Positions 1-64,000 of a stretch of DNA of 64,000 nt are shown here, piece by piece. The translations under genes were made by a program, and so were the position numbers. The DNA lies in assembly GCA_017506865.1 (NCBI GenBank), contig JAFCMP010000079.1, forward strand, positions 1,332,253-1,396,252. The letters run 5' to 3'. The stretch's first letter is position 1, and every line of letters begins with the position of its first letter. The stretch comes from Tribonema minus. Its lineage: Eukaryota > Sar > Xanthophyceae > Tribonematales > Tribonemataceae. Under the pieces are notes generated by a model that saw nothing but the letters and a program-made list of their open reading frames with translations, did no database searches and was not told the origin of the DNA.

Positions 1-133
1 AGCGCTCACTGTGGCGGCGACGCTCACAGCGTCTGACCGCTTTCAACCATAAAACACGAGCTGGCAGCGACGCTGACAGCGCGACACCGCTTTCTACACT
101 AAAATCACGAGCTGCAGCAGCAGCAGTGCTCAC
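1..133 (-). repeat. Donor-side copies of an exon edge inside an intron
   Basis: Intron sequence just downstream (minus strand) of the exon that ends at 134. It contains two diverged copies of the exon 3' edge: the exon end reads as GTCGCTGCCACG followed by GTGAGCAC, and similar strings recur near 65-80 and near 5-25, the last again followed by GTGAGCGC. The intervening A/T-richer segment (around 40-62 and 90-112) is also duplicated. This is seen directly. Tandem duplication across the donor site is the inferred cause. Confidence 0.6.
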
Positions 134-2417
134 CGTGGCAGCGACGCGCCCCCCCGCGGGCGCGGTGCGCACGTCCCCCATGCTGACCACCCGGCGCACG
201 AGCCGCACGCCGATGCTGACGCGCGTCGCGCGCTTGGCTGCCGTCGCCGGCCGCGCCTCCGACGCGCTGTCCTTCTCCTCCGTGGCGCTGCTGCTGTCAG
301 CCTTGCTCAGCTCCTCCTCCACGGGGGGCAGCTGCGCCACCGAGCGCGAGCGCGCTCGCCGGTGGCCCATGACCTGCAGCGCGCATGGCGGATTGCGGAA
401 TGGTTCGTCAGAGGGTGGTGGGGTTAGGCTATGCCCTAGTAGTAGTAGTGCGCGCGCTGAGCACGCATGACCTGGCTTGTAACGAAGTGCTGATGGTATG
501 CTGACAACTATTGCTGGGGTTAGGGTTAGCACGCTCGCCGATGGCCGCGCGCCTAATATGTATTATACTGTAGCAAGCGAGATCGTTGGGATTGAACACC
601 TCACGTGCAGTTGCGTCGCGCCACAGAAAAACGGTTTCACTGCAGCATCGCTCAGCTCTTCCGCACCGCGCCCCAGCCTGCTCGCCAGCGGCCTCTATCA
701 CCCGCACGCATCTATACCCTTGTTGTGCTCGAGCCATCGACCAGCCCGATGTTCACAAACGGCAGCCTGACAGTGCGCGAGCGCGCTCTTTCCTCATCAC
801 GCGCAGAATCTGAACGCGTTCAGCAGGCCACGGCGCGCGCGCGCTCTCACCCGCGCCGCCTTGCTGTGCACGCGCGTCTTCTTGTGGTTGATGCCCAGTA
901 TGTCGCGCGCCTTGCGCGGCACGCGCAGGTTGCTGGGCAGTATGGAGTAGCGGTAGGGCGCGGTGCCGTCCAGCTCCCGCACGTCGTACAGCTCGCCCGT
1001 GTCTGCGGCGGCGAGCGGTTGATTAGCGAGCGCGCATGAGCACGGAGGCGCGGGTGTCGGTGGCGCGCGTGATTAATTGAATCAGCAAGCGGGCAGGGTG
1101 GCATTCAGCTCCAGCATATCGTACAGCTCGCCGGTGCCTGCGGCGACAAGTGGTTAATTAGCAAGCGCGCATGAGCGCAAAGGCGCGAGTGTCTGTGGTG
1201 AACACGGTGAGTGAACATAACAAGCGGGCATGACCGTAAAGGTGCAACAGGGGGCTGCGATGGCATGCGCGCTGCGATGAGGCAAGGGGCGCAGTGGTGC
1301 TAGGGGAGTGCAAGCATGTATAAGTGTATCGAAACCTCAAGTGCCTTGGGCGCATTATCGTGTGCATGTTGTGTTGGGTGCTTGTACTTCAGTGTGTGCA
1401 CAGACGCAGAGTGAGGGCCTGCATGCGCGAGACTAGTGCTGATTGCTGCCGCAATCGCCTACAAATCTGAACCAGTTATGAAGAAACACATGGAAGAAAG
1501 CGTGTCACAAAAGGCTTCATGTGCTGATGAAGCGTCAAATCGCAGCTCACCTCTGTTGACGACGGTGTACCCGGTCTGAAACAGAGCAAGCGAAGGCACA
1601 CGGAATGCACAGACAGGAAAGCAGTTGAGCCTTGAGATGCAGTAGGTGTGGCCAACACGTCGGACAAGCGGCTGTACGATTCACAAAGTCACGCTCTCAG
1701 TACAGCACATCGAGGACCATGCAGACAAGTGTCAAGAAAACCGACCAACTCGCCCGCGAGACGTACTGCGCAAGGTGCATGCACTCAGCAAACGGCACCC
1801 AATCGTCTGTATTCACAGATTCTCAGCCGCAGCGCAATGACTCACCTGCAGTGTATCGACGAGCATCTGCTGGTCCAGTCCCAGTATCTTCCTGTTCTCC
1901 ACTACCTTCAGCACACGGGGATCCAGCCATATTTCAGCCAGTTTTTCAATGGGCACCCTGCGTGCACAAGCAACAGCAAGGCTTCATTAGGACCAGCTGC
2001 ACCTGCTTTCAGCACAGGTTTATGCAGCGGACTGACATGACAAGCAAGTGCTGCACAATACTGGCCACTTCACATGGAGCATTCTGAGTTGATGTTGCGC
2101 ATGTTTCGGTGCACAGATTCTGCTGCTTGCCTGTCCACCGCGAAGCCGATGAAGATGGTGCCGTAGGTGAAGGTGGGAGTCCACCCCTTGAGGACGCTGC
2201 TCAGCAGGTCCTCCGGCTTGAACGTGGGTTGCAGGATGACGATGTAGCTGTCCCTGATTTGCTTACCCCACAGCCCCTTGTCCCGCTTCCTGCTGCTCTT
2301 GCGCTTGGAACGATTGCGCCTCGGGGAGCGCCGCTTCGCTCTCTCTGCACTCAGCCTGACCCGCTTTTCGCTTCTGGGAGCGTCGGTGGCCACCATGGTT
2401 GTTGGTGTCTCTGCCAT
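134..2417 (-). CDS. Uncharacterised multi-exon protein, 5' portion (continues past the left edge)
   Basis: I do not recognise the family. Five minus-strand exons fit by splice signal and phase: 2131-2417 (starts ATG at 2415-2417), 1846-1957, 1551-1575, 851-1002 and 134-373. The first intron uses a GC donor (ACAG/GCAAGC); the others are GT-AG. Phases agree at every junction (2, 0, 1, 0). The N-terminus is very basic, with an Arg/Ser/Lys-rich stretch at about residues 14-47 that could be a nuclear localisation or nucleic-acid-binding segment (inference). The middle reads as an ordinary globular domain (for example LAEIWLDPRVLKVVENRKIL, then GELYDVRELDG and a basic HKKTRVHSKAAR). The last visible exon is low-complexity, rich in Ser/Ala/Glu. 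The gene is transcribed away from the kelch gene and its 3' end lies outside the window. The unit could also be two genes, but uninterrupted phase agreement argues for one. Confidence 0.6.
963..1245 (-). repeat. Tandem copies of an exon 5' edge plus acceptor
   Basis: The acceptor-side edge of exon 851-1002 and about 60 bp of its upstream intron (963-1060) recur about 134 bp away at 1097-1197. The copy keeps a CGCCGCAG-like acceptor and reads GTGELYDMLELNAT where the true exon reads DTGELYDVRELDGT, then stops. A third, shorter remnant lies near 1217-1245. The spliced gene does not need these copies. Confidence 0.65.
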
Positions 2418-3880
2418 GTTTTGGGGTTGAAGCTGCAGGACTCACGGAGAATAATCACCGATGCGATGCAGGTGGTGTCACGACTGCTGCACTGCTGCCC
2501 GCTGCTAACACGCTGCTGATACGATTAGCACCAGGCAGTTTCTGTGTGCCTGCTGTCCGTTTGGCCTACAGCGCTGGAGTTACCAAACACTGCTGGCACT
2601 TTCACGAGCAGCTCGTGTGGGCGAGGCCGCTTCAATGCCAGGCGGCGGTTACCCCAAGTGCCAGTGGTTCAACTCGGGCAAACCTGCGGCACAAAAATCA
2701 CACCCAGCGCGTGCTGGGAAGCGATGGTGTCTACAGACTGAGTGGCACGCATCTCCCAACGCAGCTGGGACGTGTATCATGTGGCGCAACAGCTAGCTCT
2801 AGACTAAGAATCACTAGAATCAGCCACTAGTGACCAAAGCCTAGGCGGGGTTGCAGTAGGCAGACCGAGTTAGCGGCAAGAGGTGCATAGCTCTAGCATG
2901 AAACCGCCTGGTAATAGAAAATAGGTGTCTTTCCTGAGGACACACACTACTGCAGCGCGTGAACACACCCACTGGCCCATGGCCATGGTATGCCCGCCTC
3001 GAGGTGTGACAGTCTCAGAAAGTCTGGTATCCGCATTGGGCGTTGCCCTTGGATGATGCTGGACGCAGCGTGACATGACCTCGAGGCTCCCCTGTCGCCT
3101 CTGACTGCAGCAGGCCGACATCAACAACCAGAGCAACAGGCAAGGGGGGGGGGGGGGGAGGGGGCATGAGACCGTGAGTCGCACACTGTGAGGTGGTGGC
3201 ATTGCATGCACCATGTGTTTGATCGCAATCAGATGTGTCATGTCATCAGAAACTTGAGGACGGCCTAGTCGCAGCATCTGATTCACCACCATATGTAGGT
3301 ACAGTACAGTCGCCAATCGTATACAGACGTGGACAAGCAAATGGCTGACGGGACGGTGGTGCGGTATGCGGTTTGATAGTGATAGCGTCCGATCTCAACG
3401 AGCGATGTTAAGGTTCCCTGACAGGCAATACATTTTTCTAAGCATTGCAGTATATTTTTGGGGGAACACTATCTCACTCTTCGCGCCTGACCATAGTTCC
3501 CAAAGTTGCAGGCATAGTGCCTGCAACCATGCACGAGGAAGTATGTGATGAGGAAGTTCAGATGTCTGTGTCTGCTAGCGCATCTGCATCTTGTATTTGG
3601 TGTCAAGGCAGGATCTGTTGACCTAGAGTGAGGTTGGTGATGGGCCACTGATGGCACCAGTGATCAGTAGCAAAAAACATGCTGCATTTCAAATATCCAT
3701 ATGTTGGAGGACCCCCGACAATCTGATGAGATCACCAAGTCTTGTTGATTGCAGCGTCGAGCGAATGAGCGGGCCCTAGATGATTCGTATAATCCTCGAA
3801 GCATTTGTGTCATCAAATAGTGATGCCGCACGCACTGCACGTGCTCAACCATTGCTAGCTGTTGTCTCATCTGGCTCACT
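2418..3880. other. No gene recognised; probable 5' flank of the minus-strand gene
   Basis: No exon chain with consistent splice sites was found on either strand. The stretch next to 2417 is the presumed promoter region of the minus-strand gene. A run of about 13 G interrupted by A lies near 3146-3170. Short open frames here show no recognisable motif. Confidence 0.4.
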
Positions 3881-4046
3881 TACAAGTACTTTTTATTAAT
3901 TCTCGCTCAGGGCGCGAAAAAGCCCAGATGATTGGCATCTAGCTGTAAGGAATCTACATGTCGTATGACAGTCTGAAAGTGTCGCAACGACAACCACTCA
4001 AACGCCGCCGCCGCCAAGTGGCGTCTCGGGGTCCCTACAAGTACTT
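3881..4046 (-). mobile_element. 5'-truncated 3' end of a non-LTR retrotransposon, with target-site duplication
   Basis: About 145 bp nearly identical (a few mismatches) to 60881-61024, which is the 3'UTR plus last codons of the retrotransposon at the right end of the window. The copy is in the same orientation, so the element's sense strand is minus. It is flanked by an exact 11-bp direct repeat, TACAAGTACTT, at 3881-3891 and 4036-4046. Retention of only the 3' end together with a target-site duplication is the classic product of aborted target-primed reverse transcription. The close match implies recent insertion. Confidence 0.85.
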
Positions 4047-7000
4047 AGAGCATGTCCACCGGTGGCAACGTAATCGCCGTCTATGGCGACCCCTTGGAGG
4101 GCCGAGAATTGACGTGTGCACCGAGAATCAGTAAATAGTCGTTGAGCTTGCACTGGCGGCTAACATAACACGCTTCCCCGCAAAAATCTGCACCAGCTGC
4201 GCTTGCTGATGCCCAGCAATTTTGCTCGCAGGACCGCCGTCGCAACATGTTTTGCCAGCGTGCGCTGCTGGTGCAATTTGCAGGTCATTTAGCTCGCTGC
4301 AATTGCCGCAGCCCTATACATGGCGACAATGGGGGTCCAACTTGGATGGCAAGAAAGATAATCGACGCATGACATCAGCCATAGTCGGCGGTAAGTTCGT
4401 GCCGGTGCAGCGGCGCGCCGTGTAACAGCGTCTCTTCATAGCCAACAGGTGCCGCGAGCCAATTAAGTTTGGTGCCGGTGGACACGCTCTTAAGCAACTT
4501 TGGCCTCCTTGCAAATTGTGTCACTGCATCTGATGTTGTGAGGCGTATACATAACCTCACAAAACCGGCACGTTTTGTCAAGTGCACCACAGTCTTCTTG
4601 TATGTGCAACTGCTGCTGAACCCATGTAAGCACCAAGCGAAGCCAAGAAAAATTGTGGCCAATGCAATGAGGGCGCTTCATTGGTGCCCATTCTAAAGGG
4701 TTCCGCCCTCAAGAGGTGGCGTACGAGTCCTGTACGAGTTTTAGTACGAGTGCTTGCGCGAGTAAACAAAACGAGTAATGACTCGCGCCTACCCAACGGT
4801 ATTTTTTTTTTGGTCATAATCGCGCGCAACGAGCTCAGAGTCTCAGACACACGGCTAGAGTGAGAAACTGTGCATGCAGCGTAGTGGTTGAATGCAGCTC
4901 CTGCTTCCATGCAAGAACCTCACCGCCTAAGACGATTGGGTGGTGAGCACAGCCCGGGGGAGGCCTGAAGAGGGCTGGTGAGAGCCTTGCGGGTTTTCGC
5001 CAGAGGAGGAGCCGAGGGGTGGTGCTCGGCAGCGGCCAGCCTGGCTGGGGGACCATGGACCGGCTAGGCTGGAAGGCTGTGGCTGCAGCAGGCACCGGGA
5101 GCTTGCTTTGCTGCCTTGGGCTTCTTGCCACACAGGATCTTTGGGGAGGGTGGTGGTGGCATGGAGCGGCGTTGGCGGAGCAGCCTCGGCTGCCGTCTCT
5201 TTGTCGAAGGAAACTCAGCAGGGGCGGCTCAGGTGATGTTACAAGCAGGCACAGCACGTTATTTCAAGCATCCATCAAGGATCCCACGGCGTGCGGCAGC
5301 CACCCCCTCTGCTGCTGCCGCTGCTAGTTTGAAGTCAGTATTGGCGGCTGGTGTTCCTGAAGCTGGTGTCGTCTTGGCCTACTGTCAGCCTTGTAGATAT
5401 ATACATATCTGTCGTCAGATTTCCCTTGTGTGGAATCAACAAATGATCCAATGATATTTCTGAAATCACACCATTCAGGGCGTTTGGCAGATGCATCAGC
5501 TGAAGGAAAGCTTTTGGACATGTCAACATCTCACGCCACTGCGTGGCTCTGCACTCTGCCGCACCACAGACCAAGTGCTGAGCGCCGGGAGACACTGCAT
5601 GTCTGCTGTCTATCTGGAGGGGGGACCCATGTCGGTGCTGGGGGTTGGGGGGGGCATGGCGCCATGGGAGGGGAATCTGGACGGGACGGTGAGATAGCAT
5701 GCTGTATCGTAATGATGTGCGTATTGTCTTATGCACTGGTGTTGTATCGGAACACCGACCGAATGGTATGCAAAAACACTAGATCTTTGCGACTCGCCTT
5801 CAGGTGTGAGAGGCAGTGTCTGTTCTTGCAGAGAGGGACAGCTGTTTCAAGGCAGTTGCCTCGCAGGCTTTCCTGTACTATACTGGCCCATTATGGTAGC
5901 ATGCGCCACTCGGCATGTCAGGCAAATACTTTGGTGGCAGAGTGTTCATTGCTGACAGTGCGATACACTACACTACATGAATCAAGCAGCCGCACAGCGC
6001 ATTCCACTGAGCCAGGGCTGGCGCCTGAACTGAATCCCTTGCGCCTCCGAGGTTGTGCCAATCAGTAGCTCCGATTGCGCCAGCCAGAGGCCCAACTGAC
6101 CGTGGAGCAACTGGCAGAAGTCGCCATTTTGCTCGCGGTCATTGTTATTGAGTATGTAGTGAGTTTACTTGCGAGTGTTGACTGTGTTAGGGTCCCAATC
6201 AGGATTAGCTCTGGTCTTAACCTTAACCCTAGGGTCCCAATCAGGATAAGCACTGGTCGTACCCTTAATCCTAGCTCTGATGTAAGCGATGCAGGCTCTT
6301 TTCACATATCGTAGAAGCAATACAGGCCCTGTCAGCAGTTGCGCCAGTTGCGGCTTGGCACAATTAGTTTCGCCTGGGCCCAAACCTGAAATCAGTTGAG
6401 CCAAGTTGTTGAAGTTGGGCGCTAAGCACTTCTCAGAGCACAAATGGCATGCCGTTACATTGACACCTCGAATTGAGACAGCGACTACAGGTGCGGCCGT
6501 CACCCCAACAATGCCAAACCTGCAGCTCACTGCTGTCACAAGCTTCCACTCACCGTTAGAGGGGCTGTACCTATCTAGACGTTTGATTACCCTAGGCCAG
6601 CCAGCTGTCACTGAGTTATTAGTTCTTGGCTGATGGACATATTCTTTGACAGAGGGCGGAGGAGCTGCGCACATGTCGTGTAGCCTTGTCCAACCTGGCT
6701 TGCACAGTGCAACCAGGCACGTATTAGTGTACAATGGGTGTGGTGGAGCTCTCGCAGGCAGTATTGACAGCTATGTCAGCTGAAGATAGGGGGGTAGTTG
6801 ACCCTTCTGCAAATGTCACACGAGGCGACTGTCTCCCATGGTCCTCCCACTTAACTGCCCGTTTGCTTGCCCACTCCTGTCATATAGCTGCGGCAGCCTC
6901 TTCGCTACGACCACACCAGGTGGCAGGGCTTCAGTGTCGCCCACTGTCGTGTTGCTGCTATTTCGCTATGTGCGATGCCACGCGCCAGTGACGCGCCGTA

Positions 7001-7289
7001 GCGTCCAAGCCTCAGCGCTCGACATTCATGTAACTGACGACCGCATTGTGCACCTTACATGCTGGTCTCATGTGATGGTGCAAGGTGCCTCGTTGCGCGC
7101 GTCCAACGATTACCTACGGACACGGGAATCTGTCCTCAGTTGAACAGAACAGTTTCTGCATAGAGGCCAGGAAAGTATCACTCTAGGTAGGTATGTTTTG
7201 CACAGACTTTACCTACCTACCTGCCGCAGTTCCGCAGTTGACTGCTGCTGGAGTTGTCACACATGCTCTCGCTTGTGAGTGTGTACTAA
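4047..7289. other. No gene resolved
   Basis: No convincing exon set was found. Noted within it: short TACGAGT repeats near 4724-4775; a GC-rich block at 4930-5320 that is open in several frames without a motif; degenerate telomere-type repeats at 6187-6275, where a TTAGGG-like motif alternates with the phrase GGGTCCCAATCAGGAT, present twice. It should contain the 5' flank, and possibly 5' exons, of the kelch gene. Confidence 0.35.
6187..6275. repeat. Interstitial telomere-like repeat
   Basis: GTTAGGG and AACCCTA motifs in both orientations surround two copies of GGGTCCCAATCAGGAT (about 6190 and 6232). Degenerate, about 90 bp. Confidence 0.5.
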
Positions 7290-10200
7290 ATGGTCTGCGC
7301 TCATGTGCCTCAGATCGACATGCTCAGCAGCCTGGTCGACAGCAGCCCGCGCATAGAGGTCGACAGCCTCAGCATGCCGCGAACAGGTGCGCACGGCGCC
7401 TTTCTAGGGTTAGGGCCTGTGTTGGGGGTCAGACGTTGCGCATTTGCATAAGCAACGCTGGCTGTGCTGTGCTATATGATGTGCTGTATGATGCGTTGAA
7501 TACATGGGTATGCCCAGCAGCTGCAGGCAGTGCTATTGTCGGTGTGCCGCGCCTGGTGTAGGTGTTGTCACACAGCACTGCAGATGGCAGTTGCCGTGGC
7601 ACACGACGATGGCGACAGCGTGTACTGGCAGCGTTTATGACGTGTGTATGCTCACAACAGTGTTGGTGAGCAACTGCGGCAGCATTGCTCAGCATCGATT
7701 CGAGTTGCCCTCAAAAACCGCTGCTTTGCGGGGGGCAACAACTTGTCCCCTGCACCAACTTATTTATGGTGCATCGCTGCCGACATGCGCAAAGCAGCAA
7801 TGCAATCAGATTCAAATACTTCTACTTCAACGCACATGATGCCTGCCCAGTGCGTGACTTCAACTGACAATGCTCTCATATTATTTGCATTCTCGCTGAG
7901 AGGGTGGCGCCGCTTGTAAGTGCGCTTTTCATGTTCCTACGCAGTCACCCATACATGCCCTCCCCCACCCCCCTCCTGCGCTGTGCACCCACCTCCATGC
8001 AGACATGGGCGCCGCGGTGACCAATGCTGCCATGTATCTGGTGGGCGGCTGCGGGCTGTACTCGGACCCAATTCGCGATGGCCTTTTGCTCGTTAACGTG
8101 AGTGCCAGCGCCGCTGTGGATATGCATTGCGAGCGTACGCGCGGCATCGGCGGACACGCACGTGGTGCCGCTTTCGTGTATGCATACTTGTAGTAGATTA
8201 CGCGCCAGTGGTAGGCGGGGGTTGAGTGTTGTCAGAAGCACTCATGTCGCCATGCGCGGACTGCAGGATAGCACCTCGGCTAGCACTGGCAAATACTTCT
8301 GTTGCCTGTAACAGCAGACAGAGGCGGCTCGCTGCCAGGATACCCAGCTCAATGCGTAAGAGACTGTGCCTTCACCGTCCCGTTGGCGCCCCCTGCTCCG
8401 CTGTGGTATGCAGATTGCAGGCTCGCACGCTTCCGCACAGGTCATTGCAGGCTAACCTTCCTGCTTGTCCCTGTTGGCAACGCTCAAGTTGCAGTACTGA
8501 TGCTGCGCAGCGACTCTGTTGAGAGGTATCCAATGCTTGCCTGCATCACAAGCGCCCGCTGTGCCTGCCTGCATTGCTCGACATGCCGACAAGGGTCTGC
8601 GTGCGCTGCAAGAAATACCCCTGCTTTCACAGCCGCTTTTTCCTGCCGTCTGTGTCGGTCAAGTCGCTTCGGCAGGCATACCTTGTGACTCGACGACCTG
8701 TGCCTCTACTTGTGCTGCCTGCTGGACTCCCTCTCTGCGGCTCACAGGACTGTAAGCCATCGGATCTGGTCGACGTTTTTGCGCCCAACTGGACCGCGGC
8801 TGCAAGGCTGCCCTCAGGTGTGTGACAGTGCTCAGCCTCCGTGGATGCGCGCGTCTGATACCGCCGTAAGACTGCGCTGGGACGGCGCCGCGGGCGCGCG
8901 CGTTCGCCACGTGTGCGCGCTGCATGCGCACTGCTGGGAACCGCCATCAAGCTCTGTGCTTCGTCGGCGAACGGCACGGTCAGCGGCGCTCGAGATGTCG
9001 GCATGTGACGACGACAGTCGCCTCTGGGGGCAGCCGTACGGAAGAAATTCTGGGTAGCCAACACCATGACGGTGCTCTAGAGTACTTGGGGATACAGGAT
9101 GACAGCCTGCACGTGTAGTGTCTGGTACGCAGCCCCTGCTTGCATGTGTGCGCAGAGCGCTCAATGGTTCGTCTTCGCGATGCCGTGATACCCCGGACAC
9201 GCAATGAGCACTGTCTCACACACGCGCCCACTTGTCATCGATGCATCGCGCGGGTGCCGTGTCAGCCATGCTGCAGTGCTCCGCGCGTCCCCGCGGAGCG
9301 GCGCGCCGTCGCCTGCCCGTGATGCTCCGTCGCCTGTGTGCAGCTTCGCGCACGGGCGCCACTGTCGATGCATCACGCAGTCGCTGCAGCACGTTGCGCT
9401 GGCGTCGACGGTGCGTCGCCGCGGCGCTGTGCACGGGTGGCGCCTCGGCGTGCTTCTCGCAGGCTTCACATTCCAGCAGCACTCCTCTCATCCTGTGCTG
9501 AGCCATGACCTTGCTCTCCCTTCTCTTCGCGCCGCGCTCGCTCCCAGCGCGGCCGCTGCCGATGCAGTCCACGCAGGGCTTCCACCTGTGCGAGCCCAAG
9601 TACGCGGCGACGACGGGGGTGTTCTGGACGGGGGAGCCGGACCAGGGGATGGGGGGGCCGTGGGCGCAGACGCCGCACGTGGTGGTGGCGGGGGGTATCG
9701 TGAGCGTAGGGGAGGGTATGTATCGGGCGACGGATACCATCGACATACTCCGAGAGGTGAGCGCTTCAAGGGGAGGGGGGGGGGGGGTGACGTAGCGCGC
9801 GCATGTGTAGGTGAGTGGTGGATTGGTTGTACAGCGTGCGTGGGCGAGATGCAGAACGCGCATAGGGGCGCGGGAGGGCGGCGATGGGTAGGTATACGTG
9901 GGCCTTCACGCTGCATACCCATGCACATGGGCGTCGCGGGTCGCGTTGGGACAGCGTCTGCTGGCGCTCTGTTCGCACTTGCTCGTTGTGGTCTAGACAT
10001 ACCCACATGTCTTGTATGTCTAACGGCTTGCACGGAACCCCCCACCGCATCTAACTATACATCACCGTAGTACATCTAACTTTACATCATGGTTGTACAA
10101 GGAGGTACCAGAATGTGTATATTCTACATCCCCGCACCTTGCTGCTAGACTGAAGCCTTCGCCTTTGCTTTCCATCACCACACTTGGAGCGCGCATGTAT

Positions 10201-13200
10201 GCATCATTACATACCTGATGGTTGAATGACATGAGCTGGTACCCGTTCCATGTTGAAGTGGCATGCATACCCCTGGCTCTCTGCGACAGCAACAGCCAGG
10301 CCAGCAACGCTCCGCGCAGGACAGTACCTGCACCTCCAGTCACTGCGTCCCCAATCACTACACGCTCATTCATGTACTCATTCATTCACGCATTCATGAA
10401 TTCATCCATGTGGCGGAACTCCTGTAACAATTCCGCAGGAGGGCGTGACGCAGGCCGGTAAGGTGTCGGTGACAAACGTGCTGGTGCAGCGCCTGCCGCA
10501 GCGGCGCTTCGACATGTTTCATTCATTCATACATTCATTTGCGCATTCATGAATTCATCCACATGATGGAAACCTCAACAGAAGGTCTGACCCTCAACAG
10601 AAGGTCTCGGTCACTCCTCTAACAAATCCAGTATTTGCGTTGCTGCGCGGCGTTCGCAGGAGGGTGTGACGCGGGCTGGCAAGGTGTCGGTGACGAATCT
10701 GCCGGTGCAGCGCCTGCCGCAGCCGCGCTTCGACATGTCGTCGTGCTGCTTCAAGCACATCTGCGTGTTTGCGGGTGGGCAGGTCAACCTGGACGGCTAC
10801 TTCAGGTGCGCACAACTTGCAGTTGTGATGTGGCGAGCTGGCTTTGTGCAGAGCGATGGGTGCGGAGGCCTCGCAACGCCGAACGCCGCGTCAGCTGAGC
10901 ACTGCGTACTTAATCAGAGCACGCTGACGTGTCAGCTTTAGCTGCACGACTGAGCCATGCGCGCTCGTGGACTGATCAGTCCAAAAGCGAATGCTTGAAG
11001 CCTGAGCACTTGAACATTCCGCTTGAAGTTTGGCTCGCTAGGTCGGGCACTGTGATCTCATTGTTTCAGCAGCCGCATGGTGTGTGGAACGGCGAGTGCT
11101 GCGGCTAGATATCAAATCAGGAGCCCTTGTGATGCTGCGTGCTTAGAGTTGCAGCACTTGATCTTGCTGCCTGAAGTTTAATCGTTGACGTGTGGAACGA
11201 CGAGCGCTGGGGCCTGATGTCGGACCACACGCAGTGGGAGCCACAGTGACGCTACGCACTTGAAGTTGCAGCATTTGGAAAGCCTTCCCTACTGTTTGGC
11301 TCCAACTTCAAGGCTCTTGCACCCCCTCGCAACTGCTGCTGCTCGCCGCAGCGACCGCGTCGACGTGTGAAACGGCGAGCGCTGGGGCTGAACGTCGGAC
11401 CACATGCTGTAGGCGCCACAGTGACGCTACACACTTGTACTTGCAGTACTTGAAGTTACAGTTCAGCAAGTTTGTGTTGACGTATGCTGACTAATTGCAC
11501 ACAATCGCTGCTGCACGCTGCAGCGACCGCGTGGACGTGTGGAACGGCGAGCGCTGGGGCTGGACGTCGGACCACACGCTGTCGGAGGCGCGCTTTGGCA
11601 TGGGCACGGCGTCGCTGGAGATGGCCCTGGCGGACGGCGTGGTGCACATGGTGGGGTTCTTTGCGGGGGGCGTCGGGCGCGCGGGCAACCTGTTTCTGGT
11701 GGACCTGTACGACTTTGCCAGCGACAGGTGAGAGGGGGGAGGGTAGGGGCGGGCGTAGGGGCGGGGCTGCGTTGTGAAGAGCATGCGGCCGCTTTACTGA
11801 TGGCTGTCTTTGAGGCAATGGATTGATGGCCGTGCGGCGACTCGTTGCTAACTGGCCTCTACGACTGTGTCAGCATTTTGTCAGCAACAGCGAGAGGGGG
11901 TCGGGTGGGGGAGGGGGGTAGGAGTGTAGCGGAGTGCGCTGGTGGAGTGCGAAGCGCTTAACACAGCTCAGCGGCTTGGCCTAACACTGCAATGCTCAGC
12001 GATTTGTGCTTTGCACACCCGGGCGTCGCATGTGTGCTGCAATCGCGAGGCAGAAGCCGAGCTTGGCATGGCACCTGTGTCTTTTGTGGTATCATATACT
12101 GTATCATGTACGGCTGTATCAATGTCTTAGCACTGGTATGGGTGCAGGTTCCCCAGTGCGTGTTGCAATGGCACATTGCGCCAGAGAACGAGCCGCTGTG
12201 GAAGCAATCATGCCGAGGTGCTTTGTACCGGACACAGTTCAAGCAAATAAACAGAACTGGAGGGCGTGCTGCACCGTGCTTAAACATGCACCAAGACGCC
12301 AGCAGTCATATACCACCAATGTCCACCACTTCCTTTTCGACACCAACTCCTAAGAACATTGATGATCGTGAAGTGTACAAAGTACCAAGGGTGTAGCTTG
12401 CATTGCGTTTGCAAGACTTGTCAGCCATGCGTGCAAAAGACATGAGCTAGCGTGCACTGCCGCGGATTCACAGGTGGCTGCCGCGCATATACCTACCCAC
12501 GGTGCGGGGGAAGTGCTCAGGCGTCACGCTGGGCATCGACGCAGCCATGTTCATTGCGGACACCGGCGAGGTGGACGTCTTCAACTCCACGTCGCTGTGC
12601 TGGACGTCCTACAAGGTGCGTCACTTGAAGTTTGTGGGTGTGAATCGCGAATGCCGAGCAACTGCATTTGCTCGTACATGCGCGTGCTGAAGGCCCTCAC
12701 CGGTGCATCGTCCTTGTGGAGAGTCGATGTAGCACTTCTTCATCAGAGAAGTTATCCTACGCCCAAGCATAGTTCACCCAATGCGTGCAACATCAGCCGA
12801 CGCAGCGCAGCCACAGTGCAGCCCGCCCCTCAGTGTTTAGATGCTCGAGCACAACACCCAACTGTTTCTGCATTCCAACTTCAACTTGAACATCACCGAA
12901 ACCGCTGCTCCCGGTGATGCCCAGCCTCCCATTTCATCTGCAAGCTCTCACTGAGTGACGTGACACCAACTTCAACTCCAACCTCAACCATAACCCGCAG
13001 CAGCACTGCGCCCGGCGACGCTCAGCGCCGCCACCGTACTCCCCCCTCTCTCTGCGCGCACGCCAACAGCTGGACGGCATCGCCCTCGGCGCGGTGGCGG
13101 CGGGCGCGCGCCGCAGTGGTACCTTGACCCCGACGCGAGCGGCGCGGCACCAACTTCAACTCCAACTTCAATAGATGCGCTGCGCCTGGCGATGCTCAAC

Positions 13201-13634
13201 ACTGTCCAACTTTGCCCCCTCTCTGTGCGCGCCGACAGCTGGACGGCATCGCACTGGGCGCGGTGGCGGCGGGGCGCGCGCCGCAGTGGTACTTTGACCC
13301 CGACGCCACGGCGGGCGGCGGCAGCGGCTACTACCGCTCCGGCGGGGGGGCGCCGGAGGGGCTGGCGTACGTGGCCGGGGGCATCTGGGGGGCGGCGCAC
13401 GGGCTGAGCAGCCAGCTGACGGAGCTAACGTGAGTGGCGCGTCGCGAGGCATTTAAGTGTATGTTGAGGTTGATGGGAGTTGAAGTTTGGAGGTGGAGCT
13501 GAGCGTTGCGTCTCTTGGGTAGTGGGCGCTTGCTTGTGAGGGGGGTGTTGAAGCATGCAGGTTTGACGCATCCGCTGGAGGCCCCTATATACCACCGCAG
13601 GCAGGAGGGGGCGGTGGGTGGGGCAAAGGCTGGG

Positions 13635-13670
<36 letters not shown>

Positions 13671-16600
13671 CACTGGCACAGCAGCCAGCCAGCTGACCAT
13701 GTTTTCATCAGTCTGGTGATTCTGATGGTGATAGAACGGGGCGTCGCAGGCTGCCTGTCCATGTGTTGCACTTCACTGCCTTGGCCGTTTCAACTTCAAC
13801 TTTGCTGCCCCACACTTGCGCAACCGCCAAATGCGGTACGCCTGTCTGATCGTCTCGCATTCAACATCCGAGCAGTGCCATGTTGTGATAGCGTAATCCG
13901 CTGATCAGCGTACGCTGGCTTGTGCCCTATATGACTGGATGCGCAAGCCTGCCGCCTGCGCGTGTGGCGGCTCTAGACGTGATGACAAATTTCTCACATT
14001 CGTGCCGAGCTGAAACTGACTGCAAATTTCAACAACGCTTGGTGAACGCGCAGGTGGGAGCTCGACAGGGGGGGGCAGATAGTGCCCGGGGAGCCTCAAA
14101 TTGGTGAGCCATCATCATGTTGATGCTTGTGTGCTCAAACTTAGTTGGCACAGAGTAGGTATCAGAGCCTCGCTGCCTTTTGTTGGAGCGGTGGCATTGA
14201 TCAACAAAGCATGAACTGCGCAACCTACAATGCGCGGCTGCCGAGAACTGTGCCAGCATACGTGAACCTCTATAAATTATGTCGCATCACTTCATGTTCA
14301 GCCTACCTAAGCGCGATTTTAGGGTTAGGGTTAAGTGTTCAGTGCCAGGGCTACAGCCGCGACTTGTGCACGGAGGCATGCTTGCCCCTTGTGCAGGTGC
14401 TTGTGCCCCGTATCAGTCAAAAACTCGACCCGATTTCCCCATGCTCACGTCACCCTGCTGCTCCCTCTTCAATCGTAAAGGTTAGCCCTCATGCAGTCCC
14501 GCTGCCTCGCATTGTCTGCGCAAATGCCAGTTGAAAAGGTCAGCCCTCATGCAGTCCCATTGCCTCGCATTGAAAAGTTCAGCCCTCATGCAGTCCCATT
14601 GCCTCGCATTGTCTGCGCAGATGCCAATGAAGAATATCAGCCCTCATGCAGTCCCACCGCCTCGCATTGTCTGCGCAGATGCCACGTAAGAATGTCAGCC
14701 CTAATGCAGTCCCGCTGCCTCGCATTGTGCGCGCAGATGCCGGCGCGTGCCGCGACGCGCTGTCCATGCCGCTGGCACCCGTCCAGATGCAGTGCGGCGC
14801 GATGGGGGGCGGGGACGTGCTGGGCGCGTTCAAGAACCCCCTGGACGTCGCGCCGCCGCCGGCAAAGCCCGTAGCGGATCCGCCGGTGAGCGCGCTCTGC
14901 CTATACTTCAAGTAGATGCTTCAAGCACATGCTCTGATTACAGCATGTGTGCATACACTGCTAGTGTGTGTGTTCAAGAACCCCCTGGACATCGCGTCAC
15001 TGCCGACAAAGCCCGTAGCGGATCCGCGTATACGTGCACTACATATGTATATACTTCAAGTACATGCTCTGATTACAGCATGTGTACGTACTACTAGTGT
15101 GTATGTATACACAGCAGTTTTGCAGAAGAATCTGAAGGATTACAATGAACGCCTAACCTGGTATCGCTCGCTGTTGAACTTGAAGTCTCGAGGACTCGCC
15201 CATGCGTCAGCCATAGTTTGTGATATTCTCAGTAGTTGCATCGGGACAGCCGGCGGGCAAAGCGCTATGGTGATGTGCAGGCGAGCACTACATCAGTTTG
15301 GGATGAACAGCACTTTCTGCAGTGCGCCAGTAGCATGAATTAGCCCGAGCTGCAGTCGAAGGCCACCACGTGCCTTAGGGGGGGGAGGGGGGGGGCAGGG
15401 TAAACGGGCGTCATAGACCCCTCTGTTCAAAGCGAGGGTGTCAGCTGTTCCTGGGTGCTCGACATTACGCGTGGGCATGTGCACCGCATTTGCCAGAGCT
15501 GCCCTGCCTGCTACTCGCCTGAATGCATTAAACTGAGGCCAGTCTGCGTGTTGGACGTGCCGTGCGCTGCTTTCTTCAACAGGTTGTGCCCTCAGCGGTG
15601 CCGCCGCACAAGGATGGGTCCATGTGGCCCTCGGGGCTGGGGCCGCGCACGCGCGTGGTGAGCACCCGAGATACTGTATGTATCCTTACCTTTGAACCTC
15701 ACAAGCGTAACGAGATGCGCACGCTAAGACGTTGGTGCGAACGACGCCGCGCAGCTGAGCCGTGGAGTCCATTTACCGGGGATGTCGTATTGCAGATTCA
15801 CGTGGTGAGCACCTGGTATACTATAGAAGTATTACTTCTGATGTGCATATGTATTTCATGGGTTCATCGTGGTGCACACGCTGAGGCGTCGGTGCTCACT
15901 TCATTTCCTGGCAAAACGGATGGTGATATGATAGCACACCACATGCTGTGTGACAGTGCTCCCTGTTTGGCGGCATCGGCTTGCAGATGCTTTCGCATCC
16001 GTGCTTGCATACTGAGATGACAATGGGCATCATTATGTGTCGCTGGCAACGGCAGTGCTGTGGGGCGCTCGCACGTCCCCCACACTTACACTGGCAGTTG
16101 CACGTCAAACCAGGTGGTGTGCACCTGATTATCGCGGCGTTGCCGCTGCTGGTGTCGTACACTGTGTCAGCAGCCATCACCTTGACAGTTACACTGACAG
16201 TTACATGCTTTGCGCTCCTCGCACCAGGTGGTGTACCTAATGATCGCGGCGCTGGCGCTGCTGGTGTCGTACATGGTGTCAGCAGCCATCATACTGCGGC
16301 GGACGGAGGGCATATGGCGGCTGCCATTTGGGGGCGGGGTACTGGATGCCCTGCACAGGGCGTTGGCAGGTACGCTGGGACTATGGCTTGGGGAGGGGTA
16401 GAATCTCATGTACCTGCCAACTTCACGTTGCCATTGGCAACTATGTCAGGCCACCAGTCGCCCAGGCGATTGTGTTCTGCGGAACAGTTGGCGCTATTAT
16501 TCAACTTGGTGCTTTTGCAAGCATCTGTGTCGCTCGCGCCTGCGGCGGCAGTTGGTGCGCTGCCAACCTCACTTTCCCATTCCCAGCATCATCAAACCAC

Positions 16601-18103
16601 CAATCACCCTCAAGGCATTAGCTGCGCTCACCCCAACATCAACCTTGAATTCACTTCGCAGGGGCGTGCGGCGGCAGCTGGCGCGCGTGGCAGTTTGTGC
16701 GCGGGGACCGGTACGCGTACGAATCGATTCGGCGCTCCCCCAGCGGCTCCTCCACGGGGAGCAGCTCCAAGGACATCGAGGCTGTGAGTCTTGTCACCCT
16801 TTGCCCCCACGTTCTGCGGTGGATGATGCCTGTGAACATGCGCTTGGGAACCTACGCAGCAGCTCCACAGGCGCGTGCTGCTGGCGCCAGGCGCGGCACT
16901 GAAGTCGCGCCGCGATGAGCATGCTCGTGTGCTGTGGTGCCTGGGCGTTTGCGCGTCGACAACCTGTGGTACGACGCTTGTTCGCGTTCTCAACGAGCAA
17001 AATGACCACACCCTCAGAGAGTCTCTCCTCCCATCTGCAGAGTTGAGGTTCGCCGGCTTCGTGCTCGCTGCTAGAGTGCTCTGGGTGGAAACGCGCCCCA
17101 CGATCTCGTGTTTTGCCCGCAAGACATCACACTTTGTGAAAACGGCTTGGGCTGCGGATACACTAACCCTGCAGCGCGCTGGCTGCTCCGCTGTTGGCCT
17201 CGCAGGTAAAGCAGCACGGGACGACCAATACGCATCAGCAGGTCGTGATCACACACGCGCCGCTGGTGCAGGAGTACACTGCGACGAATGGGAGAGACGG
17301 GCGGCCGGCAACAGGTGACGTGCATTTTGCCATCCGCATGCGCACCGCTGGCGGTGGCGGGTCGCTGCGCTGCGCGGATGCTGCTGAGCGGTGTTGTGCG
17401 TCGGCAGCTGCACTTCGCCTCGCCGATGTTCTGCTGCATGCCTCACCCCGAGCATATTCAGAAACCGCAAGTGCGGAATGCAGAGATGGGAGTTCCTTGC
17501 TGCTTGCCTCAATAATACACTACCATTTCAATAGTATGCTAGAAAAACGAGTGCATACAAGGCCTGAAACGCAGTCGGGCTGCACTGCAGCAGAGGAGTC
17601 AGTCGCGTCTCATTGTGCATGGTTGCGTTTCAACCTGTGCATGGGGCGCAGGATGCTCGTCGTTTTCAAACTGTCGTTCCCATACAGTTTGCATCAGCAT
17701 CGTTGAAGGATTCAAGGCGCGCTCGTGTGCCCGCCGGCATTGACAAGTCTGCACATTCACAAGTGTGCAGTTGCTCTTCCATCCAGTGCCCACCGTGCAG
17801 CATCTGCGCAGAGCACCTAGTGCATCGCGTCATCTGCGATTTGCAGATGCCATGCACAGTGAGCATGAAGCTGCTGCCACGCACCGCCCTCTGCGGCAGC
17901 GCTCAGTCCACATGCATGCGCTGCCTCAATATGGCACCATCTTTTCAACAATACCATTGGAACTGGTCTCTCATCGCCTCTGCCGCAGCACTGCATCGAC
18001 ACTCAAAACGCGTCCACTCGTCGACTGTCTATCTTCGCTTGCAGGCGTCCATCGGCTGGGCCCGCTTGTAGAAGGCGGCGAATCCGACGCCTCCATTAAT
18101 TAA
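7290..18103 (+). CDS. Kelch-repeat protein with a single transmembrane segment
   Basis: Exons: (7290 or 7314)-7386, 8003-8097, 8748-8817, 9548-9756, 10660-10805, 11524-11727, 12474-12615, 13239-13429, 14699-14885, 15583-15657, 16228-16369, 16662-16783, 17206-17314, 18045-18103 (TAA). Every junction has GT-AG signals and matching phase; from 7314 the exons sum to 1824 nt, 607 residues plus stop. About six kelch-type blades are visible from their Gly-Gly turns and following aromatic or hydrophobic strands: MYLVGGCG, VVVAGGIV, CVFAGGQV, GFFAGGVG, FIADTGEVDVF...W and YVAGGIWG, so a single beta-propeller is expected. Exon 16228 encodes a hydrophobic helix (about residues 465-487, VVYLMIAALALLVSYMVSAA) followed by RR, then a Ser-rich tail of about 120 residues. 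ATG 7290 lies directly after an in-frame TAA and gives no signal peptide; alternatively 7314 is an acceptor and the true N-terminus lies upstream. The start of exon 14699 is ambiguous because its acceptor lies in a tandem repeat. Kelch propellers usually bind protein partners; the partner is unknown. Confidence 0.8.
10372..10740 (+). repeat. Duplicated intron end plus 5' part of a kelch exon
   Basis: 10439-10518 copies the first 80 nt of exon 10660-10805, complete with a CCGCAG acceptor, and stays open (reads like EGVTQAGKVSVTN against EGVTRAGKVSVTN). The preceding ATTCATTCATGAATTC-rich intron end is duplicated too, at about 10372-10410 and 10522-10560. The copy has no donor, so it should be skipped; whether it is ever spliced in is open. 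Confidence 0.7.
11080..11420 (+). repeat. Three decayed tandem copies of a kelch exon edge
   Basis: Upstream of exon 11524-11727 (which begins GACCGCGTGGACGTGTGG) three diverged copies lie at about 11080-11150, 11185-11265 and 11345-11425, spaced roughly 100-160 bp. The middle and last carry GACGTGTG, GGCGAGCGCTGGGG and CGGACCACA blocks followed by the shared phrase CACAGTGACGCTAC. In-frame TGA and TAG codons show they are not functional exons. Decay increases with distance from the true exon. Confidence 0.7.
12961..13238 (+). repeat. Tandem copy of intron end plus start of a kelch exon
   Basis: 13070-13150 copies the 5' end of exon 13239-13429 (CTGGACGGCATCGC...) with its CAG acceptor, and the preceding ACCAACTTCAACTCCAAC intron motif occurs at about 12963 and again at 13149. 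Offset is about 170-185 bp. The copy diverges after the GCCGCAGTGGTAC block. Confidence 0.65.
13638..13665. repeat. Run of 28 G
   Basis: Uninterrupted 28-nt poly-G in a kelch-gene intron. Likely to be length-polymorphic and able to form G-quadruplex structure (general property of such runs). Confidence 0.9.
14478..14745 (+). repeat. Tandem repeat spanning an intron/exon boundary
   Basis: About five units of 37-59 bp, each containing CAGCCCTCATGCAGTCCC, then CTGCCTCGCATTG and, in most, TCTGCGCAGATGCC. The last unit (from about 14694) runs into exon 14699-14885. Every unit therefore carries candidate AG acceptors, so the true acceptor cannot be fixed by eye; phase favours 14698/14699. Confidence 0.75.
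14828..15110 (+). repeat. Tandem duplication across an exon/donor boundary
   Basis: A unit of about 143 bp made of the 3' end of exon 14699-14885 (TTCAAGAACCCCCTGGAC ... GTAGCGGATCCG) plus the start of the next intron (ACATGCTCTGATTACAGCATG) is repeated directly at about 14971-15110. In the copy the donor GGTGAG has become CGTATA, so it is not usable as written. Confidence 0.75.
16036..16227 (+). repeat. Decayed copy of the transmembrane exon and its acceptor
   Basis: 16114-16182 copies the first about 68 nt of exon 16228-16369, which encodes the membrane helix, after the same ACCAG acceptor. The copy has an in-frame TGA after four codons. Offset 114 bp; the preceding CAGTTACACTGACAGTTACA-type intron phrase is duplicated as well. 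Confidence 0.7.
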
Positions 18104-18184
18104 GCCCGCAGTTCCAGTGATTCGACGCGCGTCGATGCAGTATGGGCGCTGTGCACGCACGCACGCAAGCCCACAGAAGAATGT

Positions 18185-18833
18185 TTATACTTCGAGAAGT
18201 AGTGTATTGCGCCTTCGCCCCCTTGCATTGGCAGGGGGCAGTGGGGGGGGGGGTAGGGGGGAGTTGAGCAGGCATTTGGGGGGGTGCACTCCCGCCCCTT
18301 CCCCCCCCCCTTCCCCTCGGGTTATGTCCTTTGCTGTGATGTTCGCTCGCTTTGCGAGGCTACGGGTAGCATCATACTCTTGCAGCAGCGCCGCCCGCGT
18401 GATCGCCGCGCCGCATTGCGCGCACAACGGCCAAACGTGCACATTTTTGTCGGAAACAGCAGCAGCAGCAGCAGCAGCGCGGATGGTGGTGAATGAATAC
18501 GGTCTCTGTGGCTCCAGTGGCTGCAAAAGTGACTTGGCGATGCCGCCTGCGGTTGATCGGCGCGCGCGGTCTCTGTTCATGTGCTCGTGCATCGATTGTG
18601 CGCGCGTTCACAATGCTGCATGCACATCGCTAATGGCCGCTTTGGTTTCAATCCTGAGACCTCGAGAGTTCGTTAGTCTTGCTTCAAGTTGGATTGTACC
18701 ATTACCCCGGAGTCTGAACTGGGGGACAGCGCCGTACAGCAGCTGCAGCTCGCGCAGCTCCTCCTCATGCTGCTTCAGGCGCGTGATGTCTATGGGCTCG
18801 GCGAAGTCATTTGCAATTGCGTCGCGTAGATGA
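18185..18833 (-). CDS. Uncharacterised protein, C-terminal exons
   Basis: Two minus-strand exons fit together: 18706-18833 (phase 2 in, phase 1 out) and 18185-18546 (phase 1 in, stop at 18185-18187). The first reads as a charged helix (AEPIDITRLKQHEEELRELQ), the second contains a run of seven Ala, then VHVWPLCAQCGAAI, a single CxxC-like pair, and ends in Pro/Gly-rich low complexity. I do not recognise the family. Upstream exons must exist because exon 18706-18833 enters in phase 2, but I could not place them between 18834 and 19476. The gene is convergent with the kelch gene (81 bp between stop codons) and divergent from the golgin gene. The low-complexity end of the last exon may be retained intron rather than coding. 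Confidence 0.5.
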
Positions 18834-19476
18834 CTGCCGGTTCATGAACGGCAATTGCCTCCACACAATATGCATCACGCGTCTTGCCGTGCATTTACAA
18901 CTGCGGTGCGGCGTTTGTGAGTTGTTGCCATGCCTCAGGATGCAATACCACCTCTCGACTGAAAGGCAGCAACAGCATGCCTCTGCTCTGCTGCTTGCTC
19001 TGAGGCTCAGACCAAAGCGGAGGCGCAATGACCCTCGTTTTGTGCCGCTACGCTTAGCTACAGCGACGGCGCTGATGCGAGAGGTTCGCCAGGCCAACAG
19101 CACGTGCACCTGCGCCAGCTGCTGCTGCGAATGCTGGCGCTTCATTGCTGTGGTGAAAGGCTGCTTCCTTCAAGGTATCATTGGAGTACTGCTGCGGCAC
19201 ACACACCTGTACCTGCGGACTACCACCCCTGGCGCCTTGATTTCAAGGGAGGTCCAATGGTAGTTTTTGTGCCAAACAGGAATAAAATGTGAACTTCACA
19301 CATGCCTAGACTATACCACACACTTGCAGCACACAACACAGTCCCCAAAGTTCAGGTCACCTGCAAGTGACATTCAGGTCACCTGCAAGTGACATTGAGG
19401 CCACGTATCTGTGGTGTGGCTACAGCCTGAATCTATTGCAGCTTCCGCAGGGGGGCATTCAGGCAGATCACAGGTG
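18834..19476. other. Probable upstream exons or promoter of the minus-strand gene
   Basis: No exon with the needed phase was found. A 22-bp direct duplication with core CAGGTCACCTGCAAGTG lies at about 19355-19397. Confidence 0.3.
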
Positions 19477-19637
19477 AGTACTTTTTATTAATTGTCGCTC
19501 AGGGCGCGAAAAAGCCCAGTTGATGGTGTACATAACTTGATGCTGCTGTACGGAATCTGCATGTCGTGTAACTTTTGAAAGTGTCTCAACGACAACCACT
19601 CAAACGCCGCCGCCGCCAAATGGCATCTCTAGTACTT
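19477..19637 (-). mobile_element. Older 5'-truncated retrotransposon 3' end with target-site duplication
   Basis: Homologous to the same 3' end as 3881-4046 and 60876-61024 (shared TTTTTATTAATT, CGCTCAGGGCGCGAAAAAGC, ACGACAACCACTCAAACGCC), but more diverged, with a small insertion near 19525-19545. Flanked by AGTACTT at 19477-19483 and 19631-19637. Confidence 0.75.
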
Positions 19638-19832
19638 CAATCACAAACTTCAATCGCTAGTTGAAGAACAAGGTGGAAAACGCATGCATGCTAAGAGGCC
19701 GCCTCCGCCTAGGGCAAGAGCGCAACATTGTAGTTCGATGACCAGCGGCGTTGTTTGCTGACGTGGCTCGTGTGAGAATACCAGCAAGACAGCCTCAAAG
19801 ATATCGCTGGCGCTTGCGCAGACGACAGCAAG

Positions 19833-22800
19833 ATGTGGGGAAGCCTAGGGCGGCTTCAGAATGTCGGCCAGGGCGTTGGAGGTCTGCTACGAAGTGCTGT
19901 GGGGGAGGGAGCCAAGCTCTTGGAGCGCATGGATGGAGAGATGGACTCGTCTCTCAATCATGGTGACGGAGACAGTGAAGGGGACTACGAATCTGGAGGA
20001 GGGGAGGAGCCCGAGCTGCATGGCGAGCATGATGATGGCGATGCTGATGATGGTCAGTGTCTCACACTACAGAAAATTCAAACCTGACTGATGTTCTGCC
20101 GCCCTTGCAACCATGACTTGATGCTGCCAGTTGTTGCAAGCGGCCTCACAGCGTCAGCGATAAGATGCCATGAATCCACTGTTATGACGCCTGTGAATTT
20201 CATTGCATGTTTGCAACAGCCTATGCTGTTGACCGCAGCCATCACCATGTGGCGGACATGCAGCGCACTACGCGCGCATCGCTGATGCCGATTACTGCTC
20301 GTGCTCCAATTCATTAATGCTGATGCGCCCTCAAGTGTGCTACATCGAACGTATCGCCAAATCCACTTGATGCGCAATTCATTTCAACAATGTAGGTGTC
20401 TGGTACCCTCAGAGCTGAATCAGGTCACCTGCCCGCCATTCATGGTGCGGGACGCCTGTGTCATCCAAGTTTGAACGGTAGCAGGAGGATCACTCGCAGG
20501 TGTCAGTCAGATGCCTGCAGAGGCCTGTGTCGTCCTACGCACTCATCTTTGTTGTAAACGGCAACGCAGCAAGGAAGACTGTGCATGTGCGACCCTGAAC
20601 GTGTGCTTTGCCATATCAGCACTTGCAGCAAGCTGGTGCTGTTAGGGTTAGTGTTAGGGTTGAGGTTAGGTTACGTAAGCGAAGAGGTGCATCAGCGCCA
20701 CCCTTGTCGCTCGGTCATGGCAGTGCCTGACCTCATGACCAATGTGACGACACTTGTGATGTAGATTGCACAGTTTCAGCAGCTTCTCAGCATGCGCAGC
20801 CCCGGTCGCTCAAAGCCTTCCTGTCATGTGTGCGGGTCACTAAAACCTTGCCGAATGCGAACGCGCTCAGCGGCCTCCGCACTCCACCAGCCAAGACCAC
20901 ATCTCGCTCATTATACACGGCCATCGCGTCGGCGCAGTCGCTGCAGTTATTCAGCGCTGTGTCTACCGCTCATGCGCGTCTCACCTGCCACTTCATGTGC
21001 AGGCGCGAGCGCTGCCCTGGAATTGCGGAAGCGAGCACCTGATGACGCCGCAGCGGCCACGATTCAGGGGCTGGAACCGGGCTCGGAGGCGTATGAGTGG
21101 GTGCAGGAGCAGCTGGCGCGGCTGCAGGACGCACACGCGCTGTTGCTGACACAGAAGGTGCCGAATTGGGGCTTGTGCTGAGCACTAAAATGATTTAAAC
21201 AACTTCAACTTGTGTGGTGCGAGGGCAGCTGTGCCCGCGACGGGTGCCAGGCCCATGAATATTGTTGTCGGGATCGTGATGTCGTTTTTTCTTCAATTTG
21301 TAATCTGTTTCTTAGCATGCCCTCTGAATATTGCCCCTGCCTGGCCGTCACAGAGGCGCCACATTGCTCAGCAGGCGTGCCGCACGCTCATGGACACATC
21401 TCGTCAAAAGTGCGATTACTGAGCCGCTGGCCAAGCGCAAGCGCTCGCGATGTGGGGCTGGCATACACCCCCTGTCACACACAAACACACAGACGCTCTG
21501 ATGGTCTGGCGCGTTCTGACGGCAGTGCTCAACATATTTGTATGCGGGCCCGGTTCGCAGGATCAGGAGGCCGGCAAGCTCAGGGCGCAGCTGCGCGCGG
21601 CGCGGCGGCGCGAGCGTGATGCGGCCACCTCTGCGGAGGAGCAGATGAGGGAGGTGCTCGATCTTCTCAAGGTGAGGGCATGCATGTACGCAGCACGCGC
21701 GCATGTAGGTACTCAACTGGTGAGGGCGTGTATGTAATGCAGCACGCGGGGTATGTAGGTATTGAGCGTGAGGGCTATTGAGCGTGAGGGCATGTATGTA
21801 TGCAGAACGCAGGTATGTATGCAGCACATGGGGTATGTAGGTACTTAGGTGAGGGCACACATGTATGCCGGTGCTGTGCCGGGTATGTAGGTACTGAGCC
21901 GCAGAAGATGCGTCTACTGGCGTCTGCGGCTCCGCTGGGGTCATGGGAACGGCATGCGAGAGATGCTGTGCAGGGCGGGCCTTGCTCCAGCCGAGTGCTG
22001 CTTTGTCAGCATGACGTGCACATAAGCGGAGCACTGCTGTGGCAGCGTGGCGCCACAGTGTGCGCCCACCAAACCACCTTCGCAGCGCGTCGGAGCAGCA
22101 CTGTGCTACTTGACGCTTGAACGGCGCCAGTCCCATGCACCGCAGGGTGCGCCACCGTAGAGTACGCACGTATTGTGCGTTTGTACTCGGTATAAGCAGA
22201 GTGTGCACCGCTGGCAAACCCTAACCCTACTAAGCGCAGCGGCAGCGTGATTGCCTGCGCTGTGTGTCACTTGCGCGAATGTGCCTGTAACAGCAGAGGC
22301 TGAAGCGCTCGCAGGCGCTGAGCATGCACCTCAAGTCGCTTTTGCCGCAAACACCGGGTCAGCGAGGCTGCGACAGCAAGGGCCGCAGTGACCAGCAGAC
22401 GCTCATAATCGTTGCGGTGGTGTTTTTATTCTGAGTGACACTAGGGCTACAGCGACTGGCAGCAGAAGTGTCACAGTGGTGCGGTTTTCCTTGCGTGGTG
22501 CTGTATACTTATCACACAATGTGGGCGCTCGCAGGGCACCCGCTCAGCAGCCGCGGCAAAGGAGCAGGAGCTAGCGGAGGTGAAGAGCAGGCTCGCCGAG
22601 GTGCGCGTAGAGCTTCATGCAACCATGAATGTGTTCATGAATTGTGATGGGACGATGGGATGACAGGTGCATACATAGTACCTGCCGCAGCACTCGTTGC
22701 CTCCTATTGATCGTGGGTACGTCGCCGTCAGTACCGTACGCGCTCTGAATCCGCGTGCGCCGCTGCCGTTGCACGCCTCCGCCATTGCGTGCCCACGCTC

Positions 22801-25800
22801 GCACGCGGCAGGCAGTACGTGCTTTTGCGAAGAGTATGTTCGCGCATCTCGTGCCGCCGCGCTTGTTTCTCTTCCCCAAGCACTTCCAGGGTACCCCCGC
22901 AAGGGGTGGTCAGACGCGCGTCGAGCGCTGCCATATCTCATCACTGCATGAGGTTTGTATAGGTATGTAGCCAGGCTTGAAACTCACCATTTGCATGCCT
23001 CTGGGCCCCGCATACGCTGCGCACCAGTGCCACTTCTGCAGTGCATGTTGCTTGCGTGGTACCATTGTGGGCGCTTGCAAAAGTGCATACTTAAGCGCGA
23101 AGCGCTTTTCGTAAGTGCTGCTGCGATTATGCTCATGCAGCGGTGACCCTGGCCTTGCCACGCTGCGTCGCAGTCCGAGATGGAGTCTGGCGCGCTGCAG
23201 GAGGCGTTGGACATGGCCGTGCAGCGTCTGCAGGCAAGTGCGCGAGCGCTGCTGCGTTGGTACACTTGAGCGCTGCTGCAGTACACTTGGGCGCTGCTGT
23301 GGCAGTACACTTGAGCGCTGCTGCAGTATACTTGAGCGCGATGTCGCAAGCGCTGTGTTGCGGTACACTCGCATCACGCTTGAGCACTGTTGTGTTACGC
23401 GCTGCTGTGGTACACTTGCAGTACACTTGAGCACTGTTACAGTACACTTGAGCGCCATCACAGTACACTCGAGCGCTTGTGCGGTACGCCTAAGCGTTGC
23501 TGCGGTACACTTGAGCGCTGCTGCAGTACACTTGAGCGCTGCTGCGGTACACTTGAGTGCGCTGTCGCAGCGCAAGCGCCGTGCGGTACCCTTGCAGTAC
23601 GGTTGAGCTGCTGCAGTACACTTGAAGTACACTTGGCACTGTTGCGGTACACTTGAGCGCCATTACAGTACACTTGAGCGCCTGTGCAGTACGCCTCAGC
23701 GTTGCTGCGGTACGCTTGAGTGCTCCCGCAGTACACTTAGAGCGCAGCTGTAGTACACCTGAGCACAGCTGCAGTACACCATGGCAGTTTGGCATCTCAC
23801 GCTGTCTGCTGCCGGCGGCGGTGGCTGCACTGGCGTCCCTGCTTGTAGCACATCCCTGCACCTGCAGCTGTCTGCGCGGGCATTAAGCAGACGCAGCGCC
23901 TGTGAGGCCTGCACGCATCAGTGCGCGCGCGCTCAAACGCCTGTGTGGATGACTTCATCAGTTGGCCAGCGCATTGTCAATGTGCCTTGAGTGCCACCTT
24001 TCGCCGACCAGAGATCGTAATGCCGGCTCTGCGGCGCTCGCCGCCTGCATCAGCAGTGGGCGCCACTTGGCACAGGGCGAGAATGGGTGCGGTGCGCTGC
24101 GCTGAGCACTGCCGCTGTGCTGAGCAGCGATAATGACACTTGCTGCCGCCGCTGCTGCTGCTGCTGCTGCTGCTGCTGCCGCTGCTGCTTATGCTGCTGC
24201 TGCCGCTGCCGCCGCTGCTGCTGCCGCTCTCCACCGCGCAGGCGCAACTGGCGGATGAGCGCAAAATGGCCGAGTCAGACAAGGTGAGACACGCTGGTGC
24301 CCATTCACCTATGACGGCCTCGCCTGATGTCAGTATGTATATACATATCATAATGCAGTATGTCAGACGTGACATGGACCATGCCAGTTGATGACAGGCG
24401 TCATAAAGAGTGAAATCAAGTGTGAGAAGCAAGACAGCGGCCCGCCATGCAACAAGGGACTGCGCACGTGTACATGATTCGACGTGCACCATACTTGCTA
24501 TACGACGCCCTTGGGATCATCTGCGCCTGTGCCTCACTGCATTCATGCACGGCATGTGTCAGGCGGTGGCACCTTCAAGGGACGTGACGCCCGCTAGCCC
24601 ACACCTTCACCATGTGAATCTTATCGTGTATGCATCGCGTGCAACATGACTCGTGTTGACTCAGCGCGACATGTGTAGACTCTGCGGAGCCTGCAGCCTG
24701 CAGCCTCAGTACACATGCGTGGATGTGTGTATACGGCACACAACACGTTTTTCTGTGTGACAGTGCGGTTTTCTGCGTGTGACGACGCCGCTCATTGCGC
24801 TGCGCGCTGCCGCGCCCGCGCCGCCGCCGCAGATGGGCCTCGCGCAGACCGTGGAGCTGCTGCAGAGGGAGCTGCAGGAGCGCACGGTAGCTGCTCAGCA
24901 GCAGCAGCAGCAGCAGCAGCGCAGCAGCAGCGACGCGCAGGTATGTGCCGCGGCTCACTAAGGTCAGCGCCTGATGCCGCTGTGTGCTGCAGTCATCGCC
25001 AGGCCTGTATGTCGTGCGGTCTATCCGTGCCAGTGGTAGTTGCTGTCAACACCAGCATGACGCGTCAGCATATGTACAGTCCATATTGTGTACGATAAGT
25101 GAACTGCGGCAGTGCACAGCAGCAGCAGCAGCAGCAACGGCAGCGGCGGCGGCGAGCGGCAGGGGCAGCAGTTGTGACGGTTCATCGGGCAAGCCTGCCT
25201 CGACAAGTGCCAAGGCGTCGGCTCGCACAGCGAACGTGTGCCGGGCCGGTGAGGCGGCGCTATTATTTTCGTTATCATTTTAATTTTTAAGAGCACACCC
25301 ACCGTATTTGACTCCTGACAATTCTGCAGTCGATCGCTTCAAGGGTCAGGGTCTGCATTGATTTTGTGCTTTGCCGTCAGCTGCGTGTGCACACACGGCG
25401 CCACCATATGATGCGCCCTTCCCCTCTCACTTCACCTGCGCTCGCCATTGGCATACGCAGCCACCCGCAGCCCCCGGCGACGCCGACGCTGCTGCTGTTC
25501 AGGAGGAGCTCGCCGAGCTCATGGCCGAGAAGGTGCGTCGGTTACGTGGCGGTTACGCATTGGTGACGCTCCGCACTAAGCCCAATGCTACGGTACATGT
25601 TGACTGCAGAAGTGCGGCGCGCACCAGCAGCTGTCGCAGCTGCCTGCTCGGCGATGCTCGTCGTGGTACCAAGGGCTGTTTTCTGGTGACTGCAGCTGTG
25701 AGCGGTACTGCTACGGAGTCTCTGCGATGTTGAGAGAGTGCCTGTGCGAGCGCTGCTATGCCGCCGCTGAGTGCTGCATCCTGTCCCCAGACTTGAAGTC

Positions 25801-28800
25801 AGGGTTGAAGTATGTAGATCCAACTCACACCCACAGTAGCCAGGTGTTTCAGAGGGAAACGTATCTCTTCTGTTGCAAGGCGGCACGGCACAAACAGTCG
25901 GCTGGGTGTATGTATGCAAAGCTGCTGCCATTACTGCGCCTGGCATCGCCGATGGTGTCCAACCTCAACACCTCCTTGTACGCCCCCAACGTGGTGACAC
26001 ACCTCTGGGATCAATAACATATACTGCTGCCCTGCTCAGGGCGCGGTGGAGCGGGACCTCCGCGTGGCGCTGCAGCAGCTGGAGGCCGCGCGCGCCGGCG
26101 CCGAGGCAGCGGCGCAGCAGCTGGAGGAGGCGCGGAGCGATGCTGCACATGCTGAGGCTGCGCAGACGGACTTGAAACGCCTGGTCGAGATGACGAGGTG
26201 CGTTGGGAAATGAATGTACATGCGATTGTGGGGGATGGTGGCCACAGTGATGACCTGTCGCGTCGTGGAAGGGCTTCAGCACACATGCTGAGGTGCATTT
26301 GGAAATGAAGGTACGTGTGTACGGTGGGGGGAGGGGGGGGGGGGTGTGTGATGGTGGTCACAGGGATGTTTGTCGCGTTGTGGGAGGGCTTCAGCTGCAG
26401 CACGCTGCGGCACCCGCGCATCGGTTCACGACCGGCCAGCAGGCGCGTGCAACATGCTTTTAAGAGGGGCAATTACGGGCGCAACTTGAAATCCAGGCTC
26501 ACGTACCCAACCTGCATTCGTCACGTGCTGCGGCGCAGGGACACGCTCGACGACGCGCGCGAGCAGGTGGCGCAAGTGGCAGAGGAGCGCGACGTCGCGG
26601 CGGCGGAGGCAGCGGCGGCGCGCGCGGATGCGGCAGCGGCGCGGCAGCAGCGCGACGACGCTCTGTCAGAGTACGAAGCCTCTGCGCAAGGTGCGCAATC
26701 TCTGTTTTGGACGAGTGGGGGGCACTGTTCTCTTTCTTTGTCGTGTGGTGATTAAGCGTATGGACACAAAGTATGTGCGCCACAGCGGATGCTCATTCGC
26801 AGGGCTGGCATGTATGTACCCGCGGTGCGGAGCGCACTTGTTGATGCGCTGTGAGGTGACCTGTTGTCGTCCGCGGCAGCAGCCGGAGAGAGCGCCGCAA
26901 AGCGCTGCGGAGGGGAATTTCTCAGCGTTGTGGCATTCTCCAACGGCCGTGTGCCGTGATGCTTGCTTCTACGCGTTGCTGCAGATGCGGGTGCGGTGTG
27001 GGTCAGGTTCAGGGTGAGGGCTAGGGTTCCGTGTGGGTCTGCCGGTTCGCACCGGTGGACTGCACGTGCTTTCTTTACGTGACATGTCAAGATCCTGCTC
27101 TCTTTGAGTGTGCTCTCAGTTTTAGATATTAGCACTGGACCGCGCCCCACCTGTACGTTGTAACTTCGGAACCATGAATTGTTGCATGTGTGCGTGTTCG
27201 GCGGCGGCCTCTCCAGTCCATCACTTGGAAGTTCAAGTCTGCAAGCAGGCTATTTCGTCTTGTGGTTGCACTTCAAGTTGAGCGCCCATCCGCCTCGCCC
27301 TGACCATATGATAACATGCAGTAGATTCAGGATGTTGCGCCTGTGCCTTGCCTGCGGTGTTGCGGTCCCTGTGCAGCCTTCGCCGCGCAGCTGCACGAGG
27401 TGGCGCAGCAGCAATCTTCAAGTGGTGACGCTCAGCCAGCGGAACTGCTGGCCAGCAGGGGTGAGTGCGCGGCGCTCCATTTGTAAGGCTGATGGTGATT
27501 CCCCTGGCAGGCGCACATTGCAATCATGCTCTGACTGCCGGCAAGCCCGTCATTTAACATCAAGTTGAACTTCAACCAAAATTGTCACTTTCAACATGAA
27601 AAGTCACTCCACCTTCAACGAGTCGCTATTTCTGCACTACGCGCGGGCTGCACGCGCTGTGAGCATATTGCATGTCTGCAGACACATGTCGAAGAGCCTC
27701 ATGGCACTCCAAGACGTGTTGCGATGCCATTTCAAGTACATCCTGTCTGACGCCTCAAAAATCAAGTGCGCTGCAGAGGCAGAGCTTGAGAGCCAGCTGC
27801 AGCACAGAGGGCGGCGACACGCGCGTACGCGAACTTGAAGTACATTCTTGAAAAGTAAAGTGTGCCGCAGAGCTCCAGAGCCAGCTGCAGTACAGACAAC
27901 GGTGACGTGCACTGCACGTACACGCATGGTCTGTCTTCACAGACCACTGCTACCCCCCCCGTTGTCGCAGATGCTGCACTGGCGCGCATCGCGGAGCTCG
28001 AGGGCCAGCTGCAGCAGGAAGCAGTGCAAGGCGACAGCGCAGCCGCTGCTGCAGAGGCTACTGCCTACGCGGACGCGCTGCAGGCTGCTCTTGCGGACGC
28101 TGAGCGCAGGCTGCAGGAGCAGGGGGAGCAGTGCTCGGTCAGGACTCACGACTTGCAGCTGCAGGTGAGTACGAGTCTCGCTGCTGATGCGGATTGTGCA
28201 AGACCAGTAGGCACTGCAGGTGAGTATGAGACTTGATGCGTAAACCGCATGGTGCATGTGCAGCGGGCAGCCGGGCGCTGCACTGGGACATGAATGTTCA
28301 ACACTTGAAGTTGCGCTCTGAGTTAGAGACCTGCTCTCATAGCACACGTGTGTTTGGGCCTGAAATGAGCTTGACATGGCAGAATTGCTGATGGAAGGCC
28401 ACAATGGTGATGTGCAACTCAGGTGTGCTGGCTGATACAACGCAGCCACAAGAGCCTGCTTGCAGCTAGGCTGATCTTCAACCTGAAGGCACCAGTGTTG
28501 CTCAAAAGCGTGAAATTGATGGTTTCAATCCGCGCGGTCCTAGCGTCACGTGCCGCGTGGCGCACAGCACATGACGCACACTACGCTCGCTCGTTCCTCT
28601 CACTGCCAGGTGGAGGGCCTCGCGTCAGCGCTCGAGGAGGCGTCCGCAACGGCGGCGCAGCTGGAAACGGAAGCGCTACCGCAGGAAGCGGCGCTCCGCG
28701 CGGCAGCAGAGGCGGAGGCAGCGTCTCTGCGCGCCGCGCTGGAGGCCGCGGCAGCAGACCGCGCAGCTGCCGCAGATGCTGCCGCCGCACTCAGGCAGCA

Positions 28801-31800
28801 GCTCGCAGACGCAGAAGCGGCTGCCGCGAGCGCTGTCGAGCAGGCGATGGCTTCGCGTGACGCGTCTGCCGCCGCCGCTGCCGCGCTGCAGCAGCAGCTT
28901 GAAACAGCGCTGGAGCGAGCTGAGGCGGCGGATGGCGCTGCCGCCGCTGCTGCCGCTGCTGCTGCTGCGCTCAGGCAGCAGCTCGCAGACGCAGAAGCGG
29001 CCGCCGCGAGCGCTGCCGCAGCTGTCGAGCAGGCAACGGCTGCACGAAATGCCTCCGCTGCTGAGGCCGCCTCGCTGCAACAGCAACTTGAAGCAGCACT
29101 GGAGCGAGCTCAGGCCGGGGATGCCGCCGCCGCAGCCGCTGCCACTGCCGCCACGGCAGCTACACAGGCGGGGGACAGCGATGAGCTGCGCGACAGGCTG
29201 GCTGCAGCAGCGGCAGCGGCGGCAGCAGCGGAGGCGCGAGCAGAGCAGGCAGAGGCAGCGCTCGCAGCGGCGGAGGGTCGCCATCAGCAGGCTCTTGAAG
29301 ACGCAAGTGCGCGTGCGGCAGAAGTAGCAGCAGCTGCTGCGCAAGCGGAAGCCGCCAAAGGCGCCGCCGCCGCCGATGCGCAGTCAGCCACTGAACGTGC
29401 TGCGGCAGCGGAGGCTCTGGCGGCGGCTGCGGAAGCTGCCAGTGCAGAGGCGTCTGCCATCAACGCGCAGCTGCTGCAGGCAAATGCCGAGCTCGAGGCA
29501 GCAGCAGCTCAGCAGCAGGCATCGGCAGCAGCGCTGGCGGCGGAGCTGACGGCCTTGCGCAAAGCGGAAGAGACTCGACGGAGCGGCACTGCGGCGGACG
29601 AGCTAGCGCTGCTGCAGCGGGAGGGTGCCGATGCTGCGGTGCGCGTCGCGGCGGCAGAGGCGCGCTCAGAAGAGGTCTCCTCAGAGGTGGACGCGCTGCG
29701 CGGAGAGCTGGAGGCTGCGCGCGCGCGAGCGGAGCAGGCGCGCACGGAGCTATTAGAGGCGCAGCAGCACGCGCAGGCGCTGCGCGACGCGCTGGAGGAA
29801 CGCGCCGCGGAACTGGCGGAGCGCGCGTCGCAGGCCGCCGCCGCGGAGGCCGCGCGGCAGTCGCTCGCGGCGGAGCGGCAGTACCTGCGCGACGCGCAGG
29901 AGGCGGCGGCTGCAGACTTTGCAGATGAACTCGCCGCGGCGCAGCAGGAGCTGGCGCGCACGCAGCAGGAGCTCGCGGAGGCGCGCCGCGAGCACGCCGG
30001 CAGCATTGCTCAGCTGGAAGCAGCCGTTGTCAGCGCAGATGCCGCGCGCGCGGCGGCGGAGGCGCAGCTGCAGCAGGCCCTGCAGCACGAGGGGGAGGCT
30101 GCGCAGAACCTCGCTGCGGACCTGGCTGAGGCGCAGGCAGAACTGTCCGGGGCGAAAGCGGAAGCGTCAGCAGCGACTGCGGAACTCGCCGAGGCACGCG
30201 CTCTGAGCGCGGAGCTGCAGCAGGAGCTCGACAGTCAGCTCGCGCGGGCCGCAGAGCAGGAGGCGCGGCCGACGGCGACGCAGGACGCTGCGGCGGCGCG
30301 CGGCGATGTGGCCGTGCAGAAAGCACTGGCGGAGCTGCAGCGGGCGCAGGCGGAGCTGGAGGACGCGCAGCAGCGGCTGGCGCGCAGCGAGCGCTGCGCG
30401 GCCGAGGCGGAGGCGCGCGCCGCTGCCGCTGCCGCGGACGGCCGCGCCGCGCTCGACGCGGCGCTGCAGGAGGCCGCGGCGCAGCGCCGCGCGGCGGAGG
30501 AGCGCGCCGCCGCGGAGCTCGAGGACGCTCGCCACCAGCTCGACGCGCAGCGCGCGCGCACGGCAGAGCTCGAGAGCGAGGCTGCAGCGGCGACACGTGC
30601 CAATGAACAGCTGCAGACGGCACTGGCGAGCGCGCGCGAGGCTGGGGAGGCGGCGGAGGAGCTGTCCGAGGCGCGTGCGGCGCTGGCGGAGGCGGTCGCG
30701 CAGGGCGCGGCGCTGGGGCACGCGCTCCAGGAGCACGCGGCAGCGGCGGCTGTGCTGGAGGAGCGCGCCGCCGCAGCGGAAGACACCAGCGCCGCGCTGA
30801 GCGCGCAGCTGGAGCAGGCGCGCGCCACGCAGCACGGCTCCGCCGCGGACCTAACCGCGCTGCGGCAGCGCGCGGCGGCGCTGGAGCGCGACGGCGACGC
30901 GCTGCGCGGGGAGCGCGCGGCGCAGCTGCGCGCCGCCGAGAGCGCCGCCGCGGAGCGCGCTGCGGTGGTTGAGAGGCTGTCGCTGGCGGAGAGCGAGCGC
31001 GCGGCGGTGGAGGCGCAGCTGGGCGACGCGCAGCAGCAGCAGCGCGCGGCGGCGGCGGCGCTGGAGGAGGCGCGCGCGGGGGGCGCAGTTGCGGAGGAGC
31101 GCGCGGCAGCGGCGGAGGGCGCGGCCGCGGCGGCGAGCGCCAGGTCTCAGGAGGTATGTATGTATCGTTGTGTGTTTGCGTCATTCGGAAAAGGTGTTGT
31201 ATTGCATGTCGGCGATTTGAACGAAGTGGCGGCAGGAGCGCCTTGATGAGAGCTGCAGTCGGGGGCGCCCTGACGCTGTGTTTCTCGGTTCTGATCAGCA
31301 CGTATATGCCATCAGCACTGTATTTTGAACGATGTTCACCCTTGGGGACGCTCATGGCAGGCTTTGCGGCCTGCACGCATTTCCTCAAGTGCTGTCACGG
31401 GCGACAGCTGTATGGCCGGCTCACAACTGTATCACGTGCCGCTCGCGGTCGCTGCGCTGTGGTCTCTGCAGCTGGAAGCACAGGCGCAGGAGTTGAACGC
31501 CGCCTTGGCCAGTGCTCAGCAGCAAGTGCACGCCCTGCAGGAGCGCTTGGCAACTGCAGAAACGGCCAGGTGAGATTACAATCAACCTAAACTACGTTCA
31601 AATACTTCTACAAGGTTTGCCCCTGCCGCCTGGCCACTATTCATATTGCTGGGTCGCCGTACCGCCTGCTGAGCACTGCTGACGTCACCAAGCAGGCCTG
31701 CATGCTGACCCGCCACCTCCTGTCTTTAGGGTTCTGCTGTTGAGAATTGCCATGAACTTCAAGTTTTGCACTTCAAATGACTTCATGAACGCAACTGCCT

Positions 31801-34800
31801 GTTTCGCACATGGATATATACTTGCAGTCAATATCTGCATGTTGCCTGTAGTTCTGCTGGTGACATACAATGTCCACGAAGTTTTTAGAGTAAAGGACGA
31901 AGGGGAAGCACTGCATGTACGCAATGAACCCCCTGCGGAATTGGTTGCAGTACTAACTTCAAGTTACATTTGCCCGTGCTGCAGGGGCGAGGAGGGCGCC
32001 CGCGCTACGCAGCAGGAGGCGCTTCAGCGGCAGCTGCAGGCTGAGGCGCAGGCGGCGCGCGCGGAGGCAGATGAGGCGCGCGCAGCTCTGGCCAAGCTTT
32101 CCGACAAGAAGGTGAGGAGGCTACCTTCTCTGTAGTCGCTTCAAGTTTGTGAAGTTCCGTCATCTCAACAGGGCGGATGAGGCACGCGCTTTGGTTCCGC
32201 TTTTGACCAGAAAGCGAGTACTGCTGTGCATGTAATTTGTGAAGCTCTTATACCTGTATTCGGGAAGTTTGGCCGCTTTGCATGGGCGGACGAGGCACGC
32301 GCAGCTCTGGCCAAGCTCTCCGACAAGAAGGTGAGGGGGGAGCCAACGTGCTCTGTAGTTGCTTGAAGTTTGTGCAAGTTCCGTCATCTTACAAGGGAGG
32401 ACGAGGCCCGCGCTTTGGGTCAGCTTTCTGCCAAGCAGGTAACTATGGCGTCGCTTGAAGCGCTGTGTCTTGTTGAAGTTGACATTGCTGATGCGTAGAG
32501 AGCCAGGGGCGCCCGATGCATGCACAGCCGCTGCCCAGATGTTTGACATGAAAGTGGTTGCCCGCCCCTTTGATGATGAGTAACGCTTCAACACTCATTT
32601 CATCGCCTGCCATGTGCGGTCCTCCTGGAACGCAGTGCCTCGAAGCCGCTGCCGCTTGGCACTGCGTGAGGTACGGTGAAGCGTGCAGCACTTGCATGGC
32701 AGTGCTCCGCGTGGCAGCGCTCACCCCCAACCTGCCCTTGTAACTGCCCGCAGAAACGCGATCTGGGCGAGCTGCGCCGCCTCGGCGAGAGGCTGCACGC
32801 GCTGCAGAAGGAGCGCGCAGAAGAGGCCGCGGAACACGCCCAGGAACGGTCTCGGCTGGAACATGCGGCGGCGGCGGCAGCACGCGAGGCACAGGCGCTG
32901 CGTGAGCGGTTGAGCACTGCGCCGCCAGAACAGGTGCGGCTCATGCATTGTCGATTACCATTCGCCTTGGTCGTACTTCAACTAGGATGTGCGATCGGGC
33001 GCATGCTTGTGCTTGCGGTTTGACAGTGTTGATGGCGAAGCGGGGTGGCATCATTCAACCAGGCGTATGCATGTCGCTGCAAATAATAGTACCTGCGCTG
33101 CTGGTTGAATGGGCGATGGTCAGCCCTAAATGCATGAGTAGCGTTGCTGGCTGCAGGGCTCGCAGACACCGTTTTGAACTTGCTTCACCATCAGAGCGTG
33201 CACCATGCCTTATCGAATCACTTGTGAAGGCCAAGTGAAATGATGCCCGCAGCCACCAACAGTTGTGAAGCAGCACCCATAGCTCATGCACAAGGAAAAA
33301 ACACTGCGGACAGGCTGCCAGACTGTGCCACCATGAAAGCTGTGAGTATAATGTCACTCTGCAGACAGCAGTCCTCTCATGAACTTGAAATGAACCTACT
33401 TGAGGCACTGCTTGAGACTCCAAGTGCCGCTGACATGAACAAACAAGTATAGCTAAGGCGAGCACTGTCCAATCCTGTTGCAATGCCCCTTGTTGTGCTG
33501 CTGCAGCGAAACGGCAGCGTCGGCGCGCCGGCGCCTGACGAAAGCGCAGCGGAGGAGCTGCGCGCCCATGTGGAGGAGGTGAGCGCCTTGCTCAGTGCTC
33601 AACCCAATGCTGGACCTTGCATGCATCATGCTCACAGACCAGCTCAAAGCCTATTGTATCGACTAGACTTGGGGACAACAATATGTGTTTTAAATGCGCC
33701 AGCCGCCCGTGCGCTTTGCCTAAGCTATACTCTTTAACATGGTTGACATGCCCACAACGCAAGAGGGGTTTCCTCTCATATACACCGATGCGCTGTGGTC
33801 ATACAACAACCTTCAACGCAAGAGCCTTGGTAGTCAGCGGTTGCAAGCCTCAGACGTGGTGCCTTAGAATGGCACGTTGAAGCAACTGGCATACTAGAGC
33901 GAGACATCCCGTTGATCTTGCGTCAATCATGCGCGCCAATGTGCGACAATCATGCGCGCGGATTTGCGACAGCACCGCCGGGCCACCACCATAACACGAG
34001 CCGATGCACACCCAAAGAATATCCTGTCACTAACTCCTGCACTGCCCACACAATCTACTGCAGGCGCAGGCGCAGGCCGCGGCGCTGCGCGCGACGCTGC
34101 AGCAGCGCTCCGCCGAGTGCGCCACGGCTCAGCAGGCCCTGGCAGCCGCGCAAGCCGACCTTGCCTCTGCCCAGACTGAGCTGGCACGCAACAGGGCGGA
34201 GGTTTCGGCCAGCAGGTCGGAGCTGGCGGCAGCCCGGGATGGGCGGCGCATGGCGGAGGCCACTGCTGCCGCGGCGGCGGCGCAGGCTGCGCAGGTGAGC
34301 GTTGCCGCCGCGTGCCGCATATTGGGTGCCTGAAGTGCATTTGCGTTGCTTTTGGGAGACGTGCGCGCCGAGCGCCTGCTTCATGGGGGCAGGCAGGCAA
34401 CCAAGTGCCCACCTCTCTTGACGGCTTTGCTGGACTGGAGTAGGTCATGTGCGCCCAGGTGTTGTGGATACAACGCATCTCGGTACCTGTACGACAATAT
34501 CTCGGTACCTGTACGACAATATCTCGGTACCTGTACGACAATGTCGTACAGGTACCGAGATACGTTGTATCGACAACACCTGGGCGCACAGTCAGATTGA
34601 GCATGGCACCGTAAATGCGGTGCTGTCTCAGCTTGTCTCAAATGAGCTGAAATTCGTCTGGCGGAGCACCCACGACTGTTCAAGGCCCGAAGACTGAAAG
34701 CTTGTGCGCCGCAGTGGTTTGTGATGCTTGCGGGTCGTGATGGCATGTACGTCCATGCGCCTTCAAATCTGTAGGCACCAATACGACGTCAGCAATGGGT

Positions 34801-35383
34801 TGTGACAAGTCTTCCTCTGACATGTACGCGGCGCAACTCGTCAAGCGTCATCAACAGCAGGGGCTCGCCTTGCGTGGCACCAACGACCGCTCTGTCTCGC
34901 CGCCGCCCCCCCCATACTCGTCAGCGCCAGGACACCCTTACCAGCACGGAGCTGCACTACCAGCGACAGCTCGCAGCAGCGGCGGCCACCGCCGACGCAT
35001 TCAAATCGGAGATCTCCAGCCTGGCGGCGTCGCGCGACGCGCTGGCGCAGCGCCTCGCCTCGGCGCCCGTTCCTGGTTCCGCGGAACCGTCCTCATCGCT
35101 CGAGCCCCTCATGCATCAGCGTCGCGCCGCCGCCGCTGCTGCCGGCGCGCGGCAAGCGTTCGACATCGAGCTCGGCGAGGCGGACGGCGACAAAGCCGGC
35201 AGCGCCGCGGTCGTGTCGCTGTGCCTGACGCACCCGGCGGCGGCGGCGGCGGCGGCGCGCTTCCCAGGCGCGGCGGCGGCGCTGCGGCGGCAGCCGCGCG
35301 CGGTCGCGTGGGCGATCGCCGTGGAGGTCGCGGCGGCGCACGTGATTGCGCTGTACGCGCTGCTGCTGTCGCGCTGCCCGTAG
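19833..35383 (+). CDS. Golgin-84-like tail-anchored coiled-coil protein, very large
   Basis: Nineteen phase-consistent exons: 19833-20052, 21003-21157, 21561-21671, 22535-22600, 23174-23233, 24242-24283, 24833-24940, 25461-25532, 26040-26197, 26539-26690, 27377-27460, 27971-28164, 28610-31153, 31472-31569, 31985-32111, 32754-32933, 33507-33578, 34064-34294, 34925-35383 (TAG). Total 5133 nt, 1710 residues. The N-terminus is small, Gly/Leu/Ser-rich and amphipathic, followed by an acidic stretch; residues about 75-1600 are Ala/Glu/Gln/Arg heptad sequence; residues about 1625-1640 read SSSLEPLMHQRRAAAAAAG, and a hydrophobic helix at about 1684-1706 ends four residues before the stop. That C-terminus (SLEPL block, Arg-rich segment, terminal membrane anchor) resembles golgin-84/GOLGA5, a Golgi rim tether. 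Usual golgin-84 proteins are about 700 residues, so this one is more than twice as long. The intron after 23233 has a GC donor. CASP- or giantin-type golgins are alternatives. Confidence 0.75.
23247..23775 (+). repeat. 22-bp minisatellite in a golgin intron
   Basis: About 20 imperfect copies of a 22-bp unit with core TACACTTGAGCGCTGCTG, many ending CAG or CGG. It begins directly after the GC-type donor at 23234. Variants such as ACTTGAGCGCCATCACAG and GCCTCAGCGTTGCTGCGG recur in the same order around 23440-23520 and 23640-23720, so there is a higher-order repeat. Open frames reading through it (Cys-Thr-Ala-Ala repeats) are artefacts. Confidence 0.85.
24146..24236 (+). repeat. (GCT/GCC)n microsatellite abutting a splice acceptor
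   Basis: About 30 GCN triplets run up to the CTCTCCACCGCGCAG acceptor of golgin exon 24242-24283. A pyrimidine-rich GCT tract here can serve as the polypyrimidine tract, so repeat length could affect splicing (inference). Confidence 0.75.
27771..27905 (+). repeat. Two decayed copies of a golgin exon segment
   Basis: The phrase GCAGAGCTTGAGAGCCAGCT at 27776 and GCAGAGCTCCAGAGCCAGCT at about 27866 copy the beginning of exon 27971-28164 (GCGGAGCTCGAGGGCCAGCT). Both lie in the preceding intron and lack a donor. Confidence 0.6.
28610..31153 (+). other. Single 848-codon Ala-rich coiled-coil exon of the golgin gene
   Basis: Open throughout, phase 0 at both ends. Composition is dominated by Ala, Glu, Gln, Arg and Leu with heptad spacing. 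Internal near-duplicates are obvious, for example AALRQQLADAEAAAASA at about residue 83 and again about residue 142 of the exon. All other golgin exons are 42-459 nt, so this exon has grown by internal repeat expansion rather than by exon gain. Confidence 0.8.
32066..32440 (+). repeat. Tandem repeat of exon 3' end plus donor
   Basis: A unit of about 112 bp, made of the 3' end of exon 31985-32111 (GATGAGGC(A/G)CGCGCAGCTCT ... GACAAGAAG/GTGAGG) plus intron start (CTGTAGT-GCTTGAAGTTTGTG, AGTTCCGTCATCT), recurs at about 32171, 32284 and 32394. The 32284 copy keeps the coding phrase and the donor almost intact; 32171 and 32394 are altered (the last ends AAGCAG/GTAACT). None has a phase-compatible acceptor, so I did not include them as exons. 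Confidence 0.75.
34450..34588. repeat. Near-perfect 47-bp inverted repeat with internal direct repeats
   Basis: Left arm 34450-34496 and right arm 34542-34588 are complementary with two mismatches. The 45-bp spacer consists of two more copies of a 22-bp unit with core CTCGGTACCTGTACGACA that also ends the left arm. Located in the last golgin intron. It would form a stable hairpin in DNA or RNA. Confidence 0.9.
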
Positions 35384-36648
35384 CGCGGAGGCTGACGCGG
35401 TCTGCAGAGGTGGTGGCGGGCGGGGGCAGCTGGCCATGCAGATGGGGGGGGGGGGCGTGGCTGTTGCCATGCCGGCGTTCGCGCGTCGCGCTGCGCGCCA
35501 CGCTGCTGCCGCTGTGTTTTGCGAGCGCGGAGCGTGGTGCAGGCGACAATGGCGGCAGCAGCAGTCGTCTGCACGGTGGCATCTCAGATCGCTCATGAAG
35601 TTGGAGCTAGCATGCATGGCCATGTGTGCTGGGTGGATGTCACGGCGGGCATGCGGGCGTGGGGCACGGCGCAGCTGACAGCAGCAGAGGCCCTGCAATG
35701 CCAACTGCTTGCGCGCTGGCGTGGGCAATTAATTGCCTTCAAGGTGCAATCGGCGCACCTGCCTCAACGGTGCACCATGATGCGCGCGGCGCACTCGTGT
35801 TGAGCAGTGCTGCTTCCATTCAGCAGGGCCAAGCATGCCTCTGCAGCTATTAGGGGGCAATGTGCTGTGACTGTGGTGACCCATCAATCCCGATGACGAA
35901 GGCATGCTGATGGCTGCGGCTGCTCTGCATGGTGCGGCACTTTCTACGAGCGCCCATCTAACATCATCGCTCAGTTCAAGGTACCACAGCAGGTAAGGGC
36001 CAAGTCTGTGGCCATAAACTGCCTGATGTTGACCTGGAGCCATCTGTTCAGTCCCCCAGAAGGGATCCGTCTGGCGCTGCTTAGCACCGGGTGTGACCAT
36101 GGGACAGCTATCACTTTGTGCAGTGCAGTGTACGTCCAAACAGATAACGGGGGGGGGGAGGGGGGGGGGGGGGGATGCACAGGGCACTGCATGTTGTACA
36201 CGCCTTGGCAAGCAAATCCACGTTGGAAGTGTGCTATTCGTTGCTGTGAGCTGGTAGAATGCGCATGGACAGCTTTGCTGCATCCGCATGGGGCCCTTCT
36301 GGCAGCACCACTTGTGTGGGTAGCGCTATGTTTTAAAATGCTGGCAGTGAATGGCAACACATGTGTACTCTCAGACGCTGCGGTGTTGGCCTCCTGTTGC
36401 CGTGCTGGAAGTAAACACGCAAGTTTGAACTGACATGCCCTGGTGCGCGCGTGGTCTTGTTTGCTGCACATACGCATGTCTTCTGTTCTCAGCTGCACTG
36501 CCACGTTGTGCACTGTGATTCCATGTCCAACATGCTAGCCTACTGGTAGAATGACGCAGTGAAGAAATCTGAAGGACACACAGCAACACACTGGTGTGCG
36601 CTAGTAGGATTCGCCACCAATTGGTCAGCTGAAACTGGCTACCCACTC
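35384..36648. other. No gene recognised
   Basis: 3' flank of the golgin gene. Contains poly-G runs near 35436-35456 and 36150-36174. Open frames on both strands (for example 36008-36433) show no motif and no splice pattern I trust. Confidence 0.35.
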
Positions 36649-37519
36649 TCAAGGTCCGAGCAAGCCGCTGCCGCCACCGCCGCCGCCATTGTGCTCAACT
36701 TGCGCCGCTGCAGTTTCACTGCCGCAGGGCTCTGCGACGCATTTAATGAGCGCAATAGCGACCGGCCTTTTGGCGTCCACGGTCATCTCCCTCGCTGCAG
36801 CGCTGCTAGCTGCCGGCACTTGCAATGCCACACTGCTGCCAAAGTTGTCGGGTTTGGCTGGCGCGAGGACCCGTCAGGCTTCATGATGCGCCACGCCTGG
36901 TTCAACGTCTCCTGGGACCAGCACGCCGCCACCGCCGCTGCCGCCGGTGCACTCTGCTGCTGCCATTGGCCAAATGGCATTCTCTGCTGCTGCTCCGAGT
37001 CACCAACTGATTAAATGGCAGAACCGCCGTCAGGCTGTCAGTGCCGCCGCAGTGCGGTGGTGGGGCTGCACGTGAACACCTGACGCTTGCCACTCTGCGT
37101 GAGGTCACTTGGCAATGCGCAGCAGCCAATGCTGTACGCCGGCAAAGCAGCAGCTGCTACTGCCACCGCTGCTGCTGTTTCTGCCGCAGCTGCGGCAGTC
37201 TCGTGGCTCTGGATGTTGTCTGGACGAGTCGCCTCAGCCCTGCGCGCGCACGGCGCCGGCGCTGCATGCCTCCATCATGGCTGCTCGTCACGGCAGTGCT
37301 CACCTGCTCGAGAACCTTATCGTTGAGTGGCGCTGGGGCGCACGCCTCAAGCAACAGCATCATTGGCACGTCATCAATGAGTGAGAGTGCACAGCGCCGG
37401 GATGGGTGGCGCACACCTCGCGTGTGCCAACGGCGCCGCCGCTGCGCTACCGCCGCCGCGCCGCGCCGCGCCCTGCACGCTATACGAGCACGGGCGCAGG
37501 CGGACAGCAGAAGTGTCAA
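36649..37519 (-). other. Possible minus-strand coding sequence, splicing unresolved
   Basis: Minus-strand stretches read like protein: 37310-37400 gives SLIDDVPMMLLLEACAPAPL followed by NDKVLEQ and a GTGAGC donor-like site; 37020-37230 gives an Ala-rich segment ending in stop; 36649-36831 gives REMTVDAKRPVAIALIKC and a Gly run. The phases of these pieces do not join cleanly, and the plus strand is also open in part. No family recognised. Confidence 0.2.
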
Positions 37520-38059
37520 GCGCGCGCAGTGCGCTGCACGTGCCGAGCGCCCCTACGCACGCAAGTATTGCTCAAGGCGGATACAATGCCAGACTGACAG
37601 TCTTGCAACTTTGAAATCAGTCGATGCACACAGGCTTGTTGCGACGCACGTTGTCAGCGGTGAAGCACACACTCATGCCAAAGCATCCATGTGCTGATTC
37701 AGTTCTAGCGCCCATGTTAGCATATGAGCGTCATGATCATGTCAGCAGCCTAGGCAAGTTCAGATGGCATTTTTGGGTGCGCACATGCTATGCAAATCAT
37801 TACGCCTGTACATGCAACATCTTAATGTACACAACCGGCAACAAATGACGCTGGACAGACAAAATGTGTCCTCGAGAAATCAGCATTGTAGTATGGCTTG
37901 TTTTTATAGATCATGGTTTCACTGCGCCATGGTGCCTGGGTCATGTTGCACACACCTGTTCTTGATACAGTGGTCTCACTTCGTGGATCTGCACCGATCA
38001 GGCACAGCGCCAGGCCCCCGCACCACAACAAGGTGAAGACCGCATTCGCGGGGGGAAAC

Positions 38060-38460
38060 AACTACACAGGCATTCACGCAATGCGCAGCACAAACAACAC
38101 AGAGCAGACAGATACAAACAACAGCAACATTGAACAATAGACAGAGTCACACACAAGCAAAACACCAGAAATCGACGACGGCGCAGCAGAAGCAACCGCA
38201 ATTACAGAGCAACATGCATCACACAACAGCAAATACCACGACAGGGCCGAGACAGCATTCACAGTGGACACTCATTCATACAGGCATGCACGCAGTGCAC
38301 ACCACCAGACAACACACAGAGCAGACAACAAATAACAGTAGAAGTGTACAACAGATGGAGTCAACAACAACGTCAATAGAGAACAGGACACTCACAGAGC
38401 AATATGCAACACACAATGGTCCACAACACAACAAAAGCCGCACATACCGAGGCATGCACT
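38060..38460. repeat. A/C-rich strand-asymmetric direct repeat
   Basis: The plus strand is almost free of T over several hundred bases. Two diverged copies of about 210 bp start at about 38068 and 38280, both opening with CAGGCATKCACGCARTGC and followed by ACAACACACAGAGCAGACA-like sequence. Confidence 0.65.
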
Positions 38461-39126
38461 GATGCCGATTATCGATTTTCCTCCACCTCGAGGCAGCGCC
38501 TAATCTCACACACATAATCCACACCCATGTTTCATGCTCTTCCCTAGGCTCCACCGGCACCTCGGCAGTGAGGTACCTCTCACCTGATCATCACCACTTC
38601 CTGCCAGCAACCTCTGTAGCTGCCCAGCGGTACAACGAGACCGGCGGTACATTGGTCTTTCGTTTACTTGCCTTGTTTCCTACCATGTCAGTGGTCCTTG
38701 CTGCCATTGCCAGCACTGCTGCCGCTGTTGCTGTCACGCCCAGCTCCCTATCCATTGCTGCTGATCTCACGCCCCCGCTTCCCGACACAACGCCTTTTTC
38801 CCGTCATCCTTGCGGCCATGACTTGCTGATACCCCACCACTCGCAAGTTCACCTCTTTCACCTGTGACCTCCGCTCCTGCTGTCGGTGCTGCGCCACCGT
38901 CGCTGCCACCGCCGCGGCCGCGGCCGCCGTTGAGCCAGTGTTGCCTCTGTTCCACACTACATGCAAGCTTATATCGACCAATCAGCACCGCTGCTGTTGA
39001 GGCTCTGCTGCTGCCGCCATAACCACCGCTTCGTCCGATACTGTCGCCGCGGCCGCTGACACCGTCGTCTGAAATACTGTCAGGCCACGCTTACCCTACC
39101 ACACGCTGCCTCCAGCAATCAAACTT

Positions 39127-39168
39127 CTGAATGCTAACCCTAATGCTAACCCTAACCCTAACCCTAAA
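39127..39168. repeat. Interstitial telomere repeat, CCCTAA orientation
   Basis: GCTAACCCTAATGCTAACCC followed by further perfect AACCCT units; flanked on both sides by AGCTTCTGAATGC-like sequence (39111-39124 vs 39171-39184). Confidence 0.8.
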
Positions 39169-40018
39169 TCAAGCTTCTGAATGCAGGAACAGCTCGGGAG
39201 GAGAGGGGGGGGCAGGGCCCCGCCTCCACCGGAAGAGGGCTTGCCCTCCGGCAGATCGACTCTGCTTCGATCGCCAACTGTTGCAAATGGGGTGATCGGA
39301 CTCAGACAGCGACAATCACACACCAGGGCCCCACTGTGCAGCAGGAAGGAGGATGCGAGCTGAAACAGCCAGGATCAGACCTTTTTTACCTTGTAAACTG
39401 CTGGGCCCGGACCAGAAAGCCACGAGGAATGTCACCTCACGACATCTGGTCTCCTACATTCAGAAGCTGTGCAAATGCCTACCTGCGGTTTCCGGGCCAG
39501 GGCGGTGAGCGCGATGGTACATCCGGTCACCAGTAGAAGCCTGCCGACACAGGACACTGAGCTCCACGCTTCCGACAACAGGGACGACACGGAACACGGT
39601 GGAATGCATGATCCAGTCCACTATGGTCTGGCCATGCAGTCATCTTGCTCCTCCTGCTTGTTGTCGCCACTAGTGGTGCCGCTCTCAAATATTCTCTGAA
39701 GGAAACTTCTGACACCTCCTTGCCAGGCTCCAGGCAAGCAGGTGGTGCCAAAGCTCTGCTCCTCCTCAAGGTTTTATTTGATCCGCAGCACGCACAGACA
39801 TGTCGACCTCGCTGCTCGCAGCTTCGCAGACGAGGCCAGGCCACGGCGATATCAGGGAAGAGGGCCCTGACATCCACCGAGCCACCTGGTTGTCCTAAGC
39901 AATAGCGCTCGTGTGTGAGCCTACAAACTTCATGACTCAACGGTTACAACTCGGGTAACCGAAAGTCCAAACTTGGGGGGCCCGAGCATATGATGTGGTG
40001 CGCCTTCTGCAGCTGCAT

Positions 40019-41168
40019 ATGACTCCCAGGCGGTACGTAGTAGTGCTACTGGCACTGCTGGGGTGCCGATGCGGCCGTCACCTGGGCATAGCACAGGAGC
40101 AGCTATACATAACGCGAGGGAAGACTCTGTCGACAAGCAGCGAAGCAGTGAGATGCCTGCCAGGTTACAGGTGCCCGCACGGATCCGTCTCGCCGAGAGC
40201 TTTTGTTTGCGGTGGAGCGGATAAGTACTGCCCCGCAAACTCAGAAGCTGCCATTGCTGTGGAGTCAGGCTTTTACACATCCAGGTGAGGGAGGGGTGCG
40301 CCGATTCTTGTTTGATCCCTGCATAACTGTGTAGGCCGCCTGGACAACTGTAGCTGGGTGGACATAGGCAAGCACACGTCACGTATGCTGCAAAGATTTA
40401 TAAGTAAACTAATGTGTCAGATCCGTGCCAACATTTACCCGAACTGGGCTTCATGTACTTCAACTTGTGAAGATACACGGGAAAAACAAAAGGCGCGTGC
40501 AAGCCTCATGCTTCTGTGTAGTCTCCGTCTTCAAGTTGCCTGCTCCATGTCTCTCAAATTCCCACGTGGCTCGCCTCTGCGCTCCGGCCACGCAAGAAGC
40601 AAGTCACGAAACAGTTGACAGCACCCTCGCTTCCTTTTCTGCGCCCAAGGCCTTATTTTCTAATGAACACAAAGACCGCCTTGCAGTTTAACGCACACGC
40701 AAAAATTATGTGTATCCTCCGCACACATGCATTCTGTGTCAGAGTTGAAGATGCATGCCCGCCCGGGCAGTTTCGGAACTTCACGGCGACGGGCGAGCTC
40801 TACGGCGACGCCTGGGGAGCAGTAGACAGCTTCCCAATCACGCCCTGCGAGCTGTGCCCGAATGCCACCTACAAGGCAGCTGGAGGCGATGATGTAGCAC
40901 TATGCAGGGCCTGTCCCTGGAGAACATCCGTGGGCATCGCCAACAGGTGAGCGCTGCTGCCGCTGCTGATGCCGCGTCCGCTGTCGCCACCGCTGCTGCT
41001 GCGTCTGCTGCCGCCGCTGCTGCCGCTGCCAGGCATACACATGTTCATATTCCTTGCTGAGTGAGTCCTGAGTCTGTATGGTGAGTCAGTTTGCTTGCGA
41101 CTGCAGCAGGAAAAGCAGAACTTGCCGCTGCTGCCGCCGATGCCGCCGCTGATGAGGGCATCTGCTAG

Positions 41169-41218
<50 letters not shown>

Positions 41219-44200
41219 CTGCTGCTTCCAGCTTCCTCCACGCAGAGACAGACGCACGGAGTCTTTGCATTAGCTGTCATATTGCCTGCTGATCTGTCAT
41301 GTTGCCTGCCGATCCCTCCGCACGTGCAGCGCAATGTAGCCGCCAACCCGTCTTGACTGCAGCCCTAATTGCTGAGCACTGCTGCTGTGCGTGCAGGACG
41401 TCGTGCGCGTGCTACAGAGTGGCGGGCGGCGCTACAGGCTTTACGTCTCTATTCTTCAACACAACAACGGGTGAGGAAATGGGCCGTCAATGCCCGCTGG
41501 CGGCTGGTATCGACGTACATGCATATGAGTTCCAATGCTTGCATGCACCAGACAGCATGCTGTCATATGGCGTCAATGCTCTTGTGAGTGCCCTGATTTT
41601 TCGCACAGTGGCTTGCGCGCAGTTGTCGGACATGTAATCGGTGGTCACCAATGTAGTATGGCATCGACAGTGCCACAGCAGGTGCTGACTACCGTTGATG
41701 GCCATTGACACAAGCAGTAGAACTTCGTTGGCCGAGGACAGTACAGTAGTAATAGTATGCAGTTCTCCGACAAGCTTGCTTCCGAGTCAGATTTGATGCA
41801 GCCACTCATGGCGGATGCTTGAAGAAGATGTGGTTGAAAAAGTCATCGAGCTTGTACACCAATACAAACTAGGATACTGTAATTATGGGTGCGCTGCAGC
41901 GCACTGCCACCCTGCACCGGACGATACCAGGCTGCCTCAACCAGATGTAGTGTTAGGATCAGAGTCAGGGCTATGACGGCCCGAGGCTTGCCCAGATGAT
42001 CTTGCTACACCCCATTCTACACATCGCCGACGACGGCATGCCGTGCTGCTGCGGCCGCCGCGCAGGCGAGTGCGAAGGGCGACAAGAAACGCACTACGCG
42101 CCGCCGCCTGAGCTCTCGCTCGACGGCACCGTGCTGACGCGCTGGCAGCAGGCGCGCTGCGAGCCGGGTTTCTACTGCGTCGGCGGCGTCAGGCGAGTGG
42201 CGATGGGGGTGCAGGGCAGGTTGGGTATGAGGGTCTTTGAGGGGGTCAGGTGGCCTCGAGCGGTTTGAGGCAGTGGCGACACGGGAGGGTGTGAGCGTCA
42301 GGCGAGTCGCTATGGAGGGGCGCTGATGGGGGTGCGGGAGGGGGCATGCTGGGTATGAGTGCGTCTCGGGTAGTCGGGGAGTCTGGTCTCGGGGGATTTG
42401 AGTCAGAGGTGATGACGCGCGGCGTGGCACATGAACGAACCGCATGAGGCCGTCCGCAACATCCACACAGTGTACTTCCAGTTACATGGAAACGATTCAA
42501 CAGATCGCAGAGCTCGTACATACGGAAGTAGCCACTATGATGAGCGCGCAGCGCATGCCTCGCGAAGGCACACTACAGCCCGCAACGCAACGGCGCGCGC
42601 ACCGTACCTGCTCTCGCGCAAGGCGCTCGCTCGTTACCCCCTCTCCCCCCCTTACTCCCACCACAAATCTTCCCCCAGGTACCCCTGCCCCGCAGGCCGC
42701 TACGGCAACCGCCAGGGTGTACTTCAAGTGTACACATATCAGCCACTATGGCGACCGCGTGAGCGCAACTAAAAGCGGACACATACCGCACTTACGCACC
42801 ACACCTGCTCCCGCGCCAAGCACCTGCTCACCCCCCCCCCTCGCCGCCACCTCGACCCCCCCCAGGTACCCCTGCCCCGCCGGCCGCTACGGCAACCGCC
42901 AGGGCGAGACCTCCCCCCAGTGCTCAGGCAGCTGCGACCCCGGCTTCTACTGCCCGCCGGCCTCCGCAACTTCAACTGCTGAGCCGTGTGGCAGCACGGA
43001 CAGGTACTGTCCGGCGGGCAGCGCGGCCCCGGTGGCGGTCGCGGCAGGGTACTTCACAGTTGAAGATGCAACCGCGGCGGTGCGCAGCGCTCAGGCGGTG
43101 TGCCCGCGCGGGCACTGGTGCCCGGGGGACGGCCTGCGGCACGCGTGCGCGCCGGGGCGGCACGGCGGCGCGCTGGGTGAGCGCGCATACGTACATGCAC
43201 GAATGCATAGTTTTCCAAAGTATATGATTATATATACTTCGAAGTACATGATTTGCATGAGGCTTGGAGGTGGACATGCACATCGCTTTGGAGTGCCGGT
43301 ATGTATTGAGTGCGGGATTCAACACGATTCAACGCAGGGACGCACGGTGGTGCTCGAAGCTGAAGTGCCGCCGCAACCGGCAGCCACGATGCGGGCAGCT
43401 TGCAGCTTCCCCCCATCATCCACTACCAACGATCATCGACAAGACTCGCCGACCGCTGCTGCACGCCGCTCAGAATTCGCCTAGCGGCGTGCACGCGCAC
43501 TGACTGCAATGCGACCGCGCCCGCTGCGTGCCCCCTCGATGCAGGGCTCTCCGCCGCCGCCTGCGCGGGCGCGTGCCAAGCCGGCTACACGTGCGCGGCG
43601 GCGAGCGTCAACGCAACCGCTCGCCCCTGCGGCGGCACCGCTGTGTACTGCTCGGAGGGGTCCGCAGGTGCGTGATGGCTGAGCTTGTGGCCAGGAACCG
43701 CGGTTAAATGCGCGCGAAGGAGTGGTCGATGCGGTGCGCTGCTGGTGGGTGGTCGGGGGAGGGGGGGTAGCTTGACTGGGACGCAACCGGGAAGTTATAT
43801 AAGGATGACAATCAGGAGGGCATGACGAGGTAGACGGTGAGAGAGCAGTGCATCAGGGTTAGGGCTAGGGTTAGATGCAACGGCAGCGCAACTTGCCGCC
43901 CCCGCAGTCGTATACGCCGTCATGATGGCAATGCTGAATCACTCCCAGATGTGCCACGCTCAACTGCTCACATAACCGCTGACTCCAGCACGGTCACCCC
44001 GCTACAGTCCGTGTGCGTGCCTTGCCGAATTTAGATACTTGCTGTACCTCAAAGTGTACAAGCTTATAACATGATATGCGTACTTCGAAGTTTATCATCC
44101 ACAAAAGCACAAGAACATTGAAGCATGAGCCGCTGAGCATCACCACTGGCACCGCGGCACGTGCGCACACACAGTGCCCACGCCAGCGCTGGACGGATAC

Positions 44201-46399
44201 TACACCATCAGCGCGGGAATGCAGCAAGCCCTCGTGGAGGCCACAGACCCCCTCAACACCACGCGCACAGCGCAGATTCTGTGCGGGCCGGGCTACTACT
44301 GCACGGGCGGAGCCAAAATTGCGGTGGGTGACTCTCCTACTACTCCTGCACGAACAACGTCAATGTCAGAATTCTGCCTCCAATGCCGTGTGCAAAAGCG
44401 CAGGCAGTTGCGTCTGGGAGCCCAATGGGGGCGAAGAAGTCATCTTGAAGGCAAATTAAAAAAGGGAAGATTTCGAGTTGTGTCAAGAACGGAGGATTGA
44501 TGTTGAAGTTGAAGTTGTGCACGCCGCGCGTGCGTCAGCCGGCTGCGGCGCCGGCGCCTGCAGGCTGCGCGTAGCGCCGTGGATCTCATGCGCGCCGAGC
44601 CGGCGAGGATTAAGGTGATAATGCTGGCAACACATCACAATGGAAGTTATGGTGCGGGCACACTGTGGGGCAGTGGCGAGCAGCACCGAAGCGGCACCGC
44701 CTTTGAATCACATGGAATCGCGCAGGCACCGGGGTATGCGTACAACCCGCCAGCTGCCAGTCCAGTGCTCACACGATGCCGGCGTTTCCTAGCGGTGTTG
44801 CTGAACATATGGTCAGCACACATGCTGTAGTGACCCCAGGATACTTTTCTTGTTGACTTGCGCACCCGTTCTGGTGCACAGGACCTGCAGAGCGCTGCCA
44901 CTGACTGCAGCGCGCTGCTGCCTCCTGAGCGCTGATGCTGCTGTGCCGTCAGACTTGCCCCCCGCACACATGCACTGCGTATGTGAACTCGCACAGCGCT
45001 GGTTTCTGCCGACTTGGGATTTTTCTTCTCAACCTCACCCCCTTGGCCCCCCTCCTGTCCCCATCGCCCCCCTTGCTGCGTGCGACAGTGTCCCCCTGGA
45101 ACGTACCAGTGGCGATACGGCGCCCACGACGTGAGTGACTGCGCACCGTGCCCCGCTGGGTACTTCTGCCCCAGCTACCCCGCCCCCCCCACTGTTGACC
45201 CGGCCCCCTTCGAGTGCGGCGGGCCCGATGTCTACTGCCCCGAAGGCAGCAGCGAGCCGCTGCCAGTGAAGGTATGTGTTTAGATTTAATGTTCACATTA
45301 CCCACAGGTATCTACTTATGTATGCTTGTTCATGTCATAAAGGTACTTGTCAGGGTGCGTCAAGTAGCATGTCGGTGCAGCAGAACTTCAATTGCAAATG
45401 CTGCGTGTGACGCCCCGCGCGCGCCGCAGCGGCGCGCCGTCTCGCAGGTGCCTGAGATGCTGCACGGCTGCGGAGTTGGTAGATAGTGTTCCTGTGTAGG
45501 ATGCTCAAGTAGACGACTTACTATTTGCTAAAGTGTTGCCGCGTATGACCAACACTGCTTGAGCGGCAGACTCTCCGCATATGCTGATCGGTATCGGTGC
45601 GCCCCTAGTGTACTTCAAGTATGTAACTGCCTCACATGACCACCCTCACAATCAGGTTGGCTATTACTCCACCGGCGTCGCACGCGAGGGTCTGGATGAT
45701 GGTGGCGCCACGCGGTCAGCGCAGGCGCGCTGCGAGCCCGGATACTACTGCAGGGGCGGCATACGTGAGTGTGTGACAGTTGCTGCAGCAGAACGCGATC
45801 TTCAACTGGACGTCACTTTATGTAGCGCGCAGTGCGACGAAGTCTTCTGCTTGCATATTTGAGTGTGTAACTTTGCGCACGGGGCAGCGAGTTTGAGCGC
45901 TGCTGCAGCAATGGCGTACAGGCGTACAAGAGAACATGCCCGCCTCATCGCAGTGCTCTCAATGCCGCCCTTCTCTTGGTTTTGGAGATGATTTGCGCGT
46001 GCGCGTTCTGCAGCTTCTCACATTCTCAGAATGAGATCATTGATACAATTACCTACACATGAGCATCAACCTTCCTTGCCCAGGCAGCTGCGCACCCCTA
46101 TAGCGGCTCACCCCCCTACCCCCTCCCCCATGTACGCAGGCACGGAATGCCCCGCGGGCACCTACGGCGCGACCACCGGCCTCAACACCCCGCGCTGCAG
46201 CGGCTGGTGCCCCGCCGGCCACGCCTGTCCCCGTGGCAGCGCTCAACCAAGTGCGTGCGCCGCCGGCCGCTACGCGCCCCAGGGGTCGCCGGACTGCTAC
46301 GACTGCCCCCTGGACGCGCGCCCGCCGCCGCCGCCGCCGCTCGCGGCGCCGCGCTGCCGGACGTCGCGCCTGTGCTGCTACGGCGCGGCCGCGGCGTAG
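40019..46399 (+). CDS. Secreted multi-module Cys-rich protein (ephrin-receptor-like/GCC2-GCC3 modules)
   Basis: Ten phase-consistent exons: 40019-40284, 40743-40946, 41397-41470, 42066-42192, 42866-43176, 43485-43667, 44175-44323, 45089-45271, 45656-45764, 46140-46399 (TAG); sum 1866 nt, 621 residues. ATG 40019 opens a clear signal peptide (MTPRR followed by VVVLLALLG). The mature chain repeats two Cys modules: CPAGxYG..x..CSGxCxxGxxC, followed by CGG(x)D.YCPxGSxxPxxVxxGFY, and variants of CEPGYYCxGG. These match the putative ephrin-receptor-like (Pfam GCC2_GCC3) domain found in arrays in many algal and protist surface proteins. No membrane helix is seen, so secretion or wall/scale association is inferred. 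Donor after 42192 is GC (CAG/GCGAGT); acceptor before 43485 is TAG. The C-terminus is Pro-rich (about six Pro) and then RTSRLCCYGAAAA; because a tandem duplication begins here, the true end could differ. Confidence 0.8.
41161..41219 (+). repeat. (GCT)n microsatellite
   Basis: About 16-17 consecutive GCT triplets inside the intron between exons 40743-40946 and 41397-41470. More GCY-rich sequence flanks it from 40950. Confidence 0.85.
42182..42320 (+). repeat. Donor-side duplication in the Cys-rich gene
   Basis: The boundary GGCGTCAG/GCGAGTGGCGATGG at 42186 recurs as GAGCGTCAGGCGAGTCGCTATG at about 42296, with following GATGGGGGTGCRGG and TGGGTATGAG blocks also duplicated. Offset about 110 bp. 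Confidence 0.6.
42665..42720 (+). repeat. Acceptor-side copy of a Cys-module exon
   Basis: 42679-42714 copies the first about 36 nt of exon 42866-43176 (encoding YPCPAGRYGNRQG) after the same CCCCCCAG acceptor, then breaks off into TGTACTTCAAGTGTACA. Neighbouring intron text (CTGCTC-CGCGC-AAG, ACCCCC) is duplicated as well. Confidence 0.7.
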
Positions 46400-46560
46400 C
46401 GGCGCGCGCGCGCTGCGCCGCTTTGACTGCTTCGAGTGGGTGACGCGCTCTCTGCGGTCAGGCTCTCTCTCGCTCTTCGAGGTCAGGCTACGGCACGGCC
46501 GCGGCGTGGCGGCATGTGCGCTGCAGAACTTTGACCACTTCGAGTGGGTGGCTTCCCCTC
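46360..46560 (+). repeat. Tandem duplication over the 3' end of the Cys-rich gene
   Basis: The segment CTACGGCGCGGCCGCGGCGT ... GACTGCTTCGAGTGGGTG at 46378-46443 recurs at about 46488-46550 (CTACGGCACGGCCGCGGCGT ... GACCACTTCGAGTGGGTG), offset about 110 bp. A looser third copy may lie at 46635-46700. Confidence 0.6.
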
Positions 46561-48017
46561 AGAGGTTCTCTGCGGTCTGGCGCACGTGTGCACTGGCGCA
46601 GGGGAGTAGTGATGGCGTGCCGCCGGCGCGTGTGCTGCTGCGGAGGGGCTGCGGCGCGCAGCGCGCTGCTACTGCTGCTGCGCAACGGCCGCGACGCCGC
46701 AGGCGCTGGGTCGGTGACGCTTCGCGTGTCGGCGGCGCAAGTGAGGTGTGCGCCTGTGCCGCTTGACGCAGCAAGCGTCTAATGACATCCGCGCTGCTGC
46801 GCCATGGCTGCACCGCACTGCGCATTGGCTGATGAACTCTGGTGCGCTGTGGGCAGCGGCTGAGGCGTGCTGCGAAGTGCTGGGCAGCAGCGTTTACAAA
46901 TTGATGCACGAAGCCGCAAGCGGCTGTGCTGCCTGCTGTGGACTCCTGCATAGCCACTGCACTTCACGAGGCTACAGAGCAGAGCGCACAACAGCACAAA
47001 GGCACTTGCTGCGGACCGTCAGCACTCGCTCATAGGTGCTGCTCCATGGCATGAGCCATGTGGCAATGGGCACGTTCCTTGCTGCGGCGACTCCGAGCCA
47101 CCTTATCGCCGGCGGGGGCAGGCAAGTGGAGTTCAGTTCAGCATTGCATCAGTGTGGCTTTCACAAGCAGTGGCTTTTGAGGAACGCGTGTGTCACCTGG
47201 AGTTGCCATCCCAATCTGGATGAGCCAGGAGCAGCATGCATAGTCTATGCTTGATAAAGTGGACAGAAAATGAAGGACACTGCAAGAGGCATTGACACGA
47301 CGCCCAGATAAACGGACTTGCGAGAGCTAAATGAGAAAGGTGATGCTAGCGCACAATCATGTCTGGCGGTTGCACATCTAATGGCTGGGCACACACATGT
47401 TTATGCTGCATGTTGGCTTTGGCCACTTGTCATTGTGAACAAGGCGTGCACGTAACAGTTGTTACAGTCTCTCAGTATCAGTGCCATCCACGCTCTAGGA
47501 ACAAGCATGTGGCAGCCACTAGTTGTGCAGCTGCCAGATAGTCTTGGCGGGTGATGTCTGCGCAAATGCATGTACCATGCGTGCCCAGGTGAGGAATTCC
47601 AATGCACGTGCCTACTGACAACTGACTGTCTGCTGCTGGTCGGAGAGCGCCCTCTCGCCACCATCGGTGGGCAACCAATCACAGGGCGCGCATTTTTGCA
47701 ACACCCGGATGTAACAATTTTCTTTTGTCCTGGGTCTGAAAAGAGAACAAACAAAACCCAGGTTGAATGCAAAGGGGGGCCTCGAAAAAGGCAAGGTTGG
47801 TCACTCTATTGCTTTTCCTAGGTGAGTACACCCGAACCTGGCGCAGCGTGGATCTAAAGCGGTTGCGGAGCGCGAGAGCCGCTCTACCTGTGTGGCCTGG
47901 CGTCGCCTTTGAGTGATAAGTTGGCGAGTGGGACCAACTGACAAAAAAATCTCACTGCATCCTGCTCTCCCGCCTGTTGCCTTGTCTCTCAGCTGATACA
48001 GCAAACCACCCACAACC
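46400..48017. other. Intergenic; promoter side of histone H1
   Basis: No exon set found. Open frames around 46780-47035 and 47570-47820 have no recognisable motif. The last 200 bases before 48018 are the presumed H1 promoter and leader; the ATG sits in ACAACCATG. Confidence 0.35.
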
Positions 48018-49903
48018 ATGCCGACCTACTACGAGATGATCAAGGACGCCATCATGGCTCTCAAGGACCGCTCTGGCTCTTCCCCTGCCGCCATCAAGAA
48101 GTAAGGAACGGAGCTCTCCACCTCTCGTGTGCAATGTGGCAGCTGGCTTTTGCAGGATGCTCTCGAACGCCAACACCCTTCAGAACCACATGGCTGGCAG
48201 CCTTGGCAACCATCACGTCGACTGTCTCATCCGCTCTCCGTGCTTACTTGTGACTGATCTCAGGTACATCGAGGCCAACAACAAGGACCTCAACTTCGCG
48301 CAGCACTCTCTCCGCATGGCCCTCAAGAAGGGCGTGGAGTCTGGCAAGCTCATCAAGATCAAGGCTTCCTACAAGCTGGCCGACTCTGAGAAGAAGGTGA
48401 GGCCAGGCAGCTCTTGTTGGTGTGCCCAGCCCTCAGTGTTGGCGTAAAGTGCAGCCTCTCGTTATGTCTGCGTTCCTCCCGACGGCTTTTTTGTCTTGCG
48501 CCTGCTGTATGGACTTGCCTCTATCACCACTGGTGTTCTGCATCATGCTCTTGCTGTATTGTAACATGATTTGCCGCACTCCCAATCAAATTATGGTGGC
48601 TCATTCACTTGTTTCGTTTTTGTGATTCCACGTCGCAGCCCGTCAAGAAGGCCTCTCCCCCCAAGGCGGCCCCCAAGGAGAAGAAGGTCAGTGGTGTTTA
48701 CACATGACAGCATTGTTGATTCATTGTGTATTTTTCAATGGGCGTGCATGACTTGACATGTGCTATCTGACGTCAGCGCTTTGATCTATCTCACATGAGC
48801 TTAATTATTTCCTTGCAACTTGTTTCTTTTGTGCAGGCCGCGGCTCCCAAGAAGGCCACCCCTGCGAAGAAGCCGGCAGCCAAGAAGCCGGCAGCCAAGA
48901 AGGTGAGCAGTTTAATTGCATGTCAGTTACGCATTGCATGCTTGGATATCACAAGGTGGGCAATTTATTTGTTTGATGAGTGTCGTATCGCATGTTTGAT
49001 GAGTAATTTCCAGCCTGTCCCAAGTCATGTATTGTTTGCTTGATGTCTACAAGTAACATGTGCACTTAATTTGTTTGATGACTGTCATGCATTGTATGCT
49101 TAACGAAGTAATTTTCAGTCCCAGTCATGCGCGTCCGCAATGATGCCTGCCGCCAACGCATGTTCCGCCTCACCCTGTTGTCCTGTGACTGCCTTCTGTC
49201 AGCTTTCAACATGCACACTTTTTCTCTTTTACGCCCCGCAGCCCGCCGCCAAGAAGGCCACCCCCAAGAAGGCGGCGCCGGTGAAGAAGGCCACCCCCAA
49301 GAAGGCCGCTGCCCCCAAGGCGAAGAAGGCAACCCCCAAGAAGGCCCCTGCCAAGAAGCCTGTGGCTGCGAAGAAGCCCGTGGCAAAGAAGGTATGTACC
49401 GAGTTTTGATTATGGCTTGAGCGAGCGGGTGCGAGTCTTCATTCATAGAGTTGTCAATGCCGATCACATTTTGGCTGGTGCTAGTTAGCAGTGTTGCTAG
49501 GAAGTTCGCAGATGGTTCGCTTGCATTCAAGAGATATTTGATGCTGACCACAATTGGCTGGCGCTGGATAGCAAGTGTTGCCAAAAAGTTTGCAGATTAT
49601 TGGCGTGTTGAACCCCCTCAAAAGTTGTGTTTACGGCACTATGTAGTACTGAACTATGTATGTTCTTGGCACAGGCAGATTTTTCTTGCTCCTTGTGTTG
49701 AATCACCATTGCAGCATACCCATTTTCCCTGCTTTCCAGCTTTTGACACTCACTGCATTCTCTGTGCTCTCTTGTTTGCGCAGGCTCCCGCAAAGAAGCC
49801 CGCTGCCAAGAAGGCCGCTGCCCCCAAGAAGGCCCCTGCCAAGAAGCCTGCGGCCAAGAAGACCAAGGAGGCAGCCGCGCCCGCTGCCACCGAGGCCAAG
49901 TAA
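48018..49903 (+). CDS. Linker histone H1
   Basis: Six exons: 48018-48100, 48264-48396, 48639-48686, 48837-48902, 49242-49391, 49784-49903 (TAA); 600 nt, 199 residues. The first two exons encode the winged-helix globular domain: it opens [18 protein letters not shown] and continues [14 protein letters not shown], then [18 protein letters not shown] and [11 protein letters not shown], the standard H1/H5 pattern. The rest is a Lys/Ala/Pro tail of AKKPAAKK- and TPKKA-type repeats that binds linker DNA and compacts chromatin. There is almost no N-terminal tail: the globular domain starts at residue 2. The first intron is phase 2 and all four tail introns are phase 0, each falling after a Lys-Lys pair. 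Metazoan H1 genes usually lack introns; plant and algal ones often have them. Confidence 0.95.
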
Positions 49904-52246
49904 AGCGGCAACCACCACCTGTTGCTTGCTTCGTGCGCACTGCCGATCCACGCTGCTGTGCGCGTGCTCCAAGCGGTCTCCACAACCGCTGGCACCCAAA
50001 AACTGGTATTTTACAATACCACCCTTGCTTTGAGAAATGCCCCCCCCCCCCCGCCACAGCCTGCGTTGCATGTATGTAGGTTGTGTGTGCGCACATATCA
50101 GTTGTAGCCCTGTCTTGTACATAAGGTTGCGTATGCTGTTGCGGACTGGTGGTAGCACCATGAGGCAGTGTAGTGCCATGCATAGTGCTTGCGCACACAT
50201 GCATGCCTGTGTGCCGCAATTGTAGTGCTGTAAACCTGTGCCGCGTGCGCAACGCCTACAGTGAGTGCAGGTGTTTGCATCAGAGGCAGCATGCAGCCGA
50301 ATGTGACCCAAGATTCTGTGCCCTACATCATGCACGTCGTGTTCTGATGTACCATTGTAACCTGGCTGTAAACATGTGTGGCAGCTTCCATGTGGGGCCG
50401 CATGTATCTGCCCGCATTTGCTGTTTTGGTCTCTTGCTGTTGTGGTGGATGGACTACAGCTTGCAAGCCCTCTCGTCGTCAGCCAGACTGTCATGCTGAT
50501 CTGCCCCCCCCCCCCAGCAGCTTTGCTCAGTAGCCTCACTAAAATGATGTGCACCCTTTGCCCGCACTGAATGCATTGCAAGTATGAATGAACGGCTTTG
50601 ATACTTGGTTCCTTTCACTGCTGCTTTGACCCTCGTCAGCTGCGGTGCTGACATGCTGTGAATGCGCTGTCAGCTGCAAGGCCACATGCTACTCTGCCCT
50701 GCACCATGTAAGTCGTGTTCACATGTACGATAACTTCGCTTTGGTGATGTATGGTGCCTTCTAGTGTGCGGGGCGCCACATGTTCCTGTTGTTGTTCAGT
50801 TGTTGTGGTATTTTGCAATGTTCGGTGAAGCTTGTGTCGTTGCATCTGACCCCCCCCCTCCTCATCATCCCCCAGCTTCAAAGCTGGCTTTGCTCAGTAG
50901 CCTGACAGTAATGAATGTATTCCAGCATCTCCCATACTGAGTGTCTATTACAGTTTTCAATGACCAGCTTTGCTGCCAGTTGACACCAGCATGGTTGCGT
51001 GCTCACACTCCTGCCTTGCTGACAAACCTGACCTTGACGTTTTGTCTGGTGATAGCTGGCGTGCTGGGTGATGCCTGTTGCACTTTCAATTGTTGCATGT
51101 AGTGTTGTGATGCCGGGACCTTGCAACAGTCATGTTTGACACCTGTTGTGTCAAGGTTCTGCTGCATGCAACAGCTGCACGCCAGCGACGCGTTCGAGGC
51201 GTCCTTCGTGCGCCAGACCGACCACCTGCCAGCGCGAGTGTGAGATTGTGCCCCTCCTTTTGCTTTTTTGATTCTCGCCACTGCAACTGCGACGCTCGTT
51301 GAGCACACATTCAATACAACACACAGCAGAGATGCTACCTGCTCTCGATTCCCAGATGCTGCAGAGGCCCACATCCAAAAAACAACAGCAGCGGAGAGAT
51401 CGCTAGGAGCCGCGCGACGCGGCCGTTGCATCAACTCAACTTCAACAACCTGCCCGACGTTCCGGCCTCCTTCTCAAGCGCAAGAAGCTGAGTCTTCTCA
51501 TTGCCCAGGAACCACTGGTGCCGCTCAAGTACACTCCATGTTCCTCAATTATGACCCCCAGTGCTGCGCAGTGCATCCTGCACGGCCTTCGATTTACTGT
51601 CCTGGAGAGCTGAGCTTGCACAAGAGCCATGCGTCACCAGCGGTCTGTAGTAGCTTTGCTGGCGGTTTGTTCTCTATGCGGTTGTAATGCAGTAAGCGCG
51701 CCACTTCCTCGCCATAGGCGCATGGCTGCTGTACCTTCTGTCGCTGGTGATCCAGGGACCTACGCAGGTGAGAAGCGGGTGGGCTGGTGATGACGATGAA
51801 GAATTTCAAAGCGCTTCTAGCCGTTCCAGAGAACAAGGTTTGCACTCCTTGCCACTGACATAGTCCAGTTTCATCAAACAGCCACTCGTAGCGCTGGTGT
51901 GGTGCTTCAACAGTTGCTAGACATTCCTTTGGTGCTCACAAGGCGTCAACCTTTTGTTCACTCACCTCTTGCCGTCTGAACTTGCTGACAACCAGACGCG
52001 TGAAAGTACTTGCGTCTTGTTGCTGCTTTTGTCTCAACATGGCGGAGGAAGAATTGTGTGCGTTCATCGCTTGAGGGCCCTTACCGATCCTTCTGCCGTG
52101 CCAGGCACGGCCTGGCATTTTAAGCATGCACTTAGTGATGCAGATATGCACCACCAATCGTCTTGCGACCAGCCAGCTGTGCTTGGCACGCGCTGTCGGC
52201 AGGCAAGCCAACGCTTTGTACTGTGTGCTCTTGACTTCTCGCGTAG
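49904..52246. other. 3' flank of H1 and unresolved 5' part of the next gene
   Basis: No confident exon. A candidate plus-strand exon at about 51170-51232 (reads LHASDAFEASFVRQTDHLPA, acceptor CAACAG) and Thr/Ser-containing frames at 51430-51500 may belong to the Thr-rich gene downstream, but phases could not be joined. Poly-C runs lie near 50039-50053 and 50504-50516. Confidence 0.3.
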
Positions 52247-53550
52247 CCACAACTGCACCGACGGCAGCACCCTACGGAACTGGCATCACAACTTCAACGA
52301 CGACGACAGGCACCGGGTACTTGCCAACCACCACTTCAACAACGACAACAGGCACCGGGGCATATGTGCCACCATCCCCAGGCACAACAACCAACAGCTA
52401 TGGCACTGGTGAGACTTTGTCGTACACTGTATTCTTTTTTTGACTTGAATCTGTACTTGTCACAATGTAGCTGCTGACAAGGAGTGTCATTTGCCATGTG
52501 GTCGGGGCAGGCAAGTGCCCCTTCACTCAACTCTCAGCAGCGCTGTCAAGGACTGAATGCGCGAGCACCAATTGCTGGTGTGTGCAAGCGCTCCTTGCAA
52601 CGATCCTTGCGCTGCACCACTGCCACTTGCTCATTCACTACGCGCTTGCCGCCTTACAAGGCAGGCATGCGCAATATGCTAGACCACGCAGCTCTGCGGC
52701 AGCCAACAGGTCCAGCCGTGATGGTAGACTCGACTTGGACTCGACTTGGACTTCAGCACCAGCGGCATCAGCAGCATGTCACATTGCATGCTACAGATCT
52801 CATTGAAAACACTCCCGAAAGACCGAGGATCATGGCGACTTCTAATCAGGTGCTTGCTTGTTGATGAGCAGGCACCACAACTTCAACAACGATGACGACA
52901 GGCACGGGGCCCTATCTGCCACCATCCCCGGGCCCAGCAACCACCAGTTACGGCACTGGTGAGACTTCATTCCATGCAGTGTTTTTATACCTTGAAGTAT
53001 ATATGTAGTAGCTGGCATGGTGTACATAGCTGGTGACTGGAATTGTCACATTTGCCGTGTTCGGGCGCTGGCAAGCGTGCCTTCACTCACTCAGCGGCGC
53101 TGCAAGGGATGCTTGCGCGACAAGCCGCTGGCTGGTGTATGCAAGTGACCTTTGCAAATGAACAATGGCACGCGCTGCGGGAATGGCACTTGCTCGTTGA
53201 CTACCTGCTCGACGCCTTGCACGTCAAGCGCGGCAGTGCACTACGTGCCAGACCGCACCCCTTTGCAACAGGTTGCGCAGCGGCATCTGCAGCATGTTCC
53301 AGTGCATGCCGCTCGGCAGCATAGTACTTTGCATGCTACAGATTTCAACCAGAAACTTGTGGAAGACTGAGGGTCATGGTGACTCTCACTCGCATGCTTG
53401 CTTTATTGCGGACCAGTCAAAGCGTTTCCAGGTGATGAGTCACGCCCCGCATGTGTTGCTGTACCAATCACACAAACATTAGCGCTGCCTCGACCACCTC
53501 TGGTTCTGAGCAGTCACTGCGCCGCTGCGCTTCACCTCGCATTGCTGCAG
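52247..53550 (+). repeat. Tandem duplication of an exon together with its intron
   Basis: Exon 52247-52408 (second half) plus its following intron (52409-52871) is paralogous to exon 52872-52958 plus intron 52959-53550. Shared marks in order: GGCACTGGTGAGACTT at the donor, a TGTCA(C)ATTTGCC...CTTCACTCA block, GCTGGTGT(G/A)TGCAAG, CACTTGCTC(A/G)TT, and GCATGCTACAGAT(C/T)TCA near the end. Period is about 550-600 bp. Confidence 0.65.
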
Positions 53551-55255
53551 CTACTTTTGCTCCCACGGCAGTGCCTGTGGGCAGCTACGGTGACGCTCCT
53601 ACAACTTCAACTGCAGCCACGCTGGCGCCTACCGCGGCGCCAACCGGCAGCACTTCAACTTCCACTGCGGGTGTCCCATACACGCCGCCGAGCTCTGCCA
53701 CTTCAACTTCAACTGCAGGTGTCCCATACACGCCGCCGAGCTCTGCATTCACAACCAGCACGGGCACAGGTGCGAGCGCGAGAATGGTAGCAACACGAGG
53801 TCCCTGTTGCCTTGCACAAGCACCAACGCGTCGGTGCTGAGAGCTGCAGTCGTTCTGTTCGGCGCGTATCCAGCCTGGTACATGCGACTGCAGTGCCTGG
53901 ACCTCTGAATGATGCTCCGCGCGCGTGTTACATGAATTTTGCAACAATGCATGCATACCTTTTGACCCAAACTGGTGCGGCTGCAGCACCCGTCCGGAAC
54001 ACCTGTCCAATGCAGTGCCAGGGCGCACATCGGCACATTGCTGCGTCATTTTTGCACATACTGAGAAAAAAGCAGCGCCGGCAGCCTGTCCACACAGCCA
54101 GACCTGTTCTCATCAGATCCAGCCAAAGCTATGCTCACGTGCGTGCAGCTGCCTCTGGCCCCACTACCGCCACTATCAGCATGGGCCCGACAACCTCCAC
54201 CAGCGCTGGCGCCCCGCCCGGTACCCGGGGCTCATCCGTCTTCTGCGATGGCCCCCCCTATTCGCAGCCGGAGATCGACGCCATGACCAACTCGCAGGTG
54301 ATGAAGCTGAGAACCGCCGTGATGTTTCGATGCAGGAGCGCTGGTGGGTGAAGGGTGTCGCATGCTGTGTGTCACGTGCCGCCCTGCGTAGCGAAGCGCA
54401 GTTGCGCCGGCATGGGTGCACAAACGCTGTGTAAATGAACGAGTGCGCTATGTGAGCCGTGGCCTGCGTTCAGGGTCGTGTGTCGTCCAGAGCAGCAGCG
54501 GACGTGCGATGGACGTGCTGTAGCGGCGGCGCCTCTCAGCACACAAGGCTTTGTTGTGACAAGCGCGTGCCTCCCATGACCTACACGCAGTGCTGCTGCC
54601 TTGTTCAACAAGCATGCTGTGTGCATTGTTGCAGGCGACGGGTAATGCTCAGCACGAGCACGTTACTACCTACACAGTGTGAGCTCTGCGCCAGCGTTCT
54701 GCACGCCGCACGCAGTCATCATGCATAAACAGCAGGCAACTTGCAGGGGGGGAGAGCGCGTGCAATGGTCCCAGCGGCGCTCAAGATCGGCCTTGGATTG
54801 AGAGCATATCGGTATGTCAGCCTTGCCTGGCACTGATCAGCATTCACGAGCTTTATGCCACATGGCCCCCCCACTTAATGTCAAGAGCACGCTTCAATGC
54901 ACTCATCGATTTCTGCTCGCGCCACCACTTGGACAGGGCGGCTGCGCAGGGGGCACCACCATCACCACCAGCACCGGCGAGCCGTGGCAGTCGACGGGCA
55001 CCATGGGAGGGGTAGGTACGCCGCCGCTGCCGCCATACCCCGCCCAACCCCCCCTTGCCACCCCCCCCTCTGACACGACCTCTATGAGCACAAGCGGCGG
55101 GCCCGCCAACTCAGCGTATGCCACGCAGAGCCCTACCAGCGCACCCACGACCACGACTATGAGCGGCACTGGCAGTTACGTAACGGGGACCAGCGCGGCC
55201 CCCCCGACCAGCACCTCCGCAACGACCAGTTTCATCGGGGGTACGGGTACGCAGC

Positions 55256-55289
<34 letters not shown>

Positions 55290-55482
55290 TACCTACCCTG
55301 CGGGCCCCCCCCCAACCGACACCGCCACGACGAGCACATCGAGCGGGGTCACCAGCGCCGAGCGGCCGTACAGCACGGGCAAGGGCTACATGAGCGCGAG
55401 CGAGTCGCCGACGAGTCTCATGGGCGGGCCCACGGATAGCCCCGTCGGCGCGCCGCCGGCGCTGGGGGGGGTGCGGGGGTAG
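52247..55482 (+). CDS. Thr/Ser/Pro-rich mucin-like protein, 3' part
   Basis: Five exons, every internal junction phase 1: 52247-52408, 52872-52958, 53551-53769, 54149-54343, 54950-55482 (TAG). They encode at least 398 residues of Thr/Ser/Gly/Pro repeats: TTSTTTTGTG, PPSPGTTTNSYGTG, ATFAPTAVPVGSYG, two copies of STSTAGVPYTPPSS, and a run of ten Gly near the end. Exon 54149-54343 is different: after a Thr-rich start it encodes SSVFCDGPPYSQPEIDAMTN followed by a Lys/Arg-containing helix-like segment with two Cys, so it may be a small folded domain. Such sequence is expected to be heavily O-glycosylated and extracellular, but no signal peptide was found because the 5' end is missing (the first exon listed enters in phase 1 after a TAG acceptor). 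Symmetric phase 1-1 exons allow free duplication and skipping. Confidence 0.65.
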
Positions 55483-55487
55483 AAATT

Positions 55488-55606
55488 GGGGGGGGGGGGG
55501 GGGGGGGGGGGCAGTTTGCGGCAGTTGCACAGGGGGGGAGGGCAGTTTGCGGCGGTTGCACGCCCCCCTCCCCACGCCCTGGCAAGGGGGGGGGGGGGGG
55601 GGGGGG
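55488..55606. repeat. Paired 24- and 21-nt poly-G runs after a stop codon
   Basis: Runs of 24 G (55488-55511) and 21 G (55586-55606) begin 5 bases after the TAG of the Thr-rich gene. Between them GGCAGTTTGCGGCRGTTGCA occurs twice. Likely G-quadruplex-forming and unstable in length. Confidence 0.85.
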
Positions 55607-57637
55607 AAGCAGGCGTTATGAGTGGCGGCGGCAAGCGAGGTGAGGTGCGGAGCGTCGCATTGTGGAGGTGTGCAGAGCGGCGTCGTGGACGTTGCTTGAA
55701 GTAGAGTTGAGGCGGTGCTGGCTTGCTCCTCTTGAGCGGCTGATGGATGGATGAACTGTTCCTCACAGCGGATTCACTTGCGATTGCCTGCACCAGCGCC
55801 ACCGGTGGCCTTCGCGAAGTGCTGTTTTGACCAGAGTTGTTGACATGTAACTTTCCATGAGGCCCATCATTTACGTATACCAGTGCGTTCAACCATGCAT
55901 CAGACACAAGAAACAGTTATCAGTGCGATGTTACCTTTTGAGTTTTAGTGTGTTCTGCATCATGGCGTGCCATACGACCGTGACTGCAGCCACGCCTTGA
56001 TCATTCACTGACCACCGTATGCGCGTCTTCTCGGATATGCAGGCAGCCATGTACCACGGGCCCTCGACCACCCAAATGCCAGGGCAGCTGGGGTGATGCT
56101 CATCAATTGCCAAACTGCCCAAGGGCTGCTGCATCACCATCCCTGCCCATGGCATAGGATACATACAGCAATTGCAAATCTCTCACCAGGCCCGTCGTCA
56201 TACGGTTGCTCGGCAGGCGATTCCGCTGCCGAGCATGTGTTTTATGCATACATACTGGTAGTAATGGCCACGACTCTTGCAACTCTTCAGAAGCAAACCT
56301 GCGATGATGCTTTGCACTCTGTTCTGCTGTGATCTTGCCCCTTTTTATTTCTGAAAAAGCAAGTTCATGTCATGCTGTGTATCTCAAGCACTCGCCTGTA
56401 ACGATCGAAGAACCGTACATGTACCTGGCTGTGTGGCAATACTTTGAAGTGTCAATAAACGTACTAGAGCATAATGTGGCAGGAAATACATCCATTAGAT
56501 CATCTGAGCCCGCATGGTGCTCTAAGTGAGATGGCGAGCAGGCAGACGAGCGAAAACAAATACTTGGTAGTACGTGTCACATGAGTGTAGTGTCACCATG
56601 AGTGTAGATCAGCAGTGACTTGCCACTCTGCCACTGGACGCCAAACACAAGTGATTCAGCTGTGACACTGATGTTACCAACCTTACTAAAGGCTGCTCCA
56701 CTTCTTTGACACTTTTGAAAATGATGGAAGGCCTGTGCACAAATGTCTTCAACATCCACGAATGTTGCAGCACCTGCCTTCGAGCCTCCCCGCAAAGCCA
56801 TGCGGTTGTACGTGTCATGGCTCAGCTACGAACTTGTTTTTTTGGACTTCTTAAGATGAAGTAGTATGTAGGCGTCGATGCACATTGGAAGTGCACATTG
56901 GAACTCCCTGCTACACTTGAGGTTACCACACGGGCACAAGAACACAGTTCACTGATGATCATCAGTCTACCAAGCTGGTCATTTGCCTAAATGAGCCGTT
57001 GTGATTTCTCAGACTTTAAATGCCTCAGGAACTACTTTGAACAAAGTATTACAAAGCCACAGCCATGCAAAAAAGGTTCAACCCTGAATGCACGCCTCAG
57101 TCACCGTCTGAGCATGCTCTCAGGCAAAAAACTCGAGTGAACACGGGTTGTGCAGAAATGCCAACGCCACACCATCAGACAAGAACAACCACTGTAACCA
57201 ATCATTCTGCACACCATCCAAATGTCTGCCCACCTTCAGGGTGCGGGAAGCCCCATCGCACAAGATGGCACTTGCCAGGTTTGCCTGCCAGCAATGGCTG
57301 ACTTGCATGAAATCATTCATGGCCACCATGGGTACACCAGCATGTACCATAGTGACATTGCCAACAACACCCAATGAGAAAACAGCAACAGAGGTGAATG
57401 GTGAATGGTACCACCGCCCTTTGTCAATCAGCGAGCAAAAGAAGTGCAAGAAGCCATTGAGGGGGTCACCATTGCTGGCCAGCGAGAATCAGCAGCCCAG
57501 GATTCCACCAACACGCCGACCTGCCTGATGAGATGCGCGAATCAAACTGGTCACCCCGCGCAGCGGGCAACGACTGCGAACGCGCTTGCTGTCCCTCAGG
57601 GAGTGCCCATTACAAGTAACCCCAACGCATACATCAC
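55607..57637. other. Lower-GC segment with unplaced protein-like fragments
   Basis: Minus-strand frames at 55931-56164 (encodes WAGMVMQQPLGSLAIDEHHP onward, ends at a good donor AAAAG/GTAACA), 56577-56801 (starts MALRGGSKAGAATFVDVEDI) and 57120-57449 look like real coding but could not be joined. At 57150-57528 the plus strand is also open and plausible. The segment is A/T-richer than its neighbours and may be a decayed mobile element or an imported gene. Confidence 0.25.
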
Positions 57638-58304
57638 CTACTTTGTCATGAACACACGCACGCTACCAAGCAGCACCCGTAGTGCGCCACACGCGCTTCT
57701 GTCGCTGCCCCCACGTTTGCCGGGCCAGGTGCGTCGCCTGCCGCTGCCGCCGATGCTGAGCAGTGCTGCCATCAGTCCGCGCACGGCAGCCTCCTCAAAA
57801 GCGCGCCGCTGCCGTAGCTGCAACGCAGACAGCACACACCACGCTTCTCCCTCCTGGCGACCACTCCGCCGCCCAAGTCTAGTGCAGGCATTGCAGCATT
57901 GGCGGAGAGGCCGCCTCTGCGACACGCGGGGGGGGGGCAGCCATTGCGCACCGCTCCAGCCAGCAGTCACCACGGTCCGCGTTCAGCTGGCACCAGGACC
58001 AGTCGTTGCGCCCCCAGCAGCCCCTGTGAAACATGCCCCAGGCAGTCGTCGGCGGCTCCCATCCCCAAGCAGCGGCGGCCACGTTACGTGCGTTCCAGCT
58101 CTGCAGCGCTCAGCTTTGCCGTGCTCCACTCCCAGGCGAAGGTGTCGCTTCGTCCCGGTGACACTCCCGCGTCCTCCGGTCGGCAGGTGACACAGCGCCG
58201 CGGCAAGTGACACCACCCCTCGGCTGCAGCTCCAAGCTCCGCCTCCTACCAGCTGACCGCACCTGCCGTGAAGTGCTGTGAGAAGCTCCCGCGCCAGCGC
58301 TCTA
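57638..58304 (-). CDS. Uncharacterised protein, C-terminal exons
   Basis: Three minus-strand exons join with matching phase: 58263-58304 (2 in, 2 out), 58088-58223 (2 in, 0 out) and 57638-57817 (0 in, TAG at 57638-57640). They read RALARELLTALHG, then GVVSLAAALCHLPTGGRGSV and a basic segment, then LRQRRAFEEAAVRGLMAALL and a short Arg/Gly-rich end finishing VRVFMTK. No family recognised; mixed helical composition. The 5' part is not resolved. Another open frame on the plus strand covers much of this region, but it is Pro/Ser/Arg low complexity and lacks splice support. Confidence 0.35.
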
Positions 58305-59010
58305 CTGCATGTTGGCTCTACAGCACGCACGCTCCCCCCTTTGCCGCTCGCCGAAGCGGCACGCAAATGTGATGATTATTAAGCCGGCAGCGGGTGGGCT
58401 GCCGAGGCATGGACAAACGCCATCCCGACCCCGAACATGAAACCCCTTACATGCCCCCCCTTCCCCCGCGACAACCCCCTGCCCTGCACACAGCTGTCCC
58501 CCAGCATCCCTGCAGCAGCAGCGGCATAGTGGCAATGATCAGAACAGTATCGTACCCCCGTACCACGGCACCAAGACAATGCTGCATGCGAGGGCGCCGC
58601 GCCGCGGCAGTCCGTGTTGCATCGTATGGTGCGTCACTGACTGACGTACGGCTTTGCCACGGCTGGTGCGACAACACGCGACCGAGGAGCATGGACATAA
58701 ACGTCGCATGTAACAGTAGTGCGTGTCTGGTGGTGCGGTGACTACATAGCGCGCAAAATGAACCATCTTGCAGTCGTTTCAATGCTCAACAGGGCTGCAA
58801 GCAGCTCTTCCCTTGCTGCCACATCGTGCTGACGGTGCACGTTGGCGGCCAGTATGTTGCTTACATCAAGTGGTTGTCCATGATAATGGTATACAAACCT
58901 GCCCATCAATGTCAAGACGGACAGCCACTGCCTAACAGCATGCGGCGATTGACATGCACCTCACCTGAAAGCCCCCTACTCCTTGCCCCATCTCTTGATC
59001 ACTCCCTTAG

Positions 59011-59244
59011 ACTCCCAAGCGGCCCCAGTCCAGACACTCCTGCACTCCTGCTCCGCTACTTTCAACGGCATCTCGGGCGAGTTAATAAGGGCGCTGGTAC
59101 TCCGCGCGTCTGTCCATGCGGCCGCCCATATGCCGCTCGGGCCCATATGGCGACACGGGGCGCTGGGGCACGATGATGGGCCTGTGCAGATGCGAAAAGC
59201 AGCAGCGGCAGTGCGCGCGACAGTGCAGCGGGCGGTCAGCACAG
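59011..59244 (+). CDS. Isolated candidate exon, unknown protein
   Basis: A 234-nt plus-strand exon, acceptor CTCCCTTAG, donor ACAG/GTGCAA, phase 1 on both sides. It encodes SCSATFNGISGELIRALVLR and then a His/Ala/Arg segment ending VRATVQRAVSTG. No family recognised and no partner exons found. The opposite strand is also open over the same interval (58976-59311), so the strand call is not secure. Confidence 0.3.
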
Positions 59245-59512
59245 GTGCAAGGGGGGGGGGGCAGGCGAGGCGCGCGATGATCATTGATGGTGTGATGGTA
59301 TGAGAGACCACCGCGCGTACAGTGGTGACCCTGATGTACTGTTACAAGTTGCTCACCGACAACTTGGAGCTGTTGTGATGTACATTGTTGAAGTTTGATA
59401 CCAATTTCAAGTGGCGTCCGCTCACGAGAAAGCAGCTGTGCGCAGCGCACAGAGAATGTCGCGAGTCGGCAGCACCAGCACCTGGCACGTGATCAGCGAG
59501 GCAACGTCATAA

Positions 59513-60375
59513 TCCTGACCTATCCCTGATCCTAATCTTAACCTGACCCTGACCCTATCCTAACCTAAGGTGGTCCTAACCCTGGGCGTACCTGTCGGAC
59601 ACGACCAGCTGGCCGGGGCGCACGGGCGTCGGCGCCTTACTAGCCCTAACCTAACCCTAGCCCTAAATCTAAGCTAAACCTAACCCTAATTCTATCCCAA
59701 TTCTGACCCTGACCCTCACCCTAACCTACCCCTAATTTTAACAGGGCGCACAGGCGTCGGCAGCGCCACCTTGAGCGTGCGGCCCTCCAGCCATCGCGCA
59801 TCAAATTATCCATGTCGCGGGGGGGGTTATTCAGCCAAATAGCCCCCCCCCCCCCCCTCCCAAGCTATTCAACAGGGAGAGGGCTATACACGGGTGAATA
59901 CGGTAGGCGTACCTGTCGGACACGACGGGCTGGCCGGGGCGCACGGGCGTCGGCGGCGCCACCTTGAGCGTGCTAACCTAACCCCAGTACTAATTGTGAC
60001 CCTAGGCGTACCTGTCGGACACGACCGGCTGGCGGGGCGTACGGGCGTCAGCGGCGCCACTCGTAACCCTAAGCTAACCCTCATAATAACCCTAGGCATA
60101 CCTGTCAGACACGACCCTAATTATAACCCTAGGCGTACTGTCAGACACGACCGGCTGGCCCGGGCGCACAGGCGTCGGCGGCGCCACCTTGAGCGTGCGG
60201 CCCTCCAGCCATTGCGCATCAATAATCGATATCAGGGGGGGGTGATTCAGCCAAATAGCCCCGCCCCCCTCCCCGCAAGCTAATCAAGGGGGGGAGGGGG
60301 ATATATACATCCCTTGTCACTTAGAGCTCGACGATCTTTTTGATTCGTTTTTCATATACGGATGAATACGGTAGG
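59513..60375. repeat. Telomere-type repeats interleaved with partial copies of an RRM exon
   Basis: Blocks of CCTAACC/CCCTAA-like repeats (59513-59575, 59640-59735, 59980-60000, 60063-60095) alternate with partial copies of the exon 3' edge at 60381-60455. Copies start with GGCGTACCTGTCGGACACGA at about 59585, 59909 and 60006, with shorter or altered ones at about 60095 and 60131; some reach the GGCGCCACCTTGAGCGTG phrase. A larger unit (ATTCAGCCAAATAGCCCC, C-run, AAGCTA-TCAA, then GGTGAATACGGTAGGCGTAC) is duplicated at 59797-59920 and 60208-60380. Confidence 0.8.
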
Positions 60376-60380
60376 CGTAC

Positions 60381-60490
60381 CTGTCGGACACGACCGGCTG
60401 GCCGGGGCGCACGGGTGTCGGCGGCGCCACCTTGAGCGTGCGGCCCTCCAGCTCCATCTTGTCAAAGAAGCGGATGGCGTCCTTGGCGGC
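60381..60490 (-). CDS. RRM-domain exon (RNA-binding protein, partial)
   Basis: A 110-nt minus-strand exon with acceptor CTGCTGCGCAG and donor GACAG/GTACGCC. It encodes AAKDAIRFFDKMELEGRTLK and then VAPPTPVRPGQPVVSD. That is the second helix and last strand of an RNA-recognition motif (A..AI..F/L..GR.LKV). A preceding exon ending at about 60584 may supply RGCAIFANTKCATLQ, which fits an RNP1-like octamer only loosely. The Pro-rich linker after the domain is reminiscent of PUF60-type splicing factors, but this is a guess. No further exons were found: retrotransposon sequence begins at 60876 upstream and decayed copies lie downstream. This may be a gene remnant rather than an active gene. Confidence 0.5.
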
Positions 60491-60987
60491 CTGCGCAGCA
60501 GCAGCAGATCAGGGAGGCAGCGCGCGTCGTTGAGCGCTGACGCTGCCACAAATGGCAGCCTACCACGCCTCCGTTTGCGGCACTTGGAGAGTGGCGCACT
60601 TCGTGTTGGCGAAAATTGCACAGCCTCGCGACGTCATGGGGTCGCTGCTGGGGAGGGGGGTACCGGATCGGCGCAGGCGGCGCCCCGCGCTTTGCGGGAC
60701 GTACAAAACCCCAAGTGATATCGTCAACGTGCATTGAGACACGTTCGAGTTTTCGCGAGGCACATGTGGCTTATGGTAGCGAGCTGGACATCTATACCAT
60801 CTGGGCTTTTTTGCGCACTGAGCAATAACACATGAAACGTGCAGAACCGGTACGGGCGACGCTGTACTGGAATATGTACTTTTTATTAATTCTCGCTCAG
60901 GGCGCGAAAAAGCCCAGATGATTGGCATCTAGCTGTAAGGAATCTACATGTCGTATGACAGTCTGGAAGTGTCGCAACGACAACCAC

Positions 60988-63426
60988 TCAAACGCCGCCG
61001 CCGCCAAATGGCATCTCGGGGTCCTCCCCTACGTCCTCCTCCATGTGCCCCCCCCCCCTGGATTCTGCCATGTGTGTCATGACACGGCCAGAGTACGCCA
61101 TGTGGAGCGCTGCCGACAGTGCCGAGCGTAAGCGCGCCAGGGCGATGCCCTTGAGAGCTTTAGGGCGCGCTCCTCCGGGCACTGACATCCTGCTGGCATA
61201 CTCCGTCGCCACAGCCTCCAGCAGCTTCCGCCCCTGCTCCCCGATGCTGCCAAATGACCCTATTGCCAATGTGGCAAGTTTGTAGCAATTCTGATCATAA
61301 TGACCAGAATAGTGGGTAGTCTTGGCGGCCTCTTGGTCGCGGCAGCATCGCTCGGGGTCTGCTGCAGTCTTCGCCGCCCGCGACGCCACCTGTGCCTCGA
61401 AGCAGGTAACGTCCACCATGAGCGGTAGGTGGCGTGTCGGGTCGTCGTAGCCGGTCACCGGGAAGGCGTCGGCAGGCAGCACGATGTCCATCCTGCGACT
61501 CCCCGGCGGCCCGGCGGACCCCAGAAACGGCGTGTAGTCCTCGTCCACCAGTCCCGTTTTGAGGTATTGCCGCAGGAGGCGCTGCGTGGCCCTCTTGACG
61601 CTATTGTGGACAATGGTGTCGTGCGCCTTGACGCGTGGCGCTTGACACAGCCGTGCATGCAGGGTGCCGCCCGGCGACTTCCCGCACAGCTTGCAGCCTG
61701 CCGTCTGCTCCTCTACTCCGATGGCGCGTTTGACGGCCAGCTGCCAGGATAGGCCATCGAACGAAGCCGTTGTGGAGTACATGGGCTCGTTGAGGAATGC
61801 CATGCCGATCGAGTGCATGTGGCGCTGCGACCGGAATCGAGCAAGTGCTTGCGTGCGTTGCGTGCCCTGCGGCAGCTGTTGCAGGTCCGCCTCCACCTTA
61901 TCTGCAAGCTCGGTAGCGACGGCATCTGCAAGCGCACTCTGATTGGGGCGCTTCAGGCTACACTGCAACTGCAGAGCACTGGCGTCAAGTACGCAAGCAG
62001 CATCCGCACCAGTGCCACCACCTGCTGTCGGCCGCAGCGGCGGCTGCTGCGTAGGTGGTTGCTGCTGCAGTGGCGTTAGCGCTGGTGGCAGTAAATGTTC
62101 CAGCTTGTCACCTGTTGCTGCACGTAGAGATGTGGCAGCTGTGGCGATCGTCCGCATGAGGGGCAGGCGCGCCACCTCTGCTGCTGCTGCGCCTTGTAGC
62201 ATTGCTGGTGTGGAACGCGCAGCGCCTGCATTGACGGCTGCCGCTGCTGCGTGCGCTGGTGCTGCAGCTGTGCCGCCTGCCGTTGCTGCTGCTGCCAGTG
62301 GTGTTGCTGCTGCCGCAGGTGTTGGTGCAGCACCTGCCGCATTGGCCGCTGCCACCGCCATTGCCGCTGTCGCAGCCGGCACGGTTGCGGCGCCGCCTGC
62401 CGACGCTGCTCCTGTTGCAGGTGCTGCAGCAGCCCTTAGGCTAGTAGGGCCTGTAGCAGCTGTATTGCCTATGCCCGCAGCCGCTGCTGTTGATGCTGCA
62501 GTTAGTGATGCCGCCGAGGCCACTTGAGGTGCAACATGTGCTGCCGCTGCTGCAGCAGCCTCTGATGCTGGAGCAGCTGCTGCTGCCGCCGCTGCTGCTG
62601 CCGCCGGAGTAGTTGCGCCGTGCGCCGCCGCTGCTGCTGCTGCCGCTGGTGCCGCCTGTGCTGCCGCCGCGGCCCCTGATCCAGCGGTAGCTGCGTCGTG
62701 TGTTGCCGGAATGGCTGCGCCATAAGCGCGGCCAGCCGCTGATGCAGTTGCCGCTGCCGGAGCGGTCGCGCCTCCACTGGCAACCGCCGCTGCCGCTGTA
62801 ACAGTTGCCGCTGCTGATGCTGCTGGTGCTGGTGCTGCTGCCGCTGCTGCCGGTGTCGCTTGTGTTGCCGCATCCTCAGCAGCGTTGTCTGCAGCCGCTT
62901 GAGGAGCCGCCTGCTGCAGCACCCCCGCCCATCCAGAGAGTGCTGGTTGCAGCGCTTGCAACGTGCCCGCCACATACGCAGCATCAGCGATGTCGCAGGC
63001 GCTGGTAATGCCAAGGCCGCCATGCCGTGTTGGGAGTCGCGCTTGCTGTAAGGCTGGGCCGTGCGCTGCCAGATGGAAGTGGGCCCCACTTTGCTCAAAC
63101 TGGCGCCAGGTCTGGCCTGGTGGCTGCAGGCCCATTGAGTGCTCAAGCACCCACTGCGTGACCCGATCCCACTCCTTGGCGGCTGGCGCTGTCTGCGTAG
63201 TGGGAATGGTGCGCAGGCAGTACGTCATGCGAGGCACCACGCAGTAGCGCAGTAACCTGAACATAGCCCTCGGAGATGTCAGGCGCGCGCATCGCTCTGC
63301 AAATCGAGCCCCTGCCCCGCCTGCACCCGCTTCCCTGCGCAGCCATGCGTCCACAAAGCTGCTGTGGCCCACCGGCACCCCCAGCAACACAGCTCCACGG
63401 TTCTGATTTTCATCCGTATCCCCCAC
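60988..63426 (-). CDS. Retrotransposon polyprotein, region after the RT core, with zinc knuckle and endonuclease-like end
   Basis: Open for about 812 codons (no true start; the frame continues upstream with QLLQQLGVQL). N-terminal part matches the region after the RT palm in LINE-type proteins (VLLGVPVGHSSFVDAW, then VVPRMTYCLRTIP and ARLPTRHGG-LGI). Residues about 165-430 are an Ala/Pro/Thr low-complexity insert. At about 578-594 is CKLCGKSPGGTLHARLC, a CCHC knuckle (C-x2-C-x8-H-x3-C). It is followed by KAHDTIVHNSV, RRMDIVLP and, about 25 residues later, MVDVTCFE. CCHC followed by this D...D arrangement recalls the restriction-enzyme-like endonuclease end of R2-type elements (inference). Confidence 0.7.
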   Translation of the reverse strand: MGDTDENQNRGAVLLGVPVGHSSFVDAWLRREAGAGGAGARFAERCARLTSPRAMFRLLRYCVVPRMTYCLRTIPTTQTAPAAKEWDRVTQWVLEHSMGLQPPGQTWRQFEQSGAHFHLAAHGPALQQARLPTRHGGLGITSACDIADAAYVAGTLQALQPALSGWAGVLQQAAPQAAADNAAEDAATQATPAAAAAAPAPAASAAATVTAAAAVASGGATAPAAATASAAGRAYGAAIPATHDAATAGSGAAAAAQAAPAAAAAAAAHGATTPAAAAAAAAAAAPASEAAAAAAAHVAPQVASAASLTAASTAAAAGIGNTAATGPTSLRAAAAPATGAASAGGAATVPAATAAMAVAAANAAGAAPTPAAAATPLAAAATAGGTAAAPAHAAAAAVNAGAARSTPAMLQGAAAAEVARLPLMRTIATAATSLRAATGDKLEHLLPPALTPLQQQPPTQQPPLRPTAGGGTGADAACVLDASALQLQCSLKRPNQSALADAVATELADKVEADLQQLPQGTQRTQALARFRSQRHMHSIGMAFLNEPMYSTTASFDGLSWQLAVKRAIGVEEQTAGCKLCGKSPGGTLHARLCQAPRVKAHDTIVHNSVKRATQRLLRQYLKTGLVDEDYTPFLGSAGPPGSRRMDIVLPADAFPVTGYDDPTRHLPLMVDVTCFEAQVASRAAKTAADPERCCRDQEAAKTTHYSGHYDQNCYKLATLAIGSFGSIGEQGRKLLEAVATEYASRMSVPGGARPKALKGIALARLRSALSAALHMAYSGRVMTHMAESRGGGHMEEDVGEDPEMPFGGGGV

Positions 63427-64000
63427 TAGCTGAACGCCCAGCTGCTGCAGCAGTTGCCGCTCGTGTCTGTCACCACATGCCCCCTGCCAGGCAGCGCGCG
63501 TGACTTGGTGAGGTTTAGCTCCAGCCCCACCTCCGCAAAGTGTTGTTTGAGCTGCGCCACCGCCTGTATGTCATCCTGAGTCAGCGTGCAAGCGCCTGTT
63601 CGGACGTTGGCATCGTCCATGTAGGCGCCCATCCGCCTCCGCGCGCGCTGCGCAGCCGCCGCCTCATGGAACCGTTTCAAGCACTGAGCAATGGCGCCGC
63701 AGAAGAGCCATCGGTGCCGCGGGTCCCCCTGCTTTAAACCCGCGCTGAGACAATGATGATGCGCGTGGAGCCGTCAACGTGCTGGAACAGCAGGCTGGCC
63801 GAGTGCGAACCGGTGGGAAAGTCGTGTGCCGATGAAATGTAGTTCGAGGAAGTCCGGCAGCTGTGCTGCTACCCATTCCGCTGCCGCCAGGAACGAACCA
63901 CCATGTTGAAGGCATTCTTGGAAGGCCAGCATGACTGCCAGTTGACCGAGCTACATAACGCGAGTTTTGCCGGCCATGGCCGCTTTCTCCGCTCCCTGCT
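63427..64000 (-). pseudogene. Reverse transcriptase core, broken by frame changes
   Basis: RT motifs are in three frames. Reading right to left: KNAFN near 63920; then a frame with an in-frame TAG near 63874 leading to LLFQHVDGSTRIII; a frame change at about 63735 (GGGTTTAAAG), after which LKQGDPRHRWLFCGAIAQCL follows; then YMDDANV, the catalytic Y-x-D-D box, at about 63617-63637, and LELNLTKSR; and a final frame change at about 63440-63480 into the long downstream frame. At least two shifts and one stop mean this copy cannot make a working enzyme as read. Confidence 0.75.

Follow-up and report, generated by a model that had tools for sequence, protein, structure and literature searches.

Intron growth is usually attributed to transposon insertion. 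We find that many introns of the xanthophyte Tribonema minus have instead been lengthened by tandem copying of a short stretch around an exon edge, splice site included. The nearest precedent is the potato RdRp gene, in which a tandem duplication crosses an intron-exon boundary (PMC4974935). In the passages of that report compared here, the duplicated unit lies across one intron/exon edge and carries its splice signals, as in T. minus, but a single locus and a new intron are concerned, whereas in T. minus 26 of 84 arrays show the arrangement and it is an existing intron that is lengthened. Within-gene duplications cited in PMC3443670 and PMC4974935 likewise include intron pieces, although the portions of the citing texts that were compared mention neither an edge-centred excess nor intron growth. 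According to excerpts on AGGT-type intron gain from exon segments (PMC3443670, PMC2891723), splicing silences a tandem duplication, a property shared with T. minus, where, however, the intron pre-exists and a new AGGT pair is unnecessary. In the two genes compared on this point, no new intron was found: the copies lie inside introns, and the published T. minus protein models P0121 and P0127 join the flanking exons without them. The PRODH model P0001, if real, would be an exception. The small tandem duplications that arise when break ends are filled in (PMC8355091) are head-to-tail like those of T. minus, whose joints may similarly lack long homology, but the passages compared do not mention splice junctions.

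Two further classes of repeat differ from the T. minus copies. Introner elements would be expected to recur among loci, but inter-locus repeats make up 0.8% of intron sequence up to 50 nt from a junction, and the one copy-bearing intron tested (15660-16225) has no genomic match beyond its own locus. Minisatellites or VNTRs consist of many near-identical short units, whereas the T. minus arrays hold 2-8 copies, most of them 2-4, with a median identity of ~79% over 134 events. Patch-mediated duplications in rice are reportedly related small tandem duplications. Among the literature matches listed, as far as their excerpts extend, none reported this pattern from Tribonema or an excess centred on exon edges.

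Exon-edge copies in the window and beyond

We analyzed 247 kb of T. minus, comprising 57 kb of the window (a 64,000-nt stretch of contig JAFCMP010000079.1) and 19 ten-kb stretches, six of them from the window's own contig, with exons and introns assigned by an ab initio gene finder trained on the sample itself. Window positions 57001-64000, including an array at 59577-60452, were left out before counting because the sequence is retroelement-like, and repeats with a strong period below 10 were removed. Local direct repeats with a raw score of at least 38 numbered 247 at offsets of 15-1200 and 18 at offsets of 1200-2385, compared to 0 and 1, respectively, in one dinucleotide shuffle. In all, 84 tandem-repeat arrays represent 134 events. 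Head-to-tail duplications spanning a junction account for 26 arrays and 44 events, and in these arrays an exon edge is copied into its intron; 29 arrays are intronic and 14 intergenic. Unit offsets are mostly 60-250 nt (median 125-134 nt).

The original prediction named twelve window loci at which an exon edge and its splice site had been copied into the intron, and nine of these show the exon edge and splice-site region copied. On the minus strand, the acceptor edge of the g1 exon at 851-1002 (gene model and copy pair) is copied in locus 963-1245, where the unit 956-1063 (47 nt of exon and 61 nt of intron) recurs at 1091-1198 with an offset of 135, 81% identity, and an intact splice dinucleotide. 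The other exon-edge copies described here lie on the plus strand, many of them in the main gene, where the published model P0121 matches every edge-copied exon (10660, 11524, 13239, 14710-14885, and 16228). Here the acceptor side of exon 10660-10805 is copied at 10366-10518 (locus 10372-10740), with 10434-10517 resembling 10655-10738 at 89% and 10366-10418 resembling 10519-10571 at 81%, and exon 11524-11727 is preceded by three decayed acceptor-edge copies at 11067-11520 (locus 11080-11420). The acceptor-edge copy of exon 13239-13429 at 12953-13144 (gene model and copy pair; locus 12961-13238) contains a mini-exon of the first gene model (13070-13105) that is missing from P0121. Exon 14710-14885 is copied at both ends: four partial acceptor-edge copies form an array at 14477-14709 (locus 14478-14745), which P0121 takes in part as coding, from ~14640 onward, and a donor-edge copy of the unit 14828-14971 lies at 14972-15106 (copy pair; locus 14828-15110). 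Exon 16228-16369 has an acceptor-edge copy at 16109-16179 with 88% identity (locus 16036-16227). Outside this gene, a copy pair and a junction probe together identify a donor-edge copy of exon 31985-32111 at 32285-32427 (unit 32066-32203, 83%; locus 32066-32440) and an acceptor-edge copy of exon 42866-43176 at 42598-42717 (locus 42665-42720).

Three predicted loci fared less well. At 42182-42320, the junction probe recovered a weak donor-edge copy (27-30 nt) of exon 42038-42219, 27 nt at 42295-42321. At 1-133, there is a period-50 tandem array (12-118, unstranded) in the intron beside the g1 donor at 133/134, but its link to the exon edge is unconfirmed, and probing the donor at 133 found no above-threshold copy in 1-133. 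The supposed acceptor-side locus 27771-27905 holds a 30-nt direct repeat (27779-27896, plus strand, copy pair) that is wholly intronic in this gene model. An additional array at 46377-46550 (plus strand, copy pair) covers a small exon and its acceptor with an offset of 110 and 80% identity. No Rfam family reached its gathering score in the window, and Pfam gave no family for g1, g3, g6, or g9.

The pattern recurs outside the window, as predicted: in the 19 other stretches, 18 of 64 arrays copy an exon edge, confirming that the copying is real and extends beyond the window. The proposal of intron growth was likewise borne out, with copy-bearing introns having a median length of 776 compared to 248 for the others (318 overall). 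A visible copy is present in 43 of 225 introns, and redundant copies make up 11.7% of intron bases. Crossing arrays per junction grow with intron length, from 2 on 104 junctions in introns below 150 nt to 9 on 112 in introns above 500 nt; this rise is contained in none of the null models used and counts against our preferred explanation.

Duplication density around exon edges

The premise that ordinary tandem duplication should have no preference for junctions proved half right. Units are large relative to introns, so that many would span a junction even without targeting. Considering only crossing and intron-only arrays, by unit length and with one event per array, 25 of 54 intron-touching units span a junction where 39% are expected (p=0.27); a second one-event-per-array count gave 26 of 55 (p=0.21). 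Looser counts show an excess, whether over all events (43/84, p=0.013) or any event of an array (33/56, p=0.0036), while counts of strong and similar pairs (12/16, p=0.0031) and of pairs with identity of at least 80% (16/28, p=0.032) are not relied on because the conserved exon half inflates identity. A 3.4-3.7-fold junction excess over uniform placement was dropped, because it was calculated from the length of the alignment and treated each copy within an array as a separate count.

Density nevertheless piles up at exon edges, as had been predicted. The 16.6 kb lying no more than 20 nt from a junction hold 23 arrays; the 45.3 kb of intron farther than 100 nt from one hold 13, and the 93.7 kb of intergenic DNA hold 16. 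The near/deep-intron density ratio is 4.84 (bootstrap over loci, 2.5-10.2); it stays at or above 3.9 when any one piece is left out and is 4.0 (2.2-7.7) when only the 19 outside stretches are used. The edge/intergenic ratio is 8.1. Even intron-only units lie closer to junctions than uniform placement would have them (KS p=0.040 for the 22 arrays lacking crossing events). Unit density thus peaks at the exon edge and drops toward deep intron and intergenic DNA, an unexplained excess that depends on the ab initio gene finder and on 84 arrays.

If duplications fell at random positions, exon-internal units were purged, and detection favoured the conserved exon half, junctions would be nothing special. 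Such uniform duplication with survival accounts for the spanning share, which 11 of 34 simulations equal or exceed, and it suits the geometry of a ~130-nt offset in introns with a median of 318 nt. It is already strained by the present data, however, since in simulations run with rates of our own choosing 0 of 57 reach the edge/deep ratio of 4.84 (maximum 3.51), and the edge/intergenic ratio pooled over 16 simulations is 1.04 rather than 8.1. A mismatch remains in the number of events per array, which is higher in the real data (134 in 84) than in the simulations (e.g., 154 in 130), and the longest runs called more sequence intergenic than the real data do. Taken together, we regard this account as unlikely.

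It is similarly doubtful that exon-proximal DNA merely looks hot because deep introns and intergenic DNA were inserted too recently to have collected duplications. High-copy 150-nt repeats with 93-99% identity do occur in the window's non-coding DNA, but inter-locus repeats cover 0.5% of intron at 100-250 nt from junctions, 1.8% at more than 250 nt, and 1.0% of the intergenic sequence, compared to 0.6-0.8% nearer the exon, a comparison of low power. Moreover, young arrays (identity of at least 85%) number 20 in genes and 2 in intergenic DNA.

We consider it quite improbable that duplication is simply common in GC-rich, transcribed exons, with edge-spanning units alone surviving. A sixfold exon excess partly reproduces the edge/deep ratio (mean 3.0, maximum 4.93 in 7 runs), but the crossing share that it predicts is 0.69 (0.59 in the lowest run) against a real 0.46, and the exon part 0.62 against a real 0.38, which is also under the uniform model (mean 0.53, 7 runs). 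Unit GC is not above background either, at 0.571 versus 0.577 for intron-only and 0.493 versus 0.533 for intergenic units.

A proposed model of silent duplication and one-sided decay

Our preferred reading, to which we assign a probability of about 0.75, is recurrent short tandem duplication that is silent as long as the outer splice site is retained, together with an exon-edge excess that it does not explain. In this model, short stretches would be duplicated repeatedly in the gene bodies of T. minus. A unit lying over one exon/intron edge would leave the mRNA unchanged if the spliceosome picked the outer copy, i.e., the 5'-most donor or the 3'-most acceptor adjoining the intact exon, while the other copy, with its exon piece and splice site, would turn into intron and decay freely; repeated rounds would lengthen introns stepwise. 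The edge peak could reflect duplications that arise more often at exon edges or that are kept more often there. The predicted selection for a usable outer splice site fits these data, but alone it leaves the pile-up unexplained. Tentatively, tandem duplication in this lineage may have a mutational hot zone at junctions, e.g., through transcription- or splicing-linked breaks or nicks; with duplications silent by construction, such a zone would act as a ratchet that lengthens introns genome-wide and supplies spare splice sites and exon pieces.

The tandem arrangement and the exon-derived copies in introns are directly observed. Head-to-tail joints are readable in seven nearly complete units, with aligned length minus offset of at most 2 in six and the seventh gapped; old copies blur their joints. 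Such joints may have formed by fill-in of breaks or nicks with end joining. Among crossing pairs, taking one event per array, exon columns are 0.881 identical (1425/1618) and intron columns 0.823 (651/791), and pairing the two within all events with enough columns gave p=0.024 over 21. Exon columns therefore decay slower than intron columns, i.e., decay is one-sided. The prediction that copies decay with distance from the exon survives as a weak trend: of 27 junctions probed, 12 have at least two copies, and at 8 of these the nearest copy is the most similar. The splice dinucleotide is intact in 26 of 32 copy events, and the copies are therefore not visibly silenced. That they are alternative exons or splice sites retained for regulation is very improbable: although these intact dinucleotides, the use of two copies by the published PRODH model, and crossing-event offsets divisible by three in 24 of 44 cases would favour it, the distance from copy site to real site, one per array, shows no significant bias to multiples of three (12/27, p=0.23, on which a frame bias of the offset was dropped), the copies decay, and the lipase model omits them.

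Returning to silent duplication, intron growth by this route is directly readable and roughly datable through the one-sided loss of identity in exon copies. An edge peak that persisted across the whole genome would let mutation be separated from survival and would offer a system for studying how breaks form at splice junctions. On the practical side, decayed copies confuse gene models, with copy sequence annotated as coding.

Published protein models illustrate both outcomes. The lipase model P0127 joins the 5'-most donor to the next exon and lacks the intronic copies, so that the outer donor is used as far as this model goes; for the remaining copies we infer the splicing behaviour. Copy sequence is taken as coding in two of the three published T. 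minus models compared. Because P0001 and P0121 carry it, there may be real use of some inner splice sites, or an annotation error at them. In P0001, two additional 14-aa copies form part of the coding sequence, and the corresponding PRODH motif is single-copy in the transcript-derived P0002 of a relative and in two brown-algal proteins.

Sample and extent of the copying

Our sample covered 247 kb, ~0.16% of the 158-Mb genome of T. minus, a xanthophyte placed in the PX clade of the ochrophytes; besides the window, it comprised 19 ten-kb stretches on 14 contigs, six of these stretches being from the window's own contig. All gene models were ab initio, produced by a hidden-Markov gene finder that started from a rough codon model and a rough splice consensus and, after label-free retraining, settled on a donor of the GTGAG/GTGCG type with GCAG as the acceptor; comparison with published proteins covered three genes. 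Local direct repeats were detected by self-BLAST, with 247 above threshold in the real sequence versus 0 in the control, a single dinucleotide shuffle. Tandem pairs were removed singly, retaining the copy with the better gene model, and units were placed on the re-annotated collapsed sequence; the last 7 kb of the window was excluded from the collapse and from unit counts.

This stepwise collapse yielded 84 arrays (loci of tandem copies) and 134 events (copy pairs). Taking one event per array, 26 crossed an exon/intron edge, 29 were intronic, 14 intergenic, 12 exonic, and 3 mixed; at least one crossing event was present in 33 of the 84. Where the real junction was mapped (27 arrays), the copies lay on the donor side in 16 and on the acceptor side in 11. 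Removed copies made up 11.7% of intron bases versus 4.0% of intergenic bases, and in 43 of 225 introns such copy amounted to 30 nt or more, with a median length of 776 nt for these introns versus 248 nt for the others. The offset was 60–250 nt in 89 of 96 tandem events. Counted by junction, crossing arrays numbered 2 on 104 junctions of introns <150 nt and 9 on 112 of introns >500 nt.

With growing intron length there were more crossing arrays per junction and also more intron-only arrays per kb, and both trends persisted once visible copies were removed. The large copy pair of highest similarity in the sample, a 375-nt tandem duplication at 97–98% identity, takes in the end of an intron plus some exon sequence at 2515–3264 of stretch L013.

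Density of copies at exon edges

The original prediction held that duplication favors exon/intron junctions, and this was supported for the density of unit centers but not for the strict share of spanning units. Geometry predicts that 39% of intron-touching units span exactly one junction, and 25 of 54 did so (p = 0.27; 25–26 of 54–55 arrays under three alternative gene-finder settings), so junction-spanning by itself is no argument for favored junctions. Looser counts gave a significant excess (43/84 events, or 33/56 arrays if any event counts), and 11 of the first 34 uniform-plus-survival simulations matched or exceeded the real crossing share.

Unit centers, in contrast, pile up at exon edges: 23 arrays in 16.6 kb lay within 20 nt of a junction versus 13 in 45.3 kb more than 100 nt into introns, an edge/deep density ratio of 4.84 (2.5–10.2, bootstrap over loci); intergenic centers numbered 16 arrays in 93.7 kb. 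The ratio stayed at or above 3.9 with any single piece omitted and was 5.3 once small internal exons were erased. It was 4.0 (2.2–7.7) in the 19 outside stretches by themselves; the pattern recurs beyond the window, as had been proposed. In the 22 arrays that lack a crossing event, intron-only units lay closer to junctions than uniform (KS p = 0.040), and crossing units extended little into exons, by a mean of 0.38 of what was possible (KS p = 0.02). As a null, sequences simulated so that duplications fell uniformly, were filtered for survival, and decayed neutrally (sets of 7, 13, 14, 7, and 16 runs) were passed through the same pipeline and gave a mean ratio of ~1 and a maximum of 3.51, at rates of our own choosing and with fewer events per array than the real data.

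The edge density may reflect a mutational hot zone at exon edges, or it may come from a filter by survival or history. Duplication at a sixfold rate within exons comes near the observed ratio when simulated (mean 3.0, maximum 4.93), but it overpredicts crossing units (share 0.69) and sends them too deep into exons (0.62 predicted versus 0.38 observed). The evidence speaks against dilution alone, in which insertions thin out old sequence and make exon edges appear dense: of the young arrays (identity ≥85%), 20 lie in genes and 2 in intergenic DNA, although their edge/deep ratio of 3.3 comes from 6 versus 5 arrays.

Origin and fate of the copies

As read from the sequence, the copies are shown to originate by tandem duplication. 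In seven nearly complete units the joints are head-to-tail, and in six of these the extra matching does not exceed 2 nt. Such joints resemble break-end fill-in and end joining as presented in PMC8355091, a likeness that may hint at that route without proving it. R-loops or RNA-templated repair, suggested at the outset, would be a speculative cause. Tandem duplication is a genuine route of intron gain according to a review (PMC3443670; also PMC2891723), and one case crossing an intron-exon boundary is described in PMC4974935. The portions of the literature reached by our search held no genome in which boundary-crossing duplications broadly lengthen existing introns and peak at exon edges.

In crossing pairs, taken one per array, columns comparing exon with intronic copy were 88.1% identical versus 82.3% for intron-versus-intron columns, and the within-event medians were 85.7 versus 81.8 (21 events, p = 0.024), as would be expected if the real exon were constrained and only the copy drifted. 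The splice dinucleotide was intact in 26 of 32 copy events, near a neutral expectation that we estimate at ~69% for 83% identity. Where a junction had more than one copy, the nearest was the most similar in 8 of 12 cases.

Published gene models and other repeats

The three genes compared with published proteins were not random, being the window's main gene and two picked for copies visible in the predictions. In the lipase gene (stretch L016, contig C70), the gene finder took exon-end copies for additional exons that are absent from the published P0127 and from homologues P0128, P0129, and P0131; the published exon stops at the 5′-most donor. Use of the outer splice site is thereby shown in this published model, and we infer it for the other loci. 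For proline dehydrogenase (stretch L007, contig C79, the window's own), the published P0001 holds two additional 14-residue copies; one motif copy is present in P0002, a transcript-derived protein from a relative (92% identical), and in two brown-algal proteins. At 2686–3087 of this stretch, two copies of an exon end, decayed or alternative, are counted as coding in the published model. The gene finder split the window's main gene into two models (g2 and g3), and some exons differ from the published P0121, which matches those exons that have copied edges. Two copy exons called by the gene finder are missing from P0121, which takes part of the copy array upstream of 14710 as coding.

The window also carries dispersed repeats. 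One of ~150 nt at 3884–4034 occurs in at least 30 places at 95–99% identity (40 of 323 candidates scored), several of them in close pairs and some inverted; we read it as a probable small mobile element of recent origin. A second 150-nt repeat, at 19478–19629, has at least 39 further places at 93–95% among 40 scored of 1269 candidates, and a composite at 4043–4495 joins two adjoining blocks that at six or more other sites recur paired but apart. A linker histone H1 gene (PF00538) lies on the plus strand at 48018–49899, its lysine/alanine/proline repeats spread over several predicted exons. On the minus strand, a Pfam search of a long open frame at 60988–63570 returned no family; we take this frame to resemble the end of a retroelement protein, and the nearby array at 59577–60452 was excluded from the counts.
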